From Spongiibacter nanhainus (GTDB lineage Bacteria; Pseudomonadota; Gammaproteobacteria; Pseudomonadales; Spongiibacteraceae): DNA of 64,000 nt. The notes beneath the pieces are model-generated. The model saw only the letters and a program-made list of their open reading frames with translations. It searched no databases and had not been told where the DNA came from. The translations under genes were made by a program, and so were the position numbers. Positions 1 through 64,000 of this stretch are shown here, piece by piece. Location: contig NZ_CP066167.1 in NCBI RefSeq assembly GCF_016132545.1, positions 3,532,001 to 3,596,000 of the forward strand, in the 5' to 3' direction. The first letter of the stretch is position 1; each line of letters starts with the position of its first letter.

Positions 1-1766
1 GCAGCCTGGGCGGCGCTATCCAGAACGGTGCGGTAGCGGTCATTGCTCGCCAACATATTCCGCCGGAACTGGTAGGGGTCGGCGGACTGCCGCCGCGCCA
101 GCTCATCGATAAAGCACTCTTGGGCAAAGACATCGGTGAACTTATTCACCGAGCGCATCCACAGCGCCGGCAGTGTCGGGTTAACTTTAAGGTGAAAATC
201 CACCAGCACATTGTCGATGTCGTAGGGCATGCCGGTATCGAAATCAGTGAGCTTATCGAAGTCCGGCAGATCGGCCTGGTGAATATGATCGATAAATTCT
301 TCGCCGTACTGGATGGCGGTCAGGTCCTGAGTGATGGCCCGGTGCTGCCAAGCGCTGATACCACCGCTTCGATCCACCGACGCCGCCACTCTCACCGCTG
401 AAGCGGGGCGGTAGAAACCGCCCTTCATGTCATCTTCCCGGGTCCACACCACCTTCACCGGTTGCTGCACTCGGCGGGCAACCTGGCAGGCGTCCTGGAC
501 AAAATCGGCAAAGGGATTACCCCGTCGGCCAAACGCGCCACCAGAAGGGAGGTTGTGGAAATTAATACGGCTGGGCGGCACACCCAACACAAAGGCGGCG
601 GCGGCTTTGTCCAGAGTGGGCGACTGGCTACCTGTCCAGATATCCGCCTGCTGGCCATCGTAATCCACCACCACGTTGAGGGGCTCCATTGCCGCGTGAG
701 CCATATGGGGGAAATGGAAGTCTGCGTCGACGTTGTCGGCCGCCAGAAATTTGGCAAAAGTGACCGAGCCATCCACCCGGGCGGGAATGCCTCGGACGTT
801 TAATTTGAGTTGGTACTCACTGCGCAGCGCGTTGGAATCGGTGCGGGCCCCGGCCAGCTCACTCCAGTGTGTTTCCAGCGCTCTGCGACCTTTTTCCGCT
901 GCCCAAAAGCTGTCCGCCACCACCGCAATACCAGCTGGAACGGTAAACACCTCCTGCACCCCTGACACCGCCAGTGCCGCATTGGCGTCGTAGTTCAGCG
1001 CTATGCCGTGAAAACGTGGCGGCCGGGCGATCACTGCTGTCAACATATTGGGCAGATCAACGTCCATGCCGTAGACCATACTGCCGTCGGTCTTGGCAGC
1101 GACATCCAGGCGCTGCCGATCGGTACCGATAATCTTAAACTGGGATGGCGACTTCAGTGACGGAGCCAGCGGTTCTGGCTGACTGGCGGCTTCGCCGGCC
1201 AGCTCGCCGTAGCTGGCATAGCGACCGCTGTCGTCGTGATAGACATAGCTGTTCTCTGTGCGCAGTGAGGACTTGCTCACTCCCCAGCGTTGGGCTGCTG
1301 CACCACAGAGCATATCCCGAATCGCAGCACCGGCCCGGCGCTGCTCGTCGAAGTAGCCTCGGGTGCAGGTACTGGCCACGGAGAACTGCACGGCCTTGAA
1401 AAAATAGGGGTTATTAAACGCCGCCGCGACCGGCGAGTGCTCGACACTCACCAACGACCAGTCGGCATCCAATTCTTCAGCCAGCATCATCGGCATTACC
1501 GTTAGGGCGCCCTGCCCCATCTCGGTAGCTCCCACGTAAACGGTAATGCGGTTGTCGGCACCGATCCGCATAAAATCTCCCAGTGCAGTGCCCTCAGCAC
1601 TGGATGTAGAGGAAACCTGCCCCGGGTCCGATAATTGCGCACGAGCATTAGTGCTACCGCCACCACCGCAGGCAATCAACACACCGCCACAGGCCAAAGT
1701 CGAAAAATGCAGGAAACGACGACGCGACAATCCGGCGTGCTTGGCGACAACTTTGTCTTGACTCAT
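1..1766 (-). CDS. Molybdopterin-binding subunit of an aldehyde/isoquinoline-type hydroxylase (IorB/OxiB-like), C-terminus off the window
   Basis: Catalytic large subunit of a xanthine-oxidase-family molybdenum hydroxylase, expected to oxidise an aldehyde or N-heterocycle with water as oxygen donor. Translation from the ATG at 1766 starts MSQDKVVAKHAGLSRRRFLH, giving a twin-arginine-like SRRRFL signal, so Tat export is likely. Further on it has VTVYVGATEMGQGALTV-type sequence typical of the family (GATEMGQG), the block GMDVDLPNMLTAVIARPP, and SGGAFGRRGNPFADF in the cofactor-binding half. The reading frame is open to base 1, so the C-terminus is missing. The 2Fe-2S subunit gene lies 2 bp upstream, so the two form an operon. 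In Streptomyces sp. K30 a pair of this type (oxiAB) lies next to the rubber oxygenase gene lcp, which fits the neighbours here. The substrate is unknown. Confidence 0.85.
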   Translation of the reverse strand, partial: MSQDKVVAKHAGLSRRRFLHFSTLACGGVLIACGGGGSTNARAQLSDPGQVSSTSSAEGTALGDFMRIGADNRITVYVGATEMGQGALTVMPMMLAEELDADWSLVSVEHSPVAAAFNNPYFFKAVQFSVASTCTRGYFDEQRRAGAAIRDMLCGAAAQRWGVSKSSLRTENSYVYHDDSGRYASYGELAGEAASQPEPLAPSLKSPSQFKIIGTDRQRLDVAAKTDGSMVYGMDVDLPNMLTAVIARPPRFHGIALNYDANAALAVSGVQEVFTVPAGIAVVADSFWAAEKGRRALETHWSELAGARTDSNALRSEYQLKLNVRGIPARVDGSVTFAKFLAADNVDADFHFPHMAHAAMEPLNVVVDYDGQQADIWTGSQSPTLDKAAAAFVLGVPPSRINFHNLPSGGAFGRRGNPFADFVQDACQVARRVQQPVKVVWTREDDMKGGFYRPASAVRVAASVDRSGGISAWQHRAITQDLTAIQYGEEFIDHIHQADLPDFDKLTDFDTGMPYDIDNVLVDFHLKVNPTLPALWMRSVNKFTDVFAQECFIDELARRQSADPYQFRRNMLASNDRYRTVLDSAAQA

Positions 1767-1768
1767 GA

Positions 1769-2224
1769 CTAGCCCTCTCCCGCCAGTTGGTGAATGGCCC
1801 GACGGATACGGGGATAAGTGCCGCAACGACAAATATTGCCGGACATGGCTTCATCGATATCCCGATCCGTAGGCGAGGCGTTATCTTTAAGTAGCGCGGT
1901 GGCCGCCATAATTTGCCCCGACTGGCAGTAACCGCACTGGGGCACGTTGATTTCCCGCCAGGCCTGCTGAACTTGAACCCCCACTGCGTCCTGAGCCATG
2001 GCCTCTATGGTGGTGACCTTCTGGCTACCCACCGCCGATACCGGCATCACACAGGACCGCACCGGCTGACCATCCACGTGCACCGTGCAGGCCCCACACA
2101 AGGCCTGTCCGCAGCCGTACTTACTGCCGGTCAACTTGAGGTCTTCCCGGAGCACCCACAACAGCGGCTTGTCGCCACTGACTTCCACGGTGTACTCCAT
2201 ACCGTTCACATCCAGCGTGTACAT
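1769..2224 (-). CDS. (2Fe-2S)-binding subunit of the molybdenum hydroxylase (IorA/OxiA-like)
   Basis: Small electron-transfer subunit carrying two [2Fe-2S] clusters that pass electrons from the molybdenum centre of the neighbouring large subunit. About 151 residues. The plant-type cluster ligands are visible as [15 protein letters not shown] plus a later Cys (RSC). The C-terminal cluster ligands are CGYCQSGQ and CRCGTY. I chose the ATG at 2224 (MYTLDVNG) because a TAAGGAT ribosome site lies just upstream and the family starts there; an in-frame ATG at 2266 would add 14 uncharacteristic residues. Its stop is 2 bp before the large-subunit start, implying co-translation. No signal peptide is visible, as is usual when the large subunit carries the Tat signal. 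Confidence 0.9.
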
Positions 2225-2266
2225 AGTTTTATCCTTAATACTTTGGCTTTGATGATCCCTAAACAA

Positions 2267-2290
2267 CTCGGGGCGCCTTAGCGCCCCGAG
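2267..2290 (-). terminator. Rho-independent terminator after the first RoxA-like gene
   Basis: CTCGGGGCGC and GCGCCCCGAG form a perfect 10-bp stem with a 4-base loop, followed on the minus strand by TTGTTT. It lies between the first RoxA-like gene and the Fe-S subunit gene, so it should separate their transcripts or attenuate read-through. Confidence 0.8.
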
Positions 2291-2307
2291 AATCGATGAG
2301 TTTTTGC

Positions 2308-4425
2308 TTACAGCGTTTTTAAGTATTCAATGATCGCCCGCCGCTCAACGTCGGTGAGCACATTGGTGAATTGGTGGCCCTCGTTACCCTGAGAGTAAAC
2401 GTTGGTGTTATAGACCTTGCGATTTTCAATCTGCTGGTCTGTCAGCGGGATGCTGTGCAACTCGTCGATGGGCAAGTTCCACAACAGGCCAACCTGCTTA
2501 TATACCTCGCCCAACAAATCCTGCAGTGTCGGCAATGATTCGTCGATGGGATTGCAGGCCAGCAAGGGCAGAGTCTGAGCAGCGTCCTGGACGCAATCCA
2601 GCTCGTCGTATTTCCAGCCCATTTTCTCCTGGTCGTAGGCACGCTCGAAGTTAGTGTCAAAACCCATTACTACGCGACCTTCCAGACCCTCCGGCGCGGG
2701 AGTGGACTTGCGCTTCCAGATATCGGGACGCTCACTCTCGTCGCCCAACAGTTGCCAGACATTGGGCACTGAACCGTTGTGCAGATAGGGCGCAGCCGCC
2801 CAAGTACCGTAAAGGGGCGGAGCCAATAGCACTGGATAATTGTTTTCGGTACTGGAGAAATCACCCAGGCCGCAATTCAGCATTGGCACGTTGGCTACCG
2901 CGGGAATCGCCGAACCATCCGGCTCCAACAGGCTGCGCTGCGCATCGGCATACACCGGGTCGCTCTGCACAATCTCGGCATTTACCAGGTTGGCGGCAAT
3001 ACCCTCCAAGCGAGGGTCCGACAGGAAGTTGGGATCCTTGGCAAAGTACTCAGAATGCACACCGTGACAGCTTGCGCAGGAGCCGTTACCGGGAGTTTCA
3101 GGCTCGGGAACTGGGTTGTTCAAGCTGGGTGCCCACAGGTTCTTGTTATGAAACAGGATCGCGCCCTGCTCGGCCAAGGCTGTATCAATATCACCGGGAT
3201 AGACTGGGGCCTTGAGAGACTCCGCCCAAATCTGGAACGCGTAGGAGGCTTCGTCCAGCCACTCCTCCATTTCGCTGACCTCACCCGTTTGCGCGAAGAA
3301 AAGTGGCGTGTAGGCAGCCATATCGATACGGGACGAATCCATGGGCAAAATCGCACCGTGGAATTTCTGTACCCGGTGCCCCATATTCCACCAGGGCGGG
3401 CTTTTGATAACCCCAATCGACTGACTGAAGATGATTTTGTCGTTGGTGTATTCCTCAAAAGTGCCGCCATTAAAACCGAGAAAACCAATCTGGAACTGGT
3501 CAATGGCCCCCACACCTCGCAGTGGCGATACCGTTAGCAGCCCGGAAAGGAGCCCGAATGCCGGGTTCTGAGCGGCTGCAGCAAAGTCCCGGAAGGCAAC
3601 AGTGAAGTCGCCGATCATCCCGGCGCCACCAAACACTTCATTGATACTGGATGAGTCGCTGGTGATCTGACCGTCGTGACAAAAGGAACACAATTTGACG
3701 CCAATCTGCCCGGTCCAGGTACCGTCAGGCTCTCGCAATTGCGTAAACGCAATCGGCAACTGCCCGGACCCGCCGTTGGTCTGATTGGGGTCTTCGCCGG
3801 GAAGCGGGTAGGGATTTCGATCTTCGCCCAAGGTTGTGCCATAACGCTGGGCTATCAATTCGTCATAGTTTTCCGGGCGCTGGGGGATAGACGGGCTCAA
3901 AACATAGCCGGTCCAGGTTTGCCACAGGTTGTTGTAGGCATCGGCCGGAATAGTGAACATCGAGCCCTCACCGAAATCGGCCAGCGTAGCCGGATCGGTA
4001 AAAGACGCAGAGACATGGGTGTCCTGACTAAACATGTGAGAGGTGCCCGGCTCGCCAAAGCCCTGAGCCACCAGCTTACCCTTCTCGTAGAGGTCGCGAT
4101 ACTGGCCACAGGTTTGCGGACGCTGAGCGTCGTTGGACTGGCAGCTTTGCCAGTCGATATTAAAGACGACATTGCGACCTTGATTGACGCCGTTTTGAAC
4201 CAGGGTTCTGGGATCCACCGGCAACTCCGCGGAATCCGACTTACCCTGGCAGTAGTCGTGCCAAACGTGACCACCGCGACTGCTGCTGAGCAGTTCACTC
4301 TGCGGTGTATTGGGCTCTGGAGTAGAGGGGGTATCACCTCCGCCATTATTAGACGACGAACTACTCGAGCCACCGCAGCCGGCGACAGCAACACTTATCG
4401 CTGCCAGCGCAATCCACTTCTTCAT
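2308..4425 (-). CDS. Dihaem c-type cytochrome lipoprotein, RoxA/RoxB-like (rubber oxygenase / CcP-MauG superfamily), copy 1
   Basis: Predicted secreted dihaem protein of about 705 residues. The start MKKWIALA is chosen because it begins a lipoprotein signal with lipobox VAGC followed by a Gly/Ser-rich linker; an upstream in-frame start would add 7 residues. Haem sites are CSFCH (C246-H250) and CASCH (C450-H454). The block [13 protein letters not shown] is the CcP/MauG-type motif near the second haem. GNEGHQFT about 25 residues from the C-terminus supplies a conserved His that could be a distal haem ligand. Length, two c haems and this motif order match RoxA of Xanthomonas sp. 35Y, which cleaves poly(cis-1,4-isoprene) with O2. 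Two paralogues lie at 4646-6706 and 14667-16778. A dihaem peroxidase role cannot be excluded. The substrate is not shown by sequence. Confidence 0.75.
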
Positions 4426-4598
4426 TGGGTACTCCCTGTTTAACATTTATATTCGACGGAGCGACGAAAAATCAAAGTTGCCAGTATTTTTATCGCAATG
4501 ACCGTCAAAGATATTTTCCTGCCATGCCAGCTGTGTCCGACCAGCGACACAATCCCAACTCTGTGAACGGAGTCTCATCATCACTGCCGTGCAATAGC

Positions 4599-4621
4599 AA
4601 AAGCGCTCCCCGCGGGAGCGC
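4599..4621 (-). terminator. Rho-independent terminator after the second RoxA-like gene
   Basis: GCGCTCCC and GGGAGCGC form an 8-bp stem with a 3-base loop (4603-4621), followed by TTTT on the minus strand. It ends the gene at 4646-6706. The rest of the gap up to the first RoxA-like start (4447-4598) shows no gene and presumably holds that gene's promoter. Confidence 0.75.
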
Positions 4622-4645
4622 CCTTGTCTGCCTATACCGCTTTGG

Positions 4646-6706
4646 CTACAGCGTCTTGAGGTACTCGATAATGGCGTAGCGCTCTTGGTCGGTTAACACC
4701 TCAGTAAACTCATGACCGCCATTGCCCTGGCTGTACATATGAGAGTTGTAGATTTTGCGGTTTTCCATATGCTCGTTGGTCACGATCGGCGGATAGTCGA
4801 GATTCCACGCTCCGGTCATGTTTCCGTAGGCCAGGTTCTTCATCAGCTGCGGGTACGGCGTGCGGTCAATGTTGAAGGGATCGCAGTTATAGAAGGGCGT
4901 TACCATCGGCGGATAGCTCTGACACTGAATCTTGTCGTACTTCCAACCCATCTTGTTTTCGTCGTAGGCGCGATCCAGGTCGGTATCAAAACCCATTACC
5001 ACGCTGTAAGCAGAACCCGGCGGCTTGGGCGCGGACTTACGACGCCAGATGGGGTGGCGATCCTGAGGCTTGAGCACTTCCCACACATTGGGCACTGAAC
5101 CGTTGTGGAAGTACGGCGCTGAAGCCCATACGCCATAGAGCGGCTGAGCCAGATAGCCGATTTCGCGGTCGCCGCGAATCCGCTCTTGACCCTGCGGGCC
5201 GCAATCAAAGCCGGGCTCTGCCCCTTTGGTAGGGGGATAGCCAAAGAAGTTATCGGCCCCCGCCTGCTGCATGCCTTCGGTATTAGTCAGTGCCCGGCGC
5301 TCGTCGGTACCGATGATATCCAAGGGGACGATATAGCCAGCCATACCCTCCAACATCGGCGTTTCCAGGTAGCTTGGATCATTGACGTAACGAGGCGAGT
5401 AAGCGCCGTGGCAGCTAGCGCAAGAGCCATTGCCTTCCGGCTCGCGAACCGAGTTATTGCGCTCGGGGGCCCACATATCCAACTCGTGGAACAGCACCGC
5501 GCCTTCTTCAGCCAGCGCGACATCCACATCCATTGGATACTTTGGTGCCTTCAAACTTTCTACCCAACGGTTGATTTGCGGACCGTGAGTACGCATCCAG
5601 TTCTGACCTTCTTCGCCCAGCGGGCCAGAGGAACCACCGAACAGACCAAAGAACGGCGCGTAAAACACCGAATCAACACGCGGCGCGTCCATGGGAAACA
5701 AACCATCGACAAACTTCAAAGGCCGGTGGCCCATGTTCCACCAGTTTGGTGAATCCATACTGCCGGTGGAGCCCGACATGGCAATCTGGAAGAAGCTATA
5801 AGGATCGGGAAAACCCTCCATTGGGAATAGGAAGGCAATGTTAACCGCGCTGGCGTTGTTGGTACCGCGAGTCTGGGTCAAATTAATAGGCGTGACTGCC
5901 GATGCCATATAACCCAGCGGCGCCATGTCGCGAAGGAAGAGATTTAGATCGGTCGCGCTTGAACCACCAAACAGGAAACCGAGGTCGTCGCCATCCGCTT
6001 TGGTACCAACCTCGCCACTGTGACAGCCGTTACAGGTAACACCGATTCGACCACTCCAACTTCCATCTGGGTTGCGAACTTGGGTGAACATCTCCGGTAG
6101 CTGACCACTGCCGCCATTGGTCTGATTGGGGTCTTCGCCAGGTAGCGGATAGGGGTTGCGCCCTTCCGACATACCGCTACCGTAGCGGTTGGTCACCAGC
6201 TCATCAAAATTGGCCGGGCGCGACCAATAGCCACCCCAGATGCGCCACAATTGGTTGTATTGCTCGGCAGAAAACGTGGAAATCCCGCCGGCAGACTCCG
6301 GGCCCATGTAATTGTTACCGGCAAACAAGGCAGCCACCTCCTCGCCACCGGTGTCCATCAAGCGCTCACCCGCGTAGTACTGCGCTCGCAAGCCACCGCA
6401 AGTTTCCGGATCACCAAATTCCTGCACCGCTTCCGGGTCGGCATGACACTCTGCCCAAAATGCGTTGAAATGAACCGCCTTGTTGTCGCTAATACCTGGC
6501 TGAACAAGGGTCCGGGGGTCTACCGGCACCGGCTCACTGTCAGGCTTATCGGCGCAGTAGTCCAACATCCACAAACCACCGTGGGTACTGCCCAATAAAG
6601 CATTGGGATCATCGTCGTACACAAAAGCATTGACTGGCGAAGACGCAGCCAGCGTCGCGGCAATGACAATTTCCTTTATCCCCACACCAGGGAATGGTTT
6701 AGACAT
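4646..6706 (-). CDS. Dihaem c-type cytochrome, RoxA/RoxB-like, copy 2
   Basis: About 686 residues, with a classical cleavable signal peptide (MSKPFPGVGIKEIVIAATLA, likely cut after PVNA) rather than the lipobox of its two paralogues. This copy should therefore be soluble in the periplasm or secreted. Haem motifs are CNGCH (C225-H229) and CASCH (C429-H433). It shares [58 protein letters not shown] and the C-terminal GNGGHEFTEVLT block with copies 1 and 3. The gene is tandem with copy 1 (220 bp apart, separate terminator), so the pair likely arose by duplication and diverged in localisation. The assignment to the RoxA family is by motif order and size. Confidence 0.75.
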   Translation of the reverse strand: MSKPFPGVGIKEIVIAATLAASSPVNAFVYDDDPNALLGSTHGGLWMLDYCADKPDSEPVPVDPRTLVQPGISDNKAVHFNAFWAECHADPEAVQEFGDPETCGGLRAQYYAGERLMDTGGEEVAALFAGNNYMGPESAGGISTFSAEQYNQLWRIWGGYWSRPANFDELVTNRYGSGMSEGRNPYPLPGEDPNQTNGGSGQLPEMFTQVRNPDGSWSGRIGVTCNGCHSGEVGTKADGDDLGFLFGGSSATDLNLFLRDMAPLGYMASAVTPINLTQTRGTNNASAVNIAFLFPMEGFPDPYSFFQIAMSGSTGSMDSPNWWNMGHRPLKFVDGLFPMDAPRVDSVFYAPFFGLFGGSSGPLGEEGQNWMRTHGPQINRWVESLKAPKYPMDVDVALAEEGAVLFHELDMWAPERNNSVREPEGNGSCASCHGAYSPRYVNDPSYLETPMLEGMAGYIVPLDIIGTDERRALTNTEGMQQAGADNFFGYPPTKGAEPGFDCGPQGQERIRGDREIGYLAQPLYGVWASAPYFHNGSVPNVWEVLKPQDRHPIWRRKSAPKPPGSAYSVVMGFDTDLDRAYDENKMGWKYDKIQCQSYPPMVTPFYNCDPFNIDRTPYPQLMKNLAYGNMTGAWNLDYPPIVTNEHMENRKIYNSHMYSQGNGGHEFTEVLTDQERYAIIEYLKTL

Positions 6707-6991
6707 CTTTCGGTCTCCATCTAAGGCACACCCGACAACTGGCGAATCATTGTTGTGTTTATGATCACGTCCGTTGTGGTTTTGCGCAGCGCAGGCTAAC
6801 GCGAGTTACCAGTCAGGGTAAGCAGCAGTTCTAGTTTTAATTGCTGGTTAGACAGTGCCAGCGGCAAGCGTCTTAGCCAATGTCACTGCGCGCCACTCTC
6901 ATAGTCGCTGGCACCTGATGACATATGCTGACGCGAGGAACAAATTGACAGCGGATACATTGCCCGCATCGACATCTCAAACAGGGGACAT

Positions 6992-7015
6992 AAAAAAGGC
7001 GCCCCTTGGGGCGCC
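6992..7015 (-). terminator. Rho-independent terminator after the first TonB receptor gene
   Basis: GGCGCCCC and GGGGCGCC form a perfect stem with a 2-base centre (6998-7015), flanked by TTTTTT on the minus strand. It ends the receptor gene at 7060-9330. The stretch 6707-6991 between it and the second RoxA-like gene has no credible gene and should contain that gene's promoter. I saw no clear operator there. Confidence 0.85.
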
Positions 7016-7059
7016 AAAAAATAGAGACCGCTTGCTTACGGTGGGTTTACGGTACTGCT

Positions 7060-9330
7060 CTAAAAGCGCAAACCGCCTTCCAGGTAAACCGAACGAGGTG
7101 GTTCGGCAGAGGCACGGTAGCCACCTACATCAAGGCCGGTACCGCCGCCAAAGCCCATCACCAGCTCATCAGTCAGATTCTTGCCAACCAATGACATCCA
7201 CCAGGTTTCGGCGTTGTCGAATATACGAACGCGAGCATTGTATTTGACGACGGCGTCCTCCAAGCCACGGGGATCAAGATCGCCAGAAATGTAGTGCTCG
7301 TCACGGAAGTTTACGTCGGCCGCCGCTTCCATAGTAAGCGTATCGGTAAGCGACCAGGTGGTGATTGCCGATAAGCTCGCGGTCCACTCAGGAGTTTGCT
7401 GGTTAACTTTGCCTTCAAAGTCACAGGTGCCGGTGTTGGGATCTTCATCAGGAGAGCCCGGATAACAGGGCCCCTGCTCATACTTGAGCCATTCAAAATC
7501 CAGGTAGCCCACAGAACCCGTCAACATCAGCCACTGCGTAGCCAGTAAACGACCATCCAGCTCAATACCTTGCGTCAGCGCCTGACCCGCATTGGTGACA
7601 CTAAAGCCGGCGACCCCGTCGAAGACGCTCACTTGCATGTCATCGTATTCCACCCGGTAGATCGCCAGGTTCAAGTCGGCCGCGCCATCCAACAGGCGCA
7701 TTTTCGCACCCAGCTCGAAGGAATCGGCCACTTCGTCATCAAACTCAAAGTTTGTGGCACCGCCCTGGGGCCCGCCATCGCCATTGTTGCCCTGGGCATC
7801 GTAGCCACCGGACTTGGCGCCACGGGTGTAGGAGGCGTAGGTCATCACACTGTCATTGAGATCCCACTGCACATTAACCAAGGGCAGGAGCAAGGCACTG
7901 TCGCGGTCGCCGCTCAGTTCGTGGGCGCCAACGTTGAGCTGACTAAGCAACAGCGCAGTGACCGGGTTGACGGGAATCTGTGTGCCACGCTCGTACAGAT
8001 TAAAGACCCGCTCGCCCTCTTTGCGCTCATACACATAGCGCAAGCCCAGGGTGCTGCGCCAGCTCTCGTTAAAGTTGAAGGTCATCTGAGTAAAGGCCGA
8101 CCAAGCCTGGCTCTCCAGCTCAAACTGACGGTCCAGATCAGCAGCGACCAACTGCTGGGTATTCAGAGCACAAACCCCGGTATCTTCAATCGCACCGGTA
8201 CGCACATTTAACGGCGCCTGCACATCGGAAGTAACTTCGTTTTCTTGATAAAAGACGCCACCGATATAGTCGATGAATTCACCACCAGGTGAGGCAAAAC
8301 GCAGCTCCTGGCTGAATTGGCTAAACTCTTCGACACCGTCAAACACCGACGTGTTGAAACTACTGGAATCAGGATCGAAGACCTCGTCGTTCTCAAAACC
8401 GGTGAAACCGGTGAAACCGGTGACTGAGGTGAGGGTACCTGACTCCATATGCACATCAACGTTCAATGTGCCGTTGTAAGAGTCCAGCTTAACTCGCTCA
8501 TCGGCCTCACTGTGGCGCACGTAGTCGCGGCGGGTATTCTCGCCGGAGCAACCCGTCAGCGCACTGGGATGGGTAACCTGCAGGGTTCTACCGATCTGCT
8601 CCAGCTCGGTTTGCTCCAGTTTCAAAGACGTGTCGATAAAGTCGGTGGGCGTCCAAGTCAGAATCAAGCGGCCCGACTTCTCTTCGGAACCACCGTCATC
8701 GCGCTTGAGCTCGGGGTTATAAATATAGCCTTCATCCTCCCGATAGCGCAGCGCCAAGCGGGCCCCAAAGGCGTCGCCGAGGGGACCGGACAACACCGTA
8801 TTTACCTCGCGATTTTCCAGCTCGATACCGTAAATACCGGAAACCATGCCTTCAAAGTAGTCGCCGGGCTTGGCAGAAATAACATTGATCGCACCAGCTA
8901 TGGCGTTTTTACCAAACAGGATGGACTGGGGACCGCGCAGCACTTCTACCCGCTCTACATCCATAAAGGCTGCCCGGGTTTGCTGGGCGCGCCCCAAGTG
9001 AATACCGTCAGAGAAAATCCCCACCGACATTTCGAAACCCAAGTTGGAGCCTGAGCCGATGCCGCGCATGTAGACGTTGGGAGCCAAACCACCCTTGACC
9101 ATTTTGAAGTTGGGGGTGTACTCGGATAGGTCAGACAAGTTTTCAATACCGGCCTGGTTCAGCTTCTCTGAAGACACAGCAGTAACAGAAACTGGTACAT
9201 CGCTCAGGGATTCGGCCCGCTTCTGGGCGGTCACGATCACCTCCTCCAGCTGACGCTTTGGCCCCTCTTGGGCAGAGGCCATGCTCGAAAGCAGCACCAT
9301 CGGTGGTACTGCGCGGCGTGACAAGGTCAT
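7060..9330 (-). CDS. TonB-dependent outer-membrane receptor 1
   Basis: Outer-membrane beta-barrel with an N-terminal plug, 756 residues, for TonB-driven uptake of a large or scarce ligand. Signal peptide MTLSRRAVPPMVLLSSMASA is followed by LEEVIVTAQKRAESLSDVPV, the usual start of the plug in receptors of marine and sphingomonad catabolic loci. VYMRGIGSGSN and VEVLRGPQSILFGKNAIAGA are plug motifs. The protein ends in Phe (GGLRF), as outer-membrane barrels do. GAGGGAATATC precedes the ATG, a good ribosome site. It lies directly upstream of the two RoxA-like genes on the same strand but has its own terminator. The ligand is unknown; a hydrophobic degradation product is an inference from the neighbours. 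Confidence 0.9.
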   Translation of the reverse strand: MTLSRRAVPPMVLLSSMASAQEGPKRQLEEVIVTAQKRAESLSDVPVSVTAVSSEKLNQAGIENLSDLSEYTPNFKMVKGGLAPNVYMRGIGSGSNLGFEMSVGIFSDGIHLGRAQQTRAAFMDVERVEVLRGPQSILFGKNAIAGAINVISAKPGDYFEGMVSGIYGIELENREVNTVLSGPLGDAFGARLALRYREDEGYIYNPELKRDDGGSEEKSGRLILTWTPTDFIDTSLKLEQTELEQIGRTLQVTHPSALTGCSGENTRRDYVRHSEADERVKLDSYNGTLNVDVHMESGTLTSVTGFTGFTGFENDEVFDPDSSSFNTSVFDGVEEFSQFSQELRFASPGGEFIDYIGGVFYQENEVTSDVQAPLNVRTGAIEDTGVCALNTQQLVAADLDRQFELESQAWSAFTQMTFNFNESWRSTLGLRYVYERKEGERVFNLYERGTQIPVNPVTALLLSQLNVGAHELSGDRDSALLLPLVNVQWDLNDSVMTYASYTRGAKSGGYDAQGNNGDGGPQGGATNFEFDDEVADSFELGAKMRLLDGAADLNLAIYRVEYDDMQVSVFDGVAGFSVTNAGQALTQGIELDGRLLATQWLMLTGSVGYLDFEWLKYEQGPCYPGSPDEDPNTGTCDFEGKVNQQTPEWTASLSAITTWSLTDTLTMEAAADVNFRDEHYISGDLDPRGLEDAVVKYNARVRIFDNAETWWMSLVGKNLTDELVMGFGGGTGLDVGGYRASAEPPRSVYLEGGLRF
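8396..8422. repeat. Three tandem copies of a 9-bp unit inside TonB receptor 1
   Basis: AAACCGGTG is repeated three times without error. In the receptor it encodes T-G-F repeats (TGFTGFTGF) in a predicted barrel strand or loop. It keeps the reading frame, so copy-number change would lengthen the protein rather than inactivate it. Confidence 0.85.
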
Positions 9331-9438
9331 GATATTCCCTCAAAAGTTGTCGTTATCGTGGTGATCGAGGGGCACACGCTACAGCGGCCTCGATCTTTTA
9401 AAACACTAGGCGACGGAGCCAAGCCCCGCCACGCACAA

Positions 9439-11829
9439 TTAAAAATTCCAGATCACCTGTAATGCATAGGAACGCGGCGCCGCCAGGGTCGGCTGGGTGC
9501 CAAAGTCGGAGGCAAAGAAGCCAGCGGTATAACGCTCGTCGGTCAAGTTGCGCACACTGAGAGTCGTGCGCAAATCCCAGCGCTCGTACAGGTAACTTAA
9601 GCGGCTGCCGTAAAGCCAGTAGGATTCTTGACGGGAAACGTCCCGGTTACTGGCCTCGTAGTAAAACTCATCGGTGTAATAGGCATCAAATGCCAGTTCC
9701 AGCGGCCCACCGTCCATATTCCAGGTTTTGCTCAGCGAGGCTGTCGCGGTCATGCTGGGGGTACGGATAACGTCGTTGCCACTGTAATCTTCGTTCTGCT
9801 GAAAGGTGCCGTTTTCATCATAACCGGAGGCACCATCAAACTCTTCATACTGCGCATCCAGGAAGGACATACCGCCGATCAGCGCCAAGTTGTCGATCAC
9901 ATTGGGGAACAGCGGCATAAAGCCATCGAACTCAAAGCCGCGAATACGCGCCGCACCGGCGTTCTGGAAGCTGATCACACCGCCGGCAAACAATGACAAA
10001 TAGTAGGTTTGCAGGTTTTCCACGTCGTAATCAAATACCGCCGCATTGAGCTGAATGGCACCATCGTAGAACGAGGTTTTAATACCCAGCTCCCAAGCCT
10101 CAAGCTCCTCGGGTGCCACGTAGTCAGGCTGATCGTAGATGACCACGGTATTATAGGTTGCCGCCTTTACCGCTTCCTGCCAGGACAGGTAGATCATTGT
10201 ATCGTTGTCGAAGGGCCGCAGCTGAACCGACACTTTGGGTGTGAAGTCTTTTTGTAGGTCCGTGGCTGGATAGGGATTCCCCTCGCTGTCTGTGGCTCGA
10301 TCGCTGTTGTCGAATAATTCTTGACGACCACCTGCGGTATCCAAACCGGCACTAGACCTGACAATATAGCGCTCCTCTTCCTGGTAGCGCCCCCCCAACG
10401 TCAGATCCAGCCAATCAGTGAAACTGATGGTGGTTTGCGCGAAGACCGCTTTGGACTCGGTGCCAATCAGGCCCACCAAATCAAACGCCCCACTGGGCAA
10501 ATTCTGGCCCAGTAGCGCATTGACCAAGCTAACCAGTGGCTGGGGTAAAGTCAGCCCGGCGATGGAACCGCTGGTCAGGTCCAGACCCAACAGCGAAAAG
10601 TCCAGCTCTTCAAAGCCCTGCACCGCTTCAAAGTAGAAGCCGCCGACAATCCACTCAAGCCAACTCGGCCCCCACTCACCATTGGAGAGAAACTGCACCT
10701 CGGCGGATTGCGCGTCGATATACTGGCTGGGAGTCGCCAGCGTCGATATCGGTTGAGCAGAACCGTCAAAGTCCCGCACCCCGGTGGTGTCCATGCGCTG
10801 GTCGCTGCCCAGCAGTTTGAAGGTAAACCATGGAGCAAAATATTCGATAGAGCCGTAGTAGACGTCGTTGGCATCGGTATCGTTTAGTGTCAGCGTGTCC
10901 AGCTCACCTTTGTAGCCGCGCTGGGGCTCAATACCCAGGGTTTGACCCAGTAGTGAGGGCTCCGCGGTATAACCGGTGCTGCCTTCGCCGATATACATCT
11001 CCATATGAACCGCGGCCAAGTTGATATCCAAATCCTCAGTGGGCTGAGCGCGCAGCTTGATGCGATAGCCCTTGGCGGTGTCGCCATCCACCGGCCGACG
11101 GGGGTTACCGTGGCGCCCCTCGTAGTAGCCATCAGTCGTGGAGTACAGCGCTGTGGCGCTCATCGCCACATCGTCGAGAATCGGCACATTCACATGCACC
11201 CGGCCCTGGGTACTGTCAAAGCTGCCAATCTCAGCCAAGGCTTCACCATAGAAGCCATCAAACTCTGGGTTCTTGGTGTGGACGGCGATGGCACCGCCGG
11301 TGGCGTTGCGGCCAAACAGCGTACCCTGCGGCCCCTTAAGGACCTCGATGCGCTCCACCGAACCAAAGTTTTGCGCCAGATTAGAGGCGAAGGGGTAGTA
11401 GATACCGTCGATATAGGTAGCGACACTGGGGTCGGCGGCAATAGTGGCGTCGGTGCCGATACCCCGCAGAAAGGTGATGGTATAACTCACCTGCTCGGTG
11501 ACATTCAACCCGGGGGTGATGCGTTGCAGATCGACTTGATCGGTGATACCCAAGGCATCCAGCTTTTCACCGGAAAAGGCCTGAATGGAGACCGGCACGT
11601 CCTGGACGCTTTCTTCACGCTTTTGGGCCGTGACCACCACCTCCTCGAGCAATCGCGAGGTCGTGCGGCGAGCTGCCGGGGCCGCAGCCGCCGGGGCATT
11701 CACACTGGGTCCGTCGAGCTCAGCGGCATCGGTCTGTCCGAAGGACAATCCCGCCGCCAGTAGTACACTCGCACTGAGCAGAGTTCTTTTGGGAAATTTA
11801 ACAACACCGTTGTTCACGCACCTGTTCAC
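9439..11829 (-). CDS. TonB-dependent outer-membrane receptor 2
   Basis: About 796 residues from a GTG start at 11829. The signal peptide region contains SVLLAAGLSFGQTDAAE. An Ala/Pro linker and LLEEVVVTAQKREESVQDVP then open the plug, with FLRGIGTDATIAADPSVATY and IEVLKGPQGTLFGRNATGGA as plug motifs. The C-terminus is Phe (ALQVIWNF). The ribosome site and start lie in a perfect 12-bp tandem duplication, so initiation could occur at GTG 11829, at GTG 11817 or a little downstream. The gene is just upstream of receptor 1 on the same strand and diverges from the first DUF2236 gene. Ligand unknown. Confidence 0.9.
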   Translation of the reverse strand: MNRCVNNGVVKFPKRTLLSASVLLAAGLSFGQTDAAELDGPSVNAPAAAAPAARRTTSRLLEEVVVTAQKREESVQDVPVSIQAFSGEKLDALGITDQVDLQRITPGLNVTEQVSYTITFLRGIGTDATIAADPSVATYIDGIYYPFASNLAQNFGSVERIEVLKGPQGTLFGRNATGGAIAVHTKNPEFDGFYGEALAEIGSFDSTQGRVHVNVPILDDVAMSATALYSTTDGYYEGRHGNPRRPVDGDTAKGYRIKLRAQPTEDLDINLAAVHMEMYIGEGSTGYTAEPSLLGQTLGIEPQRGYKGELDTLTLNDTDANDVYYGSIEYFAPWFTFKLLGSDQRMDTTGVRDFDGSAQPISTLATPSQYIDAQSAEVQFLSNGEWGPSWLEWIVGGFYFEAVQGFEELDFSLLGLDLTSGSIAGLTLPQPLVSLVNALLGQNLPSGAFDLVGLIGTESKAVFAQTTISFTDWLDLTLGGRYQEEERYIVRSSAGLDTAGGRQELFDNSDRATDSEGNPYPATDLQKDFTPKVSVQLRPFDNDTMIYLSWQEAVKAATYNTVVIYDQPDYVAPEELEAWELGIKTSFYDGAIQLNAAVFDYDVENLQTYYLSLFAGGVISFQNAGAARIRGFEFDGFMPLFPNVIDNLALIGGMSFLDAQYEEFDGASGYDENGTFQQNEDYSGNDVIRTPSMTATASLSKTWNMDGGPLELAFDAYYTDEFYYEASNRDVSRQESYWLYGSRLSYLYERWDLRTTLSVRNLTDERYTAGFFASDFGTQPTLAAPRSYALQVIWNF

Positions 11830-11835
11830 GCACCT
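11812..11835. repeat. 12-bp tandem duplication covering the start of TonB receptor 2
   Basis: GTTCACGCACCT occurs twice head to tail. Read on the minus strand each copy is AGGTGCGTGAAC, which contains a Shine-Dalgarno-like AGG and an in-frame GTG. The duplication therefore gives two alternative starts 12 nt apart in the same frame. Confidence 0.85.
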
Positions 11836-11884
11836 ACCCTCGTCGCTACTTTGTTATTCGCCATCTAACCAGCGATTAATTTAG

Positions 11885-11894
11885 CGACTTTAGT
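11885..11894. promoter_or_regulatory. Weak candidate operator CGACTTTAGT between TonB receptor 2 and the DUF2236 gene
   Basis: CGACTTTAGT is identical to the core of the site upstream of the fourth TonB receptor (58796-58813) and lies 56 nt upstream of the receptor 2 start. Only the 10-base core matches, so chance is possible. Confidence 0.3.
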
Positions 11895-12039
11895 CAGTGC
11901 GCCGGTCTCAGCGCAATACACCCGGCGCCTGTACTGGCGCTCAAGAACCATTGGAGTGCCCCCCAAACCAAACTGGGGGCCTATTTGCTCTAATCTATGG
12001 CGCCATTGATCGTCAGTGACCCCCTGGGAGGCCAAAACC

Positions 12040-12921
12040 ATGTCAGAGAATCCCACACCGCAAGTCGATATGCGTGACATCAGCTTTCTCAAGCCCGCCG
12101 GTGAGCCGGCCATGCTATCCCCTGATTCGGTGTCCTGGCAGGTGTTCAAAAACCCGGTGGCCATGTTTATCGGCGGGATTACCGCGACCCTATTAGAACT
12201 GGCAGAGCCCCGCATTCGCGCTGGCGTTTGGGATAATACTGAATTCAAGGATAAGCCTCTGCCGCGCCTGAAACGCACTGGGCTGGCGGCCATGGTGACG
12301 GTATACGGCGCTGAATCCACCGCCCGCCGACTGATTCACGGCGTCAATCAGCGCCACGCCAAAATTCGCGGCACCACCGAGGATGGCGTCCGCTACCACG
12401 CCTCCCAGCGGGAGTTAATGAACTGGGTGCACACCACGGCTTCATTCGGCTTTTTGGAGGCCTATCGTGCCTTTGTTCGGGAAGTCCCCCTCGCCGATCG
12501 GGACCGTTTCTACAGCGAAGCACTCAACAGCGCCTCGGTGTATGGCGCACCCGGCTGCCCCAGCAGCGAAATCGAATGCAAGGAGCACTTTGCTGCCATC
12601 AGCGACCAGCTACAGGCGACCGAAGTGAATCGAGAGTTTCTCGACATCATGCGCCGTACCCCCGCACTGCCCGGAATTATGCGCCCCTTTCAAGGGCTGT
12701 TTATCCGCGCCGCGGTATCGCTACTACCGCCGCCGCTGCTCACCCAGCTGGAGCTTGAGGATATGGGACGACTGCGCCCCTGGGAGCGCTGGCTGGTCAC
12801 TCTATTTGGCAAGCTCACAGATCGCATGGTGATCAAGAACTCCCCCGCCGTACAAAGCTGTCAGCGACTGGGTTTGCCAGCGGACTACCTCTATCAAAAA
12901 AGCCGCCGGCTCGGAACCTAG
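12040..12921 (+). CDS. DUF2236 (MpaB / latex-clearing-protein fold) oxygenase, copy 1
   Basis: About 293 residues. The family contains haem-b oxygenases, including the rubber oxygenase Lcp and fungal MpaB. The ATG at 12040 is chosen because GGGAGG sits about 9 nt upstream; an in-frame ATG at 12016 lacks such a site. Visible family signature: SVSWQVFKNPVAMFIGGITA, EPRIRAGVWDNT, then R76-L-K-R79-T80 and H106 26 residues later. This spacing resembles the R-x-x-K-T...H signature of Lcp, whose His is the haem axial ligand. No signal peptide is seen, so it is probably cytoplasmic, unlike exported Lcp. A paralogue lies at 26742-27686. Substrate unknown; an oxidised isoprenoid is the working inference. 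Confidence 0.8.
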   Translation: MSENPTPQVDMRDISFLKPAGEPAMLSPDSVSWQVFKNPVAMFIGGITATLLELAEPRIRAGVWDNTEFKDKPLPRLKRTGLAAMVTVYGAESTARRLIHGVNQRHAKIRGTTEDGVRYHASQRELMNWVHTTASFGFLEAYRAFVREVPLADRDRFYSEALNSASVYGAPGCPSSEIECKEHFAAISDQLQATEVNREFLDIMRRTPALPGIMRPFQGLFIRAAVSLLPPPLLTQLELEDMGRLRPWERWLVTLFGKLTDRMVIKNSPAVQSCQRLGLPADYLYQKSRRLGT

Positions 12922-12999
12922 GCGCGGCGCCGCCCTTGCGACGTTTGGTGTATTATCAAGGGTCTACCCCAATGGTTTTCACCCGCAAGGAATGCAGCG

Positions 13000-14211
13000 A
13001 TGGCACTCACCGCACTACAGGCCTACAACCTGGAAAAAGCCCTGGGCCGGGGTCAGCTTGTTGAGGCCATCAAGCTCTACCGAGAGGCCACGGGTTGCGA
13101 TCTCACCACGGCAAAAATAGAAGTCGATAAATTTGCCGCCGAGCTCAAGAAGCGTAAGCCCTGGCTATTCAAAGACCAAGCTCTGCCAGAGAGCAGTGGC
13201 GTCGATGCCGATGGCGCCATCCGCAAAACGCGCTTTAACCCCAAGGCATTACTGGTGTTCTTTTTGGTAGACGGCCTGATCTTTGCCGGCATTATTTATT
13301 ACTTCGTGTTTTACCAGCCGGACCAGCGAGCCGAACGACGCGCTGAGCGCGCGAGCAGCGCTTCAGTTCAGGCAACATCTGGCAACCAGGGCCGCCCTGC
13401 CAGCCAACGCCTAATCCCACCCACCAGCCCGGACCAATACACGGCGGCAATCGGCGACGCCGACTCCTTTGCCTCGCTTTATCGACAGAAAATTCAGAGC
13501 CGGGACTACATCGCGCGTAAAAGCTCATCCAGCAGCCGCCGATATGATGACAGTGAGCTAGAGCGACAGATTAAAACTGCCCGAAGCGAGCTCGCCAAGA
13601 TGCGCCCGCTACCGGATCACCAGAGCGCCGCCTACATCCCCCTCACCGAGGGGCAGCCCACCATCGACGGCATACTGGAGACCAGCGAATGGCAGGATGC
13701 CATTGTGCTGGCGGTGGACGAAGAGCTCGGCACCGACCTCTATCTGCAAACCGACGGTGAGTGGCTGTTTATTGCCTGCGACGCACGCGGCGAAAAAACG
13801 CCCGGGGGCTACGATCAACTGCGGGTCTACTTCCACGCCGGCTTGCTGGAAAATTTAGTCAACGAGCGTATTCATATTGGCCGCAGCGGAGGTGTCACCA
13901 GCATCCGCCAAACCCGATTCCGCTGGCAGGGCAAGCCGCCCAAAAACGATGACGAGCGCTGGAAAAAATACCAGATCAGCGATTGGGGCCTTTACCAATA
14001 TGCCGCCGGCACATCGTCAATGAGCGCCGGCCACCGACAATACGAGGCGGCAATACACCTCGGTGAGGCTGGTCTCCACGCCGGCGCGCCCTTCACTGTT
14101 TATGTTGAGGTAGAAACCGACCCGTTGCGCAATGACGCCGGCAAATTTGTCGAACGCCGCTATTTGGGGCACTACGGCAGTGAAGCCCAGCCAAAATGGC
14201 TGGTGTTTTAA
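13000..14211 (+). CDS. Single-pass membrane protein: L7/L12-like N-terminal helix domain plus CBM9-like C-terminal domain
   Basis: 403 residues, function unknown. Residues 1-50 (ALGRGQLVEAIKLYREATGC...) resemble the C-terminal fold of ribosomal protein L7/L12 seen in some small bacterial proteins of unknown role. One transmembrane segment follows at about 82-103 (ALLVFFLVDGLIFAGIIYYF), then a low-complexity, Arg/Ser-rich linker, and from about residue 205 a domain starting PTIDGILETSEWQDAIVL that looks like carbohydrate-binding module 9 (typically a non-catalytic haem or sugar-binding fold). AAGGAA lies 7 nt before the ATG. It starts 78 bp after the DUF2236 gene in the same direction. The CBM9-type fold also occurs as a haem-binding domain in redox proteins, so an electron-transfer role is possible but unproven. 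Confidence 0.55.
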   Translation: MALTALQAYNLEKALGRGQLVEAIKLYREATGCDLTTAKIEVDKFAAELKKRKPWLFKDQALPESSGVDADGAIRKTRFNPKALLVFFLVDGLIFAGIIYYFVFYQPDQRAERRAERASSASVQATSGNQGRPASQRLIPPTSPDQYTAAIGDADSFASLYRQKIQSRDYIARKSSSSSRRYDDSELERQIKTARSELAKMRPLPDHQSAAYIPLTEGQPTIDGILETSEWQDAIVLAVDEELGTDLYLQTDGEWLFIACDARGEKTPGGYDQLRVYFHAGLLENLVNERIHIGRSGGVTSIRQTRFRWQGKPPKNDDERWKKYQISDWGLYQYAAGTSSMSAGHRQYEAAIHLGEAGLHAGAPFTVYVEVETDPLRNDAGKFVERRYLGHYGSEAQPKWLVF

Positions 14212-14293
14212 GTTGACGACGGACAGCGCCTTGGCGAGTGGTGCTGTCCGCGGCGATAGCGGGCTTTCCAGACAGTCCAGCGCCTGTTGTTAG

Positions 14294-14323
14294 CACAGCG
14301 GCTGCATCCACAGCGGCTGCATC
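14294..14323. repeat. Two tandem copies of a 15-bp unit
   Basis: CACAGCGGCTGCATC is repeated exactly twice, followed by a partial third copy (CACAGCG). Non-coding, role unknown. Confidence 0.8.
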
Positions 14324-14480
14324 CACAGCGACCGCAAGACCAGCATACAACCACTCAAGACTAGCGTCCCCAAGGCCACACTTTTTCAGCGGTGCCACCG
14401 CTGTCCTCTCTGCAACACTGATTTTCAGACAACCCTAGCCCCACCAACGCGACTAATAAGCCGACGCTTGACTTAACAAA

Positions 14481-14494
14481 TGTACAGGTGTACA
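14481..14494. promoter_or_regulatory. Inverted repeat TGTAC-N4-GTACA, candidate operator
   Basis: TGTACAGGTGTACA is a perfect 5-bp dyad with 4-bp spacer, about 170 nt upstream of the third RoxA-like gene. A related TGTACA-centred palindrome lies at 21905-21924 near the carboxylase. Both resemble operators of dimeric repressors; no TetR-type gene is in the window. Confidence 0.4.
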
Positions 14495-14666
14495 AATTTG
14501 CATACAAAAGTACAATATGTGCTTAGTGGCAGCAGCTGCCACGCCAACCAGGTGCATTCAGCGGGCGTATCGATCCGCGCTACCTCAAGCAAAAACGAAG
14601 CAGCAAGCTGTATAAAAGAAGCAAGCAATACAAAAAAGCGACGCAAAAATAACAGCGCTAACCAGG

Positions 14667-16778
14667 ATGGGCATAAAGATGGTAACGGTGAGGCAAACCC
14701 TATTCGCGGTGCTAATCAGCACCGCAACAATACTCAGTGGCTGCGGCGGCAGTAGCGGCAGCGCACAAACCAACAATTCGACCAACAGTAACGGCGACTC
14801 CAATAGCAATGCCGGCGGCGAACCATCATCGACGTCATCGCTATTGGGCAGTCGCCGCGGCGGTCACTACTGGCACGACTACTGTGAGGGCAAGCCTGAC
14901 AGTACTCCCGTTCCCGCCGACCCGAGGGAAATGGTCGTGCCCGGCGTCAACGAGGGCAAAGCGGTATTGATGAATGCCTGGTGGCAGACCTGCCAGGACG
15001 ACAACCACCCCGGCACCTGCGGTGAACTGCGCCGTCGCGATGCCGAGGGGCTGGCCCTGGTCGCCGCCGAGGGCCGACCAGGCGCCGGCAGTATGTTTAC
15101 CGGTGACCACAGCGAATCCATGTTCGGCTTTGCCGCGGCTGACTACGCCGAGATGTGGGATTCAATCTGGGGCTTGTCACAACGGCCTGCACAATTCGAC
15201 GAGCTGGTCGCCCAGCGCTGGGGGATGCCGCTATCTAAAGTGCGCAACCCCTACCCGCTGCCAGGCGAGGATCCCAACGCCCCGGGTATGAACGGCGGTA
15301 GCGGTCAGCTGCCCATGGGCGTGACCCAATTACGGGAAGCCGATGGCACCTGGACCGGGCAGCTCAATGTAACCTGCAGCATCTGTCACGGCGGCGGCGT
15401 CGGCTCGGAAGCCGACAGTCCGGAGCTGGGTCCAATGTATGGCACCAACTCCCTGTCTGACATCACCGTGATGTTTACCGATCTGGCGCGCCTCGCACCC
15501 CAGCAGGCGGCGCTGGCGATCATTTCCCAAAACAAGGTGCGCGGCACCGGTAACATCACTAACTTCCAGTTGTTTGGCACCCTGACCCTGGCGGATTTCC
15601 AAACCCTTCCGGGCTGGCTCTCGGTGCAAGCCGAGCCCTCCACCGGGACCGAAGATCCCCCGGTGTGGTGGAACGTGGGAAGTCGCACCGCCAAGTTCTT
15701 TGACGGCGCACAGAAAGTGGATGCCAAACGCATAGAGCTGTCCTTCCACTTCCCGGATTTCTTTAACGACTTGGAAGGCGCCAAGCAATGGGTGTTAGAA
15801 AACCAGCAGGACGGCGACACCTGGATGACCGGGTTGAAGTCTCCCGCCTGGCCGGAAAACAGCCTCGGCGATATCGACACCCAACTCGCTGAAGCCGGGG
15901 CGGTGTTATTCCACGCCAAAGACTTGTGGGCACCGGGGCTCAATAACCCCACCGAACGCCCCGAGGGCGGCAACGGCTCCTGTGCTAGCTGCCACGGCGC
16001 GTACTCACCGCGCTACGCCAACGATCCGGCATTCCTCGACTCGCCCTTACTGGAAGGTATCGCGTCCTACATTACGCCCATTGATATCATCGACACCGAC
16101 CGCGCCCGCCTCAATGGTAACTCCACAAGGGTGCAGGAATACTCCCGGGAAAACTGGTTCGCCTATTCTGACGGCCCCTACAACGACGACGGCGTATCGC
16201 TGTGTGGCAATTGGGCCGACCCGTCACTACGCGGCGATACCGAACTGGGCTACCTAGCGCCACCTCTCTACGGTGTTTGGGCCACGGCCCCCTACTTCCA
16301 TAACGGTTCGGTGCCCAACATCGAAGGGGTGCTCGACCCCAGCAAGCGCCCCGAGATTTGGCGCCGCAACTCGGTGCCCGCTCCCGAAGGCCTGGAAGGT
16401 CAAGTGGTGATGGGCTTTGACTACAGTCTGCAAACAGGCTACGACCGGGAAAATTTGGGCTGGAATTACCAGCAGCTGGCCTGCGAAGCGGGCACCTCAT
16501 TACCCATACCCTTGGTGGGCGTGACCATTCCGCTGATTGACTGCAACCCAATGGAGTCCGGCGGCACCACCTTGCAGGACGCCCTCGGCCTACTGTGGGG
16601 CAATGGCGGCCTGGCTTGGAACTTACTCAATGTGCCGATTTTCACCGATCAGCAAATTGAAGAGCGCAAAATCTACAACACCAACTACTACAGCCAGGGC
16701 AATGGCGGCCACGAGTTTACCGCGGTGCTGACCGAAGCGGAGCGTCGCGCGATTAAGGAATACCTGAAGACGCTATAG
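14667..16778 (+). CDS. Dihaem c-type cytochrome lipoprotein, RoxA/RoxB-like, copy 3
   Basis: About 703 residues; translation could also begin at ATG 14679, which sits better relative to AGG upstream. Lipobox LSGC after a short hydrophobic stretch, then an Asn/Ser/Gly-rich linker, predicts a lipoprotein. Haem motifs are CSICH (C237-H241) and CASCH (C439-H443). Shared family blocks: [63 protein letters not shown]. It is on the opposite strand from the other two copies and is followed by its own TonB receptor and a P450, so each strand has a cytochrome-plus-receptor module. Expected to use O2 on a hydrophobic alkene-rich substrate if it acts like RoxA; peroxidase activity is the alternative. Confidence 0.75.
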   Translation: MGIKMVTVRQTLFAVLISTATILSGCGGSSGSAQTNNSTNSNGDSNSNAGGEPSSTSSLLGSRRGGHYWHDYCEGKPDSTPVPADPREMVVPGVNEGKAVLMNAWWQTCQDDNHPGTCGELRRRDAEGLALVAAEGRPGAGSMFTGDHSESMFGFAAADYAEMWDSIWGLSQRPAQFDELVAQRWGMPLSKVRNPYPLPGEDPNAPGMNGGSGQLPMGVTQLREADGTWTGQLNVTCSICHGGGVGSEADSPELGPMYGTNSLSDITVMFTDLARLAPQQAALAIISQNKVRGTGNITNFQLFGTLTLADFQTLPGWLSVQAEPSTGTEDPPVWWNVGSRTAKFFDGAQKVDAKRIELSFHFPDFFNDLEGAKQWVLENQQDGDTWMTGLKSPAWPENSLGDIDTQLAEAGAVLFHAKDLWAPGLNNPTERPEGGNGSCASCHGAYSPRYANDPAFLDSPLLEGIASYITPIDIIDTDRARLNGNSTRVQEYSRENWFAYSDGPYNDDGVSLCGNWADPSLRGDTELGYLAPPLYGVWATAPYFHNGSVPNIEGVLDPSKRPEIWRRNSVPAPEGLEGQVVMGFDYSLQTGYDRENLGWNYQQLACEAGTSLPIPLVGVTIPLIDCNPMESGGTTLQDALGLLWGNGGLAWNLLNVPIFTDQQIEERKIYNTNYYSQGNGGHEFTAVLTEAERRAIKEYLKTL

Positions 16779-16792
16779 GTCGCCCCTGAAGT

Positions 16793-16818
16793 GGCGCCGC
16801 ATAATCAAGTGCGGCGCC
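16793..16818 (+). terminator. Hairpin terminator after RoxA-like copy 3
   Basis: GGCGCCGCA and TGCGGCGCC form a 9-bp stem with an 8-base loop, 15 bp after the stop. Only TT follows, so it is a weak intrinsic terminator or a processing/stability hairpin ahead of the TonB receptor gene. Confidence 0.55.
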
Positions 16819-16891
16819 TTAACCCAATCGGCTAAAACATTTAGTGAAATAATACTCCAACGGTAACCCAATCAGCTGTTGGAAGAGAGGA

Positions 16892-19324
16892 ATGAGAATG
16901 CGATACGGACTTAAATACATCACTGCTGCGCTGCTAGTGGCAGGCGCAAGTGGTGCACTGGCCGCACCGGCCCTCGAGGAAGTGGTGGTGACGGCTCAAA
17001 AGCGGACCCAAAGTGCGCAGGATGTTCCTATCGCGGTGACGGCCCTATCTCAAGACGCCATGCGTGAAGCCGGCGTATTCGACGTCGCCGACCTCACCGA
17101 CGTCAACCCCAGTATCAGCTTTGACGCAGGCCAAAGCTCGCAAAACTCCAGCCTCAAAATCCGCGGTATCGGCACCGTGGGCAACGGCCGTACCTTTGAA
17201 GGTGCCGTGGGCGTCTTTATCGACGGCGTGTATCGTTCACGTTCAGGCATGGCCCTGCAGGATATGAATGATATCGGCTCACTGGAACTATTGCGCGGCC
17301 CTCAAGGCACGCTATTTGGTAAAAACACCGTAGCCGGCGCCCTCTCCCTCACCAGTAACAAACCCAACTTTGACGGCATCAACGGCAACGCCGAGGTGCT
17401 GGGCGGCAGCTACAACAAGGAGTTTGTCTCCGCTGCAGTTAATCTGCCAGTTTCAGATAATCACGCCCTGCGTTTTTCTGTGGTCAGTAACAAACAAGAC
17501 GGCTTCTATCGCAGTCGCCAATTCGATCGCACCTACAACCAAACTGACCGTCTGAGCGCCAAAGCCCAATGGCTGTGGGATGTCAGCGATACATTAAGCT
17601 CCTGGCTGGTTCTGGACTACTCTAAGTCCGATGCAGGTTGCTGTTGGGGTAGCGTACAGGTCGTTAGCGGTCCACTTACCGACGACATCGAGTATTACGC
17701 TAACCTGCGGGGACGGGACTTCTACAAACAGGGCCCGGCAGAAGACCAGCGTCTGACCAACAACAACCAGGACTCTGAAGAATTCCGCGAAGATATCGGC
17801 CTGGCCTGGACCCTGGACTGGGCTCTGGAATCCGGTGATCTAAAATCGGTCACTGGTATTCGTCGCTTTAAAGACGAACAGATTCGCGGTGACGCCGACT
17901 TTGGCCCGGCTCATATCATCGTGCTGTCTGAGCCTACCCAGATTGATTTTTTCTCCCAGGAAATTAACTTCTCTACCACCTGGGGTCGCACCGATATTGT
18001 CGCCGGCCTGTTTTACTCCGAAGAGGAATACACCAGTACCCGACAATTCATTGCCGACACCGACAGTAATAACTATGCCAGCTTCCGCACCACTCGGGCC
18101 ATTCCCGAATTGCTGGGCCTTAGCGTTGATACCGCCCCCCTGTGCCGTCCGCCGGGCATGACCCTGGGTTGCACCGCCACACTGAGCCTGATTGGTAATC
18201 TGGTGGGTATTCAGGCCTTCGACCTGTTCCCCTCCACCCCCGGCGACCGCATTACCGAAGATTATTACTACCAGGATGCCAGCAGTGCGGCGGCCTTTTT
18301 CCACACCCAAACCCACTTTGACAATGGCTTCACACTGGTTGCCGGTGCCCGCTACAGCCAGGACAAAAAAGACGGCGGCTACGACCAGGTATACTGGTAT
18401 AACTCGGAGTTAGCGCAGATCATTATGGCAACTGGATTGCTGGGCCCCACCCCCACTGGCAATCTGACCACACCACGGAACGCCTTTGATCTGTTCGGCA
18501 TCTACAACTCACCCAGCTTTAAGGACGACTACGAAAGCAGCGTTGTCACTACCACGGTATCAGGCACCTACGAGCTGGCCGATGACGTAATGACTTACCT
18601 GACTTTCTCCAAGGGCTATAAGTCCGGTGCAGTTAACCTGTTTCAGGAAGCCGTTAACCAGAACAACACCAGCTACGAGCCCGAATACGCCACCAGCTGG
18701 GAACTGGGTTTGAAGTCCCGTTACTGGGATGGCCGCGCACAAACCAACATTGCGCTGTTCGATACCATTTACGAAGATCTGCAAATTAACTTCTTCGATG
18801 GCTTCAACTTCTTTACCCGCAACACTGGTGAAGCAACCTCCCGGGGTATCGAAATTGAAAACACCGCACAAATTACCGACCGCCTGCGGGGCAGCTTGAG
18901 CATCACCTACCTCAAGGCGGAGTTTTCCGACCTGGGCAATGCGCCGGAAACTATTCGTCACCTCGACGGCCGGCAAACCCCTCGTGCACCAGACCTGTCT
19001 GGGGTCGCAGCGCTTAGCTACGAGCAGCCCTTTACGCCGTCACTCGCTGGCTACGGTCGCATTTCTGCTTCTTACAGCGGCGAGCACTGGGCCAGCCCGG
19101 ATACCCCCGACGAGCCCACCCAGGGACCCTACACCTTGTTGGACCTGACCCTGGGGTTGCGCTACTTCGGTGACAATGACTACGACCTGAGCTTTTTCTG
19201 CAAGAACTGCACAGACGTCACCTACCGCACCATCTACTTTGCGATGCCAGTGCAAGAGGGCTCGTTTAACGCCTACCTCAATGAACCCCGACAAGTGGGT
19301 CTTAGCCTGAAAGCACACTTCTAA
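16892..19324 (+). CDS. TonB-dependent outer-membrane receptor 3
   Basis: About 810 residues. Signal peptide cut after GALA, then APALEEVVVTAQKRTQSAQDVP opening the plug; LKIRGIGTVGNGRTFEGAVG and LELLRGPQGTLFGKNTVAGA are plug motifs, and the C-terminus is Phe (LSLKAHF). AGAGAGG precedes the start, with in-frame ATGs at 16892 and 16898. It lies between RoxA-like copy 3 and the P450, 23 bp from the latter, so receptor and P450 are probably co-transcribed. That supports uptake of a substrate the P450 or later enzymes work on. Confidence 0.9.
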   Translation: MRMRYGLKYITAALLVAGASGALAAPALEEVVVTAQKRTQSAQDVPIAVTALSQDAMREAGVFDVADLTDVNPSISFDAGQSSQNSSLKIRGIGTVGNGRTFEGAVGVFIDGVYRSRSGMALQDMNDIGSLELLRGPQGTLFGKNTVAGALSLTSNKPNFDGINGNAEVLGGSYNKEFVSAAVNLPVSDNHALRFSVVSNKQDGFYRSRQFDRTYNQTDRLSAKAQWLWDVSDTLSSWLVLDYSKSDAGCCWGSVQVVSGPLTDDIEYYANLRGRDFYKQGPAEDQRLTNNNQDSEEFREDIGLAWTLDWALESGDLKSVTGIRRFKDEQIRGDADFGPAHIIVLSEPTQIDFFSQEINFSTTWGRTDIVAGLFYSEEEYTSTRQFIADTDSNNYASFRTTRAIPELLGLSVDTAPLCRPPGMTLGCTATLSLIGNLVGIQAFDLFPSTPGDRITEDYYYQDASSAAAFFHTQTHFDNGFTLVAGARYSQDKKDGGYDQVYWYNSELAQIIMATGLLGPTPTGNLTTPRNAFDLFGIYNSPSFKDDYESSVVTTTVSGTYELADDVMTYLTFSKGYKSGAVNLFQEAVNQNNTSYEPEYATSWELGLKSRYWDGRAQTNIALFDTIYEDLQINFFDGFNFFTRNTGEATSRGIEIENTAQITDRLRGSLSITYLKAEFSDLGNAPETIRHLDGRQTPRAPDLSGVAALSYEQPFTPSLAGYGRISASYSGEHWASPDTPDEPTQGPYTLLDLTLGLRYFGDNDYDLSFFCKNCTDVTYRTIYFAMPVQEGSFNAYLNEPRQVGLSLKAHF

Positions 19325-19347
19325 TTGACGAACCCGGGGAACGAACT

Positions 19348-20592
19348 ATGAGCAGCAGCAAGGCCAACACCATACTCAGCGAGCCTCTGGGTTACGCAAA
19401 CCCAGAGGCTATTCGCAGCAAACTGGATGAGCTGCGCACCACTGAGCCGGTGTGTTGGGTTGAGCCAGAGGACATTCGCCCCTACTGGGCGATTACTCGC
19501 TACGACGATATTCGCTATATCGAATCGCACCCAGAACTGTTCAGCGCTGAGCCTCGCGCGGTACTGATTCTCGAAGCCCTTGAGAAGGAAAATCAAGAGC
19601 GCTTCGGTGAAATCATGGGCGTTAAAACCCTAGTCCACATGGAAGGTGAGCGGCATATGGCGCTGCGTAAGATCACCCGGGACTGGTTTATGCCGACCAA
19701 TATCGCCAAGCTACGCGGCCACGTCGCCGAGCTGGCGGAGGGCTTTATCCAGCGTATGCGCGATAAAGGCGGTGAATGCGACTTTGCTGCCGATATCGCC
19801 TTCTGGTATCCCCTTCGCGTGGTGCTGCAGCTGATCGGTATTCCCGAGCAGGATGAAGCGCAGATTCTGCGTTTGACCCAGCAACTGTTCGCGCCGGAAA
19901 GTTTCGCCACCGACGACAAAGACACCATGACCGTGTTTTTGGAGACGGTAACGGAAATGGGCGGCTACTTCAGTGCGCTGGCTGCCGACCGCCGCCAAAA
20001 CCCCGGCGATGACATTGCCAGCATCCTCTCCAACGCCAAACTGGATGGGGAATTGATCGATGACTTCACCCTGACCTCCTACTTTGTGCTACTAGCTACC
20101 GCCGGCCACGATACCACCAGCGCCAGTTTGGCCGGTGGGCTCCAGGCCCTGCTCACTCACCCCGAGCAGCATCAGAAGCTTCTCGCCGAACCGGCGCTAA
20201 TGCCCCAGGCCGCCGATGAAATGATTCGCTGGGTGACCCCGGTGAAGCATTTCGCCAGAACCGTATTGGCCGATACCGAGATTCGCGGTGTGCCTATCAA
20301 GAAAGGGGATACGGTTGCCATGTTCTTTGAATCGGGCAACCGGGACGCAGAAGCCATCGAACGTCCCTTGGAATTTGATGTCACCCGCAAGGCCAGTAAG
20401 CACATTGCCTTTGGCTATGGGCGGCACAACTGCCTGGGCATGCACTTAGCCCGTATGGAGGTGGAAACCTTTATGCGGCTGTTACTGCCACAACTTGAGA
20501 GCATCGAGCTCAATGGTGAGCCCAGCTTTATTCCCAGTCACTTTGTTAGCGGTTTGAGCTCTCTGCCGATCAAATATCGCTTTAAAGCCTAA
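19348..20592 (+). CDS. Cytochrome P450, CYP108 (P450terp)-like
   Basis: 414-residue soluble bacterial P450. The oxygen-activating I-helix is A252-G-H-D-T-T257. The K-helix EMIRWVTPVK gives ExxR, and the haem loop FGYGRHNCLG holds the thiolate ligand C362. The block RWVTPVKHFARTVLADTEIR resembles, from memory, that of CYP108 enzymes, which hydroxylate monoterpenes or related aromatics. The gene follows TonB receptor 3 by 23 bp. No ferredoxin or ferredoxin reductase gene is nearby, so redox partners must come from elsewhere. A terpenoid-like or alicyclic substrate is inferred from family and context. Confidence 0.9.
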   Translation: MSSSKANTILSEPLGYANPEAIRSKLDELRTTEPVCWVEPEDIRPYWAITRYDDIRYIESHPELFSAEPRAVLILEALEKENQERFGEIMGVKTLVHMEGERHMALRKITRDWFMPTNIAKLRGHVAELAEGFIQRMRDKGGECDFAADIAFWYPLRVVLQLIGIPEQDEAQILRLTQQLFAPESFATDDKDTMTVFLETVTEMGGYFSALAADRRQNPGDDIASILSNAKLDGELIDDFTLTSYFVLLATAGHDTTSASLAGGLQALLTHPEQHQKLLAEPALMPQAADEMIRWVTPVKHFARTVLADTEIRGVPIKKGDTVAMFFESGNRDAEAIERPLEFDVTRKASKHIAFGYGRHNCLGMHLARMEVETFMRLLLPQLESIELNGEPSFIPSHFVSGLSSLPIKYRFKA

Positions 20593-20615
20593 GACCGAAA
20601 CATCGCGGCATACTC

Positions 20616-20646
20616 AAAAGGCGGCTCCAATAGGGCCGCCTTTTTT
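20616..20646 (+). terminator. Rho-independent terminator after the P450 gene
   Basis: AAAAGGCGGC and GCCGCCTTTT form a long stem around TCCAATAGG, followed by a T-run. It also works in the other orientation and so may end the convergent permease gene. Confidence 0.85.
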
Positions 20647-20700
20647 ATTTGCTTTCTACACGCCTCTTCAACACCTTGCTTGCCTAATAGTAAACAGGCC

Positions 20701-21819
20701 CTAGGCAGCCAGATTCATCACCCAGGCGACGACCAAAACCTGGGGCACTGTCAGCAAGGGCAAAAACAGAGCTATTTTCCAGGACCGAGTAGTGTCTTTC
20801 AGAATCATCACCTCGGTGTAGTCAGTCGACACCCCTGTCATTAAAAACGCAAAGCCGTTACCCGGTGCTCCCGCACGACCTACCAAATCGGCTGCTATCG
20901 GTGTGGACCCTTCAGAGCACACCTCAAGGATGGTCGCCACCAACATGGTTAAACCGAGCCCAGCCAAAGTGGGCCCGAAATAGGTTTCGAACATGTCGGC
21001 GCTGACAAAGGCCCGCACCAGACTGGCCAGCAGCACACCAAAGAAAATCCATCGCAGTACCATTCGCGATTCCATCACCCCGGCGCGCAGCATGCTGCGC
21101 CAGAAACCCCGGTTAAATTGGGTGTTCGACAGGCCTTTTTTCGTCTCGGCCCAGAAGCGAAAATCCTCGGGCAAGTCGCCCCGGGCAGGATTGTCTGGCA
21201 ACACACCCCGACTGACGAAACTGTCAAACAACAAGCCCACCACAATGGCAATCGCCATCGACATCACGATAAAGGCAATCGTCCATGGCAGGCCGATTAA
21301 AGCAATCAGCACCAAGGTCAGGGAGAAGGAGTTCCACGGGCTGGCCACCAGCAAGGCAATGACCTGGCCGATACTGGCGCCCCGCTCGTAGAGCTTGGCA
21401 CCCACCATCAAAATGCCGTGGCTGCACAAGTCCAGCATAACACCGGCCGCCGTGGCACGGAGAACGCCCACCGGGCCGCGTCGAGTGCCCAGTACCGACA
21501 TCACAAATTCCCGCGGGACTTTTGACAGCACGGCTACCATCATCATGCCTAATAGCAAGCCCCACCACATGGTATTAATCAGCTCGACAACCGACGAGGC
21601 CAGGGTTTGATACCAGGAGGCCCAGCCAGTGCTGGACGGCAATACGGTATAGTGCAAATACAAGACCACGACGCCCAGCAGCGAGCCCCACAGCAAATAG
21701 TCCGGACCACCGTCATGACAACCCGGACCGTGCTGATGTTGTTGAGGGTTATTCTCTTCAGCATTGCTATGGCCAGCACTGCAATGCTCGCCACTGTGAT
21801 GGTGGTGATGCTCTGACAC
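20701..21819 (-). CDS. Permease of the DUF318/ArsP_1 family, His-rich N-terminus (SO_0444 Cu/Zn-efflux type)
   Basis: 372 residues. The N-terminus is rich in His and Cys (SEHHHHHSGEHCSAGHSN, HQHGPGCHDGG), typical of metal handling. Several membrane segments follow with family motifs LCSHGI, VASPWNSFSL, EVCSEGSTPIAADL and TGVSTDYTEVM. Proteins of this family are predicted or shown to export metals or metalloids. It is transcribed alone and opposite to its neighbours, so it may be a housekeeping insertion between the P450 and carboxylase genes. The exact metal cannot be told from sequence. Confidence 0.75.
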   Translation of the reverse strand: MSEHHHHHSGEHCSAGHSNAEENNPQQHQHGPGCHDGGPDYLLWGSLLGVVVLYLHYTVLPSSTGWASWYQTLASSVVELINTMWWGLLLGMMMVAVLSKVPREFVMSVLGTRRGPVGVLRATAAGVMLDLCSHGILMVGAKLYERGASIGQVIALLVASPWNSFSLTLVLIALIGLPWTIAFIVMSMAIAIVVGLLFDSFVSRGVLPDNPARGDLPEDFRFWAETKKGLSNTQFNRGFWRSMLRAGVMESRMVLRWIFFGVLLASLVRAFVSADMFETYFGPTLAGLGLTMLVATILEVCSEGSTPIAADLVGRAGAPGNGFAFLMTGVSTDYTEVMILKDTTRSWKIALFLPLLTVPQVLVVAWVMNLAA

Positions 21820-21904
21820 GGTGACCTCCCTTTAATAGTGGCCTTCACGTCGTTGCTGGCTCACTTTGTGTAAACCCAGTGTTGGTTTCTGGCTAGGCAT
21901 TAAC

Positions 21905-21924
21905 TGGCATCTGTACAGATGCCA
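21905..21924. promoter_or_regulatory. 20-bp perfect palindrome, candidate operator
   Basis: TGGCATCTGTACAGATGCCA is a perfect 20-bp dyad in the 338-bp divergent gap between the permease gene (start 21819) and the acyl-CoA carboxylase gene (start 22158). Its length and symmetry fit a dimeric repressor site. It could control either gene. The rest of this gap holds no gene. Confidence 0.55.
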
Positions 21925-22157
21925 ATCATGTCACCACTCACTGTCCGGCCAAGACTGCCCGCTGTCAAGCCGGCAACCCGGTGTGACTTCAAGGTGCCCA
22001 TTCACGCCATCAGTTCGGAAAGGACACTGTATTTAGTTGCCTAAGCCCGTGTGAATCAGCCCCTCATTCATGGTAAAACTCGGGGCTATCTTGTGCAGCC
22101 TCCTTGTGCAACTTCGCGCAGTAACACACGCCGATTTTAACGACCGAGAATAACTAC

Positions 22158-25100
22158 ATGTCCAGCCAAGTTCCGCCCTCTCCATCACCCCGCCCAATCC
22201 ATCGCCTGCTCATCGCCAATCGCGGTGAAGTGGCTGTCCGCATTGCCCGCAGCGCTGTTGAAATGGACATTGAAACAGTCGCCGTTTTCAGTGAGGACGA
22301 CGCCAGCTGCGGGCACCTTCGGCACGCCAATATTAGTCACCCTTTGTCAGGGACGGGGGCGGCAGCCTACCTGGATATCCAGGCCCTTATCTCCGCGGCA
22401 AAACACCATCAATGCGATGCGGTACACCCTGGCTACGGCTTATTGAGCGAAAACCCGGCCCTCGCTGAGGCCTGCCTACAGGAAGGGCTCATCTTTGTCG
22501 GCCCGGACGCTGCCACGCTTAGCAAACTAGGGGACAAAAGCCGCGCCCGGCAATTGGCTCAACAATCGGGCCTCGCCATCAGCGCGGGAACCGAAGGAGC
22601 CACCTCGTTGGAGGACGCCACCGCGTTTTTCAACGCCCTCCCTGCCGGCAACTCAATGATGATCAAGGCCTTGGCCGGGGGCGGCGGCAAGGGTATGCGG
22701 GTAGTAAAGCGGGCCGACGAGCTCAATACCGCTTACCAGCGCTGTCAGAGCGAGGCACAGCGAGCCTTTGGTAGCGCTGAGGTGTACGTCGAGCGCTATA
22801 TCGCCAACGCCCGCCATATTGAGGTCCAAATCGCTGGCGATGGCGATCAGGTTGTGCATCTCGGGGAGCGGGAGTGCAGCCTGCAACGGCAACACCAAAA
22901 GTTGATGGAAATAGCCCCGAGCCCAAGTCTCGACAAACAGACCCGCCAAGCCATCCTCGACGCTGCCCTGCGCATCGCCCAGGCCTGCCACTATCGCGGC
23001 CTTGCGACGGTGGAGTTTTTGCTTGATCAGGACAGCGGCGAATTCGTATTTTTGGAGGTTAACCCCCGCCTTCAGGTGGAGCACACTGTCACTGAAGAGG
23101 TATACGGCATGGACTTGGTCGCGGTGCAATTGCAACTGGCGGCGGGCCGCTCCCTCGCCAACCTCAATCTACTGGGGAGTGCCTCATCCCCGTCACACTC
23201 GCCTAGAGGCTATGCCATACAGCTGCGGATCAATGCCGAGCAGCTCTCTTCTGAGGGGACGGCATTGCCCGCATCGGGGACCCTTACCGAGTTTCGGCCA
23301 CCGGGCGGCCCGGGAATACGGCTGGACACCCATGCCTACGCCGGTTACACCCCTAACGGGGCCTTCGACTCTTTGCTGGCAAAACTAGTGGTCAGCTCCC
23401 CTACGGCGGACTTCGCCGCTGTGATCCGCAAGGCCCGGCGTGCCGTGGAGGAGTTTTGCATTAGCGGCATCGCCACCAATCTGAGCTTTTTCAGCAAACT
23501 CCTGGCCAGAGAGGATGTAACGCGCAACACCGTGAACACCCGCTATGTAGAGCTTCACGCCGCCGAACTGTGCGATACCGGCAGCGGCAATAGCGCCCCT
23601 GACTCCGGTGAGATTTGCGCTCCGCTTAATGGCATCGTTAACAGCGTCACCGTCAGTGACGGCGAGCGCGTGGCTCAAGGTCAAGAGCTGGCAACTATCG
23701 AAGCCATGAAACTGGAGCACGCCATCACCGCGCCGAGCCATGGCGTGATTACCTCAGTTTGCGGTCGTGCAGGTGAGCCGGTTACACAGGGCCAGGCGCT
23801 CTTCACCTTCGAAACTGGGGAGGCCGACACAACACAGGCAGCCACGGAGTCCCATCAGGACCTGGATGCGGTGCGCCCAGACCTGGCACTGCTGCAGGCA
23901 CGACTCGCCGAAACCGAGGACTCAGCGCGGCCTCGTGCGGTGGAAAAGCGGCGCAGCCGGGGACAACGCACCGCCCGGGAAAACATCGCCGACCTCTGTG
24001 ACCCGGGCAGTTTCACCGAGTACGGCCAACTGACCGTTGCCTATCTCCACGCCCGCCACAGCGACGAAACCCTACGGGAAACCACCCCAGCCGATGGCTT
24101 TGTGATGGGCATGGCGACAATCAACGCCAGCCTGGTGGGCGAAAGCGCCGCTCAGGTTGTGGTGGGCAGTTACGACGCCACTGTGATGGCAGGCACCCAA
24201 GGCCACAAGAATCATCAGAAAACCGATCGGCTATTTGACCTGGCACGTGAACACCGCCTGCCGCTGGTACTGTTTGCAGAGGGTGGCGGCGGCCGGCCCC
24301 GGGAAGATCCCGTCACCATCGCCGCTCTGCAAAACGAGTCCTTTCGCAAACTGGCTGAATTGAGTGGCCACGTTCCTGTAGTGGGCATCGTGTCCGGTCG
24401 CTGTTTTGCCGGCAACGCCGCTCTGCTCGGTATGGCGGATGTCATTATCGCCACCGACAACAGCAATATCGGCATGGCTGGGCCAGCGCTGATCGAGGCC
24501 GGCGGACTCGGGCAATTTGCCCCAGAGGACATTGGCCCCATCGGCACTCAGCGGCGCAATGGAGTAGTGGATATCAGCGTAAAGGATGAGGCCGAGGCCG
24601 TGGCGGTCGGTAAAGCCTACCTGTCCTATTTCCAGGGTCCAGTCCAGCACTGGCAAGCCGACGATCCACGCCGCTTACGCCATGTCATTCCAGAAAACCG
24701 GCTGCGGGCCTACGATGTTCGCCGGGTAATCCATACCCTGGCAGATAGCGACTCGGTATTGGAATTGCGCCGGGACTTTGGTCAAGCCTACGTCACCGCA
24801 CTGATACGAATCGAGGGTCGACCGATGGGGGTGATAGCCAATAATCCGCTGCACAATGCCGGCGCCATCGACGCCGACAGCGCTGACAAAGCGTCGCGGT
24901 TTATGCGGCTCTGTGATGCCCACCGCCTGCCCATCCTGTCGCTGATCGATACCCCGGGGATCATGGTGGGGCCGGAGGCCGAGGAAAGCGCACTGGTGCG
25001 CCACGCCGCTCGCCTGTTTGTCACCGCCGCGTCCATCACCGTGCCGATATTTGCCATTGTGCTGCGCAAAGCCTACGGCCTTGGCGCCATGGCCGCCGCC

Positions 25101-25421
25101 GGCGGCGATTTCCACACACCCTTTTTTACCGTCGCCTGGCCCACCGGGGAGCTGGGTGGAATGGGCTTGGAAGGTGGGGTCAGACTGGCCTATAAAAAAG
25201 AACTTGAGGCCATCACCGATCCCGAGGAGCGGCAGCGTTTCTTTGAGGAACGGGTCGCCTCTCGCTACCGAAAGGGTCAGGCCACCTATATCGCCAGTTA
25301 CTTTGAGCTGGATGCCGTCATCGACCCCGCCGATTCTCGCCAATGGATACGGCGTGGCCTGGATGCCACCGCCAATTCACTGGCAAAGAGCAGTAAAGGC
25401 CGCTTTATCGACACCTGGTAG
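22158..25421 (+). CDS. Single-chain biotin-dependent acyl-CoA carboxylase (BC-BCCP-CT fusion)
   Basis: 1087 residues combining all activities. Residues about 15-460 are biotin carboxylase (RLLIANRGEVAVRIARSA, ALAGGGGKGMRVV ATP-grasp loop, EVNPRLQVEHTVTEEV). Residues about 485-555 are biotin carboxyl carrier, with the biotin lysine K518 in EAMKLEH. From about 590 to the end is a fused carboxyltransferase (FAEGGGGRPRED, GRCFAGNAALLG, SLIDTPGIMVGPEAE). Single-chain enzymes of this layout include a long-chain acyl-CoA carboxylase of Mycobacterium. In isoprenoid catabolism (atu/liu) geranyl- and methylcrotonyl-CoA are carboxylated by two-subunit relatives, so a branched acyl-CoA substrate is an attractive but unproven inference. 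It precedes a LysR regulator and the second DUF2236 gene. Confidence 0.9.
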   Translation: MSSQVPPSPSPRPIHRLLIANRGEVAVRIARSAVEMDIETVAVFSEDDASCGHLRHANISHPLSGTGAAAYLDIQALISAAKHHQCDAVHPGYGLLSENPALAEACLQEGLIFVGPDAATLSKLGDKSRARQLAQQSGLAISAGTEGATSLEDATAFFNALPAGNSMMIKALAGGGGKGMRVVKRADELNTAYQRCQSEAQRAFGSAEVYVERYIANARHIEVQIAGDGDQVVHLGERECSLQRQHQKLMEIAPSPSLDKQTRQAILDAALRIAQACHYRGLATVEFLLDQDSGEFVFLEVNPRLQVEHTVTEEVYGMDLVAVQLQLAAGRSLANLNLLGSASSPSHSPRGYAIQLRINAEQLSSEGTALPASGTLTEFRPPGGPGIRLDTHAYAGYTPNGAFDSLLAKLVVSSPTADFAAVIRKARRAVEEFCISGIATNLSFFSKLLAREDVTRNTVNTRYVELHAAELCDTGSGNSAPDSGEICAPLNGIVNSVTVSDGERVAQGQELATIEAMKLEHAITAPSHGVITSVCGRAGEPVTQGQALFTFETGEADTTQAATESHQDLDAVRPDLALLQARLAETEDSARPRAVEKRRSRGQRTARENIADLCDPGSFTEYGQLTVAYLHARHSDETLRETTPADGFVMGMATINASLVGESAAQVVVGSYDATVMAGTQGHKNHQKTDRLFDLAREHRLPLVLFAEGGGGRPREDPVTIAALQNESFRKLAELSGHVPVVGIVSGRCFAGNAALLGMADVIIATDNSNIGMAGPALIEAGGLGQFAPEDIGPIGTQRRNGVVDISVKDEAEAVAVGKAYLSYFQGPVQHWQADDPRRLRHVIPENRLRAYDVRRVIHTLADSDSVLELRRDFGQAYVTALIRIEGRPMGVIANNPLHNAGAIDADSADKASRFMRLCDAHRLPILSLIDTPGIMVGPEAEESALVRHAARLFVTAASITVPIFAIVLRKAYGLGAMAAAGGDFHTPFFTVAWPTGELGGMGLEGGVRLAYKKELEAITDPEERQRFFEERVASRYRKGQATYIASYFELDAVIDPADSRQWIRRGLDATANSLAKSSKGRFIDTW

Positions 25422-25594
25422 TGGACCAAGCTAGCGTGTTGCGCTCCAGGTCAGCAGGCCCAGGGGCGACCAAGTGTGAGGCGACCGGATATGAGGGGGT
25501 AAGGCATGGGATTCAATACATCCAAAATCAACCATTGGGTTACACTGTGGCAAAACAAGCCCGCCCTTCAACAGCCTGAATATATGTAGCCGAT

Positions 25595-26524
25595 ATGAAA
25601 GTGAACCTGCGCTCCGTCGACCTCAACCTGCTCACGATCTTTGACGCCTTGGTGCAGGAGCAGAACATGTCCCGGGCGGCAGAGAAACTGGGTATGAGTC
25701 AGCCAGCGGTGAGCTCTGCTTTGCAGCGGCTGCGACTGACCTTCAAAGACGAGTTATTTATCCGCAGCGCCGCCGGGATGATTCCCACTCCCAGAGCACG
25801 GACGATTCACGACAAGGTTCAGGAGTCCCTGTCACTCATCGCCGCCGCTATAAGCACAGAAGGCGACTTTGACCCGGCAAGCGAGGAGCGGGAATTTACA
25901 CTGCTGGCGGACGACTACTTGGAGATGGTGTCCTTTGGCCCACTGCTGGCCCAACTCGCCCAACTGGGCTCAGGGCTGAGCCTGTACAACAAGGTCCCCG
26001 ATAAACTCGATTTTGGCAGCGCCTTACGGCGCCTGGAGGCCGATGCGGCCATTCACTTTTCGCTGCCCGAGGACATGGACAAACTGGAAGGGGAACGAAT
26101 AAGCGAAGAGCCGCTGGTTGCAGTCTGTCGACAACAGCACCCCCGAATCGACAACGAACTGGACGCCAGTCGCTACTTTGATGAAGCGCACGTCTCCCTT
26201 ATTCGCAGCGATCAGGAAAAATCATTACTGGAAAAAGCTCTGGGCGGCGGCGTGTCGGTAGAGCGCAAAGTAAAGCTCTATATACACAGCTTCACAGCCA
26301 TGGCCTCGGTGGTTAGCCATACCGATACCATTGGCACCATGCCCATTACGATTGCCCAAACCCTGGCGCCAGCCTACCGGCTTAAAAGCTTCCCACTGCC
26401 ACTGGATATTAATACCATCCCAGTATGGCTGATGTGGCCCAGTGCCCTCAACAGCGACAGCGGTCATCGTTGGTTTATGCAATTTCTTCGCGACAACAGT
26501 GCAGCCAACAGTCTCAGCGAATAA
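25595..26524 (+). CDS. LysR-family transcriptional regulator
   Basis: 309 residues. N-terminal winged helix-turn-helix: LRSVDLNLLTIFDALVQEQN, SRAAEKLGMSQPAVSSALQR, then a periplasmic-binding-protein-like effector domain to the C-terminus. The Leu-rich SVDLNLL start is typical of the NodD/LeuO-like branch. It lies 173 bp after the carboxylase gene and 217 bp before the second DUF2236 gene, all on the plus strand. Local control of this catabolic block is the simplest reading. No strong Shine-Dalgarno sequence is seen; the ATG at 25595 is supported by the family N-terminus. Effector unknown. Confidence 0.9.
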   Translation: MKVNLRSVDLNLLTIFDALVQEQNMSRAAEKLGMSQPAVSSALQRLRLTFKDELFIRSAAGMIPTPRARTIHDKVQESLSLIAAAISTEGDFDPASEEREFTLLADDYLEMVSFGPLLAQLAQLGSGLSLYNKVPDKLDFGSALRRLEADAAIHFSLPEDMDKLEGERISEEPLVAVCRQQHPRIDNELDASRYFDEAHVSLIRSDQEKSLLEKALGGGVSVERKVKLYIHSFTAMASVVSHTDTIGTMPITIAQTLAPAYRLKSFPLPLDINTIPVWLMWPSALNSDSGHRWFMQFLRDNSAANSLSE

Positions 26525-26741
26525 CCTTCGGCGCGCCCCGCCCATTGAAATTTTGTATAGCCTTTATCCAGAGCACAAATAATAAAATCTTAAGCCTCTG
26601 TTTTTAATATGTTTTTTACAGCAACACCCGCCAAAAAACAACAAGCAACGACTGGGCAACGGCAGAGGATATTGCTAGGATTTTAGCCAAGCAAAATGCT
26701 GGCAACGCCGCCAGCAAGACCGGATTTAAAGAGGCACTGCC

Positions 26742-27686
26742 ATGACCGAACGCACATCTTACATGGGCTGGAAGCTCGACTTTACCCAGCCCCCTGGAGA
26801 GCCCGCCTACACCGAACCCGATTCGATTACCTGGCAGATATTTAAAAACCCCATCGCCCGGGTGATCGGCGGTGTTACAGCGGTGCTCCTGGAGTTTGCC
26901 GATCCGCGCATCCGCAGCGGCGTATGGGATCACTCTATCTATAAAGTGGACCCTGTTGGCCGTGCTGAACGCACAGGTTATGCCGCTTCAATTGGTACAT
27001 ACGGCCCTGCCAGTGCAGCGCGCAAAGTGATCGGCGGTGTCAATCGGATGCACGCCAAAGTCGAGGGCACCACGCCAGACGGACAGCCCTACAAGGCGCT
27101 CGACCAGGAGCTCCTGGATTGGGTCGCGGCCACCGCCGGCTTCGGCTTTTTCAAAGCCTACGACCGTTTTGTGTCGCCCTTCAGCAAAGACGAGGAGCTG
27201 CAATACTTTAGCGAGGGTGGCGAAATACCCAAGTTGTACGGCGTCAAACGCAGCCCCTCATCCATCGCCGACTTCGAAGATATGATGATGGAGCTGGAAC
27301 CGGGCTTTGAGCCACATCCAATTAATGAGGAATTTCTCCAGGTGCTTAAAGCCTCCGGCAAAGAGCGCAAAGTCCCCGCCTTTTTGCTTCACCACCTGGT
27401 ATGCGCGTCGGTAGACATCCTGCCGCCCATCGTGCGGGAGCGCTTAAATCTGGGTAAGGAATACGATCTCACTCCGATGGGGCGCATTATCGTAAAAATA
27501 GTTGCCAAACTGGCAGATCGGATCCCCAACACCAACAGCCCGGCTGCACAAGCCTCCGAGCGCCTGGGACTACCCCGCAAGTTCTTGTGGATGAGCAAGA
27601 AAAAGCAGGCCAAGCTAATGGCCGAGCTCCGAGCCAAAGGCGGCCTCCAGAGCCCCACTCCCCCAGCTGCCGAAACCACCAGCTAA
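26742..27686 (+). CDS. DUF2236 (MpaB / latex-clearing-protein fold) oxygenase, copy 2
   Basis: 314 residues, clear paralogue of the protein at 12040-12921: SITWQIFKNPIARVIGGVTA, DPRIRSGVWDHS, R74-A-E-R77-T78 and H104 at the same 26-residue spacing. Towards the C-terminus both share the pattern NSPA.Q...RLGLP. The His is the probable haem-b ligand by analogy with Lcp. No signal peptide. GAGG lies 8 nt upstream of the ATG. The C-terminal tail is Lys-rich and then Pro/Thr-rich and absent from copy 1. Likely a cytoplasmic oxygenase for a lipid or isoprenoid intermediate; substrate unknown. Confidence 0.8.
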   Translation: MTERTSYMGWKLDFTQPPGEPAYTEPDSITWQIFKNPIARVIGGVTAVLLEFADPRIRSGVWDHSIYKVDPVGRAERTGYAASIGTYGPASAARKVIGGVNRMHAKVEGTTPDGQPYKALDQELLDWVAATAGFGFFKAYDRFVSPFSKDEELQYFSEGGEIPKLYGVKRSPSSIADFEDMMMELEPGFEPHPINEEFLQVLKASGKERKVPAFLLHHLVCASVDILPPIVRERLNLGKEYDLTPMGRIIVKIVAKLADRIPNTNSPAAQASERLGLPRKFLWMSKKKQAKLMAELRAKGGLQSPTPPAAETTS

Positions 27687-27733
27687 ACCACAGGGAGGCC
27701 CGGCCTCCCAATTCCATTCCTGGAGCAAGAGCC

Positions 27734-28054
27734 TTAGCGGCTTTGCTCCAATATGTAGTCCACCGCCGCTTTGACTTCCTCTTCACTGCACTGCATGCAC
27801 ATTCCCATTGGCGGCATCACACCTTTATCGGACAGACCGTTAATAGCGTGGTCGTAAAGCGCCTCCATACCGGCCTCAGCTCGTGATGACCACGCTACGG
27901 GGTCACCCATAACCGGAGCATTACCCACACCGCTGGCATGGCAAGCCTGACAAATAGCCTGGTACACCTCTTCACCGGATTTACCGGTCTCAGCACCGAC
28001 AAAGGGCGCGCACCATAGCAGCATAACGCCAACAGGAATTGGCCAGATTTTCAT
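27734..28054 (-). CDS. Periplasmic monohaem cytochrome c5-type protein
   Basis: 106 residues from ATG 28054, chosen because GGAGA lies 7 nt upstream (a GTG at 28060 would overlap this spacing). Signal peptide ends near VGA. Haem motif CQACH (C35-H39), probable Met ligand in GVMPPMG, and a C-M-Q-C pair near the C-terminus that forms a disulfide in cytochrome c5 proteins. It probably shuttles electrons in the periplasm. A CTGTACTTTGG motif, shared with pqqA and the aldehyde dehydrogenase gene, lies 67 nt upstream, suggesting it serves the quinoprotein dehydrogenases. Confidence 0.85.
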   Translation of the reverse strand: MKIWPIPVGVMLLWCAPFVGAETGKSGEEVYQAICQACHASGVGNAPVMGDPVAWSSRAEAGMEALYDHAINGLSDKGVMPPMGMCMQCSEEEVKAAVDYILEQSR

Positions 28055-28120
28055 GTTCACTCTCCAGGTTGATTACGCGATTTCCAGCGTAAATATATGT
28101 CAGGGTAGTGGGTCGAACAT

Positions 28121-28131
28121 CTGTACTTTGG
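28121..28131 (-). promoter_or_regulatory. Candidate class I site (CTGTACTTTGG) upstream of the cytochrome c5 gene
   Basis: CTGTACTTTGG matches the sites upstream of pqqA (52965-52975) and the aldehyde dehydrogenase gene (54799-54809) at 10 or 11 of 11 bases. A looser, oppositely oriented ACCAAAGTATGAC follows at about 28158. Confidence 0.5.
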
Positions 28132-28207
28132 ATGAGCTTATGCCTCTGCCATAGACGACCAAAGTATGACTCACGGCAATACCCCTCACTGCTATAGTGT
28201 TTATCGT

Positions 28208-29170
28208 ATGGATACCCTCTACCCGCCTCCTCAAGATATTCAACGCACTACCCTGAGTGCGGGCCGACATCGTTTGCATGTTGAGACCAGCGGTAATCCC
28301 CGCGGGCTGCCGGTGTTATTCCTTCACGGCGGTCCAGGTTCCGGTTGCCGGCCCCACCACCACCGCTTTTTTAACCCCCAGCACTATCACATCATCTTGC
28401 TCGACCAACGGGGCTGTGGACGCTCCCAACCCCATGGCGGTCTCCAAGACAATACAACATGGCACCTTATCGACGATATTGAAGCATTGCGAACGTCCCT
28501 GAATATCTCCAGTTGGATGCTATTTGGCGGTTCCTGGGGGGCGGCGCTGGCCCTGGTATATGCACAGCATTACCCCCGGGCCGTATCATCGATGATTCTG
28601 CGGGGCAGCTTCCTGGCTCGAAAGGCCGATCTTCACTGGCTCACTCAACGCGGTGCCAATCGCCACTTCCCCTTGGCTTGGCAGCAATTTAGTAATGCAG
28701 TGAATGACTACGAACAACACGACATGGTGTCTGCCTACTACCAGCGACTATGCAGTGACGACCACAGGACGCAATTAATGTATGCCAAACTGTGGGAGAC
28801 ATGGTCAAGCGTCGTAACCTTGGGAAGAGAGCGCCCTTCGCCATCTAGCGTCTCACTATCTCAGCTTGAAGAAAAGTTACTAATAGAGAAAGCCAGTATT
28901 GCGCTGCATTACGCCTATCACGACTATTTTCTCGACCAACACCCTATCGCCGATCATTTACACCAACTGCCCCAAGTGCCCATCAAAATCATCCATGGGC
29001 GCGATGATTATCTGTGCCGCCTTAGCGCCTCAGAAACTCTCGCCAAGCACTTGCCCTGGGCCAGCATGAGTCGCGTCAACAACGGCGGCCACCTAGCCGA
29101 GGACTCACTTATTTGCCGCGAGCTAGTGAAGGCCACCGACGCCTTCGCCCAAAATCTCGTATTCGACTAA
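28208..29170 (+). CDS. pip: Proline iminopeptidase (alpha/beta hydrolase)
   Basis: About 320 residues. It removes N-terminal proline from peptides. The start MDTLYPPPQD is chosen because it matches the family N-terminus; an upstream in-frame ATG at 28166 is the alternative. Motifs: oxyanion loop HGGPGSGC, DQRGCGRS, nucleophile elbow GGSWGA (Ser), acid HGRDDYLC and catalytic His in NNGGHLAED. Cytoplasmic, no signal peptide. Not obviously tied to the catabolic genes on either side. Confidence 0.88.
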   Translation: MDTLYPPPQDIQRTTLSAGRHRLHVETSGNPRGLPVLFLHGGPGSGCRPHHHRFFNPQHYHIILLDQRGCGRSQPHGGLQDNTTWHLIDDIEALRTSLNISSWMLFGGSWGAALALVYAQHYPRAVSSMILRGSFLARKADLHWLTQRGANRHFPLAWQQFSNAVNDYEQHDMVSAYYQRLCSDDHRTQLMYAKLWETWSSVVTLGRERPSPSSVSLSQLEEKLLIEKASIALHYAYHDYFLDQHPIADHLHQLPQVPIKIIHGRDDYLCRLSASETLAKHLPWASMSRVNNGGHLAEDSLICRELVKATDAFAQNLVFD

Positions 29171-29268
29171 TAACACCGTTGTAGTGCCTATTCGCGCCTT
29201 TAGTGGCATGGTGGGAACGGACTCATGATTGCTATTGTTTGCCGCAAAGTATTATCTGAGGGTCCGTT

Positions 29269-30561
29269 ATGGAGCACATTATCATTGTCGGTGGCGGCGC
29301 TGGTGGCCTTTCCCTGGCAACACGCCTTGGTCGGCACTTTCATAGAAAGAGAACTGTTCAAGTGTCTTTAATCGACCGCTCCCCCACTCACCTGTGGAAA
29401 CCGCTGCTACACGAAGTCGCAGCGGGTACCATTGACGCGGCTTTCGACGAGCTGAATTTTCGCTTTCACGGCCGTCGACATCACTTCCAGTTTATTCAAG
29501 GCAGTGTCAATGCTGTCGACCCTTCGACACGAACCCTGACATTGTCTGAAGAAGTGTATCAGCACGGCCGCACTCGCATCCCAAAGCGCGAACTGCATTA
29601 CGACTACCTGGTATTAGCCGTTGGGGGAGTCAGCAACGATTTCGGCGTGCCGGGCGCGCTTGAGCATTGCTATTTCCTCGACAGTAAGCAACAAGCCGAA
29701 CAATTTCACAGCACCTTGCTGGAATATTGCATGGGCATAGCCCACAGCAAGCAGACAAAACCCACCCTCAATATCAATATCATCGGTGGCGGTGCCACTG
29801 GCGTTGAATTGGCAGCCGAGCTAACTCACACCGCTGAAGAGCTCCGACAATACACCAGCGCCACCGCGACGCCGGTGACATTCCGCTTGACACTGCTGGA
29901 AGCAGGGCCCCGCATTCTTCCGGCGCTGTCCGAAAAACTATCAGCCTCAGCCACAAAGACATTGGAGAAAATTGGCGTGGACGTCCGCTGCGGGATCGCC
30001 GTTAAGGCATGCCGCAGTGATGGTCTGGAAACGGCCGGTGGCGATACCTTAGCCGGCGACCTTCAGGTGTGGGCGGCCGGCGTAAAAGCCCCTGGCTGGT
30101 TGAGCGCGATAGAGGGCCTGCAAACTAATAATCGCAATCAACTTACGGTACTTCCCGATTTACGGTGCTGCGGAGACGAACATATTTTTGCCATTGGCGA
30201 CTGCGCTAGCCTTATGTTACCCAACGGTGGCTTTGTTCCTCCACGCGCCCAAGCCGCTCACCAAATGGCTGACGTGGCTTATAAAAACATCCTCCGCCTG
30301 CGTAAAGATAAATCGCCGAAGGCGTTTCACTATCGAGACTTCGGCTCGCTGGTATCCCTCAGTCGATTCAATACGGTGGGCGGGCTGTTTGGCGGCTTGG
30401 CCTGCGGCGAACTGCGCATTGGTGGCTTCCTTGCACGTATCGTCTATCTATCTCTGTACCGAATGCATTTAGTTTCAGTGCATGGCTTAGTTCACTCTCT
30501 CGTTATTGCCTTCGCCGCACGTCTTCATAGAAAGATAAAACCGCGATTAAAACTCCATTAA
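29269..30561 (+). CDS. ndh: Type II NADH dehydrogenase (NDH-2)
   Basis: 430 residues. Non-proton-pumping NADH:quinone oxidoreductase on the inner face of the membrane. Two dinucleotide folds: IIIVGGGAGGLSLATRLG (FAD) and INIIGGGATGVELAAEL (NADH). IFAIGDCASL is the FAD-binding end motif. WKPLLHEVAAGTID and the C-terminal amphipathic RIVYLSLYRMHL segment are typical of NDH-2. It could reoxidise NADH formed by the aldehyde dehydrogenase and beta-oxidation steps encoded nearby. Confidence 0.88.
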   Translation: MEHIIIVGGGAGGLSLATRLGRHFHRKRTVQVSLIDRSPTHLWKPLLHEVAAGTIDAAFDELNFRFHGRRHHFQFIQGSVNAVDPSTRTLTLSEEVYQHGRTRIPKRELHYDYLVLAVGGVSNDFGVPGALEHCYFLDSKQQAEQFHSTLLEYCMGIAHSKQTKPTLNINIIGGGATGVELAAELTHTAEELRQYTSATATPVTFRLTLLEAGPRILPALSEKLSASATKTLEKIGVDVRCGIAVKACRSDGLETAGGDTLAGDLQVWAAGVKAPGWLSAIEGLQTNNRNQLTVLPDLRCCGDEHIFAIGDCASLMLPNGGFVPPRAQAAHQMADVAYKNILRLRKDKSPKAFHYRDFGSLVSLSRFNTVGGLFGGLACGELRIGGFLARIVYLSLYRMHLVSVHGLVHSLVIAFAARLHRKIKPRLKLH

Positions 30562-30655
30562 CCTGACAGTTAATTTTCTTTAAAGTATCTTTGCACGCTC
30601 GCGAAAAGACGGGCGTGCTGTAGTCTGGCTGATTCTCCAATTAACTTCTTATCCG

Positions 30656-30670
30656 CGGGAATTTTTCCCG
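30656..30670. promoter_or_regulatory. Dyad CGGGAA-TTT-TTCCCG upstream of the calcium-type quinoprotein dehydrogenase gene
   Basis: Perfect 6-bp arms with 3-bp spacer, about 104 nt upstream of the start at 30774. Candidate operator or part of an activator site. The same 212-bp gap contains no gene. Confidence 0.4.
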
Positions 30671-30773
30671 ACCTCCCAGTGTAAATCTCCATTTCTAGAC
30701 AACGCGAATAAGATAATTATATCTCTTCCGTGCTACGGACTTATTTATTGGAGACGCCATCGAGGAGAGTGGT

Positions 30774-32654
30774 ATGAAAACAAAAACAGAGACATGCTTT
30801 GAACGGTCACACAATTACAGGAATAAACGTTGTTCAACGATGCTTACTAGCACACTCAGCGCCCTCATTTTTGCAGGCTCGCTCACAAGCAATAACGCAT
30901 TAGCAGAAAAAGTCGAATGGAATGATATACTCCAAGATCAAGATAGCGCCCAGGATGTTTTAATGTATGGCATGGGACCGAAGGCTCAGCGATACAGCAA
31001 ACTTTCGAAAATCAACGATAGAAATATTCAAGCTCTATCACCTGCTTGGTCAATGTCTTTCGGGGATGAAAAGCAGCGGGGGCAGGAAACACAAGCACTG
31101 TTCCACGATGGTACGCTCTATGTAACCGCATCCTATTCTCGAATTTTTGCAATTGATGCACGCACGGGAAAACAAAAATGGAATTACAAACACCGCCTCC
31201 CTGAGGATATTCGTCCATGCTGTGATGTTATCAACCGAGGCGCAGCTATATACAAAGACTTAGTGTTCTTTGGCACACTAGACGCCGCCGTGGTCGCCCT
31301 AAACAAAGACACCGGCAAACCGGTGTGGAAGAAGAAATTTGGCGATCATTCTGCCGGATACACTATGACTGGCGCACCTACTATAGTGAAAGACCAAAAA
31401 TCCGGCAGGGTCCTGTTGATCCATGGATCGTCCGGGGACGAATTTGGGGTCGTTGGCAAACTTTTTGCCCGAGACCCAATGACGGGCGAGGAAATATGGA
31501 TGCGCCCGTTTGTCGAAGGCCATATGGGACGTCTAAATGGGAAGCCCAGCACACCTACCGGTGATATAGAAGCGCCCTCCTGGCCGCGCGATGAAAAAGG
31601 AGAACTGGTTGAAGCCTGGCATCACGGTGGTGGCGCACCGTGGCAGAGCGCCAGTTTCGACGTTGATACCAATACCATTATTATCGGCGCCGGCAATCCC
31701 GCCCCATGGAACACCTGGAAACGCACCTCGAAGGGTGGCAACCCTCAAGACTACGACAACCTCTATACGTCGGGTCAAGTAGGTGTCGACCCAAGCACTG
31801 GCGAAGTGAAATGGTTCTATCAACATACACCCAACGACGCTTGGGACTTCTCGGGCAACAATGAGCTTGTTCTATTTGAGTACAAGGACAAAGGAAAACT
31901 TGTAAAGGCAACCGCTCACGCCGACCGCAACGGATTCTTCTATGTCGTCGACAGGGAGAACGGCGAGTTTATTCGCGGCTTTCCCTTCGTCGATAACATT
32001 ACCTGGGCCACTCACATCGATCCAAAAACAGGCCGCCCGGTAGAAGTCGAAGGACAGCGGCCGCCTCTGCCCGAGCCAGGCAAGAAACGCGGCAAATCTA
32101 TTGAAGTATCGCCGCCTTTCTTAGGTGGTAAAAACTGGAACCCAATGGCATACAGCCAAGACACGGGCTTGTTTTACTTGGGCGCAAACCACTGGAAGGA
32201 AGACTATTGGACTGAAGAAGTAAAATATGAAAAAGGTTCAGCCTACTTGGGCCAGGGCTTCCGCATAAAACGGATGTACGATGACCATGTGGGTATATTG
32301 CGTGCAGTTGATCCAGTAAAAGGAAAAATTGTATGGGAACACAAGGAGAAGCTACCTCTATGGGCTGGAGTCTTGGCTACCGCAGGCAACCTTATCTTCA
32401 CAGGCACCGGTGACGGTTACTTTAAAGCCTTCGATGCCAAAACCGGTAAAGAGCTCTGGAAATTCCAAACTGGCAGCGGAATCGTCTCTTCACCAATTAC
32501 ATGGGAAATGGATGGAGAACAATATGTAGGTGTCGCCTCAGGCTACGGCGGTGCAGTTCCACTTTGGGGTGGCGACATGGCAGAGTTAACCAAACCTGTT
32601 CCCCAGGGGGGCGCATTCTGGGTGTTCAAGATTCCCCGCTGGGCGAGCAAGTGA
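30774..32654 (+). CDS. PQQ-dependent alcohol dehydrogenase, calcium type (ExaA/PedE-like)
   Basis: 626 residues. Periplasmic quinoprotein oxidising primary alcohols, passing electrons to cytochrome c. A long signal peptide ends near NNALA. Eight-bladed propeller repeats of the DxxTGKxxW type are seen. The adjacent-cysteine ring RPCCDVI is a PQQ-contact mark. The catalytic Asp is D358 in AWDFSGN; the position two residues later is Ser (S360), as in calcium-dependent ethanol dehydrogenases, not the Asp of lanthanide enzymes. GAGGAGAG sits 5 nt before the ATG. A pentapeptide-repeat gene follows, in the same order as in the P. putida ped cluster. Substrates are likely short to medium or aromatic alcohols. 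Confidence 0.92.
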   Translation: MKTKTETCFERSHNYRNKRCSTMLTSTLSALIFAGSLTSNNALAEKVEWNDILQDQDSAQDVLMYGMGPKAQRYSKLSKINDRNIQALSPAWSMSFGDEKQRGQETQALFHDGTLYVTASYSRIFAIDARTGKQKWNYKHRLPEDIRPCCDVINRGAAIYKDLVFFGTLDAAVVALNKDTGKPVWKKKFGDHSAGYTMTGAPTIVKDQKSGRVLLIHGSSGDEFGVVGKLFARDPMTGEEIWMRPFVEGHMGRLNGKPSTPTGDIEAPSWPRDEKGELVEAWHHGGGAPWQSASFDVDTNTIIIGAGNPAPWNTWKRTSKGGNPQDYDNLYTSGQVGVDPSTGEVKWFYQHTPNDAWDFSGNNELVLFEYKDKGKLVKATAHADRNGFFYVVDRENGEFIRGFPFVDNITWATHIDPKTGRPVEVEGQRPPLPEPGKKRGKSIEVSPPFLGGKNWNPMAYSQDTGLFYLGANHWKEDYWTEEVKYEKGSAYLGQGFRIKRMYDDHVGILRAVDPVKGKIVWEHKEKLPLWAGVLATAGNLIFTGTGDGYFKAFDAKTGKELWKFQTGSGIVSSPITWEMDGEQYVGVASGYGGAVPLWGGDMAELTKPVPQGGAFWVFKIPRWASK

Positions 32655-32690
32655 CTATGAGTTCCTTCTGACTCTATTGGAGTCATCCTT

Positions 32691-32716
32691 GGCCCGCCCA
32701 TAAGCGGGCCTTTTTT
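32691..32716 (+). terminator. Rho-independent terminator after the calcium-type dehydrogenase
   Basis: GGCCCGC and GCGGGCC form a 7-bp stem with CCATAA loop, followed by TTTTTT. It ends the gene at 30774-32654 before the pentapeptide-repeat gene. Confidence 0.85.
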
Positions 32717-32746
32717 AACGACTCACTCGCTATACCGGAGCATTTT

Positions 32747-33334
32747 ATGCCGTCATCTACATCGTTGAAGTCACTAATCATAAGCCTATTTATATTTGCC
32801 ACTTCGCTAAACGCGCAGAATGCAGAACCTGGGAACAGCCGCAAAATTGGAGATTGCGTCATTCAGCCTAAAACCCATTGCCCGGGTGCCGACCTGCGGC
32901 ACGCCAACCTACAACAGGCTAATTTAGCTGGCGCCAATCTCCGCGGTGCAAAGCTAGCTAGGGCAGATTTACGCCACGCCAACCTTCGCGGCGCAAACCT
33001 GCAGGGTGCTGATCTAGATGGGATTAACGGCTGGGCCGCTTTCTTCCAAGGAGCAGTACTTGATAATGCCAGTCTCCGCGGCGCCAATTTGGAATTTGCG
33101 CGTTTTAGTGGTGCCAGATTGGTTGGCGCAAATATGCAAGCGTCTAACCTGGAAATGGCATGGATGAGCAAAGTACGCTTAGAGAAAGTAAACTTGAGAA
33201 ATGCCAATTTGCAGGAAGCAAAGTTCTACTATGCCGATTTTCTCGGCGCTGACTTGCGTGGAGCCAACATAAGATATGGGATATTTCAAGGTGCGCGAAT
33301 GACAGATTGCCTCGGCTGCCCCTTCGATTGGTAG
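32747..33334 (+). CDS. Exported pentapeptide-repeat protein
   Basis: 195 residues. Signal peptide at residues 1-24 (ISLFIFATSLNA), then about 25 A(D/N)LxxA pentapeptides forming a right-handed quadrilateral beta-helix (GADLRHANLQQANLAGANL and so on). It ends CLGCPFDW. Pentapeptide proteins of this size accompany ExaA/PedE-type genes in pseudomonads, where their role is unclear. The gene follows the dehydrogenase terminator by 30 bp. It is not a Qnr-type resistance protein by context. Function unknown; a periplasmic scaffold is conceivable. Confidence 0.8.
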   Translation: MPSSTSLKSLIISLFIFATSLNAQNAEPGNSRKIGDCVIQPKTHCPGADLRHANLQQANLAGANLRGAKLARADLRHANLRGANLQGADLDGINGWAAFFQGAVLDNASLRGANLEFARFSGARLVGANMQASNLEMAWMSKVRLEKVNLRNANLQEAKFYYADFLGADLRGANIRYGIFQGARMTDCLGCPFDW

Positions 33335-33368
33335 GCGCCTTCGAGAACTCTAAAATCTATCAAAGCAA

Positions 33369-34028
33369 CTATATCGTTTCTCTATCAACCTGAAACTGCC
33401 CAATTTTTATCAGCCCATTCTGGATAGCAAGGTGTACAAGTTCCGCAGTGTTACTGACTTGTAGCTTACTCTTTAGTTGACTGCTGTAATTCGCTACGGT
33501 CTTGCTACTCAAACACATTTGGTTAGCAATACACTCTGTACTTAACCCCCTCGCGAGGTTGACAAAAATCTCAAACTCTCGCTGCGTCATATTAGAGAAC
33601 CGCTCACCAGGGACATTTTTATTGAAAGCCATTCCCATGAGTAAATCAGACTGAATAAAACGCTGACCGCTAGAAACTTTTTTAACAGCGGCAATCAACA
33701 CTTCCGGATCGCAGCTTTTCGTAATATAGCCCTTCGCGCCAGCTTCCATCGCTTGCTCTAGGACTGGGATTTCATCATACATACTAAACATCAACACAGC
33801 TGCAGCACTGTCCCAAGAGCATATTCGCCGTACCGCTTCGATACCACTTATGCCTGGCAAGTTAATATCCATAATTACCAGATCCGGCTTTTCACTTCTG
33901 TACAGCGCTACCGCACGCTCGCCACTATCCGTTTCAAGGATCGATACTGAGTCAGGTAGTACACTAATTAAGAGTCCAGCATAACCCTGCCTGACCACAG
34001 CATGGTCATCAGTAATTAATATTTTCAC
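33369..34028 (-). CDS. LuxR/NarL-family response regulator (PedR2-like)
   Basis: 219 residues. REC domain with phosphorylation site in DLVIMDINLPG (Asp of IMD) and Lys in YITKSCD, then a LuxR-type helix-turn-helix (MTQREFEIFVNLARGLSTEC, LSSKTVANY). It starts with GTG at 34028, overlapping the stop of the histidine kinase gene (GTGA), so the two are translated together. Its position between the two quinoprotein dehydrogenase genes matches the P. putida pedS2/pedR2 pair, which responds to lanthanides. It is one candidate for binding the shared ACTTTAGT motif. Confidence 0.9.
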   Translation of the reverse strand: MKILITDDHAVVRQGYAGLLISVLPDSVSILETDSGERAVALYRSEKPDLVIMDINLPGISGIEAVRRICSWDSAAAVLMFSMYDEIPVLEQAMEAGAKGYITKSCDPEVLIAAVKKVSSGQRFIQSDLLMGMAFNKNVPGERFSNMTQREFEIFVNLARGLSTECIANQMCLSSKTVANYSSQLKSKLQVSNTAELVHLAIQNGLIKIGQFQVDRETI

Positions 34029-35359
34029 ACTCCACCCCTCTCGTAGTCTGGCACTCCCGCGTTGACACTAGTCGCCAACTCAACGCAAATCTTAGTTCCC
34101 GCCCCATCATTCGCTGTGAACTTGATCTCGGCGCCAATCGCCGCTGCTCTCTCATTCATAAAACGGATACCCATACCTATCGCACACGCATCATCATCCA
34201 TCCCGACCCCGTTATCGAGAATCGATAAATATAGGTTATCCCCATCCCGCGAGGTGTCTATACAGACCTCTACGTGAGAAGCGTTGGCGTGTTTCAGAAC
34301 ATTGTTCAACGCTTCCTGAACTATCCGGTAAAGGTGGATACTCTGATTAGAATTCAAGGTAGGTGGTGAATCCGCGCAGGAATAGTGGCAGGGTATATTG
34401 ACGCTGTCGCTCCATGTTTTACACAACTGACGAGAAGCGTGGTAAAAATCTGTACGATCGAGTTCGGTAGGCCTCAAGCGATGAACAATATTGCGAAAAC
34501 TCAATAGGACATTGCTACTTATGCTAATAATCTTCCTGGCGTTTACGCGCACCGCCTCGCTACTTTCTACGCTTAACGAGATCGTCCCTGCAACAGCCTT
34601 AATAGCACTGAGGTGTTGGCCGAGGTCATCGTGAAGTTCCCGCGCCAACTCCCGTCGTTCCTGCTCCTGTAAACATAACAACTGCCTATTCAACAGCCGG
34701 TTTTCGTATTGTTGCTTTTCCAGCGCAGCAGCCATTTCATTAAAATGGCACGCCAATCTGTGCGCTTCAGATATCGAATAGCTCGGCAATCGCTCCTGAT
34801 AATTCCCTCTCTCTATTTGGTCCAAAGCACATAAAAATCTGCGAATTGGCCTTAGGCTTATACGACCGCCCACCAAGACGGCAACATTGGCTACTAACGC
34901 ACAGGCTACAATTAGCAAAAAGATTTGTACGACACTCTCCCAAACCTCCAATAATTCGTCAGTGGGATCGGCTACCAGCAATAGCCTCTCACCTTTGACA
35001 GGTATGTGTTCAATTAGTCTTCCGGCCGGCCGACCCCATACAGCATCGTAAAACCACAGTGGCACTGAACCCGAGCTTCTTGGGATAATGTCCTCGCTCA
35101 TGTTCAAGTTAGAAGGTTCACTAATAATCTTAAAATGACGATAGTGTTGTAATTTTTTAGTTATCTCGTCTGCACTAGGGCAGTACTGTCGGGGCACCAT
35201 ATGACAACCTTCGGTCAGCGCCGCTACAAGGCCCATGCTGGCTGAAACCTCACGCTCTATATCTAGCCGTGCTTGTCTCACCATAACAACGACACATGCC
35301 AACAGAAGCATTGCGAACACCATGGTTAAGAAGGCATTTACACGGAGTACCGTAGTCAT
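34025..35359 (-). CDS. Membrane sensor histidine kinase, NarX/UhpB type (PedS2-like)
   Basis: 444 residues. N-terminal transmembrane helix (FLTMVFAMLLLACVVVMV), a periplasmic sensor region of about 110 residues rich in Asp/Glu (for example DPTDELLEVWES), a second membrane helix (FLLIVACALVANVAVLV), HAMP (RPIRRFLCALDQIERGNYQE), then HisKA_3 with ERRELARELHDDLGQHLSA (phospho-acceptor His) and HATPase_c (DNGVGMDDD, GMGIRFMNERAAA). Partner response regulator gene overlaps by 4 bases. Its place between calcium- and lanthanide-type dehydrogenases suggests metal or alcohol sensing. Confidence 0.9.
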   Translation of the reverse strand: MTTVLRVNAFLTMVFAMLLLACVVVMVRQARLDIEREVSASMGLVAALTEGCHMVPRQYCPSADEITKKLQHYRHFKIISEPSNLNMSEDIIPRSSGSVPLWFYDAVWGRPAGRLIEHIPVKGERLLLVADPTDELLEVWESVVQIFLLIVACALVANVAVLVGGRISLRPIRRFLCALDQIERGNYQERLPSYSISEAHRLACHFNEMAAALEKQQYENRLLNRQLLCLQEQERRELARELHDDLGQHLSAIKAVAGTISLSVESSEAVRVNARKIISISSNVLLSFRNIVHRLRPTELDRTDFYHASRQLCKTWSDSVNIPCHYSCADSPPTLNSNQSIHLYRIVQEALNNVLKHANASHVEVCIDTSRDGDNLYLSILDNGVGMDDDACAIGMGIRFMNERAAAIGAEIKFTANDGAGTKICVELATSVNAGVPDYERGGV

Positions 35360-35382
35360 TGTTATTATACCGGCGGCGTGGG

Positions 35383-35408
35383 AAAAGGGGCCAAAATAGG
35401 CCCCTTTT
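35383..35408 (-). terminator. Rho-independent terminator after the lanthanide-type dehydrogenase
   Basis: AAAAGGGGCC and GGCCCCTTTT form a 10-bp stem around AAAATA with T-run on the minus strand. It separates the dehydrogenase operon from the downstream kinase gene. Confidence 0.88.
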
Positions 35409-35413
35409 TAACA

Positions 35414-37168
35414 TTAACGCTTTGGTAGTTTAAAAGTCCAAACGCTACCACCTTGGTTAAAGTTCTTGATGCGCTTGGCGACTTCGCCCCCCCACAATGG
35501 GATCGCACCACCCCAACCGGACACCACGGTGACATATTGCTCACCGTCTTGCTCCCAGGTAATTGGCGAGCTGACAATACCCGAGCCGGTGTTAAACTTG
35601 TACAGCATCTCACCGCTTTTGGCGTCAAAGGCCATCAAGTAGCCCTCGGGATTACCCGTAAAGACCAAGCCACCAGCCGTAGCCAACACGCCGCCCCACA
35701 GCGGAGCATTGTTGCGATGCTCCCATACGATTTTACCGGTCTTTGGGTCAATCGCTTTCAAAGAGCCAATGTATTCCTCGAATATGGGCTTGATGGTAAA
35801 GCCGGAACCAAGATAGGCAGCCCCTTTCTTGTAGTTAACGGGCTCGTTCCAAATATCCATACCCCACTCATTAGAGGGTACGTAGAACAGGCCAGTGTCC
35901 TGGCTGTAAGCCATTGGCATCCAGTTTTTACCCCCCAAGAAAGACGGGATAGAAAAGACGTCTTTGCCTTTCTTACCGTCTTTACCAGTGGTGGCTGGGT
36001 TACCGGGACGATTATCGGGGTTAAAAATAGGACGGCCATTCTTATCAAGGCCTTTAGCCCATGTGATGTTTTTCACAAAGGGGAAGCCGCGAATGAAGTC
36101 ACCGTTTTCCCGGTTCAGAACGTAGAAAAAGCCGTTGCGGTCTGCTGTTGCCGCAGCCTTGATAGTTTTGCCTCGATCCTTATAGTCAAAGGATACAACC
36201 TCGTTCACACCGTCAAAATCCCAGCCATCGTGGGGCGTGGTTTGGAAATGCCACACGATCTTACCGGTATCCGGATCGATGGCGAGTCTTGACGCACTGT
36301 ACAGGTTGTCACCGGGTCGCAAATGTGAGTTCCAGGGTGCCGGGTTACCGGTACCAAAGAACAGGAGGTCGACGTCTGGATCATAGGTGCCACCCAACCA
36401 GGTCGCTGCACCGCCGGTTTTCCACATATCTCCGGGCCATGTTCTCCCCGCCTCGCCGCCAGTGATGCCGTTTTCTTTACCGTTGAGGTAGCCCATATGC
36501 CCTTCAACAGTGGGACGAGTCCAAATCAACTTACCGGTTTTGGCATCCCTGGCTTCGACTTTACCCACAATACCGAACTCGCCGCCCGAAACACCGGTAA
36601 TTACTTTCCCTTTTACAATTAGTGGCGCGGCAGTCATGGAATAGCCCGCTTGATAGTCACCTACCGTTTTGCGCCAGACCGGTTTTCCGGTTTTAGCGTT
36701 AAGTGCCACCAGCTTTGCATCGAGAGTACCAAAGATAACCAGATCACCGTACAAGGCCGCACCGCGGTTAATAACGTCACAGCAGGGCATGATCCCATCC
36801 GGAAGGCGTGCATCGTACTGCCACAGCTCTTCACCGGTTTTAACATCGACAGCAAAGATTCGGGAGTACGAGCCGGTCACATACATCACGCCGTCTTTAA
36901 CCAGAGGCTGAGATTCCTGGCCGCGCTGCTTTTCGCCGCCGAAAGAAAAAGACCAGATCGGCACCAGATTCTTAACATTTTTGGTATTGACAGATTTAAG
37001 GGGACTAAAGCGCTGCCCCTGGGGCCCCAAACCGTAACTGACGATATCTTCTGTCGTCACGGCATCATTAACGATATCGGCATCGTTGACTGACGCCGTC
37101 GCCACGCTGGCCGTCAATCCCATAGCAATGGCGAGACCTATCGACTTACCTAACAGCGTTCTCTTCAT
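35414..37168 (-). CDS. PQQ-dependent alcohol dehydrogenase, lanthanide type (ExaF/PedH/XoxF-like)
   Basis: 584 residues from ATG 37168, chosen because AAGGAGA lies 7 nt upstream and a signal peptide ([20 protein letters not shown]) follows. Periplasmic propeller with DxxTGKxxW repeats and the Cys pair MPCCDVI. The catalytic Asp is D317 in GWDFDGVNE; the residue two positions on is D319, the extra Asp that coordinates a lanthanide in XoxF, ExaF and PedH. This enzyme is therefore predicted to need a rare-earth ion. Upstream in the same direction are the periplasmic binding protein and cytochrome c genes, the usual XoxFGJ-like trio. It probably oxidises alcohols and perhaps aldehydes. Confidence 0.92.
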
Positions 37169-37364
37169 CGGAATTCTCCTTCTGAACTCTATATTTATAT
37201 TGCAACGTGGCAACAATCTTTAAAGCACCACATCTAACGCCGGGTGATCCGGTCAAACGTTTTCCCAAAAGGCAATACGTCTGATCTTGAGTATGAAAGG
37301 GGAATAGGGGGGCAACAATTGACCTAGGGCACTGCAAAGACACTACATTGGTAGTAATTTGGTA

Positions 37365-38261
37365 TCAGTTGGCGGCGTTTTGGGGAGCACTGCTATACAA
37401 GGAGGGGCGCGCATAACCTGCGCCGTAACGGGCGAAGATGTTTTCGACAAGGCCTTCATCAATTAGCGCCTTGATGACGCTTTCCAGTCGATAGCCCAGC
37501 GGTCTGAAGTCGTGGCGGATAGCAATACCAATATCCCAGTCGAGGCTGCCCATAGTCTCTAAGCCATCGCTGTCGATATCAATATTTTCCCCCGAAGCAT
37601 TTAGAGTCCACTCCAACTGGGTACGCATACCGGCGACGGCACTGATTTTCCCTTCAAGCAAATCAGCAGTGGCTTGCTGAATGCGGATGTAATGCCTGAC
37701 GTTGTCTCGCAATCGCCCGCCCAGAAAACCGGACAAAAAGAAATCCGGTAGGCTGTCCAGCTCTACACCGATAGGTTGATACTGAAATATGGCCAGGTTT
37801 CTTACATCGCCGATTTTGTCCAGATTCCGAGCGATACGCCAGGACTCTGTGTGATAGGGCGCCAGCATAACAACCAGATCATTCCGCGGTAGACCATAAC
37901 CGTCACGTGCGTAACTGTAGCGGCGGTCATAGGGAACCCGCAACATTACATCGGCGACTCGACGCTCTATGACATTGCCCTTCCAAATCGCATTGCGTAA
38001 ATCGTCGTCGACGGTTTCATCGGCAGTGACCCACATCCAGCGGGGCTTCAGTGCCAGCCTCTCGGCTATTGCCTTACCCAAATCGATATCGATTCCCTCG
38101 GGCTTGCCGTCAACAAGCTGGGAGTAAGGCGGGAAATCCCGGTACACCGCGAACTCGATGTACCCGGAAGCCTGGATGTCCTCCAGGCTTCGCGCTGCAG
38201 ACTGACTTGCTGCCAGCAGCAACGCGCAAAAGCACAAGCAAAACCCGCCAAATCTCATCAT
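37365..38261 (-). CDS. Periplasmic solute-binding-like protein of the quinoprotein dehydrogenase operon (XoxJ/MoxJ-like)
   Basis: About 298 residues from ATG 38261 (ATG 38258 is equally possible). Signal peptide FGGFCLCFCALLLAASQSAA, then a family 3 binding-protein fold: FAVYRDFPPYSQLVDGKPEG, IDIDLGKAIAERL, DVMLRVPYDRRYSYA. It overlaps or abuts the upstream cytochrome gene and precedes the lanthanide-type dehydrogenase. In methylotrophs XoxJ/MoxJ proteins help activate the dehydrogenase, so it is likely a maturation or activation factor rather than an ABC transport partner; no permease adjoins it. Confidence 0.8.
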   Translation of the reverse strand: MMRFGGFCLCFCALLLAASQSAARSLEDIQASGYIEFAVYRDFPPYSQLVDGKPEGIDIDLGKAIAERLALKPRWMWVTADETVDDDLRNAIWKGNVIERRVADVMLRVPYDRRYSYARDGYGLPRNDLVVMLAPYHTESWRIARNLDKIGDVRNLAIFQYQPIGVELDSLPDFFLSGFLGGRLRDNVRHYIRIQQATADLLEGKISAVAGMRTQLEWTLNASGENIDIDSDGLETMGSLDWDIGIAIRHDFRPLGYRLESVIKALIDEGLVENIFARYGAGYARPSLYSSAPQNAAN

Positions 38262-38275
38262 TACACTACCGCGTT

Positions 38276-38728
38276 TTATTCTTCGATTTTGCGGGTATCG
38301 ATATATGAGCGGATAGCCCACATCGCTTCCTGGCTCAAGATTTCCTCAAAGGGCGGCATGTAAACCCGGCCGTCAACCACAGCGCCGTTTCTTACCCGCT
38401 CCATAAACCACTGGTCCGCTTCTTCGGCGTTGAAGAACTCCATAGGGTCGTTAAGCTTTCGTAGATCCGGGGTAATTCCACCCGAGATCGCTTCCAGACC
38501 GTGACAGCGCGCGCAGTTTTGGTTATACGCTGATGCTCCAACCCGGATGGCTTCTTCATCACCCCGGTATGGATTTTCTTGCCGCCACTCTTCCCCCAAA
38601 GAGGGCAGCGTGCTGGTATCAACAGCTTGGGGCGTAACATTACCGTGTGCGAACAACCCACTACTGGCACTAACCAGTACGGTAGTTACCGCAGCACTCA
38701 TTGATAATCTTTTAATGGATAAACTCAT
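38276..38728 (-). CDS. pedF: Cytochrome c-550, PedF/ExaB-like electron acceptor
   Basis: About 150 residues from ATG 38728 (MSLSIKRLSM), which starts a signal peptide cut near LFAHG. Single haem C72-A-R-C75-H76 and a probable Met ligand in VYMPPFEE. It should accept electrons from the PQQ dehydrogenases and pass them to the oxidase. First gene of a minus-strand run cytochrome, binding protein, dehydrogenase. A class II ACTTTAGT site lies about 200 nt upstream, as one half of an inverted pair shared with the divergent ABC operon. Confidence 0.88.
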   Translation of the reverse strand: MSLSIKRLSMSAAVTTVLVSASSGLFAHGNVTPQAVDTSTLPSLGEEWRQENPYRGDEEAIRVGASAYNQNCARCHGLEAISGGITPDLRKLNDPMEFFNAEEADQWFMERVRNGAVVDGRVYMPPFEEILSQEAMWAIRSYIDTRKIEE

Positions 38729-38864
38729 AACCTTGCCCACTCTATTTATTAAAAACACAACGTTGTTGGTCGAGATACAAATGACCGTATTGGGCACTAG
38801 GCTAACGAGTCAGCGAGAGCTTGGACAATTGTGCTTTGGTGTCACACAGCATAGACCGACACCA

Positions 38865-38937
38865 CACTAAAGTCGTAATTTTCCAGCGGAGATCACCGTA
38901 AAACCGGGTTCTGACGGCCAAAATTACTACTTTAGTA
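38865..38937. promoter_or_regulatory. Inverted pair of 18-bp class II sites in the divergent pedF / ABC-operon promoter region
   Basis: CACTAAAGTCGTAATTTT (38865-38882, plus strand) and TACTAAAGTAGTAATTTT (38920-38937, read on the minus strand) match at 16 of 18 positions and face opposite ways. They sit in the 324-bp gap between pedF (start 38728) and the ABC binding-protein gene. An almost identical site (58796-58813) precedes the fourth TonB receptor. The arrangement fits one activator controlling both directions. No gene lies in this gap. Confidence 0.65.
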
Positions 38938-39052
38938 CTATGTCAGTCGCGACTAAAAGCATATATCAATGCGATGCGAGTCGTCCTAGGCTTTACCTAT
39001 ACCTAAATAACGATAAACGACGATGGTATTGGGCACAGGTAGCCTGGCGACA

Positions 39053-40297
39053 ATGAAACCCTACACGAAAGACAGTTTTATTCTGATCAGTATCGCAATA
39101 GCAATTGCAGCTCTGGCACTATTTGCATCCCCGTTGTGCGCCTCCACAGACGGTAATGACAAGCAGCCGGTAGGCAGCATCGAAATACTGTATGTAGAGC
39201 AAGTCTTTGTCGCCCAGCCTACGCTTTCCAATATCCGGCCGCCCGCCGAAGACAGTGGGGCTGCTGGCGCCTTACTGGGCGTTGCGGATAACAACACCAC
39301 CGGCCGCTTCCTGGGTCAACATTACCGTGTAAAAGTCATTCGCGAGGGGGACCCCAAAACGCTGATTGCCCGTGTTTTAGAGCACATAGATGTAAACGGC
39401 GCTTTGATTCTTGCGCACCTCCCCACTGGAACCTTGCAACAACTGGCCCAATCCAGCGGCTTGAGTCGCTCCTCGATTATATTCAATGTCAGTAATCAGG
39501 ATAACGTACTGCGGACTAACTATTGTCGCCCCAGGCTGCTTCACACATCACCCAGCCGAGCCATGCTTACCGACGCACTGGCTCAATTCCTGGTCGCCAA
39601 GGGTTGGCAACGCTGGCTACTACTGCACGGCCCCTATGCCGAGGACAAGCGGTATGCGGATTCTGTCAAGCACAGTGCCAAGCGCTTTGGTGCCACCTTG
39701 GTTGATCAGCGGCAATGGAGCTTTGATAGCGATTTACGCCGCAGCGCACAAAAAGAAATCAGGCTCTTTAGCCAGGCGAAGAACTACGATGTAACAGTAA
39801 TCGCAGACGAACGGGGAGATATAGGTGAGTACATCCCCTACAACACATGGTTAGCCCGTCCGGCAGCGGGCACCCAGGGCCTGAAGCCAACCGCCTGGCA
39901 CTGGAGCGTCGAGCAGTGGGGCGCTACCCAGCTTCAAGAGCGCTTTAGAGCGAGCGCATCCCGGGATATGAATGACCTGGACTATGCCGCCTGGTTAGCA
40001 GTGAGAGTAATCGGCGAGGCAGTCACCCGTACGAACAGTGACGACCTCAATAAGTTGTACCGCTACATCCTCAGCGATAGGTTCGAGGTGAGTGGATTTA
40101 AGGGCAGACCTCTGTCATTCAGGAGCTGGAACGGTCAATTGCGACAACCCATTCCCCTGGCCCATCCCAGGTCCCTGGTTAGCCAATCACCGCAAGCAGG
40201 CTTCTTACACCCAAGGTCTGAAATGGATACGTTGGGCTTTGATCAACCAGAGGTGGAATGCCAATTTGCCCAACCCTCTTCACCGGCGGAGCTGTAG
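39053..40297 (+). CDS. ABC-type substrate-binding protein of the PQQ-dependent alcohol dehydrogenase system (PedA-like)
   Basis: About 414 residues from ATG 39053 (an in-frame ATG at 39023 would add 10 residues). Signal peptide with ISIAIAIAALALFASPLCAS. The body is a type I periplasmic-binding fold of the Leu/branched-chain type (WLLLHGPYAEDKRYADSVKH, RFGATLVDQRQW). This family is found next to PQQ alcohol dehydrogenases in many Proteobacteria together with the beta-propeller, ATPase and permease that follow. Ligand unknown. Confidence 0.8.
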   Translation: MKPYTKDSFILISIAIAIAALALFASPLCASTDGNDKQPVGSIEILYVEQVFVAQPTLSNIRPPAEDSGAAGALLGVADNNTTGRFLGQHYRVKVIREGDPKTLIARVLEHIDVNGALILAHLPTGTLQQLAQSSGLSRSSIIFNVSNQDNVLRTNYCRPRLLHTSPSRAMLTDALAQFLVAKGWQRWLLLHGPYAEDKRYADSVKHSAKRFGATLVDQRQWSFDSDLRRSAQKEIRLFSQAKNYDVTVIADERGDIGEYIPYNTWLARPAAGTQGLKPTAWHWSVEQWGATQLQERFRASASRDMNDLDYAAWLAVRVIGEAVTRTNSDDLNKLYRYILSDRFEVSGFKGRPLSFRSWNGQLRQPIPLAHPRSLVSQSPQAGFLHPRSEMDTLGFDQPEVECQFAQPSSPAEL

Positions 40298-40301
40298 AAC
40301 A

Positions 40302-41276
40302 ATGATTTTCTTACGATCTTTACATGTTTTCTTAGCCGCGGGGTTATCTCTTGTCGCCATGACAAGCGTCGCTGAACAGGCCTATGTGTCCAACGAAAAA
40401 GACAACACGCTTTCTATCATCGACCTAAAAACCCTAACAGTTACCAAAACTATTGAGGTCGGTCTGCGTCCTCGGGGCATCACCTTTAATCGAGATTATT
40501 CGAAGCTCTATATTTGCGCCAGCGATTCTGATGCGGTTCAGGTTCTGGATGTAGCGACCGGTGAAGTTGTCGCTAACCTACCTTCGGGAGAAGACCCCGA
40601 GCAGTTTGCACTACACCCCAATGACCGCTTTCTGTATATCTCTAACGAGAACAACGCTATTGTTACCGTGGCTGATATCGAAGCCCAGGAAGTTATCAGC
40701 CAGATCGAAGTGGGCCTGGAACCGGAGGGAATGGCCGTCAGCCCCGATGGCAAGTGGGTCGTCAACACATCCGAAACCAGCAACATGCTGCATTGGATCG
40801 ACAGCACGAGTCATGAGCTGGTCGACAATACCTTGATTGATCAACGCCCGAGGCATGTCGAGTTCAGTGAAGACGGTAGCCAGCTATGGGCCTCGTCGGA
40901 AATAGGCGGCACAGTGACCGTCATTGATGTCGGCAAGCGCACCGTTCAGCACGTGTATCGATTTTCCATCCCCGGCATCCACCGTGATCGTGTGCAACCC
41001 GTGGGTATTCAACTTACCCGGGATGGCCGTTACGCCTTTGTCGCCCTGGGCCCGGCCAATCACATTGCGGTGATCGATATTGCTAAGAAAAAGGTGGTCA
41101 AATATTTACTGGTCGGCCATCGGGTCTGGCACCTGGCGTTGAACAACAATGAGCAACTTTTATTGAGTACCAATGGTGTCAGTGGCGATGTTTCGGTGAT
41201 TAATGTTCCCGAACTCAAAGTAATAAAGAGTATTAAAGTCGGACGCTATCCCTGGGGTGTCGCGATCAAACCGTGA
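40302..41276 (+). CDS. YVTN-type beta-propeller protein associated with PQQ catabolism
   Basis: About 325 residues. The ATG at 40302 is 4 bp after the binding-protein stop and begins a signal peptide (MIFLRSLHVFLAAGLSLVAM). Seven YVSNEKDNTLSIIDL-like repeats of the YVTN/NHL class (TVTKTIEVGLRPRGI, LYISNENNAIVTV) form a secreted propeller. This protein type recurs between the binding protein and ATPase of PQQ-linked ABC clusters. Role unknown; possibly periplasmic sensing or binding of the cofactor or metal. Confidence 0.85.
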   Translation: MIFLRSLHVFLAAGLSLVAMTSVAEQAYVSNEKDNTLSIIDLKTLTVTKTIEVGLRPRGITFNRDYSKLYICASDSDAVQVLDVATGEVVANLPSGEDPEQFALHPNDRFLYISNENNAIVTVADIEAQEVISQIEVGLEPEGMAVSPDGKWVVNTSETSNMLHWIDSTSHELVDNTLIDQRPRHVEFSEDGSQLWASSEIGGTVTVIDVGKRTVQHVYRFSIPGIHRDRVQPVGIQLTRDGRYAFVALGPANHIAVIDIAKKKVVKYLLVGHRVWHLALNNNEQLLLSTNGVSGDVSVINVPELKVIKSIKVGRYPWGVAIKP

Positions 41277-41286
41277 GGTAAGCATC

Positions 41287-42030
41287 ATGTCGAATAATGC
41301 CTTGGCTATCTCAAACATCAGCTATGACTATGGCAACCAGGCCGCTCTTAATGCCGTGACATTCGCTATCGCGCCCGGTCAGTTCTTTGGCCTACTGGGG
41401 CCCAATGGCGCCGGAAAATCGACCTTAATGGCTCTTCTAACGCGCCTCCTAAAACCTACAAGTGGTGACATTCAAGTATTTTCACGCTCCCTCTCAGCAC
41501 AGCCCAGCGCCATCATGTCAGATATCGGTGTGGTCTTTCAGCAAAGCACCTTGGACCTCGACCTTAGCGTTCTCCAAAACCTAAACTACCATGGTGCTCT
41601 GCACGGCCTGTCGGCACGGGACACCTACATCCGGGTTAGCGACGAGCTGCACCGCTTTGGACTCCAGAACAAACGTCACGCCCGGGTAAGGGAGTTAAAC
41701 GGCGGTCACCGCCGCCGAATTGAGCTGGCTCGCGCCATGTTGCACAGGCCCAAGCTGTTGCTTTTGGACGAACCGACTGCCGGACTGGATATCGAGTCCC
41801 GGGCGGCGCTAAACCGGCACGTTCGACAGCTCTGCGAAGATCACAACATTGCCGTTCTGTGGACCACACACCTTATTGAGGAGCTGGAGACCAGGGACCC
41901 ACTGCTTATACTGGACCGCGGTACCACCAAGGCCCTGGGGCAGGCTGATACGCTGCTCAAAGAGCACAATTGCGACAATATCGGTGAACTATTTGCTCTA
42001 CTCACCACGCCCAGCGAGGCGGTTGCATGA
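41287..42030 (+). CDS. ABC transporter ATPase of the PQQ-linked system (PedB-like)
   Basis: About 247 residues. ATG 41287 follows GAGGTAAG by about 8 nt. Walker A GPNGAGKST, an altered signature LNGGHRRRIE (LSGG replaced by LNGG), Walker B LLLLDEPTAGLD and H-loop TTHLIEE. Its stop overlaps the permease start (ATGA), so the two are coupled. Energises the permease, probably as an exporter-like CcmA/NodI-type system rather than a classical importer. Confidence 0.88.
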   Translation: MSNNALAISNISYDYGNQAALNAVTFAIAPGQFFGLLGPNGAGKSTLMALLTRLLKPTSGDIQVFSRSLSAQPSAIMSDIGVVFQQSTLDLDLSVLQNLNYHGALHGLSARDTYIRVSDELHRFGLQNKRHARVRELNGGHRRRIELARAMLHRPKLLLLDEPTAGLDIESRAALNRHVRQLCEDHNIAVLWTTHLIEELETRDPLLILDRGTTKALGQADTLLKEHNCDNIGELFALLTTPSEAVA

Positions 42031-42833
42031 AGCGCTCGGCCTACTTCCACGGCTTTATGGGCATCGCCAAGCGGGAGCTCTATCGGGTGGTGCAACAACG
42101 TTCCCGGTTTATATCATCGCTGGTCAGGCCTTTACTCTGGTTGGTGGTATTTGCCGCAGGATTTAGAGCCGCGCTGGGGGTAGCCATTATTCCGCCCTAT
42201 CAGACCTATATCACCTACCAGGTCTATATTATTCCAGGGCTGATTGGCATGATCCTGCTGTTTAATGGCATGCAAAGTTCTCTGTCGATGGTCTATGACC
42301 GGGAAATGGGCAGTATGCGCGTATTGCTCACCAGCCCGCTGCCAAGGCCATTCCTTCTGGCTTGCAAGCTCATCGCCAGCTCACTAGTATCACTGGCCCA
42401 GGTCTATGCCTTCCTGCTAGTGGCGCGTTTCTTTGAGTTTAGTCCGCCGGCAAGTGGCTATTTTTACGCTCTTCCAGCTATTCTACTGGCGGGCTTCCTG
42501 CTGGGAGCCCTGGGCTTGCTGCTTTCTTCCCTGATCCGTCAGCTGGAGAACTTTGCCGGAGTGATGAACTTCGTGGTCTTTCCCATGTTCTTTATGTCCT
42601 CCGCGCTTTACCCCCTGTGGAAAATCCGCGAATCCAGCGAAATCCTCCACGCCATCTGTCAGGCCAACCCCTTCACCTACGCCGTCGAGCTGATTCGTTT
42701 TGCCCTTTACAGCGAGCTCAACGGCCGAGCCCTGGCAGTGTGCTCAGCCACCGCCGCCGTACTATTTAGCGCAGCAATAGTGGGCTACGACCCAAAACGA
42801 GGTCTGTTGAAACGCAAGGTTGGTGCGGGGTAG
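42027..42833 (+). CDS. ABC-2 type permease of the PQQ-linked system (PedC-like)
   Basis: 268 residues, six predicted membrane segments of the ABC-2 (NodJ/CcmB-like) class: PLLWLVVFAAGFRAALG, IIPGLIGMILLFNGMQSSLS, REMGSMRVLLTSPLPRPFLL, and others. Starts inside the ATPase stop (ATGA). The ABC-2 fold points to export or processing rather than uptake, although a periplasmic binding protein is encoded in the same operon. Confidence 0.85.
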   Translation: MKRSAYFHGFMGIAKRELYRVVQQRSRFISSLVRPLLWLVVFAAGFRAALGVAIIPPYQTYITYQVYIIPGLIGMILLFNGMQSSLSMVYDREMGSMRVLLTSPLPRPFLLACKLIASSLVSLAQVYAFLLVARFFEFSPPASGYFYALPAILLAGFLLGALGLLLSSLIRQLENFAGVMNFVVFPMFFMSSALYPLWKIRESSEILHAICQANPFTYAVELIRFALYSELNGRALAVCSATAAVLFSAAIVGYDPKRGLLKRKVGAG

Positions 42834-42939
42834 CTCAACGCAAAGGCAGGGTTTACACCCCAAACAAAAAACGCGCTATAGTTTGGCTTTACCCGCTACC
42901 TGAGGCCAATAAAGTTGATAACACGCAGGACGTATAACC

Positions 42940-43605
42940 ATGATTCACATACTTATCGCCGACGATCATCCGCTGTTCCGAGAAGCTATCCGAAATGCGA
43001 CCCAGCGGCAGTTCAACGATGCTCAGATTGGCGAGACGGGCTCTCTGGAAGAGAGCCTGGACTACCTTGACCAACACCCCGACCTGGACCTTGTGTTACT
43101 CGACCTCAACATGCCGGGAATGGATGGGCTAAATGGCATTGTCACCCTCCGCAACACTCATCCCGACGTCGCCGTTGTGGTGTTGTCGGCTGAAGAAAAC
43201 AAAAATGTGGTATTGCAGTCGATGGCCTATGGCGCAGTGGGCTTCATCACCAAGTCCATGCCACGGGAAAACATTATCGATGCGATAAAACAAGTCCTGG
43301 ATGGGCAGGCCTTTTTACCGCCCGATATAATTCGGCAGAGCGAAACAAGCGGCAACCGGCGCCCTGACCACGCCATTCCCTCGGAAGTAATCTCATCGCT
43401 GACCCGGCGACAACTACTCGTATTTGAGCGCATGGCGAAAGGAGAATCCAACAAGCAGATAGGCTACGAACTGAAAATCGCCGAAACCACCGTCAAAGCC
43501 CACGTGTCGGCCATTTTACGCAAGCTCAACGTGCAAAACCGCATGAAGGCCGTGCTGTGTGCAGCGGCCATAGATTTTGACCACTACCTGCATCGCTCTA
43601 GATAA
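42940..43605 (+). CDS. LuxR-family response regulator (AgmR/PedR1-like)
   Basis: 221 residues. REC domain: ILIADDHPLFREAIRNATQR, phospho-Asp in LVLLDLNMPGMDG, Lys in FITKSMP. C-terminal helix-turn-helix: LTRRQLLVFERMAKGESNKQ, ETTVKAHVSAILRKLNV. This is the shape of AgmR/ErbR/PedR1, activators of the ethanol oxidation and pqq genes in pseudomonads. It lies downstream of the ABC operon and convergent with the NahK-like kinase (10 bp apart). It is the leading candidate to bind the ACTTTAGT-type sites of this region. Confidence 0.88.
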   Translation: MIHILIADDHPLFREAIRNATQRQFNDAQIGETGSLEESLDYLDQHPDLDLVLLDLNMPGMDGLNGIVTLRNTHPDVAVVVLSAEENKNVVLQSMAYGAVGFITKSMPRENIIDAIKQVLDGQAFLPPDIIRQSETSGNRRPDHAIPSEVISSLTRRQLLVFERMAKGESNKQIGYELKIAETTVKAHVSAILRKLNVQNRMKAVLCAAAIDFDHYLHRSR

Positions 43606-43615
43606 GCGGCGCCCC

Positions 43616-45943
43616 CTACCCGGCCTCCACGGCATCGCCCTTTTGCGACAGCAAGTACGCCAAAACAGATTTCAGCTTCAGGGGCTTAATGGGTTTATTA
43701 AGCAGGTGAAAGCCCTGCTCCTTCACCAACTGCCTTAGCTCGTTGCTGTAGTTGGCAGTGATGAACAGACTGGGAATCCGGTGTCCAAGGCGCAGGCTAA
43801 TCATTGCTTCGGCATCCAGGCCGGTAGTGTCATCATCTAGATGGTAGTCTAGAATCAACACATCCGGCTCGGGCGATAGCACGTCCCGGTCCACTAGGTC
43901 TTTCAGGCTCTGCGCCGTCCTGACCTTACAGCCCCAGCTTTCAAGCACGGCGGACATACCCAGACAAATTGAGCGGTCGTTATCTACAACCAGTACGGAA
44001 CAGCCACTCAAGTGATTGCCGCCAACAGCCGAGGCCTGCTGCTCGCTACTACACTGTTGCTGGCGCGCATCGGCATAGGGCACACATACCGAGAACATAG
44101 AGCCTTTACCCAGCTCTGAAGTAATTTTTATGTCGTGCCCGAGCACCCCTGACAGCTTGTCAACAATGGCCAAGCCCAGCCCCAAGCCCTTGTCTTCACG
44201 ACGGGTCTCGCCGTTAATACGCTTGAACTCACGAAATATTTCTTCAAGTTGATCCTCTGGTACACCAATACCCGTGTCCCATACCTGGATCTCCACATAA
44301 TCGGTCCGGCGCCGACAGCCCAGCAGGATCCGGCCCCGGTCGGTATAGCGCAGGGAGTTGCTGAGGAAGTTTCTCAATATCCGGGCCAATAGTTGGCTAT
44401 CTGAGTAAACCGTGACATTGGCTTCAATATAATCGAAGCCAAGTTGGTTACTGCGAGCCTGCTGCTGAAACTCTTTGGCAAGGTTGTTAATTAGAGTATT
44501 AACACAAAAGGCCTCCCGCACAGGCTCGACTATGCCGGCCTCCAGCTTGGAGATATCGACCAGGGTACCCAGCAAAGACTCAACATCGGCAAGGGAGTAG
44601 CTGAGAGAGTTGGCTAACTGCCTGGCCTGTACCGGCAGCTCATAATCCATTAGGGCGGTCGCAAATAGCCTGGCAGCGTTCAGCGGTTGAAGTAAATCGT
44701 GGCTGGCAGCGGTAATGAACTTGGTTTTTGAGGTGTTAGCGGCTTCTGCTTCGCGCTTGGCCACCAATAGGCTATCTTCTACCTGTGCCCTTTCTTCAAT
44801 CTCATTGCGCAACTTGTGATTCAGTGCTGACAATTCCACAGTTCGCTCATGGACGCGTTTTTCCATATGTTGGTAGGCATTTTTCAGCGCTTCTGCGGTG
44901 CGACGTTGCTGAGTCACATCCTGGTAGGTATTCACAAAACCACCACCGGGTATAAGGTGGCTTTTTATCGCGATCACACGGCCATCATCAAGCAGCTCTT
45001 CAGTCTGGAACAATGAACGCTGCCCGCGATCTGCCAGTGTGTCCGGAGAGTAGCTGATACCTTCCAACGCTGTGCCAGAAAACATATCGTGGAAATTCGC
45101 GCCTTTAGCGACGCTCTCAGGGGCAAGCCCAGTGAGTTCAATTAACAGCTGGTTCCAGGCTTCGACCTGATGACTGGCATTAACCAACAACACCCCCAAG
45201 GGCAAGTTGGCGATCATCGATTGCAGGACACGGTTTTGCTCGGCCAAGACTTTTTCCTGCCGGGCAATTTCATTTTCTTTAAGGCGGGTAATGTCACTGT
45301 AGACAACCACTAGGCCGTCATCCGCCGTTGGGCGCTCCGACACCTGCAACCAACGCCCATCGGCCAAGCGAATAACACTGTCTCGATTCCCGTCCCCTCG
45401 GGCCACGAGTTTTTCAAAGGGTTTGCCATGAGGGTCAAAGATGCCGTGCTCAACCGCCATCAACGACAATTCTCGGAAGGTCGTTGTCCCCACCTCGAAA
45501 TTTGCCCCGGTGCCTCGCCAAAAATCGTAGAAATGGCTGTTACCCAACACCAAACGCCGATCTTTATCGAATAGTACAATGGCGTCTGAAATACTCTCTA
45601 TAGTGTCGAGCAATCGCTGACGGGAGTGCGCGAACTCCAGGCGCGTCAGCGATAGATTTTGATTGGCCTCTTCAAGCTTATAGAGGGTTTTTCGCAGCTT
45701 AATGGTGCGATCTTTGACCTTATCGGCCAGCAGAGCCGCATTTTGGAAGGAGCGATAGGCATCGCCATGGTTTGCCCAACCCTGCTCGACCCGTTCAATC
45801 AGAACCTGGTTGGTTTTTTTTAGCTTTTCGTTTTCATACTGCAGCGCTTCAATGACGCTTTCCAACTCTTGGTTGCGCCGGCTCCCGACCTTGCCCTCTG
45901 CGTCGCTGTGCTGTGCATGGGCACTTTCAAAGGGGGAAGTCAT
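43616..45943 (-). CDS. nahK: Hybrid histidine kinase, NahK/ErcS'-like
   Basis: About 775 residues from ATG 45943; an upstream in-frame ATG at 46027 would overlap the FIST gene further. Coiled coil at about 20-60 (LESVIEALQYENEKLKKTNQ), two PAS domains (LLDTIESISDAIVLFDKDRR, LQSMIANLPLGVLLVNAS), HisKA with FITAASHDLLQPLNAARLFA (His acceptor), HATPase_c (DTGIGVPEDQLEEIFREF, GLGLGLAIVDKLS) and a C-terminal REC (DVLILDYHLDD). Soluble, no membrane segment. In P. aeruginosa NahK (PA1976) partners the FIST-domain NO sensor NosP and also affects ethanol oxidation. The start overlaps the neighbouring FIST gene by 17 bases, so the pair is co-expressed. Confidence 0.85.
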   Translation of the reverse strand: MTSPFESAHAQHSDAEGKVGSRRNQELESVIEALQYENEKLKKTNQVLIERVEQGWANHGDAYRSFQNAALLADKVKDRTIKLRKTLYKLEEANQNLSLTRLEFAHSRQRLLDTIESISDAIVLFDKDRRLVLGNSHFYDFWRGTGANFEVGTTTFRELSLMAVEHGIFDPHGKPFEKLVARGDGNRDSVIRLADGRWLQVSERPTADDGLVVVYSDITRLKENEIARQEKVLAEQNRVLQSMIANLPLGVLLVNASHQVEAWNQLLIELTGLAPESVAKGANFHDMFSGTALEGISYSPDTLADRGQRSLFQTEELLDDGRVIAIKSHLIPGGGFVNTYQDVTQQRRTAEALKNAYQHMEKRVHERTVELSALNHKLRNEIEERAQVEDSLLVAKREAEAANTSKTKFITAASHDLLQPLNAARLFATALMDYELPVQARQLANSLSYSLADVESLLGTLVDISKLEAGIVEPVREAFCVNTLINNLAKEFQQQARSNQLGFDYIEANVTVYSDSQLLARILRNFLSNSLRYTDRGRILLGCRRRTDYVEIQVWDTGIGVPEDQLEEIFREFKRINGETRREDKGLGLGLAIVDKLSGVLGHDIKITSELGKGSMFSVCVPYADARQQQCSSEQQASAVGGNHLSGCSVLVVDNDRSICLGMSAVLESWGCKVRTAQSLKDLVDRDVLSPEPDVLILDYHLDDDTTGLDAEAMISLRLGHRIPSLFITANYSNELRQLVKEQGFHLLNKPIKPLKLKSVLAYLLSQKGDAVEAG

Positions 45944-47105
45944 CGTACTTACCGATTGCAACACCAGTGAAGGTATGGTTGACATGCATTGCGTCGCAGT
46001 GCTCACCGTAGGTATTGAATCCAACAATCTTATAACGACGATAGAGTGCTTCTAACGCTTCTGAACTGTCCGTGTCTTCAACTTCGATACGGCGGTGTAT
46101 ACAGTCGTAACCAATGACGATATCCGGGTCACCCACTTCGGCGACAACGCGACGCATACGCTGATCGAACTCCTCAATCAGGCGACCATTTTTCATTTTT
46201 GTCAGCACAATACCGGTATCAATCGCACAGAAAAAGGTCAGACTCAGATCATCGTTAACCTGCTGCACGGATCGCACAAACGTATTATCGCCGACCTGTA
46301 CAGACAGGGGATGCATCGCAAAATTGCGAGTGCTCAGCTCATCCAGGGAAATCCCCATGATGCGGCAGTACTCCAGGGCCGCCGGCTCTGCGTTAAATTC
46401 ATAAACAATACGCTTGGCAGCATCGGCTTTGGTCACAACCAATTTTTCCTCGCCTGGCGTCAAATGGTGGCCGTGAATTACGGTGAAGGGTCGTCGAGTA
46501 TTGACCAGAATGATGGCCGCTGCATTGCTGAAGAATTGCTTGTCGTAATAAATGTGGGTATCGCGAAAGTGCAGATTATCCCCCGCCGAGCCACCCACTA
46601 GCGGGATGCCCGGCAATGCGTCGTTCAAGGCACTTAAGACCAATTCCTCTTGAACAGAGAGGCCGTCGAGTAAAGAGAGGGCGAAACTGTTTTCTCCGAC
46701 AGGTGCCAGGGCCTTATCCTCAAGGCGTTCTAAGGACTGCTTTATGGTATCGAATGCTCCCCGTTCAGAAAAAGAGGCTAGGTTAGGTAGCAGCGTGGTT
46801 TCGACAACAAAGTGATCTCTCGACAAGGCAAAGCCCGCAATAGACCCACTACGCATGCCAAAGGGGGAAATCTCTCCAGCGGTGGTGCAACCCAAAACAG
46901 GGATATCGCCAAATAGGGTAGCCAACGCCCTACCTAATTCCTCCCGGTTGTAATCCACGCAGCAAAAAAAGATCACACAGGCAGGTTCGACACCACTGAG
47001 GCCATCAAACAATTCTGTAGCGGCAACAGCAGCGTCTTGACTCTCCGAGCTGCCATAGGCGACCGCTGCATGTTCTGCCATGGTTTGCGATTCTAATGCC
47101 ATCAT
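45927..47105 (-). CDS. FIST-domain sensor protein, NosP-like
   Basis: 392 residues with FIST_N (GDIPVLGCTTAGEISPFGMR, IPLVGGSAGDNLHF) and FIST_C (FCAIDTGIVLTKMK, KIVGFNTYGEHCD). NosP of P. aeruginosa is a FIST haemoprotein that senses nitric oxide and controls NahK. Gene order here (FIST then hybrid kinase, overlapping) is the same. The start is one of the adjacent ATGs at 47105/47102, GAGG 8 nt before. Haem binding cannot be confirmed from sequence. NO or another ligand as the signal is inference. Confidence 0.82.
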   Translation of the reverse strand: MMALESQTMAEHAAVAYGSSESQDAAVAATELFDGLSGVEPACVIFFCCVDYNREELGRALATLFGDIPVLGCTTAGEISPFGMRSGSIAGFALSRDHFVVETTLLPNLASFSERGAFDTIKQSLERLEDKALAPVGENSFALSLLDGLSVQEELVLSALNDALPGIPLVGGSAGDNLHFRDTHIYYDKQFFSNAAAIILVNTRRPFTVIHGHHLTPGEEKLVVTKADAAKRIVYEFNAEPAALEYCRIMGISLDELSTRNFAMHPLSVQVGDNTFVRSVQQVNDDLSLTFFCAIDTGIVLTKMKNGRLIEEFDQRMRRVVAEVGDPDIVIGYDCIHRRIEVEDTDSSEALEALYRRYKIVGFNTYGEHCDAMHVNHTFTGVAIGKYDDFPL

Positions 47106-47228
47106 TTAGTAGTCCTCATTCCCACATTATTTTTTTTATTTCTGTTTTGTGTTTCTACTTTTTATCGCACCACCGTATTGCTCTTATCGCGAACACAGCG
47201 TGGTTTACCCTACCCAGAAAAACCGTTG

Positions 47229-47930
47229 TCACAGCATGGCGGCGACAACCGTCTCCCTAACTCGAGCAATATCCTTATCAGTACGAGGGTGGGGCAAGGG
47301 GATAGTGACCTCCCCTGCTATACTGGCCGGCGATCCCGACAGAAATACGATTCTATCGGCCATCGCAATGGCCTCATCGACCAGGTGTGTGACGTACACT
47401 ATAGTGTAGTTATTTTCTTGCCACAGTGCCGTGATCAACTCCACAAGCTCTTTGGCTGCCCCCTTGTCCAAGGACACCAGGGGCTCATCCATCAGTATTA
47501 GACGCGGCCCCGGCATCAGGGCCCGGGCCAGTGCAGCCCGTCGCTGCATCCCTCCGGAGAGGGCATGTGGATAGGCCGACATCCAGTCCGCCAGACCAAC
47601 CTGCTCGAGCAAAGCACGGCCGCGCGCTTTTACATCATCGGTACTGGGGTCGTCAGCAACCAAACAAATATTATCAAGCACATTTAACCACGGCATCAAG
47701 CGTGGCTCCTGGAAAACCATACCAATGCTATCCACGCCAGTAATATTACCGCCAAAACGGCGGTCAAGCCCCGCCATGATACGCAACAACGTGGTTTTAC
47801 CGGTCCCTGAGGGCCCAATTATGGCAGTGAACTCCCCCTCCTTGAGAGTGAGGTTCAGTCCCTTTATCACGCTCTTGCCGGTGCCGGGAAAGCGCTTATC
47901 TTCGACACTGACCCTTATCGCCCCCGCCAT
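47229..47930 (-). CDS. ABC importer ATPase (SsuB/TauB/NrtD-like), downstream of pqqE
   Basis: About 233 residues from ATG 47930. Walker A GPSGTGKTT, Q-loop VFQEPRLMPW, signature LSGGMQRRAALARAL, Walker B LILMDEPLVSLD, H-loop VTHLVDEA: a canonical nitrate/sulfonate/taurine-type ATPase. Start overlaps the permease end by 16 bases. Third gene of the ABC unit attached to pqqABCDE. The imported compound is not known. Confidence 0.9.
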   Translation of the reverse strand: MAGAIRVSVEDKRFPGTGKSVIKGLNLTLKEGEFTAIIGPSGTGKTTLLRIMAGLDRRFGGNITGVDSIGMVFQEPRLMPWLNVLDNICLVADDPSTDDVKARGRALLEQVGLADWMSAYPHALSGGMQRRAALARALMPGPRLILMDEPLVSLDKGAAKELVELITALWQENNYTIVYVTHLVDEAIAMADRIVFLSGSPASIAGEVTIPLPHPRTDKDIARVRETVVAAML

Positions 47931-48658
47931 GCCTCTATCCTTGCCTCCCACCGGCGCATGAATACGCTATCCAGTAATAAAATAATAATCACAAAGGCCG
48001 CGGTGTAAGCTAAAATCCCTTCAATATCAAAATATTGGAAGTAAACACCGAGCTTGAAGCCGACCCCGTTGCTGCAGCCCATTAGCTCCACCACCAGTAC
48101 GATTTTCCAGACCAGTGCCAAACCGGCGCGGCAGGCCGCTAAAAAATAGGGCACCAGCTGCGGCAGATACACCTGGGAGAAGCGGCGCCAGCTAGACACG
48201 CCAAACACACTCGCCACTTCTAATAGACCGGCATTAACTGCCTTTCCCCCTTCCCGCAGAGTCACCGCTATTGTCGGTAACTTGTTGATAGTCACGGCGA
48301 CCACCGCTGCTACATCGGTCAAACCCAGCCAGATGAAGCTCAAGATAATCACCACCAATGCCGGTACATTGAGCAACAGGGTTAACGGCACATCCAGCAA
48401 GGCATCGAGTGTTCGGTAACGTGCCATAAGCAGCCCCAGTGCTGCCCCCAGGACGAGCGCGGCACTAAAGCTGATGGCAACACGCTGCAATGTGGCCCAC
48501 ATGTGCATAAACAAATCACCCTGACCGCCTTCACTCCACAGACGCTGAGCCACAGCGAGCGGCGCCGGCAAAGCTTCAGGCTGTCCCCACCACACCACTA
48601 TGTGCCACACCAATAACAGCGCAGCCAGGGAACTAAATCGTATTGCCGAGTTGCCCAT
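47915..48658 (-). CDS. ABC importer permease (SsuC/TauC-like), downstream of pqqE
   Basis: 247 residues, about six membrane spans in the BPD_transp_1 fold: FSAALVLGAALGLLMARYRT, NVPALVVIILSFIWLGLTDV and TLREGGKAVNAGLLEVASVF. Sits 9 bp after the binding-protein stop and overlaps the ATPase. Encodes the inner-membrane channel of the transporter coupled to pqqE. Confidence 0.9.
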   Translation of the reverse strand: MGNSAIRFSSLAALLLVWHIVVWWGQPEALPAPLAVAQRLWSEGGQGDLFMHMWATLQRVAISFSAALVLGAALGLLMARYRTLDALLDVPLTLLLNVPALVVIILSFIWLGLTDVAAVVAVTINKLPTIAVTLREGGKAVNAGLLEVASVFGVSSWRRFSQVYLPQLVPYFLAACRAGLALVWKIVLVVELMGCSNGVGFKLGVYFQYFDIEGILAYTAAFVIIILLLDSVFMRRWEARIEAWRGR

Positions 48659-48667
48659 AGTGAGAGT

Positions 48668-49648
48668 TCACGATTCTTTACTCCCCTGCCACCAGGCGGC
48701 GCCAAGGTTGCCTTTGTTATTGTTAGCTGAATAGGTAAATCCGCTAGAGAGCTCTGTTAGCAGTTGGTGTAGCAGCACCACCGATTCCCGCCCCGCAGCT
48801 GAACTTTTAGGTATGCCATGGCGGTAGGCGTCGATTAAAGATTGAAATACAGCCTCGTTCTCAGTCTGCATAAGGGGTTTTATCCGCTGCCATTCTCCCC
48901 TCTCGGTGGCAAGGATGTGCTTGGCCCGGTAGGAGGTCGCCAGAAAGCGATCAACCAATCCCGATTTCGCGCCAGGCCACTGTGCATCGAATACCCAACC
49001 CAACATGGGCGTCTCACCGCCAATACCCAACTCGGCCATCGCGGTTGCCGTTGGCAGTAAAACAGACATGCCCTGGCCAACCAGGCGCGCGTTGTAATGC
49101 CAATAGTTAACAACCGCGTCTAACTGGCCATTCAATAGCATCCGGTTCAACAAAGGCGGCGCCGCGAAGCGCACGTCTGCATCGCTGCGCAGATCGATAC
49201 CGGCCGCCTTCTTGGCATATCGGGCAATCAGCAGCCAGCTTTTATCGACAGGACCGCCGGCCACACCCAATCGCTTGCCCTCGAGGTCAGCGAGGGACTG
49301 AATACCCGACTCCGGCGATACCACCAGGCCGCCCACCGCCGTTGAGTAAGGGTAGTAACGATATTGTTTCTGGCGCCGGTTTTGCTCCAACACCCACAGC
49401 CAATCGTTGACGATAATATCGACGTGACCGGCTTGTAAGGCCACTGCGGCGGCATTGCCCGAGGCAAATTCCACGACCTGCATCGAAAAGCCGGCTTCCC
49501 TATCCAGCTGGTGATACCGTATTACCGACAGCTCCCAGCTCACTGTTCCAAATTTCAATACCCCCACCCGGACGCTGGGTAGCGTATCGGCACTAGCAGG
49601 GCCTAAGCCAAGCAGAACAACAAACACTACCCAAAGGAGGCGAATCAT
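48668..49648 (-). CDS. ABC importer substrate-binding protein (SsuA/NrtA/ThiY-like), translationally coupled to pqqE
   Basis: About 326 residues. The ATG at 49648 shares its A with the pqqE stop (TGATG), and GGAGGA lies 8 nt upstream in pqqE, so the two are translationally coupled; an in-frame GTG at 49651 is the alternative. Signal peptide ends near PASADT; the mature fold has KFGTVSWELSVIRYHQLDRE, VEFASGNAAAVALQAGHVDI and a DAVVNYWHYNARL block, typical of the nitrate/sulfonate family. Such coupling implies a role tied to PQQ or its metals, for example uptake of a precursor or metal chelate, but the ligand is unknown. Confidence 0.85.
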   Translation of the reverse strand: MIRLLWVVFVVLLGLGPASADTLPSVRVGVLKFGTVSWELSVIRYHQLDREAGFSMQVVEFASGNAAAVALQAGHVDIIVNDWLWVLEQNRRQKQYRYYPYSTAVGGLVVSPESGIQSLADLEGKRLGVAGGPVDKSWLLIARYAKKAAGIDLRSDADVRFAAPPLLNRMLLNGQLDAVVNYWHYNARLVGQGMSVLLPTATAMAELGIGGETPMLGWVFDAQWPGAKSGLVDRFLATSYRAKHILATERGEWQRIKPLMQTENEAVFQSLIDAYRHGIPKSSAAGRESVVLLHQLLTELSSGFTYSANNNKGNLGAAWWQGSKES

Positions 49649-50766
49649 CACTGTTCCTCCGCAGAGAGAGCCCTGGCATTACCCACATTGCGCAATACCA
49701 GAGCTTGCACATCATCCGAGCCAGCCGCCCTTTCGACGGCGCTCTTAACGCTGTGGTGATGAGGCGATTTGGCACAGACCGGGTCGGCATTGGCGGCGTC
49801 GCCAGTGAGCAGATAGGCCTGACATCGGCAACCGCCAAAATCCTGTTCCTTTTCATCGCATTCCCGACAGGGCGACTTCATCCAGCTGTCGCCCCGGAAG
49901 TGATTAAACCCGGGGGACTGCCACCAAATGTCATCGATGCTGTGATCTTTCACTGACGGGAAATCAATGGGCAAGTCCCGGGCACTGTGGCAGGGCAGTG
50001 CCAGCCCATCAGGCGTGATGGTAAGAAAGATGGAAGCCCAACCGTTCATACAGGGCTTCGGGCGGGACTCAAAGTAATCCGGCACCACAAAATAAATTTG
50101 CATGGCCTTGCCGTAACGCTTACGGAAACGCGCCGTTACCGCTTCAGCTTTCTCAATCTGCTCCTTTGTGGGTAGCAGGGCATCGCGATTATGTAGCGCC
50201 CAGCCGTAATACTGCGCGTTCGCCAGCTCCACATAGTCGGCACCCACTTCAGCGCACAATTGCAGAATAGACTCTATATGATCGATATTCTGTCGATGCA
50301 AGACAAAGTTGATCACCATAGGGTAATCAAACTCTTTGACGCACTGCGCCATTTCCAACTTAGTTTTAAAGGCTTTATGGCTCCCCGCCAGAGCGTTGTT
50401 GCCTGCGGGGTCGCTGTCCTGGAAGCTCAACTGAATATGATCCAGCCCCGCCTTTTTAAGGGATGCCACTCGCTCCCGGGTCATACCTATGCCGGAACTG
50501 ATCAGGTTAGTGTAATACCCCATGCCTCTGGCTTCAGCGATAAGGGTTTCCAAATCCTGGCGAATTAAGGGTTCCCCTCCCGATAAACCCAACTGCGCCG
50601 CCCCCATTTCCCGGGCCTCTTTAAAGACGCGCAACCATTCTTCAGTATCCAGCTCCTGGTTGTGGCGATGGAAGTCCAGTGGGTTAGAACAATACGGACA
50701 CTGCAAGGGACAGCGGTAGGTCAGCTCCGCCAGCAGCCACAGAGGAGGCCCAGCCCGATCAGACAA
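49648..50766 (-). CDS. pqqE: PqqE, radical SAM peptide cross-linking enzyme of PQQ biosynthesis
   Basis: About 372 residues. PqqE joins Glu and Tyr of the PqqA peptide by a carbon-carbon bond, with PqqD as chaperone. Radical SAM motif CPLQCPYC lies in [20 protein letters not shown], and SPASM-type cysteines are near the end ([17 protein letters not shown]). The family N-terminus [14 protein letters not shown] indicates the start; no ATG or GTG lies there, so I place it at TTG 50766, overlapping the pqqD stop by 8 bases. A frame extends further upstream without homology. The start codon is uncertain. Confidence 0.9.
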
Positions 50767-51031
50767 AATCGGTCCAGCCTTTGTCGCCCGCACCGGAGAA
50801 GAAATCGCACACGTCCTGATGCAAACTGCCAGCCTCGGGGTAGCGACTCTGCAGGGTATGGCAAATGTCAGCAACGGTGTGTTCACCATTACACTCGCGA
50901 AGAATTTCGCTGGCACTGACGTTGAGTTTCACCATACCCTCTGGATAGAGCAGAACATAGCTGGACTGGCTAGGCTCCCACTGCAAACGCACGTGTCGGT
51001 TTACAATCGGTTTTTGGCTCATATCGATCAT
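50759..51031 (-). CDS. pqqD: PqqD, PqqA-binding chaperone
   Basis: 90 residues with the PqqD winged-helix pattern: [35 protein letters not shown]. It presents the PqqA peptide to PqqE. ATG at 51031 overlaps the pqqC stop by one base (TAATG). A second ATG at 51022 is possible. Confidence 0.93.
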
Positions 51032-51759
51032 TATCCGTCTCCGTTAAGGTGGTGGTAGGGCGGGCGGTTATAGACGTGAGCCAGGGTAATGGCATCCAAC
51101 AGGCTCCATAACACGTCCAACTTAAACTGCAGTATGTTCAATGCTTTCTGCTGCAGCGCGGCGGTGTCAAAGTAATCCAGAGTCACCGCCAGACCGTGCT
51201 CAACATCCCGGCGGGCCTCACCGAGGCGCTTGCGGAAATAGTGCAACGCTGATGAATCGATCCAGGGATAGTGTTGAGGCCAGGTATCCAGACGGCGCTG
51301 ATGAATTTCCGGCGCAAACATTTCGGTGAGAGAGGAACACACCGCCTCCTGCCACGTGGCTCGGCGGGCAAAGTTTACGTAGGCATCCACAGCAAATCGC
51401 ACGCCGGGGAGCACGTAACGATGTTCCAGTAATTCCCGGCGGGAGAGGCCAACAGCTTCGCCCAAATATATCCACGCCTCGATGCCACCCGGGTCGTCAC
51501 CGCGCCCATCGTGATCGAGAATCCGCTGCACCCACTCCCGACGAATGTCTCGGTCCGGACAATTGGCCATCACCGCCGCGTCTTTCAGCGGAATATTGTC
51601 CTGATAGTAAAAGCGGTTCGCGACCCAGGCACGAATCTGCTCAGCGCTGCAATCGCCGGTGTGCATTGCGGTGTGGAAAGGGTGGTGAATATGGTAGTAA
51701 AGCGCCTTATCCTTGAGCTGTCGTTCGAATTCATCCCGACTCAACGCTGCAGTGGCCAC
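51031..51759 (-). CDS. pqqC: PqqC, pyrroloquinoline-quinone synthase
   Basis: 242 residues of the haem-oxygenase-like fold, carrying out the last ring closure and oxidation to PQQ with O2 and no cofactor. Family marks: [60 protein letters not shown]. It starts 2 bp after the pqqB stop. Confidence 0.95.
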
Positions 51760-51761
51760 GG

Positions 51762-52721
51762 TTACATCTCCCCTTGCGCAATCGGCTGGCTGAGGTAGCT
51801 GGGGTTGGCTATTGAAATATCCATACCATCGTAGGCAACCTCAATCCCTTCCTTGACCAGCTTGGCGCGCTCCGGTGAATTCTCGTCCAGGATTGGATTG
51901 GTATTGTTGATATGAATAAGGATCTTGCGCTGATCCTTGAATCGACGCAGTAGCTCGATCATACCGCCCTGACCTGCCTGCGGCAGGTGCCCCATCTCCT
52001 TCGCCAACTTAGTGCCCACACCGGCGTAGATCATCTCGTCTTCACGCCAAAAGGTGCCATCCACCATCAAGCAATCACTGAGCAACATATACTCCACAAC
52101 GGCATCGGTGAGACCTCCCAGTCCCGGCGCATAAAACACACTGCCGCCCGAGGTCAGGTCTTCGATAAACAAGCCAATATTGTCTCCCGCATGGGGGTCA
52201 TGGCGGTGGGGAGAATAAGGAGGCGCCTTACCATTTAAGGGCACTGCGGTGAGCCGCAAATCTGGAAAACCATTGAGGTGTGAGGGGCCGCCATCAATGG
52301 CTAATTCATGATGGCGAACACCGCCATTCCAGTGAGACAAGATATTCAGCAGCGGAAATCCAGTGCTCAAGTCCTGTTTCACCATTGCGGTGGTATACAC
52401 GTCGATGGGGCAGCCCTCGCGCAGCGTCAGCAGACCGGTAGTGTGGTCAATCTGGCTATCTACCAGAACAACGCCACCAATACCGGTATCCCGCAGGCCC
52501 CGATGGGGCTGAAGTTCAGGAAAGGACTCCAACTGGGCACGAATATCCGGCGACGCATTGACCACCAACCACTTTCGGTCATCAGTGGTGATCGCAATCG
52601 ACGACTGGGTGCGGGCCGTCGCCTGTATTTTGCCGTGCCTCAAGCCGTAACAATTGTGGCAATTGCAATTCCATTGCGGAAAACCGCCCCCCGCAGCAGA
52701 GCCCAAAACGTGAATTCTCAT
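51762..52721 (-). CDS. pqqB: PqqB, metallo-beta-lactamase-fold hydroxylase of PQQ biosynthesis
   Basis: 319 residues. It hydroxylates the tyrosine ring during PQQ maturation. [20 protein letters not shown] carries the family start with NCHNC metal ligands; [16 protein letters not shown] and [15 protein letters not shown] are further family motifs. Follows pqqA with a strong hairpin between them (52754-52779). Confidence 0.95.
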
Positions 52722-52753
52722 ACTCGATAACTATCTGACAACGTTGAAAATCG

Positions 52754-52779
52754 GCGTAGCCCGGCGCACCGGGCTACGC
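52754..52779 (-). terminator. Hairpin between pqqA and pqqB
   Basis: GCGTAGCCCGG and CCGGGCTACGC pair perfectly over 11 bp with a 4-base loop, then a short T-stretch in minus orientation. In other bacteria such a hairpin partly terminates transcription or stabilises the pqqA message, giving more pqqA than pqqB-E. Partial terminator here is likely. Confidence 0.8.
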
Positions 52780-52782
52780 GGC

Positions 52783-52854
52783 TTAACGACTCATGAAGTA
52801 CATTGTGACTTCAAAACCGAGACGCAGATCTTGATAAGAAGGGCTTACCCACAT
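52783..52854 (-). CDS. pqqA: PqqA, precursor peptide of PQQ
   Basis: 23 residues beginning [20 protein letters not shown]. The conserved E15-x3-Y19 pair supplies the carbon skeleton of PQQ. GAGGT lies 8 nt before the ATG. Too short for ordinary gene calling. It is the first gene of pqqABCDE and is followed by the 52754-52779 hairpin. The 216-bp region upstream, up to the terminator of the aldehyde dehydrogenase gene, holds a 16-bp palindrome and a class I CTGTACTTTAG site. Confidence 0.96.
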
Positions 52855-52905
52855 GGCTATTACCTCTTTGGTTAACACGTTTCAGAGTACTGAGTTAAGG
52901 CTTAT

Positions 52906-52921
52906 TTGGTGGTCCCACCAA
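52906..52921. promoter_or_regulatory. Palindrome TTGGTGG-TC-CCACCAA upstream of pqqA
   Basis: Perfect 7-bp arms with 2-bp spacer, 52-67 nt upstream of pqqA. Candidate operator for pqq expression, or a leader hairpin. Confidence 0.45.
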
Positions 52922-52964
52922 GCAGGCCTAGACTCATAGTAAGAAGGCCACCCTCTGGCGAATA

Positions 52965-52975
52965 CTGTACTTTAG
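52965..52975 (-). promoter_or_regulatory. Candidate class I site (CTGTACTTTAG) upstream of pqqA
   Basis: The site lies 111 nt upstream of the pqqA start. The aldehyde dehydrogenase gene has the near-identical CTGTACTTTGG at 108 nt, and the cytochrome c5 gene has it at 67 nt. Confidence 0.55.
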
Positions 52976-53070
52976 GACTAGTTCCGGCCGGATTTAGTAG
53001 CAGCCAGAGCTGGCGGCACAGACACCAGGGCCGGGGCAGGCGAAGACAGAGCTTTATAACCACGAGTTAT

Positions 53071-53096
53071 AAAAAAGCCGCGCCAGGTGGCGCGGC
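53071..53096 (-). terminator. Rho-independent terminator after the aldehyde dehydrogenase gene
   Basis: GCCGCGCC and GGCGCGGC form an 8-bp stem with AGGT loop and TTTTTT on the minus strand. Just beyond it TTTATAAC and GTTATAAA form a second inverted repeat (53053-53073). Confidence 0.88.
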
Positions 53097-53170
53097 AGTA
53101 GTGGCAACACAATTGCCGAGAGGTGCCCAGACACCCTACTGGGGAATAGCAGTGACCGGGCGGGAGCGCT

Positions 53171-54691
53171 TCAAAAGAAGCCCAGTGGGTTGCTGCTGTA
53201 GCTGACCAGCAGGTTCTTGGTCTGTTGGTAGTGATCCAGCATCATCTTGTGGGTCTCGCGACCAATGCCGGACTTTTTGTAGCCGCCAAAGGCAGAGTGT
53301 GCGGGGTAGGCGTGATAGCAGTTTGTCCACACCCGGCCTGCCTGAATTTCCCTGCCCATGCGGTACGCCAGGTTCATATCCCGAGTCCACACCCCGGCAC
53401 CGAGCCCGTATTGGGTATCGTTGGCGATTTCCAGCGCCTCTGCCTCGGTCTTAAAGGTGGTAATACCCAGGGCCGGCCCAAAAATTTCTTCCTGAAAGAT
53501 TCGCATCTTGTTGTGGCCCTTCATCAGGGTCGGTTCAATGTAGAAACCGCCAGACAGATTGCCAGGCAACTGCGTGCGGCCACCACCGATCAAGATTTCA
53601 GCGCCTTCGCCGCGGCCGATTTCCAGATATGAGAGAATCTTGTCCATCTGTTCCTGGGAGGCCTGGGCGCCAACCATGGTGTCAGTGTCCAGCGGGTTGC
53701 CCTGCTTGATCTGCTTGGCTCGAGCTAGAACACGATCCATAAAGTCGTCGTACATACTTTCTTGAATCAGCGCCCGCGAAGGACAGGTACACACTTCGCC
53801 CTGATTAAAGAAGCCCAACAGCAGACCTTCTACCGCTTTGCTCACGTAATCTTCTTCCTGGTCCATCACGTCGGCGAAATAGATATTGGGCGACTTACCA
53901 CCCAGTTCGACAGTGGAAGGAATCAGGCTGTTTGCCGCGCATTTAAGGATTTCATTACCCACCGCCGTAGAGCCGGTGAAGGCCAGCTTGGCAATACGAG
54001 AGCTTGACGCCAGTGGCGCGCCAGTCTCGACACCAAATCCGTTAACAATGTTCAGGGTGCCGGCCGGCAACAGGTCACCGATAAGCTCCATCATGACCAG
54101 GATACTAGTGGGGGTTTGTTCTGCCGGCTTCAGCACCACACAGTTGCCCGCCGCAAGCGCCGGCGCCAGCTTCCAGGCCGCCATCAGCAGCGGGAAGTTC
54201 CAGGGAATAATCTGACCGACCACACCGTATGGCTCGTGAAAGTGATAAGCCACTGTGGTTTCGTCCAATTCTGCGGCTGTGCCCTCCTGAGCGCGCAGAC
54301 AACCGGCAAAATAGCGGAAGTGGTCTACCACCAGCGGCACATCGGCATTCAAGGTTTCGCGAATACCTTTGCCGTTTTCCCAGGACTCGGCAACGGCCAG
54401 CATCTCCAGGTTTTGCTCAATACGATCGGCAATTTTTAGCAGGATATTTGAGCGCTCAGTGGGAGACGTTTTGCCCCACGCGGTTTTCGCCTTGTGCGCC
54501 GCATCCAGTGCTTTTTCTACATCGGCACTCGTCGAGCGGGCGACTTCGCAGTAAGGCTGGCCAGTCACGGGAGTCACATTGGCAAAGTAATTGCCATCAA
54601 CCGGCGGGACCCACTCGCCACCGATAAAGTTGTCGTAACGCTGCTTGAAAGTAATCAGCGAGCCAGTTTCGCCTGGTTGTGTATAAATCAT
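53171..54691 (-). CDS. exaC: NAD-dependent aldehyde dehydrogenase, ExaC/AldB type
   Basis: 506 residues. It oxidises the aldehyde made by the PQQ alcohol dehydrogenases to the acid in the cytoplasm, reducing NAD(P). [20 protein letters not shown] and FTGSTAVGN line the nucleotide site, ELGGKSPNI carries the general base, and [13 protein letters not shown] holds the catalytic Cys C301 (with C303 beside it). The GEVCTC form is typical of ExaC/AldB/AcoD enzymes. It lies upstream of pqqA on the same strand but has its own terminator. A class I site sits 108 nt upstream. Confidence 0.93.
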
Positions 54692-54798
54692 TGTCCGAAC
54701 CTCTCTGTGAGCTTATTCACTTACTATTAACGTTGTGCCCTTAAGGGTGTTCCGGGGCTCCACACTTTGATGCTACTGCCGCGAATCCATATCGGTAA

Positions 54799-54809
54799 CT
54801 GTACTTTGG
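54799..54809 (-). promoter_or_regulatory. Candidate class I site (CTGTACTTTGG) upstream of the aldehyde dehydrogenase gene
   Basis: CTGTACTTTGG at 108 nt upstream of the start. It matches the pqqA site in 10 of 11 bases and in distance. Confidence 0.55.
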
Positions 54810-54913
54810 TCCTCTGAAGACTCCGCCTTTGGTAGTAAGTAACCACCGTAAAAAAAGCCGGACTGATCGCTTCTGCGAAAATCCGGCAAGCCACGACCCA
54901 AGTGGAAAAGAAA

Positions 54914-54933
54914 GGCTGCGATCAATCGCAGCC
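54914..54933 (-). terminator. Rho-independent terminator after the porin gene
   Basis: GGCTGCGAT and ATCGCAGCC form a 9-bp stem followed by TTTCTTTT on the minus strand, 9 bp after the porin stop. A second hairpin (GCCGGA / TCCGGC, 54857-54897) followed by a T-run lies just beyond and would catch read-through. Confidence 0.85.
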
Positions 54934-54941
54934 ACAACAGT

Positions 54942-56123
54942 TTAAAAATTGGCAATCAGGCCAAACGCCATCGTCGAGGTTTCTTCCTCGGCGCCGCCGA
55001 TATCCAGGGTATTCACGTTGTACTCAACAACGGTACGCAACACCGCATTGACGTCGTGGAACCAGGCTACTTGAGTGGTTTCGTTATTCCACTCAGCGTT
55101 GGTTTCTACCGTGGTTTCACCATATGACAGGACAAAACGCTCACTGCCAGTGGTATAGGCGCCCTGAATGACGTAACCATCACTGTCCACCTCGCTGCCA
55201 TTTTCCGAAATCAAGTTTTGCAAGCCCAGCGCGGCGTCTGTACCCGGCCCCAGCAGCAAGCCCAAACCTTCACCGGAGAAACCGGACGCGTGCAGAGATA
55301 GCGACCCCAGCTTGACTTTGGCACCGTAGGACAAGCCACTGGAGTCGACATCGTCAACACCCGCCGCATCGCTTTCCGAGCTCTGCTGCAAAAACCCCAG
55401 CCAACCGGTAAAGGTATTGCCATCGCCCATAGAACTAGTAAAGGTCAACTCCCCTTCAAAGCGCGGCATTTCCTCTTCGCTGGTGCGACCCGGATTGGTA
55501 TCGGTGGTGGCATTACCAGGGTCGACAACCGCCAGGGCCAGTTTGAAGCCACCGGCAAATTCGGGAGTGCGGTAAGTAATTTGCGCGTGGGGGAATGGAT
55601 AGAAATAACCACTGCCGATATGGCCAAACGACACACCCTGGCCATCGATCAGGCCCAAGGTATCGTTAACAGCGCCATAGCCCTGCAGCATTTCATCCAG
55701 GAAGATATTGGACCGGCTAAACAGGGTGAAGTCCTTACCAAACAGCAGCTGGCCAAAATCACCGTCTACCGTGGCGTAAAACTGACGCACATCGATACCG
55801 GTAGAGGTCACCGCACTATCACTGTCGTTAATCGTCACCCAAAAAGAGGAGCGGCCACCCAAAGTCAGTTCATCGACTTTTTTGCTGAAATTAAAGCCAA
55901 CCCAGTTGGGCAGCAGCCCCATCTTGACTCGGGATTGGGTGCGATCATTACCTGATATCTCATTATCAGAATCACTGCGTACAAAGAAGGTGTTAAAGGA
56001 TGCATCGACAGAAACGCTTGTATCCGCTTCGTTATATAACTCCACCGCACTAAAGGCTGGAGAAGCACAAGCTAAGGCAGAGGCAGCTACCAGAGCATGC
56101 CGTATTATTAATTGCTTATTCAT
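54942..56123 (-). CDS. Outer-membrane porin (trimeric beta-barrel type)
   Basis: About 393 residues from ATG 56123, preceded by GGGGGTAA. Signal peptide ends SPAFSA, then a Gly/Asp-rich beta-strand pattern (NWVGFNFSKKVDELTLGGRS, QFYATVDGDFGQLLFGKDF) ends in Phe (GLIANF). This is a general diffusion porin pattern, perhaps admitting alcohols or acids to the periplasm for the quinoprotein enzymes. Single gene with its own terminator. Substrate preference cannot be told. Confidence 0.8.
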   Translation of the reverse strand: MNKQLIIRHALVAASALACASPAFSAVELYNEADTSVSVDASFNTFFVRSDSDNEISGNDRTQSRVKMGLLPNWVGFNFSKKVDELTLGGRSSFWVTINDSDSAVTSTGIDVRQFYATVDGDFGQLLFGKDFTLFSRSNIFLDEMLQGYGAVNDTLGLIDGQGVSFGHIGSGYFYPFPHAQITYRTPEFAGGFKLALAVVDPGNATTDTNPGRTSEEEMPRFEGELTFTSSMGDGNTFTGWLGFLQQSSESDAAGVDDVDSSGLSYGAKVKLGSLSLHASGFSGEGLGLLLGPGTDAALGLQNLISENGSEVDSDGYVIQGAYTTGSERFVLSYGETTVETNAEWNNETTQVAWFHDVNAVLRTVVEYNVNTLDIGGAEEETSTMAFGLIANF

Positions 56124-56350
56124 ATTTACCCCCAAAATAGGATAGTGGCTTCTGGATTTGGAGCGGGACGACCAATAGGTCTACCCGCTTCCCATCAGGT
56201 CAATACAGCGATATTGACTGACACCACTATCCAAAATGAGGACAACACAGCCCATACAACCTTGTAGTGAAGTATGTGGTCATTTAGTCGTGCGCGAAGC
56301 GGTGCAAAAGAACTACATCCAAAGAAGGAGGTAGAGAGGTAAGTTAAAAG

Positions 56351-56386
56351 AAAAATGGCCCGTCACGAGGTTGTTTGTGACGAGCC
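56351..56386 (-). terminator. Rho-independent terminator after TonB receptor 4
   Basis: GGCTCGTCAC and GTGACGGGCC pair over 10 bp (one wobble) around a 10-base loop, followed by TTTTT on the minus strand. It ends the gene at 56413-58695. The remaining 56124-56350 holds the porin promoter region and no gene. Confidence 0.8.
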
Positions 56387-56412
56387 AAGAGAAATATGCA
56401 GGCTGAAAAACC

Positions 56413-58695
56413 CTACCAGTGGTAGTCCAAACGCAACAACCAGGTTCTCGGCGGCGCAGGGCTCAAGAAACGCGGATCGTCATTCTCGAGGTCTTCCAGT
56501 ACTTCGTCGGGCTCGCCATAAAGTCCGAAGCGTTCGTACTCTTTATCAAGCAAGTTGCTGGCTTCCAGCGATAGGGTCCAATCTTTTGCTAGCTGGTAGC
56601 GGATGTAGGCATTTACCAGCACATAGCCATCGGTTTTATCATCGACATTTGCCTCATCTCCCCGCAAATACACACCGGAGCTGGCATTGACTTCTACACC
56701 GCTTTGGATGCGCTCCGACCACGAGTAATCCGCAGCCAGCTTGATAGTATGTTGGGCTATCGCCGGGATACGACTCCCCGATTTGACCTTGAGCTGGGCC
56801 TCATCAGCCGCCGGATTATTGGGCGAAAATGAGATATAGTCGTCTTCATAAGTGGCATCTAAATATGTGTAGCCCAAGCCGATATCAAGACTTTCAAACT
56901 CTGCAGACAATTGCGTCTCGACACCTCTATGCAGGGTATCGCCGATGTTGGTAAAGAAGCCTTGATTAGAGGACACGCCGCCCGTTGTCTGAAAATGAAT
57001 GTCGTCTTTGTTCACAGTATGGAATAACGCAATATCCCAGTGCCACTGCTGGTCAAACTGCGTACGTACCCCCAACTCAACACTCTGGGACACGACATCA
57101 TCCAAGGGCGGATCGGCCAAGAAGGTGTTGGGCAAATTACAGGGCGCCTCTGGATGAGAGCAGGCAAGCTCCACCGGGGTAGGTGCACGGGAACTCTGAT
57201 ATAGTCCGCCGTATAACTGCGTTTGATCAGACACCATCCAGGCCAAACCGATACCGCCATTCAACTGTGAATAGCGGTGAGACGCTGTGAGTTCAGGCCG
57301 CTCTCCAGACTGATCCTTGCCAGCCACCTCGACACTGTTGAAACGCATCGACAGCTGCAACACCAAATCTTCAGCCGGTACAATGGTGTTGCTGAAATAG
57401 ATGGCCGCCATATCTATATCTGAACGCAAGGCGGTATAACCTTCTTCATCATATAGTCCTGAACGTGTGGTGGAACGATTGTCCTTGAGCTTGGCAAACT
57501 CTACCGACGAGTCAAAATCCGTCGTCCCAGCAAGATAATCTACGCCCAGCGTCCAATGATTGCGTACATCGCCCAGCAGCGCAGTCTTATAGAAGGTTAA
57601 ACTCGCTCCCCAGGTATCCTGATCCCGCTGGCTAATATTGTTGATGGCATTGAACTCACTGCTCACCGGGTTACCATTTTGGTCTTCTGCCTGCTCACCG
57701 CCCTCTTCCTCTTCTTCACAGAGAAAAGCATCGTTGGGCGGCTCACATTCGTCTTTATCGGAACCATCGCCATTAAAGGCATCACTGCGTATTTGGCGGA
57801 AAAACAGGTTGCCTGAAAGTCGGGCATCACTGTCAAACCAGTGATTCATAACTAGGTTAACCATCGACATATCGTTTTCTGTTAAGTCGGGATGGGTAAA
57901 CACAGCCTCACGATCCTGCTCAAGCAGGCCGATGGGGACGGCGCCATTGCCCTTGAGTTCACTCTGAGATTGATGCAGGTAAAGATCCCAATGTGTGGAG
58001 TCGTAGTGGCGTGACAGCGCGACATAGGCATTTTGTGACTCAGTAGGAGAAAAATCGCGCCAGCCATCTTCTTCGTAGCCTTCTAAGTTAAGATACACAC
58101 TCCATCCATCGCTCTTGCTGCCATACTCTGTCACAATAGAGCGTGCGCCGTAACTGCCGACACCGGCACTTATCCGCCCCCCTTCAAAATTAAAGCCATT
58201 TTTACCGGCCATCACGATCGCGCCGCCCAGCGCATTCTGACCAAATACTGGGTTCGGACCAGCGACAATAGCCATTTCAGAGACTGTACTTTGTGGCAGG
58301 AGGTCCCAGTTGACCGTATCGCCAAAACTTTCATTAACACGCACACCGTTGAAGTAGACAACTACGCCCTGCGATGACCCCAACAAGGGGGACGCCGCAT
58401 AGCCACGAAAGCGTACATCGGGTTGCAATGGATTATTCTGTGCATCGTTAACAGTGATGCCCATAGCCCGCTGGTCCAGATATTGCGCAACCGAATAGCG
58501 GCTCGATTTTTCCAAATCCTCGTTATCAAATCGCTGGACGTGCATCGGCCCCTGATCTGACAAAAGATCAAGCGCCAAAGGCGAGAGACCAACAACTCGA
58601 ACCTCTTCCATATTGTTTTCTTGTTCCCCGGCGACCACACCCATGCAAAGCGACGCCGACGCAAAACCCAACAAAAAAGCCCTGGCAATCAACAT
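56413..58695 (-). CDS. TonB-dependent receptor 4, with an acidic loop
   Basis: 760 residues. Signal peptide to GVVAG, then NMEEVRVVGLSPLALDLLSD as a short TonB-box/plug start, VRFRGYAASPLLGSSQGVVV and NPVFGQNALGGAI plug motifs. It ends in Trp (LDYHW). An extracellular loop near residue 320 is strongly acidic with two Cys (DECEPPNDAFLCEEEEEGGE), which could hold metal ions. A class II site, 17 of 18 identical to one at pedF, sits about 110 nt upstream, so it belongs with the PQQ regulon. A metal-chelate ligand, such as a lanthanide or copper carrier, is an inference. Confidence 0.88.
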   Translation of the reverse strand: MLIARAFLLGFASASLCMGVVAGEQENNMEEVRVVGLSPLALDLLSDQGPMHVQRFDNEDLEKSSRYSVAQYLDQRAMGITVNDAQNNPLQPDVRFRGYAASPLLGSSQGVVVYFNGVRVNESFGDTVNWDLLPQSTVSEMAIVAGPNPVFGQNALGGAIVMAGKNGFNFEGGRISAGVGSYGARSIVTEYGSKSDGWSVYLNLEGYEEDGWRDFSPTESQNAYVALSRHYDSTHWDLYLHQSQSELKGNGAVPIGLLEQDREAVFTHPDLTENDMSMVNLVMNHWFDSDARLSGNLFFRQIRSDAFNGDGSDKDECEPPNDAFLCEEEEEGGEQAEDQNGNPVSSEFNAINNISQRDQDTWGASLTFYKTALLGDVRNHWTLGVDYLAGTTDFDSSVEFAKLKDNRSTTRSGLYDEEGYTALRSDIDMAAIYFSNTIVPAEDLVLQLSMRFNSVEVAGKDQSGERPELTASHRYSQLNGGIGLAWMVSDQTQLYGGLYQSSRAPTPVELACSHPEAPCNLPNTFLADPPLDDVVSQSVELGVRTQFDQQWHWDIALFHTVNKDDIHFQTTGGVSSNQGFFTNIGDTLHRGVETQLSAEFESLDIGLGYTYLDATYEDDYISFSPNNPAADEAQLKVKSGSRIPAIAQHTIKLAADYSWSERIQSGVEVNASSGVYLRGDEANVDDKTDGYVLVNAYIRYQLAKDWTLSLEASNLLDKEYERFGLYGEPDEVLEDLENDDPRFLSPAPPRTWLLRLDYHW

Positions 58696-58795
58696 CGATC
58701 AGTCTCCTCGTATTCTAGATTTTATATATATTGCTTTTAAGCCTACCTCAGCTATTTCTGCCGGCAATTCGACTTGTGGCGCTTAAATCTCCTCC

Positions 58796-58813
58796 TAAAT
58801 TACGACTTTAGTG
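58796..58813 (-). promoter_or_regulatory. Class II site upstream of TonB receptor 4
   Basis: Read on the minus strand CACTAAAGTCGTAATTTA differs from 38865-38882 by one base in 18. It lies in the 236-bp divergent region shared with the NosR-like gene. Confidence 0.65.
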
Positions 58814-58931
58814 CTATTGCCCCGGTTTGGCCTTGGTACCGATACTGATTCATCCAAAAAAATAATGTGTATACCGATATCGCGGCCACGCCATCACATC
58901 AGTTACGACAGGGACTACCGGGGAGTTAGGT

Positions 58932-61079
58932 GTGACTCAACATACAGACAGCCCTACCAGAGCAGGACGCGGATACTGGCTCTATTCGACCTTATTGGCG
59001 GCTATCATTGCGCTGATTACGAGTATGTATACGGTGCGCGCATATGCTGGCAACGACCTTGAGGCAGATATCTACGCGTTGTTTCCCAGCGCAACCCGAC
59101 TGGGCGAAAAAGACCCCAAGACGGAGGTGTGGCCGGTCTACCAGCTCCACGAACTATTGGGCTACGCGTTTGAATCCATCGAATTTGCTCCGCTGAAAGG
59201 ATTTTCAGGCGAGCCGATCAATCTGCTGATTGGGCTCAACACCCAGGGTGAGTTATCCGGAGTAAAAGTCATTCATCACCACGAGCCGATATTTTTACAC
59301 GGCTTGGGGCCCAGGCCGCTGCTGGACTTTATCGACCAGTATAAAAACCACCGAATTTCCGAACGTTTTATCGTTGGCAAACACGGCACCGATGCCGGCA
59401 GTGCTTATCTTGATGGCGTCACCAAGGCCACCGTCTCGGTCGTGGTGGTTAATGACATTATCTTGTCCTCAGCGAGACAAGTGGCCCGCCAGACCTTGCA
59501 GGAGTTTGCGCAGCAAAGTCCGGTGGCCGTTAAAAGCTCTTATTTCAAGCCGATGCAGTGGCAAGAACTACTATCTAATGGACTGATTCAAACACTGCAG
59601 GTCAGCCAGAGAGACCTCGAGCAATCACTTGGAAGCGAGCTGAGTGAATTTGCCTTTGAGGATTGGCAGCTTGAGCACGATCACGCGACCCTTTACATCG
59701 CTTACCTCAATGCCCCTATCATAGGTAAAAACATCCTGGGTGAAGCTGGTTACCAACGACTCAAGACAAAACTGGCCGATGGTGAGCACGCTGTTGCGAT
59801 GATGTCGGAGGGATTATTCTCTTATTTGGAGTCCGACTTTCAACCCGCCACGTCTCCCAAACGCGTCGCGCTGAATCAGAGCAACTTATCCATCGCGATT
59901 CGCGATATGAATTTTTTTAGCTACAACCCACTTCAGCTATCGCCCAATACACCCGACTTCGAGGATTTTCGTATTTTTCGGATCAGCCCACAAACGGGCT
60001 TTAACCCCGGTGGCGATATGGAGATACAACTCAAGCTGAACCTTAAAAAGAATCACTTGGTAGAGAAAGAAGCGATTTTTACCGAACACTACCAGCTGCC
60101 TGAAACCCTATTCGATAAAGTAGAAACACCAGTACGCCCCACGATCAAACCAACCTGGGTAACTGTATGGGAAAATCGCAGCCTCGATACCTTGATACTG
60201 CTCGTAGGGCTGCTAGTACTCACTATCGGATTCAGCTTGCAGAAACGTTGGCTGGGATACAGTCGGCACTTTCCCTGGATCCGCTGGACGTTTTTATTTT
60301 TCACCCTGGCGTTTATTGGTATATACGCACAAGGTCAGCTTTCAGTGGTCAATATCTTCACAGTACTACTTGCGCTTCGAGACGGTTTTGATATCACCGT
60401 TTTTCTTTTGGACCCGATTATTTTTATCTTGTGGATTTTTACCTTTGTCAGCCTGTTTATCTTTGGTCGCGGCTTATTCTGCGGCTGGCTCTGCCCCTTT
60501 GGCGCCATGCAAGAGTTCGTTGCCAAGATAGCTGAAGTGCTGAAAATTCGGCAGTGGACTATCTCCGACAGCACCCATCGCAAGCTGACAAAAATTAAAT
60601 ACCTTATCCTGGGCGTACTAGTGATCACCAGCCTGGTGTCGCTACGGGCTGCTGAACAGGCTGCTGAAGTGGAGCCCTTCAAAACCGCTGTGACCCTCAC
60701 TTTTATCCGCGAGTGGCCCTTTGTCATCTACGCGCTTCTGATCCTTGGCACAGGACTTTTTATTAACAAATTCTATTGCCGTTATGTTTGCCCCCTGGGG
60801 GCCGGCCTGGCAGTACTTGGGAAATTTCACCACCTGGAGTGGCTCACCCGCCGCACGGAGTGTGGCTCTCCTTGCCAGCTGTGCCGTAAAAAATGCGGCG
60901 TCGATGCTATACGACGCGACGGCTCAATTGACTACGACGAGTGCGTTCAGTGCCTTGAGTGTGTGGTGATACTGGAGGACCCATTCCAGTGCGCGCCTAA
61001 AATTCTGGAGACAAAACGACAGCAAAAAACACCACTGGCCCATGCCGTTAAGCTGATACAGGTCCCTTCAGCCAAATAG
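58932..61079 (+). CDS. NosR/NirI-like FMN-binding, 4Fe-4S membrane protein
   Basis: 715 residues from a GTG start (GGAG upstream). N-terminal membrane helix (YWLYSTLLAAIIALITSMYT), a periplasmic FMN-binding domain with the covalent flavin motif DGVTKAT, then several membrane helices (LDTLILLVGLLVLTIGFSL and others) with two CxxxCP-type motifs, FCGWLCPFGAMQE and YCRYVCPLGAG, and a C-terminal pair of 4Fe-4S binding sites (CGSPCQLCRKKCG, CVQCLECV). NosR-type proteins donate electrons to the periplasm. No nosZ or denitrification gene is present here, so a redox role in the PQQ or metal-uptake system is more likely. Divergent from TonB receptor 4. Confidence 0.85.
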   Translation: MTQHTDSPTRAGRGYWLYSTLLAAIIALITSMYTVRAYAGNDLEADIYALFPSATRLGEKDPKTEVWPVYQLHELLGYAFESIEFAPLKGFSGEPINLLIGLNTQGELSGVKVIHHHEPIFLHGLGPRPLLDFIDQYKNHRISERFIVGKHGTDAGSAYLDGVTKATVSVVVVNDIILSSARQVARQTLQEFAQQSPVAVKSSYFKPMQWQELLSNGLIQTLQVSQRDLEQSLGSELSEFAFEDWQLEHDHATLYIAYLNAPIIGKNILGEAGYQRLKTKLADGEHAVAMMSEGLFSYLESDFQPATSPKRVALNQSNLSIAIRDMNFFSYNPLQLSPNTPDFEDFRIFRISPQTGFNPGGDMEIQLKLNLKKNHLVEKEAIFTEHYQLPETLFDKVETPVRPTIKPTWVTVWENRSLDTLILLVGLLVLTIGFSLQKRWLGYSRHFPWIRWTFLFFTLAFIGIYAQGQLSVVNIFTVLLALRDGFDITVFLLDPIIFILWIFTFVSLFIFGRGLFCGWLCPFGAMQEFVAKIAEVLKIRQWTISDSTHRKLTKIKYLILGVLVITSLVSLRAAEQAAEVEPFKTAVTLTFIREWPFVIYALLILGTGLFINKFYCRYVCPLGAGLAVLGKFHHLEWLTRRTECGSPCQLCRKKCGVDAIRRDGSIDYDECVQCLECVVILEDPFQCAPKILETKRQQKTPLAHAVKLIQVPSAK

Positions 61080-61089
61080 ACACCGCTTT

Positions 61090-62895
61090 TTAAAATCCTC
61101 CATCCGATATATCCAAACAGGTGGTATCCATGCTGAGCAATAACTCGGCCTGGGACTGGGTTTTTGGCAGCTCGTAGCGGAAGAAGTAGTGGCAGGCCGA
61201 AAGCTTGCCATGATAGAAATCTTCCTCAGACGAGCCTGCAGCCAAGGCCTGACTTGCCACCAGCGCCATTCGCAACCATATCCAGGCCACCACCGTTTGC
61301 CCTGTCATATCCAGGTAGGTGACGCTATTAGCCATCGCCGCCGACAACTGTCCTGTTGCGGCTGCTTCGGCCAAAGCCTGGCTGGTACTGTTAAGTCGAG
61401 CAGTGGCCTCCTCAAGCGCCTTGCCCCATGCCTTTAGCTGCGGATAGTCCGAGGCTTCAGCAGCTGTGGACAGCATCGCTGCCGCCAACACCTTTAGGCC
61501 CGCACCCTGTTCCTTTAGCAGCTTGCGGCCCAACAGATCCATGCTCTGAATACCGGTGGTGCCCTCGTGAATCTCATTGAGACGGTTGTCGCGATACATC
61601 CGCTCCACCGGAAAATCCCGGGTGTAGCCATAGCCCCCCATCACCTGAATGGCATAGTGGTTGGCTTCCAGGCCGTGCATGGAGGGCCAGCTTTTAACCA
61701 CCGGCGTTAACACTGCCAGCAGTGCGGCGCGTTCCTGTTGCTCGGGCTCAGTGCCCATGCGAGCTTGATCCACCAGCGCCGCTGCATAGCTACACAGGCC
61801 CATCCCCCCTTCTGAAATAGCCTTCTGCGCCAGCAACATACGGCGCACATCGGCGTGCTGGATAATTTCCACCGGCGGCGTCGAGGGGTCGGGATTCAAT
61901 CGTCCCTGGGTTCGCTCCTTGGCGTAATCCAGGGAGTAGCGGTAGCCAAACCAGGCCAGCTGCGCCGCTGAAAAGCCCACACCGATCCGCGCCTCGTTCA
62001 TCATATGGAACATCCCGGCCAGACCTTTGCCGGGTTGCCCCAGCAACTCGCCGACACAGGGTGAGTCCTCCCCAAGTACCGGGACGGTATTCACAATACC
62101 CCGCTGCCCCATTTTGTGATTTAGCCCCGAGATCACCACACCGTTGTGCTCTCCCAGGCTGCCGTCGTCATTGACTCGATATTTGGGAACAAGAAACAGC
62201 GATACGCCCGCACTGCCCGGCGTCAGGCTGCCATCGCGGTTTTCGATCTTGGCCAACACCATATGGACGATATTGTCGCTGAGGTCGTGATCACCACCGG
62301 AAATCCACATCTTGCTGCCGCGCAAATGATAGCTTCCATCGGGCTGGAGAGTGGCTCGGGTGCGAATATCCCCCACCGACGACCCGGCGTGAGGCTCCGA
62401 CAGCATCATAGTGCCAAACCATTCGCCACTCACCAGCTTGGGTAGATAGCGCGCCTTTTGCTCCGTAGAGCCCACCACATCCAACATATTGGCCGCTGCA
62501 GCGGTGATAAACAAATAACCCACACCGGTGCCGGCATGAGCCATAGTGGGTACGCTCAACATTTGCGACACCGAGTAGGGCAAGCCCATACCGCCCCATT
62601 GCGGACTGAAGCCAGCCGAGAAAAAACCGCTGTTTATATAGGCTTTCAGTGCCGGCTTTAGGCGCGGGTGATTCCACACGCGCCCGTCTTCCAGGCGCGG
62701 CTCGTTAGCATCCAGCAGGTCCGCCATACCGACAAATTCGCGCTCGGCAATATCAATCACCGCGTCCAGCATCGCCTCGATATCGTCGGTAGAGCACTCC
62801 GAGTATTCTGGCAACGAAAGTGTCGATGCCACATCGCCAAATTCAAACAACCAAAAAGCGAGATCGCGGCGGGTAAACAGTTTGTCACTTATCAT
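61090..62895 (-). CDS. Acyl-CoA dehydrogenase (FadE/long-chain type with extended C-terminus)
   Basis: 601 residues. FAD-dependent oxidation of acyl-CoA at the alpha-beta bond. MMLSEPHAGSSVGDIRTRAT and KMWISGGDHD are flavin-binding strands; VMGGYGYTRDFPVERMYRDN and EIHEGTTGIQ hold the catalytic glutamate area. The added N- and C-terminal regions are as in the DUF1974-free, approximately 600-residue acyl-CoA dehydrogenases common in Pseudomonas. Stand-alone gene, convergent with the NosR-like gene. Likely supports fatty or branched-acid beta-oxidation. Confidence 0.9.
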   Translation of the reverse strand: MISDKLFTRRDLAFWLFEFGDVASTLSLPEYSECSTDDIEAMLDAVIDIAEREFVGMADLLDANEPRLEDGRVWNHPRLKPALKAYINSGFFSAGFSPQWGGMGLPYSVSQMLSVPTMAHAGTGVGYLFITAAAANMLDVVGSTEQKARYLPKLVSGEWFGTMMLSEPHAGSSVGDIRTRATLQPDGSYHLRGSKMWISGGDHDLSDNIVHMVLAKIENRDGSLTPGSAGVSLFLVPKYRVNDDGSLGEHNGVVISGLNHKMGQRGIVNTVPVLGEDSPCVGELLGQPGKGLAGMFHMMNEARIGVGFSAAQLAWFGYRYSLDYAKERTQGRLNPDPSTPPVEIIQHADVRRMLLAQKAISEGGMGLCSYAAALVDQARMGTEPEQQERAALLAVLTPVVKSWPSMHGLEANHYAIQVMGGYGYTRDFPVERMYRDNRLNEIHEGTTGIQSMDLLGRKLLKEQGAGLKVLAAAMLSTAAEASDYPQLKAWGKALEEATARLNSTSQALAEAAATGQLSAAMANSVTYLDMTGQTVVAWIWLRMALVASQALAAGSSEEDFYHGKLSACHYFFRYELPKTQSQAELLLSMDTTCLDISDGGF

Positions 62896-62986
62896 TATCT
62901 ATCTCATCAGTAAGCGAGAGGTGTCGAGGTAGACCAGACAGGCGCCATGGCAAGGGCATACGCGCCGGCGGCGGATACGGACTCGA

Positions 62987-63421
62987 TCAGAGCCGACCCA
63001 TTGTATCGCGAATTGCCGCATCATCGGCAAATGCACGCATCAGATCCCGCCAACTGACGACACCCAACGGTTTATTTTCCGCGCTCACCACCGGCAGGCA
63101 GGAAATCGCGTGCTGGCACAGTAAATCCACAGCATCGGTAACGGTGTCCTCTGCCGAGACGGTAATGGGATCCCGGGACATGATTTGGTGTGCCCGCTTG
63201 TTAAGGGTCGCCAGGTCCCCGGCTGACTCCGCGGCTGTTCCCAAATTGGGACTAATAGCCCTGAGCAAATCGCGATCGGAAATCACACCGACCAGCAGGC
63301 CAGCGTCAACCACTAACAGATGATGAAAATGGCAGCTATCCAACAGGCGCCGAACCTCCGACAGCCGGTCGTCCATCTCCACCGTCACCACCGGTTTGCT
63401 CATAATGTCGGCCAGCTTCAT
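62987..63421 (-). CDS. CBS-domain pair protein
   Basis: 144 residues with two CBS motifs: MSKPVVTVEMDDRLSEVRRL...GVISDRDLLRAI and MSRDPITVSAEDTVTDAVDL...GVVSWRDLMRA. Such pairs bind adenosyl nucleotides and often sense energy state. The start codon directly abuts the pilU stop with no gap, so it is co-transcribed with pilU, as in many gammaproteobacteria. Confidence 0.9.
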   Translation of the reverse strand: MKLADIMSKPVVTVEMDDRLSEVRRLLDSCHFHHLLVVDAGLLVGVISDRDLLRAISPNLGTAAESAGDLATLNKRAHQIMSRDPITVSAEDTVTDAVDLLCQHAISCLPVVSAENKPLGVVSWRDLMRAFADDAAIRDTMGRL

Positions 63422-64000
63422 TTAACTCTCAGCCGAGCCGCCCGGCGGACTTATCTCAAAGTGGCTTTCGGTGATCTCACCGCTCAGTCGCATTTTCACC
63501 ATCATATTGTTTTCTGAGTCAGCAAATTGTAGCGCGGTCTCCCGTGATACCCTGCCCTCTTTATAGAGGCTAAACAGGGCGTGATCGAAGGTCATCATCC
63601 CCATGTCAGTGCTCTGCTCCATAGCATCTTTCAGGGCATCCACATCCCCCTCCTCAATCAGCTCAGCAACAAAGGGAGAACGCAGTAGGATTTCTACTGC
63701 GGGGACACGCTTGGTATCCACACCCGGCACCAGACGCATTGCCACCACCGCTTTAAGATTGAGGGATAAGTCGGCCAGCAGCTGGCGGTGAGCGCTGTCG
63801 GGAAAGAAATTAATAATTCGATTCAATGCCTGATTGGCGTTGTTGGCATGCAAAGTCGCTAAACACAAGTGCCCGGTCTCGGCATAGGCAATCGCGTGCT
63901 GCATGGTCTCCTGGTCGCGAATTTCGCCGATCAGGATCACATCTGGCGCCTCCCGCATGGCGTTGTGCAGGGCTGAGGAAAAATCCAGTGTGTCGAGGCC
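63422..64000 (-). CDS. pilU: PilU-type pilus retraction ATPase, C-terminal part (gene runs off the window)
   Basis: C-terminal 192 residues. The frame is open to the edge and continues as GLDTLDFSSALHNAMREAPD. Walker B-like DVILIGEIRDQETM and His-box HLCLATLHANNANQAL place it in the PilT/PilU family; the tail GSAES and the downstream CBS gene fit PilU rather than PilT. It powers type IV pilus retraction with PilT. Confidence 0.88.
   Translation of the reverse strand, partial: GLDTLDFSSALHNAMREAPDVILIGEIRDQETMQHAIAYAETGHLCLATLHANNANQALNRIINFFPDSAHRQLLADLSLNLKAVVAMRLVPGVDTKRVPAVEILLRSPFVAELIEEGDVDALKDAMEQSTDMGMMTFDHALFSLYKEGRVSRETALQFADSENNMMVKMRLSGEITESHFEISPPGGSAES

Follow-up and report, generated by a model that had tools for sequence, protein, structure and literature searches.

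A Rox gene cluster of Spongiibacter nanhainus with a RoxB orthologue and a DUF2236 protein as candidate inner partner in polyisoprenoid catabolism

Introduction

How Gram-negative rubber degraders make the first, outer cut has been studied in detail; for uptake and the inner steps the picture is drawn largely from genomes (PMC5979037). A large cluster of rubber-oxygenase relatives in Spongiibacter nanhainus, of the Spongiibacter/Zhongshania group, raises the question of whether outer and inner steps are encoded together, and which protein would act inside. Our window is a 64-kb stretch of this genome, in which an initial annotation had seen three RoxA-like cytochromes, two DUF2236 proteins of the Lcp fold, an aldehyde-oxidising molybdenum hydroxylase likened to OxiAB of Streptomyces K30, three TonB receptors, a P450 and an acyl-CoA carboxylase, which together would form a route from outside cleavage to acyl-CoA carboxylation. 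We favour, with a probability of roughly 0.6, the reading that the locus is polyisoprenoid-catabolic, RoxB acting outside with a new partner, a DUF2236 oxygenase, on the inner side, and polyisoprenoid being the candidate substrate.

Results

Extent and content of the locus

Pfam and NCBIfam profile searches found all of these families in the window, each in its proposed place (Table 1). The genome encodes nine RoxA-like dihaem proteins in total, seven of them packed into 35 kb; outside the window, four lie in the preceding 18.2 kb and two at 1.75 Mb of contig C1. The locus had thus been truncated by the window edge and begins about 20 kb before it. An acyl-CoA ligase and acyl-CoA dehydrogenases are also encoded upstream. 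The set of genes that recur at other Rox loci ends with the P450, DUF2236 gene 2 excepted. We compared 94 Rox-bearing loci by tblastn (mostly 10 kb flanks, including duplicates of one genome and one host locus), a match being defined as E 1e-15 with half of the query covered. No match was obtained in any of the 94 for ArsP, the carboxylase, LysR or a 403-aa ORF, and because of this absence of recurrence the four were ruled out as members of the system and kept off the parts list. The suggested route to acyl-CoA carboxylation is left without comparative support. A 71-aa ORF was considered as DUF4266 and rejected, as the Pfam search gave nothing.

Table 1. Features of the locus within the 64-kb window (window positions).
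Feature	Position	Strand	Basis
Molybdenum enzyme large subunit, 3' part (window edge)	1-1832	-	PF02738/PF20256
Small [2Fe-2S] subunit of the molybdenum enzyme	1769-2266	-	PF01799, PF00111
Rox5, dihaem lipoprotein, His/Ala subclade	2308-4446	-	RoxA-like_Cyt-c PF21419 (profile); NF050034, residues, lipobox
Rox6, secreted RoxB orthologue (predicted), 686 aa	4646-6706	-	RoxA-like_Cyt-c PF21419 (profile); NF050034, residues, tree
TonB-dependent receptor 1	7060-9330	-	PF00593, PF07715
TonB-dependent receptor 2	9439-11829	-	PF00593, PF07715
DUF2236 oxygenase 1 (putative), Rox-associated clade	12016-12921	+	MPAB_Lcp_cat PF09995 (profile), E 1.5e-48
Rox7, dihaem lipoprotein, Phe/Phe, haem motif CSICH	14667-16778	+	RoxA-like_Cyt-c PF21419 (profile); NF050034, tree, lipobox
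TonB-dependent receptor 3	16892-19324	+	PF00593, PF07715; 113 bp behind Rox7
Cytochrome P450	19348-20592	+	PF00067; 23 bp behind TonB receptor 3
Single-chain acyl-CoA carboxylase (present in the window, not counted as a part of the locus)	22158-25421	+	
DUF2236 oxygenase 2 (putative), same Rox-associated clade	26742-27686	+	MPAB_Lcp_cat PF09995 (profile), E 2.5e-42

One RoxB orthologue among nine Rox paralogues

Rox5, Rox6 and Rox7 score 807, 1110 and 1015 bits with the NCBIfam RoxB model (NF050034, equivalog cut-off 900), which places the family assignment of the window proteins beyond chance. By profile, active-site residues and phylogeny Rox6 is a RoxB orthologue, predicted to be secreted. 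It carries Val/Phe at the sites of W302 and F317, as RoxB does, two CxxCH motifs and the MauG motif PYxHNGSVP (RoxB values for pair and motif from Table 1 of PMC10837239), and falls in a 32-row RoxB clade with SH-aLRT 100, in a tree from which RoxB35Y itself is absent. Its N-terminus appears signal-like by eye and the lipobox pattern is absent. Rox7 also exceeds the RoxB cut-off, yet has a Phe/Phe pair, a lipobox (LSGC) and a subclade of its own; it retains Phe317 but groups in another clade than RoxB. Rox5 remains under 900 with both the RoxB and the RoxC model (561 bits), carries His and Ala at the two sites and a lipobox (VAGC), and judging from these residues is probably no rubber oxygenase. 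The proposal of three RoxA-like proteins stands in that all three score far higher here than with the di-haem peroxidase model (at most 109 bits, under its cut-off of 150) and Rox6 is a RoxB orthologue; it does not stand as a set of equivalents, with Phe317 missing from Rox5.

RoxA membership was ruled out for all nine host proteins, of which none passes the NCBIfam RoxA model (best 496 bits, cut-off 1000), and Trp at the W302 site is found in none of them. The paralogues comprise six active-site pair types, among them Gln/Phe (Rox1/2), Val/Leu (Rox3) and His/Ala (Rox4/5/8). Phe317 is kept in Rox1, Rox2, Rox6 and Rox7, with Ala or Leu in its place in Rox3, 4, 5, 8 and 9. All eight paralogues other than Rox6 have a lipobox, and most host Rox proteins lie outside the RoxB clade. 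With the RoxC model Rox9 scores 1218 bits, above the cut-off of 900. The sampling gave 143 hits, reduced to 123 by removal of repeat-genome loci, rows <600 aa and identical rows; these were aligned with eight references for RoxA, of which one yielded no ORF, and the tree holds 122 hits and seven references, with an 1820-aa ORF excluded and PA2077/PA2078 not included. Spongiibacter pelagi has ten Rox hits in nine ORFs spanning 57 kb; its long ORF proved wrong as two Rox copies and is a single Rox with an additional copy of the N-terminal haem region.

The lack of Phe317 in five of nine paralogues suits an alternative that we consider unlikely overall, in which the substrate is some unsaturated lipid other than polyisoprene (fatty acids, squalene, carotenoids or sterol side chains), oxidised by Rox proteins that would be fatty-acid or terpenoid dioxygenases like the Pseudomonas dihaem 10S-DOX/FadCcp and attacked by the DUF2236 proteins too. 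RoxA is grouped with the fatty-acid-oxygenating PA2077/PA2078 in passages of PMC4496055, unsaturated fatty acids are suggested for RoxC by the authors of PMC10837239, and relatives of the P450 include terpene, steroid and methyl-branched-lipid hydroxylases. What speaks against it is Rox6, which lies in the RoxB clade with the RoxB pair, albeit in a tree built without PA2077/PA2078, and scores ten times higher with the RoxB than with the di-haem peroxidase model (1110 vs 106 bits).

Molybdenum enzyme, TonB receptors and P450

The whole large-subunit ORF of the molybdenum enzyme (C1:3531532-3533832) encodes 766 aa, and its best solved relative is the aldehyde dehydrogenase large subunit 8gy3_C (E 5e-47), in line with the aldehyde-oxidising kind proposed before. 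The longest ORF contains SRRRFL near its N-terminus, which we take to be a Tat-like motif. A small protein with two CxxCH adjoins these genes, its cytochrome c Pfam matches being below the cut-offs. From its MoCo large, 2Fe-2S and cytochrome c parts the enzyme looks like a periplasmic-type, aldehyde-oxidising dehydrogenase. The 2Fe-2S subunit shares 51-56% identity with a small subunit encoded next to RoxB in three Steroidobacteraceae; there the gene order differs and identity of the large subunit is no more than 32-33%, so the linkage of molybdenum and Rox genes in that family may be independent.

TonB receptor 1 is matched at 83% by a receptor of the Rox cluster of S. pelagi and has an 87% counterpart in genome G006, where it lies divergent to a 72% counterpart of DUF2236 protein 2. 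Both S. pelagi and a Salinisphaerales MAG have counterparts of receptor 2 (71-74%) near Rox genes, and three genomes of the same genus have counterparts of receptor 3 (62-76%) at their Rox loci. The P450, whose best solved relative is 1cpt (P450-TERP, 334 bits), is matched at 66-78% by P450s at the Rox loci of seven genomes from the same genus.

The DUF2236 proteins are not Lcp

R84, T88 and H114 of DUF2236 protein 1 align with R164, T168 and H198, the Lcp triad given in parts of PMC6311187 and PMC5522427, so that the haem triad is retained. Against PDB sequences neither protein matched the Lcp structures 5o1l/5o1m at E 1, singly or as a profile; the Lcp of S. fluminis scored 455 bits to 5o1l. 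A signal-like N-terminus was not seen by eye in either protein and is seen by eye in the S. fluminis Lcp. In the second of two trees, for which two long-branch rows were removed and four added, the pair falls in a 15-row clade (99/99), apart from the single, long-branch Lcp row. The predicted fold of protein 1 is nearest to trans-anethole oxygenase (8s1j; TM 0.52, prob 1.00, 14% identity), where the Foldseek E-value of 0.047, although the best, is weak, and to Lcp (5o1l; TM 0.45-0.47, likewise with weak E-values). Lcp membership, as first proposed, is ruled out for both by sequence and clade. A phmmer match of protein 1 to 4w5x (E 0.87) was judged to be chance.

The DUF2236 clade recurs with RoxB

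The grouping of DUF2236 and Rox genes recurs in distant lineages, both in the neighbourhood survey of 94 loci and in genome searches. Of 74 named loci, six have a clade member no more than 10 kb from Rox, and in four of these six genomes it is the only PF09995 gene found. Steroidobacteraceae, a Salinisphaerales MAG and two myxobacteria show the linkage, as does the host. As these six were picked beside Rox genes and seeded the DUF2236 model, the link in them is partly circular, and the fair test is provided by genomes outside the model. Of 192 genomes in the class of Nannocystis, nine were found to carry the clade, and RoxB was found in exactly these nine (best 12 and 5 candidates per genome scored), seven of which lay outside the model; this match may reflect few lineages. 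Among 36 named Rox genomes ten carry the clade, four of them outside the model, and 26 do not. Among relatives, a score above 400 bits for the clade was reached by three of the 12 that bear Rox and by none of the 45 that do not, the other nine Rox-bearing relatives being without it. It was also not found in two Rox-bearing genomes of the Nannocystis class (G099, G112; best 3 and 6 candidates per genome scored). The wide searches scored the best 3, 6, 12 and 5 candidates per genome and may contain misses; the one with three candidates shows 3 of the 9 host Rox genes. At three Rox loci (L089, L107, L109) nearby PF09995 genes come from other clades. Because it recurs with RoxB in distant bacteria, the DUF2236 protein probably acts in the same pathway, as far as genomic distribution can tell.

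That the locus is a loose island, with Rox genes clustered by tandem duplication and DUF2236, molybdenum, P450 and carboxylase genes as unrelated neighbours, would agree with the four non-recurring genes and with the DUF2236 genes of G006 and S. pelagi, which lie on different contigs from Rox, but is improbable in view of the repeated linkage, the co-occurrence in nine genomes and the same-genus P450 counterparts.

Discussion

In the polyisoprenoid-catabolic reading, secreted Rox6 would cut inner C=C bonds with O2 to aldehyde- and ketone-ended oligo-isoprenoids, an activity suggested by its orthology. The lipid-anchored, Phe317-keeping Rox1, Rox2 and Rox7 could cut or trim further on the envelope, and the Ala/Leu proteins Rox3, 4, 5, 8 and 9 may serve other oxidations or electron transfer. 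Linkage points to the TonB receptors for oligomer import, and the molybdenum/2Fe-2S/cytochrome c aldehyde dehydrogenase, presumably periplasmic, would convert aldehyde ends to acids. Inside, the two putative DUF2236 haem proteins would cut the remaining C=C of oligo-isoprenoid acids, as linkage, co-occurrence and predicted fold suggest, while the P450 would hydroxylate ends and the acyl-CoA ligase and dehydrogenases lead into beta-oxidation.

Since its occurrence follows that of RoxB in more than one class, the DUF2236 clade is a concrete candidate for an inner step. Tentatively, and with somewhat more doubt than trust, one might extend this to Gram-negative polyisoprene degradation at large, as the work of two unrelated haem oxygenases in succession, a secreted RoxB on the polymer and then a cytoplasmic, RoxB-tracking DUF2236 protein on the remaining double bonds of imported oligo-isoprenoids, which would supply a missing inner step. 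With nine Rox proteins and six pair types the host is also a natural panel for the residues behind rubber cutting, a question raised by inactive RoxC (PMC10837239).

Compared with RoxB of S. cummioxidans 35Y and R. gummiphilus LatA, Rox6 is alike in its two CxxCH, MauG motif, Val/Phe pair, clade and secreted-looking N-terminus at 686 aa; it differs in the haem-1 motif (CNGCH vs CHACH), and its genome has eight further lipobox paralogues and no detected RoxA partner. Two RoxC-type proteins from other bacteria showed no rubber activity (unpublished results cited in PMC10837239), which speaks against the polyisoprenoid reading, as does the placing of most host Rox proteins outside the RoxB clade. 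RoxC-type proteins are resembled by Rox9 through its model and by Rox1-3 through a third N-terminal CxxCH and lipobox, whereas Rox1/2, Rox3 and Rox4/5/8 differ in their pairs and fall in other subclades than Rox9. The molybdenum enzyme shares with the periplasmic aldehyde dehydrogenase 8gy3 the large and 2Fe-2S subunits and the adjacent two-CxxCH protein. The DUF2236 proteins are like Lcp in the Arg/Thr/His triad and a related predicted fold, and unlike it in length (301-314 aa vs 407 aa in the 5o1l chain), clade and N-terminus; trans-anethole oxygenase offers the best fold match, with a weak E-value and 14% identity in the fold alignment. By description they can be likened to Nro1, a 323-aa b-haem protein of the MpaB family reported in parts of PMC12724181 to cut nitrile rubber, and the clade of the host proteins tracks RoxB.

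RoxA-like proteins of Spongiibacter nanhainus

Pfam-type domain searches found the gene families named in the initial annotation, each at the position where it had been placed. The host genome, a single contig (C1) of 4.08 Mb, encodes nine RoxA-like dihaem proteins (Rox1 to Rox9) above the PF21419 cut-off and one further weak match below it. The locus extends beyond the window, with seven of the nine located between C1:3513800 and 3548778; the remaining two flank a TetR regulator with an adjoining RND pump. A lipobox was recognized by pattern match in eight, Rox6 being the only exception. In the relative S. pelagi ten RoxB-model matches lie inside 57 kb; two of these are fragments of a single ORF. 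This ORF of about 1810 aa contains four CxxCH motifs, with the Rox protein at residues 781-1820 and an additional copy of the N-terminal third-haem region at about 410-535.

Positions of Rox genes and other features, with residues and model scores of the Rox proteins. Positions without prefix refer to the window (C1:3532001-3596000); L-numbers denote loci; both NCBIfam cut-offs are 900 bits.
Feature	Position	Residues at W302/F317 sites (alignment)	NCBIfam model passed (bits)
Rox1	upstream of window	Gln/Phe	RoxB (942)
Rox2	upstream of window	Gln/Phe	RoxB (941)
Rox3	upstream of window	Val/Leu	neither (792)
Rox4	upstream of window	His/Ala	neither (827)
Rox5	2308-4446	His/Ala	neither (807)
Rox6	4646-6706	Val/Phe	RoxB (1110)
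Rox7	14667-16778	Phe/Phe	RoxB (1015)
Rox8	C1:1.75 Mb	His/Ala	RoxB (941)
Rox9	C1:1.75 Mb	Phe/Ala	RoxC (1218)
DUF2236 protein 1	12016-12921 (+)
DUF2236 protein 2	26742-27686 (+)
ApbE/DUF3570/thioredoxin-like module	L015:9744-12702 (C1:3521744-3524702)
Rox8, TetR regulator and Rox9, beside an RND pump	L017:10385-16057 (C1:1.75 Mb)
Two-component system and PQQ-dependent alcohol dehydrogenases	30774-37216
BcsE and BcsG-like genes	L014:179-5352
Long S. pelagi ORF	L113:14893-20000 and L114:1-355

According to PMC10837239, the diagnostic residue pairs at the W302/F317 sites are Trp302/Phe317 in RoxA, Val/Phe in RoxB and Phe/Ala in RoxC, and two RoxC proteins showed no rubber activity. Phe317 is retained in four of the nine host proteins and in 76 of 130 aligned Rox rows, among which fifteen different residue pairs occur. 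The NCBIfam RoxB cut-off by itself looks too lax, because Rox8 passes it despite Ala at the F317 site. In a tree of 129 rows, built by a quick method with SH-aLRT support only, Rox6 falls within a 32-row clade together with RoxB proteins of Steroidobacteraceae and Myxococcaceae (SH-aLRT 100), and the other host proteins form separate subclades. Phe/Ala rows require two changes on this tree and thus Phe/Ala alone does not mark a single group; Val/Leu, Phe/Trp, Trp/Ile and Tyr/Ala each occupy one branch with support of 100. Of the three dihaem proteins in the window, all RoxA-like as initially noted, Rox6 is placed with RoxB, Rox5 passes neither model, and Rox7 passes the RoxB model but lies in a separate subclade.

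Genes linked to Rox

Rox6, Rox5, a 2Fe-2S subunit, a molybdenum subunit and a small protein carrying two CxxCH motifs form a same-strand run, with spacings of 199 bp and 41 bp followed by overlaps. The closest solved relative of the molybdenum subunit is the aldehyde dehydrogenase large subunit 8gy3. Rox7 is followed by TonB receptor 3 (gap of 113 bp) and a P450 (23 bp), whose closest solved relative is P450terp. Counterparts of the P450 (66-78%) were found in Rox loci of seven genomes of the same genus, making up 12 of 13 matching loci, some of which duplicate one genome; the thirteenth (26%) was taken as unrelated. Genes for an acyl-CoA ligase, two acyl-CoA dehydrogenases and a nitronate-monooxygenase-like protein lie upstream.

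Between Rox3 and Rox4 we found an ApbE/DUF3570/thioredoxin-like module, whose genes have homologues in 11, 17 and 16 of 94 Rox loci, respectively, genome duplicates included. DUF3570 is described as an ApbE flavinylation substrate (PMC8238504), and the module may act as an electron source for some of the Rox subgroups. Inside the window a two-component system is located between two PQQ-dependent alcohol dehydrogenases, and locus L014 carries a BcsE gene with two tandem BcsG-like genes behind it.

DUF2236 proteins and their association with RoxB

The two DUF2236 proteins had been read as Lcp-type, a reading we do not retain: neither matched any Lcp structure at E 1, singly or as an 11-row profile, whereas the true Lcp of Solimonas fluminis scores 455 bits against 5o1l. 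Like Lcp, they retain the haem triad R164/T168/H198 (described in PMC6311187 and PMC5522427). The AlphaFold model of DUF2236 protein 1 (8-row alignment, pLDDT 85.5, pTM 0.85) yielded nothing at E 0.001 in a fold search; the nearest fold is trans-anethole oxygenase 8s1j (TM 0.52, weak E of 0.047), and Lcp gave TM 0.45-0.47 (E 0.08-0.12, likewise weak). Nro1, an MpaB-family protein of Gordonia, reportedly cleaves nitrile rubber (PMC12724181). Because relatives of the fold cut C=C bonds, we infer C=C cleavage for the window proteins by analogy.

The clade containing both proteins comprises 15 rows (support 99/99) and has a member less than 10 kb from Rox in six of 74 named loci, those of Povalibacter, Peristeroidobacter, Steroidobacter agaridevorans, a Salinisphaerales MAG, Paraliomyxa and a Polyangia MAG. 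Four of the six genomes yielded no PF09995 gene other than this member. At three further loci (L089, L107, L109) the PF09995 genes close to Rox belong to other clades, and the genomes concerned carry 10 to 15 such genes. Three Steroidobacteraceae share a set of acyl-CoA ligase, DUF2236, TonB receptor, Mo large, Mo small and RoxB, but their Mo gene order differs from that of the host. In Microbulbifer and the relative G006, DUF2236 genes adjoin TonB receptors on contigs other than those of Rox.

Regarding co-occurrence, RoxB exceeds the cut-off in 9 of 192 genomes from the class of Nannocystis, which we take to be Polyangia in GTDB, and the same nine hold the DUF2236 clade at E 1e-80. Both counts are taken as referring to the same 192 genomes since genome identifiers agree among the matches listed. 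Two of the nine (G068, G071) belong to the DUF2236 model and seven lie outside it. The nominal p of 1e-15 is not used as a probability, as the nine genomes may represent few lineages. Ten of 36 named Rox genomes carry the clade, four of them outside the model. In a set of 57 relatives, members scoring over 400 bits occur in 3 of the 12 genomes that bear Rox and in none of the 45 that do not, with weaker matches in two of the latter (G040 and G055, 211 and 143 bits). Of 369 genomes drawn from the host's class, only the host itself has members over 400 bits; seven others show matches of 143-212 bits outside the clade, which was not found in two other Rox genomes of this draw.

Proposed function and comparison with known systems

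Most likely the locus degrades a polyisoprenoid; orthology, linkage, co-occurrence and predicted fold have been shown, and from these its substrate, direction and every reaction are inferred. RoxB would make the outer cut, with envelope Rox proteins acting alongside; TonB receptors would mediate uptake, aldehydes would be oxidized in the periplasm, the DUF2236 proteins would make the inner cut, and the P450 and beta-oxidation would complete the route. Action on another unsaturated lipid is the main rival, because RoxA also groups with fatty-acid dioxygenases (PMC4496055).

Our literature search found no publication on such a Rox cluster, and no title or abstract connecting a DUF2236 protein to Rox within a shared gene neighbourhood, most subscription journals being outside its scope. 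Spongiibacter tropicus and Zhongshania sp. ZX-21 appear as Rox carriers in a table in PMC10731047, so the presence of Rox in this group was already known. Both terms, DUF2236 and Rox, occur in seven of ten papers retrieved, among them PMC6311187, where DUF2236 denotes Lcp; the word DUF2236 is absent from the strain 35Y paper (PMC5979037). RoxB, RoxC and DUF2236 enzymes are themselves of known kinds.
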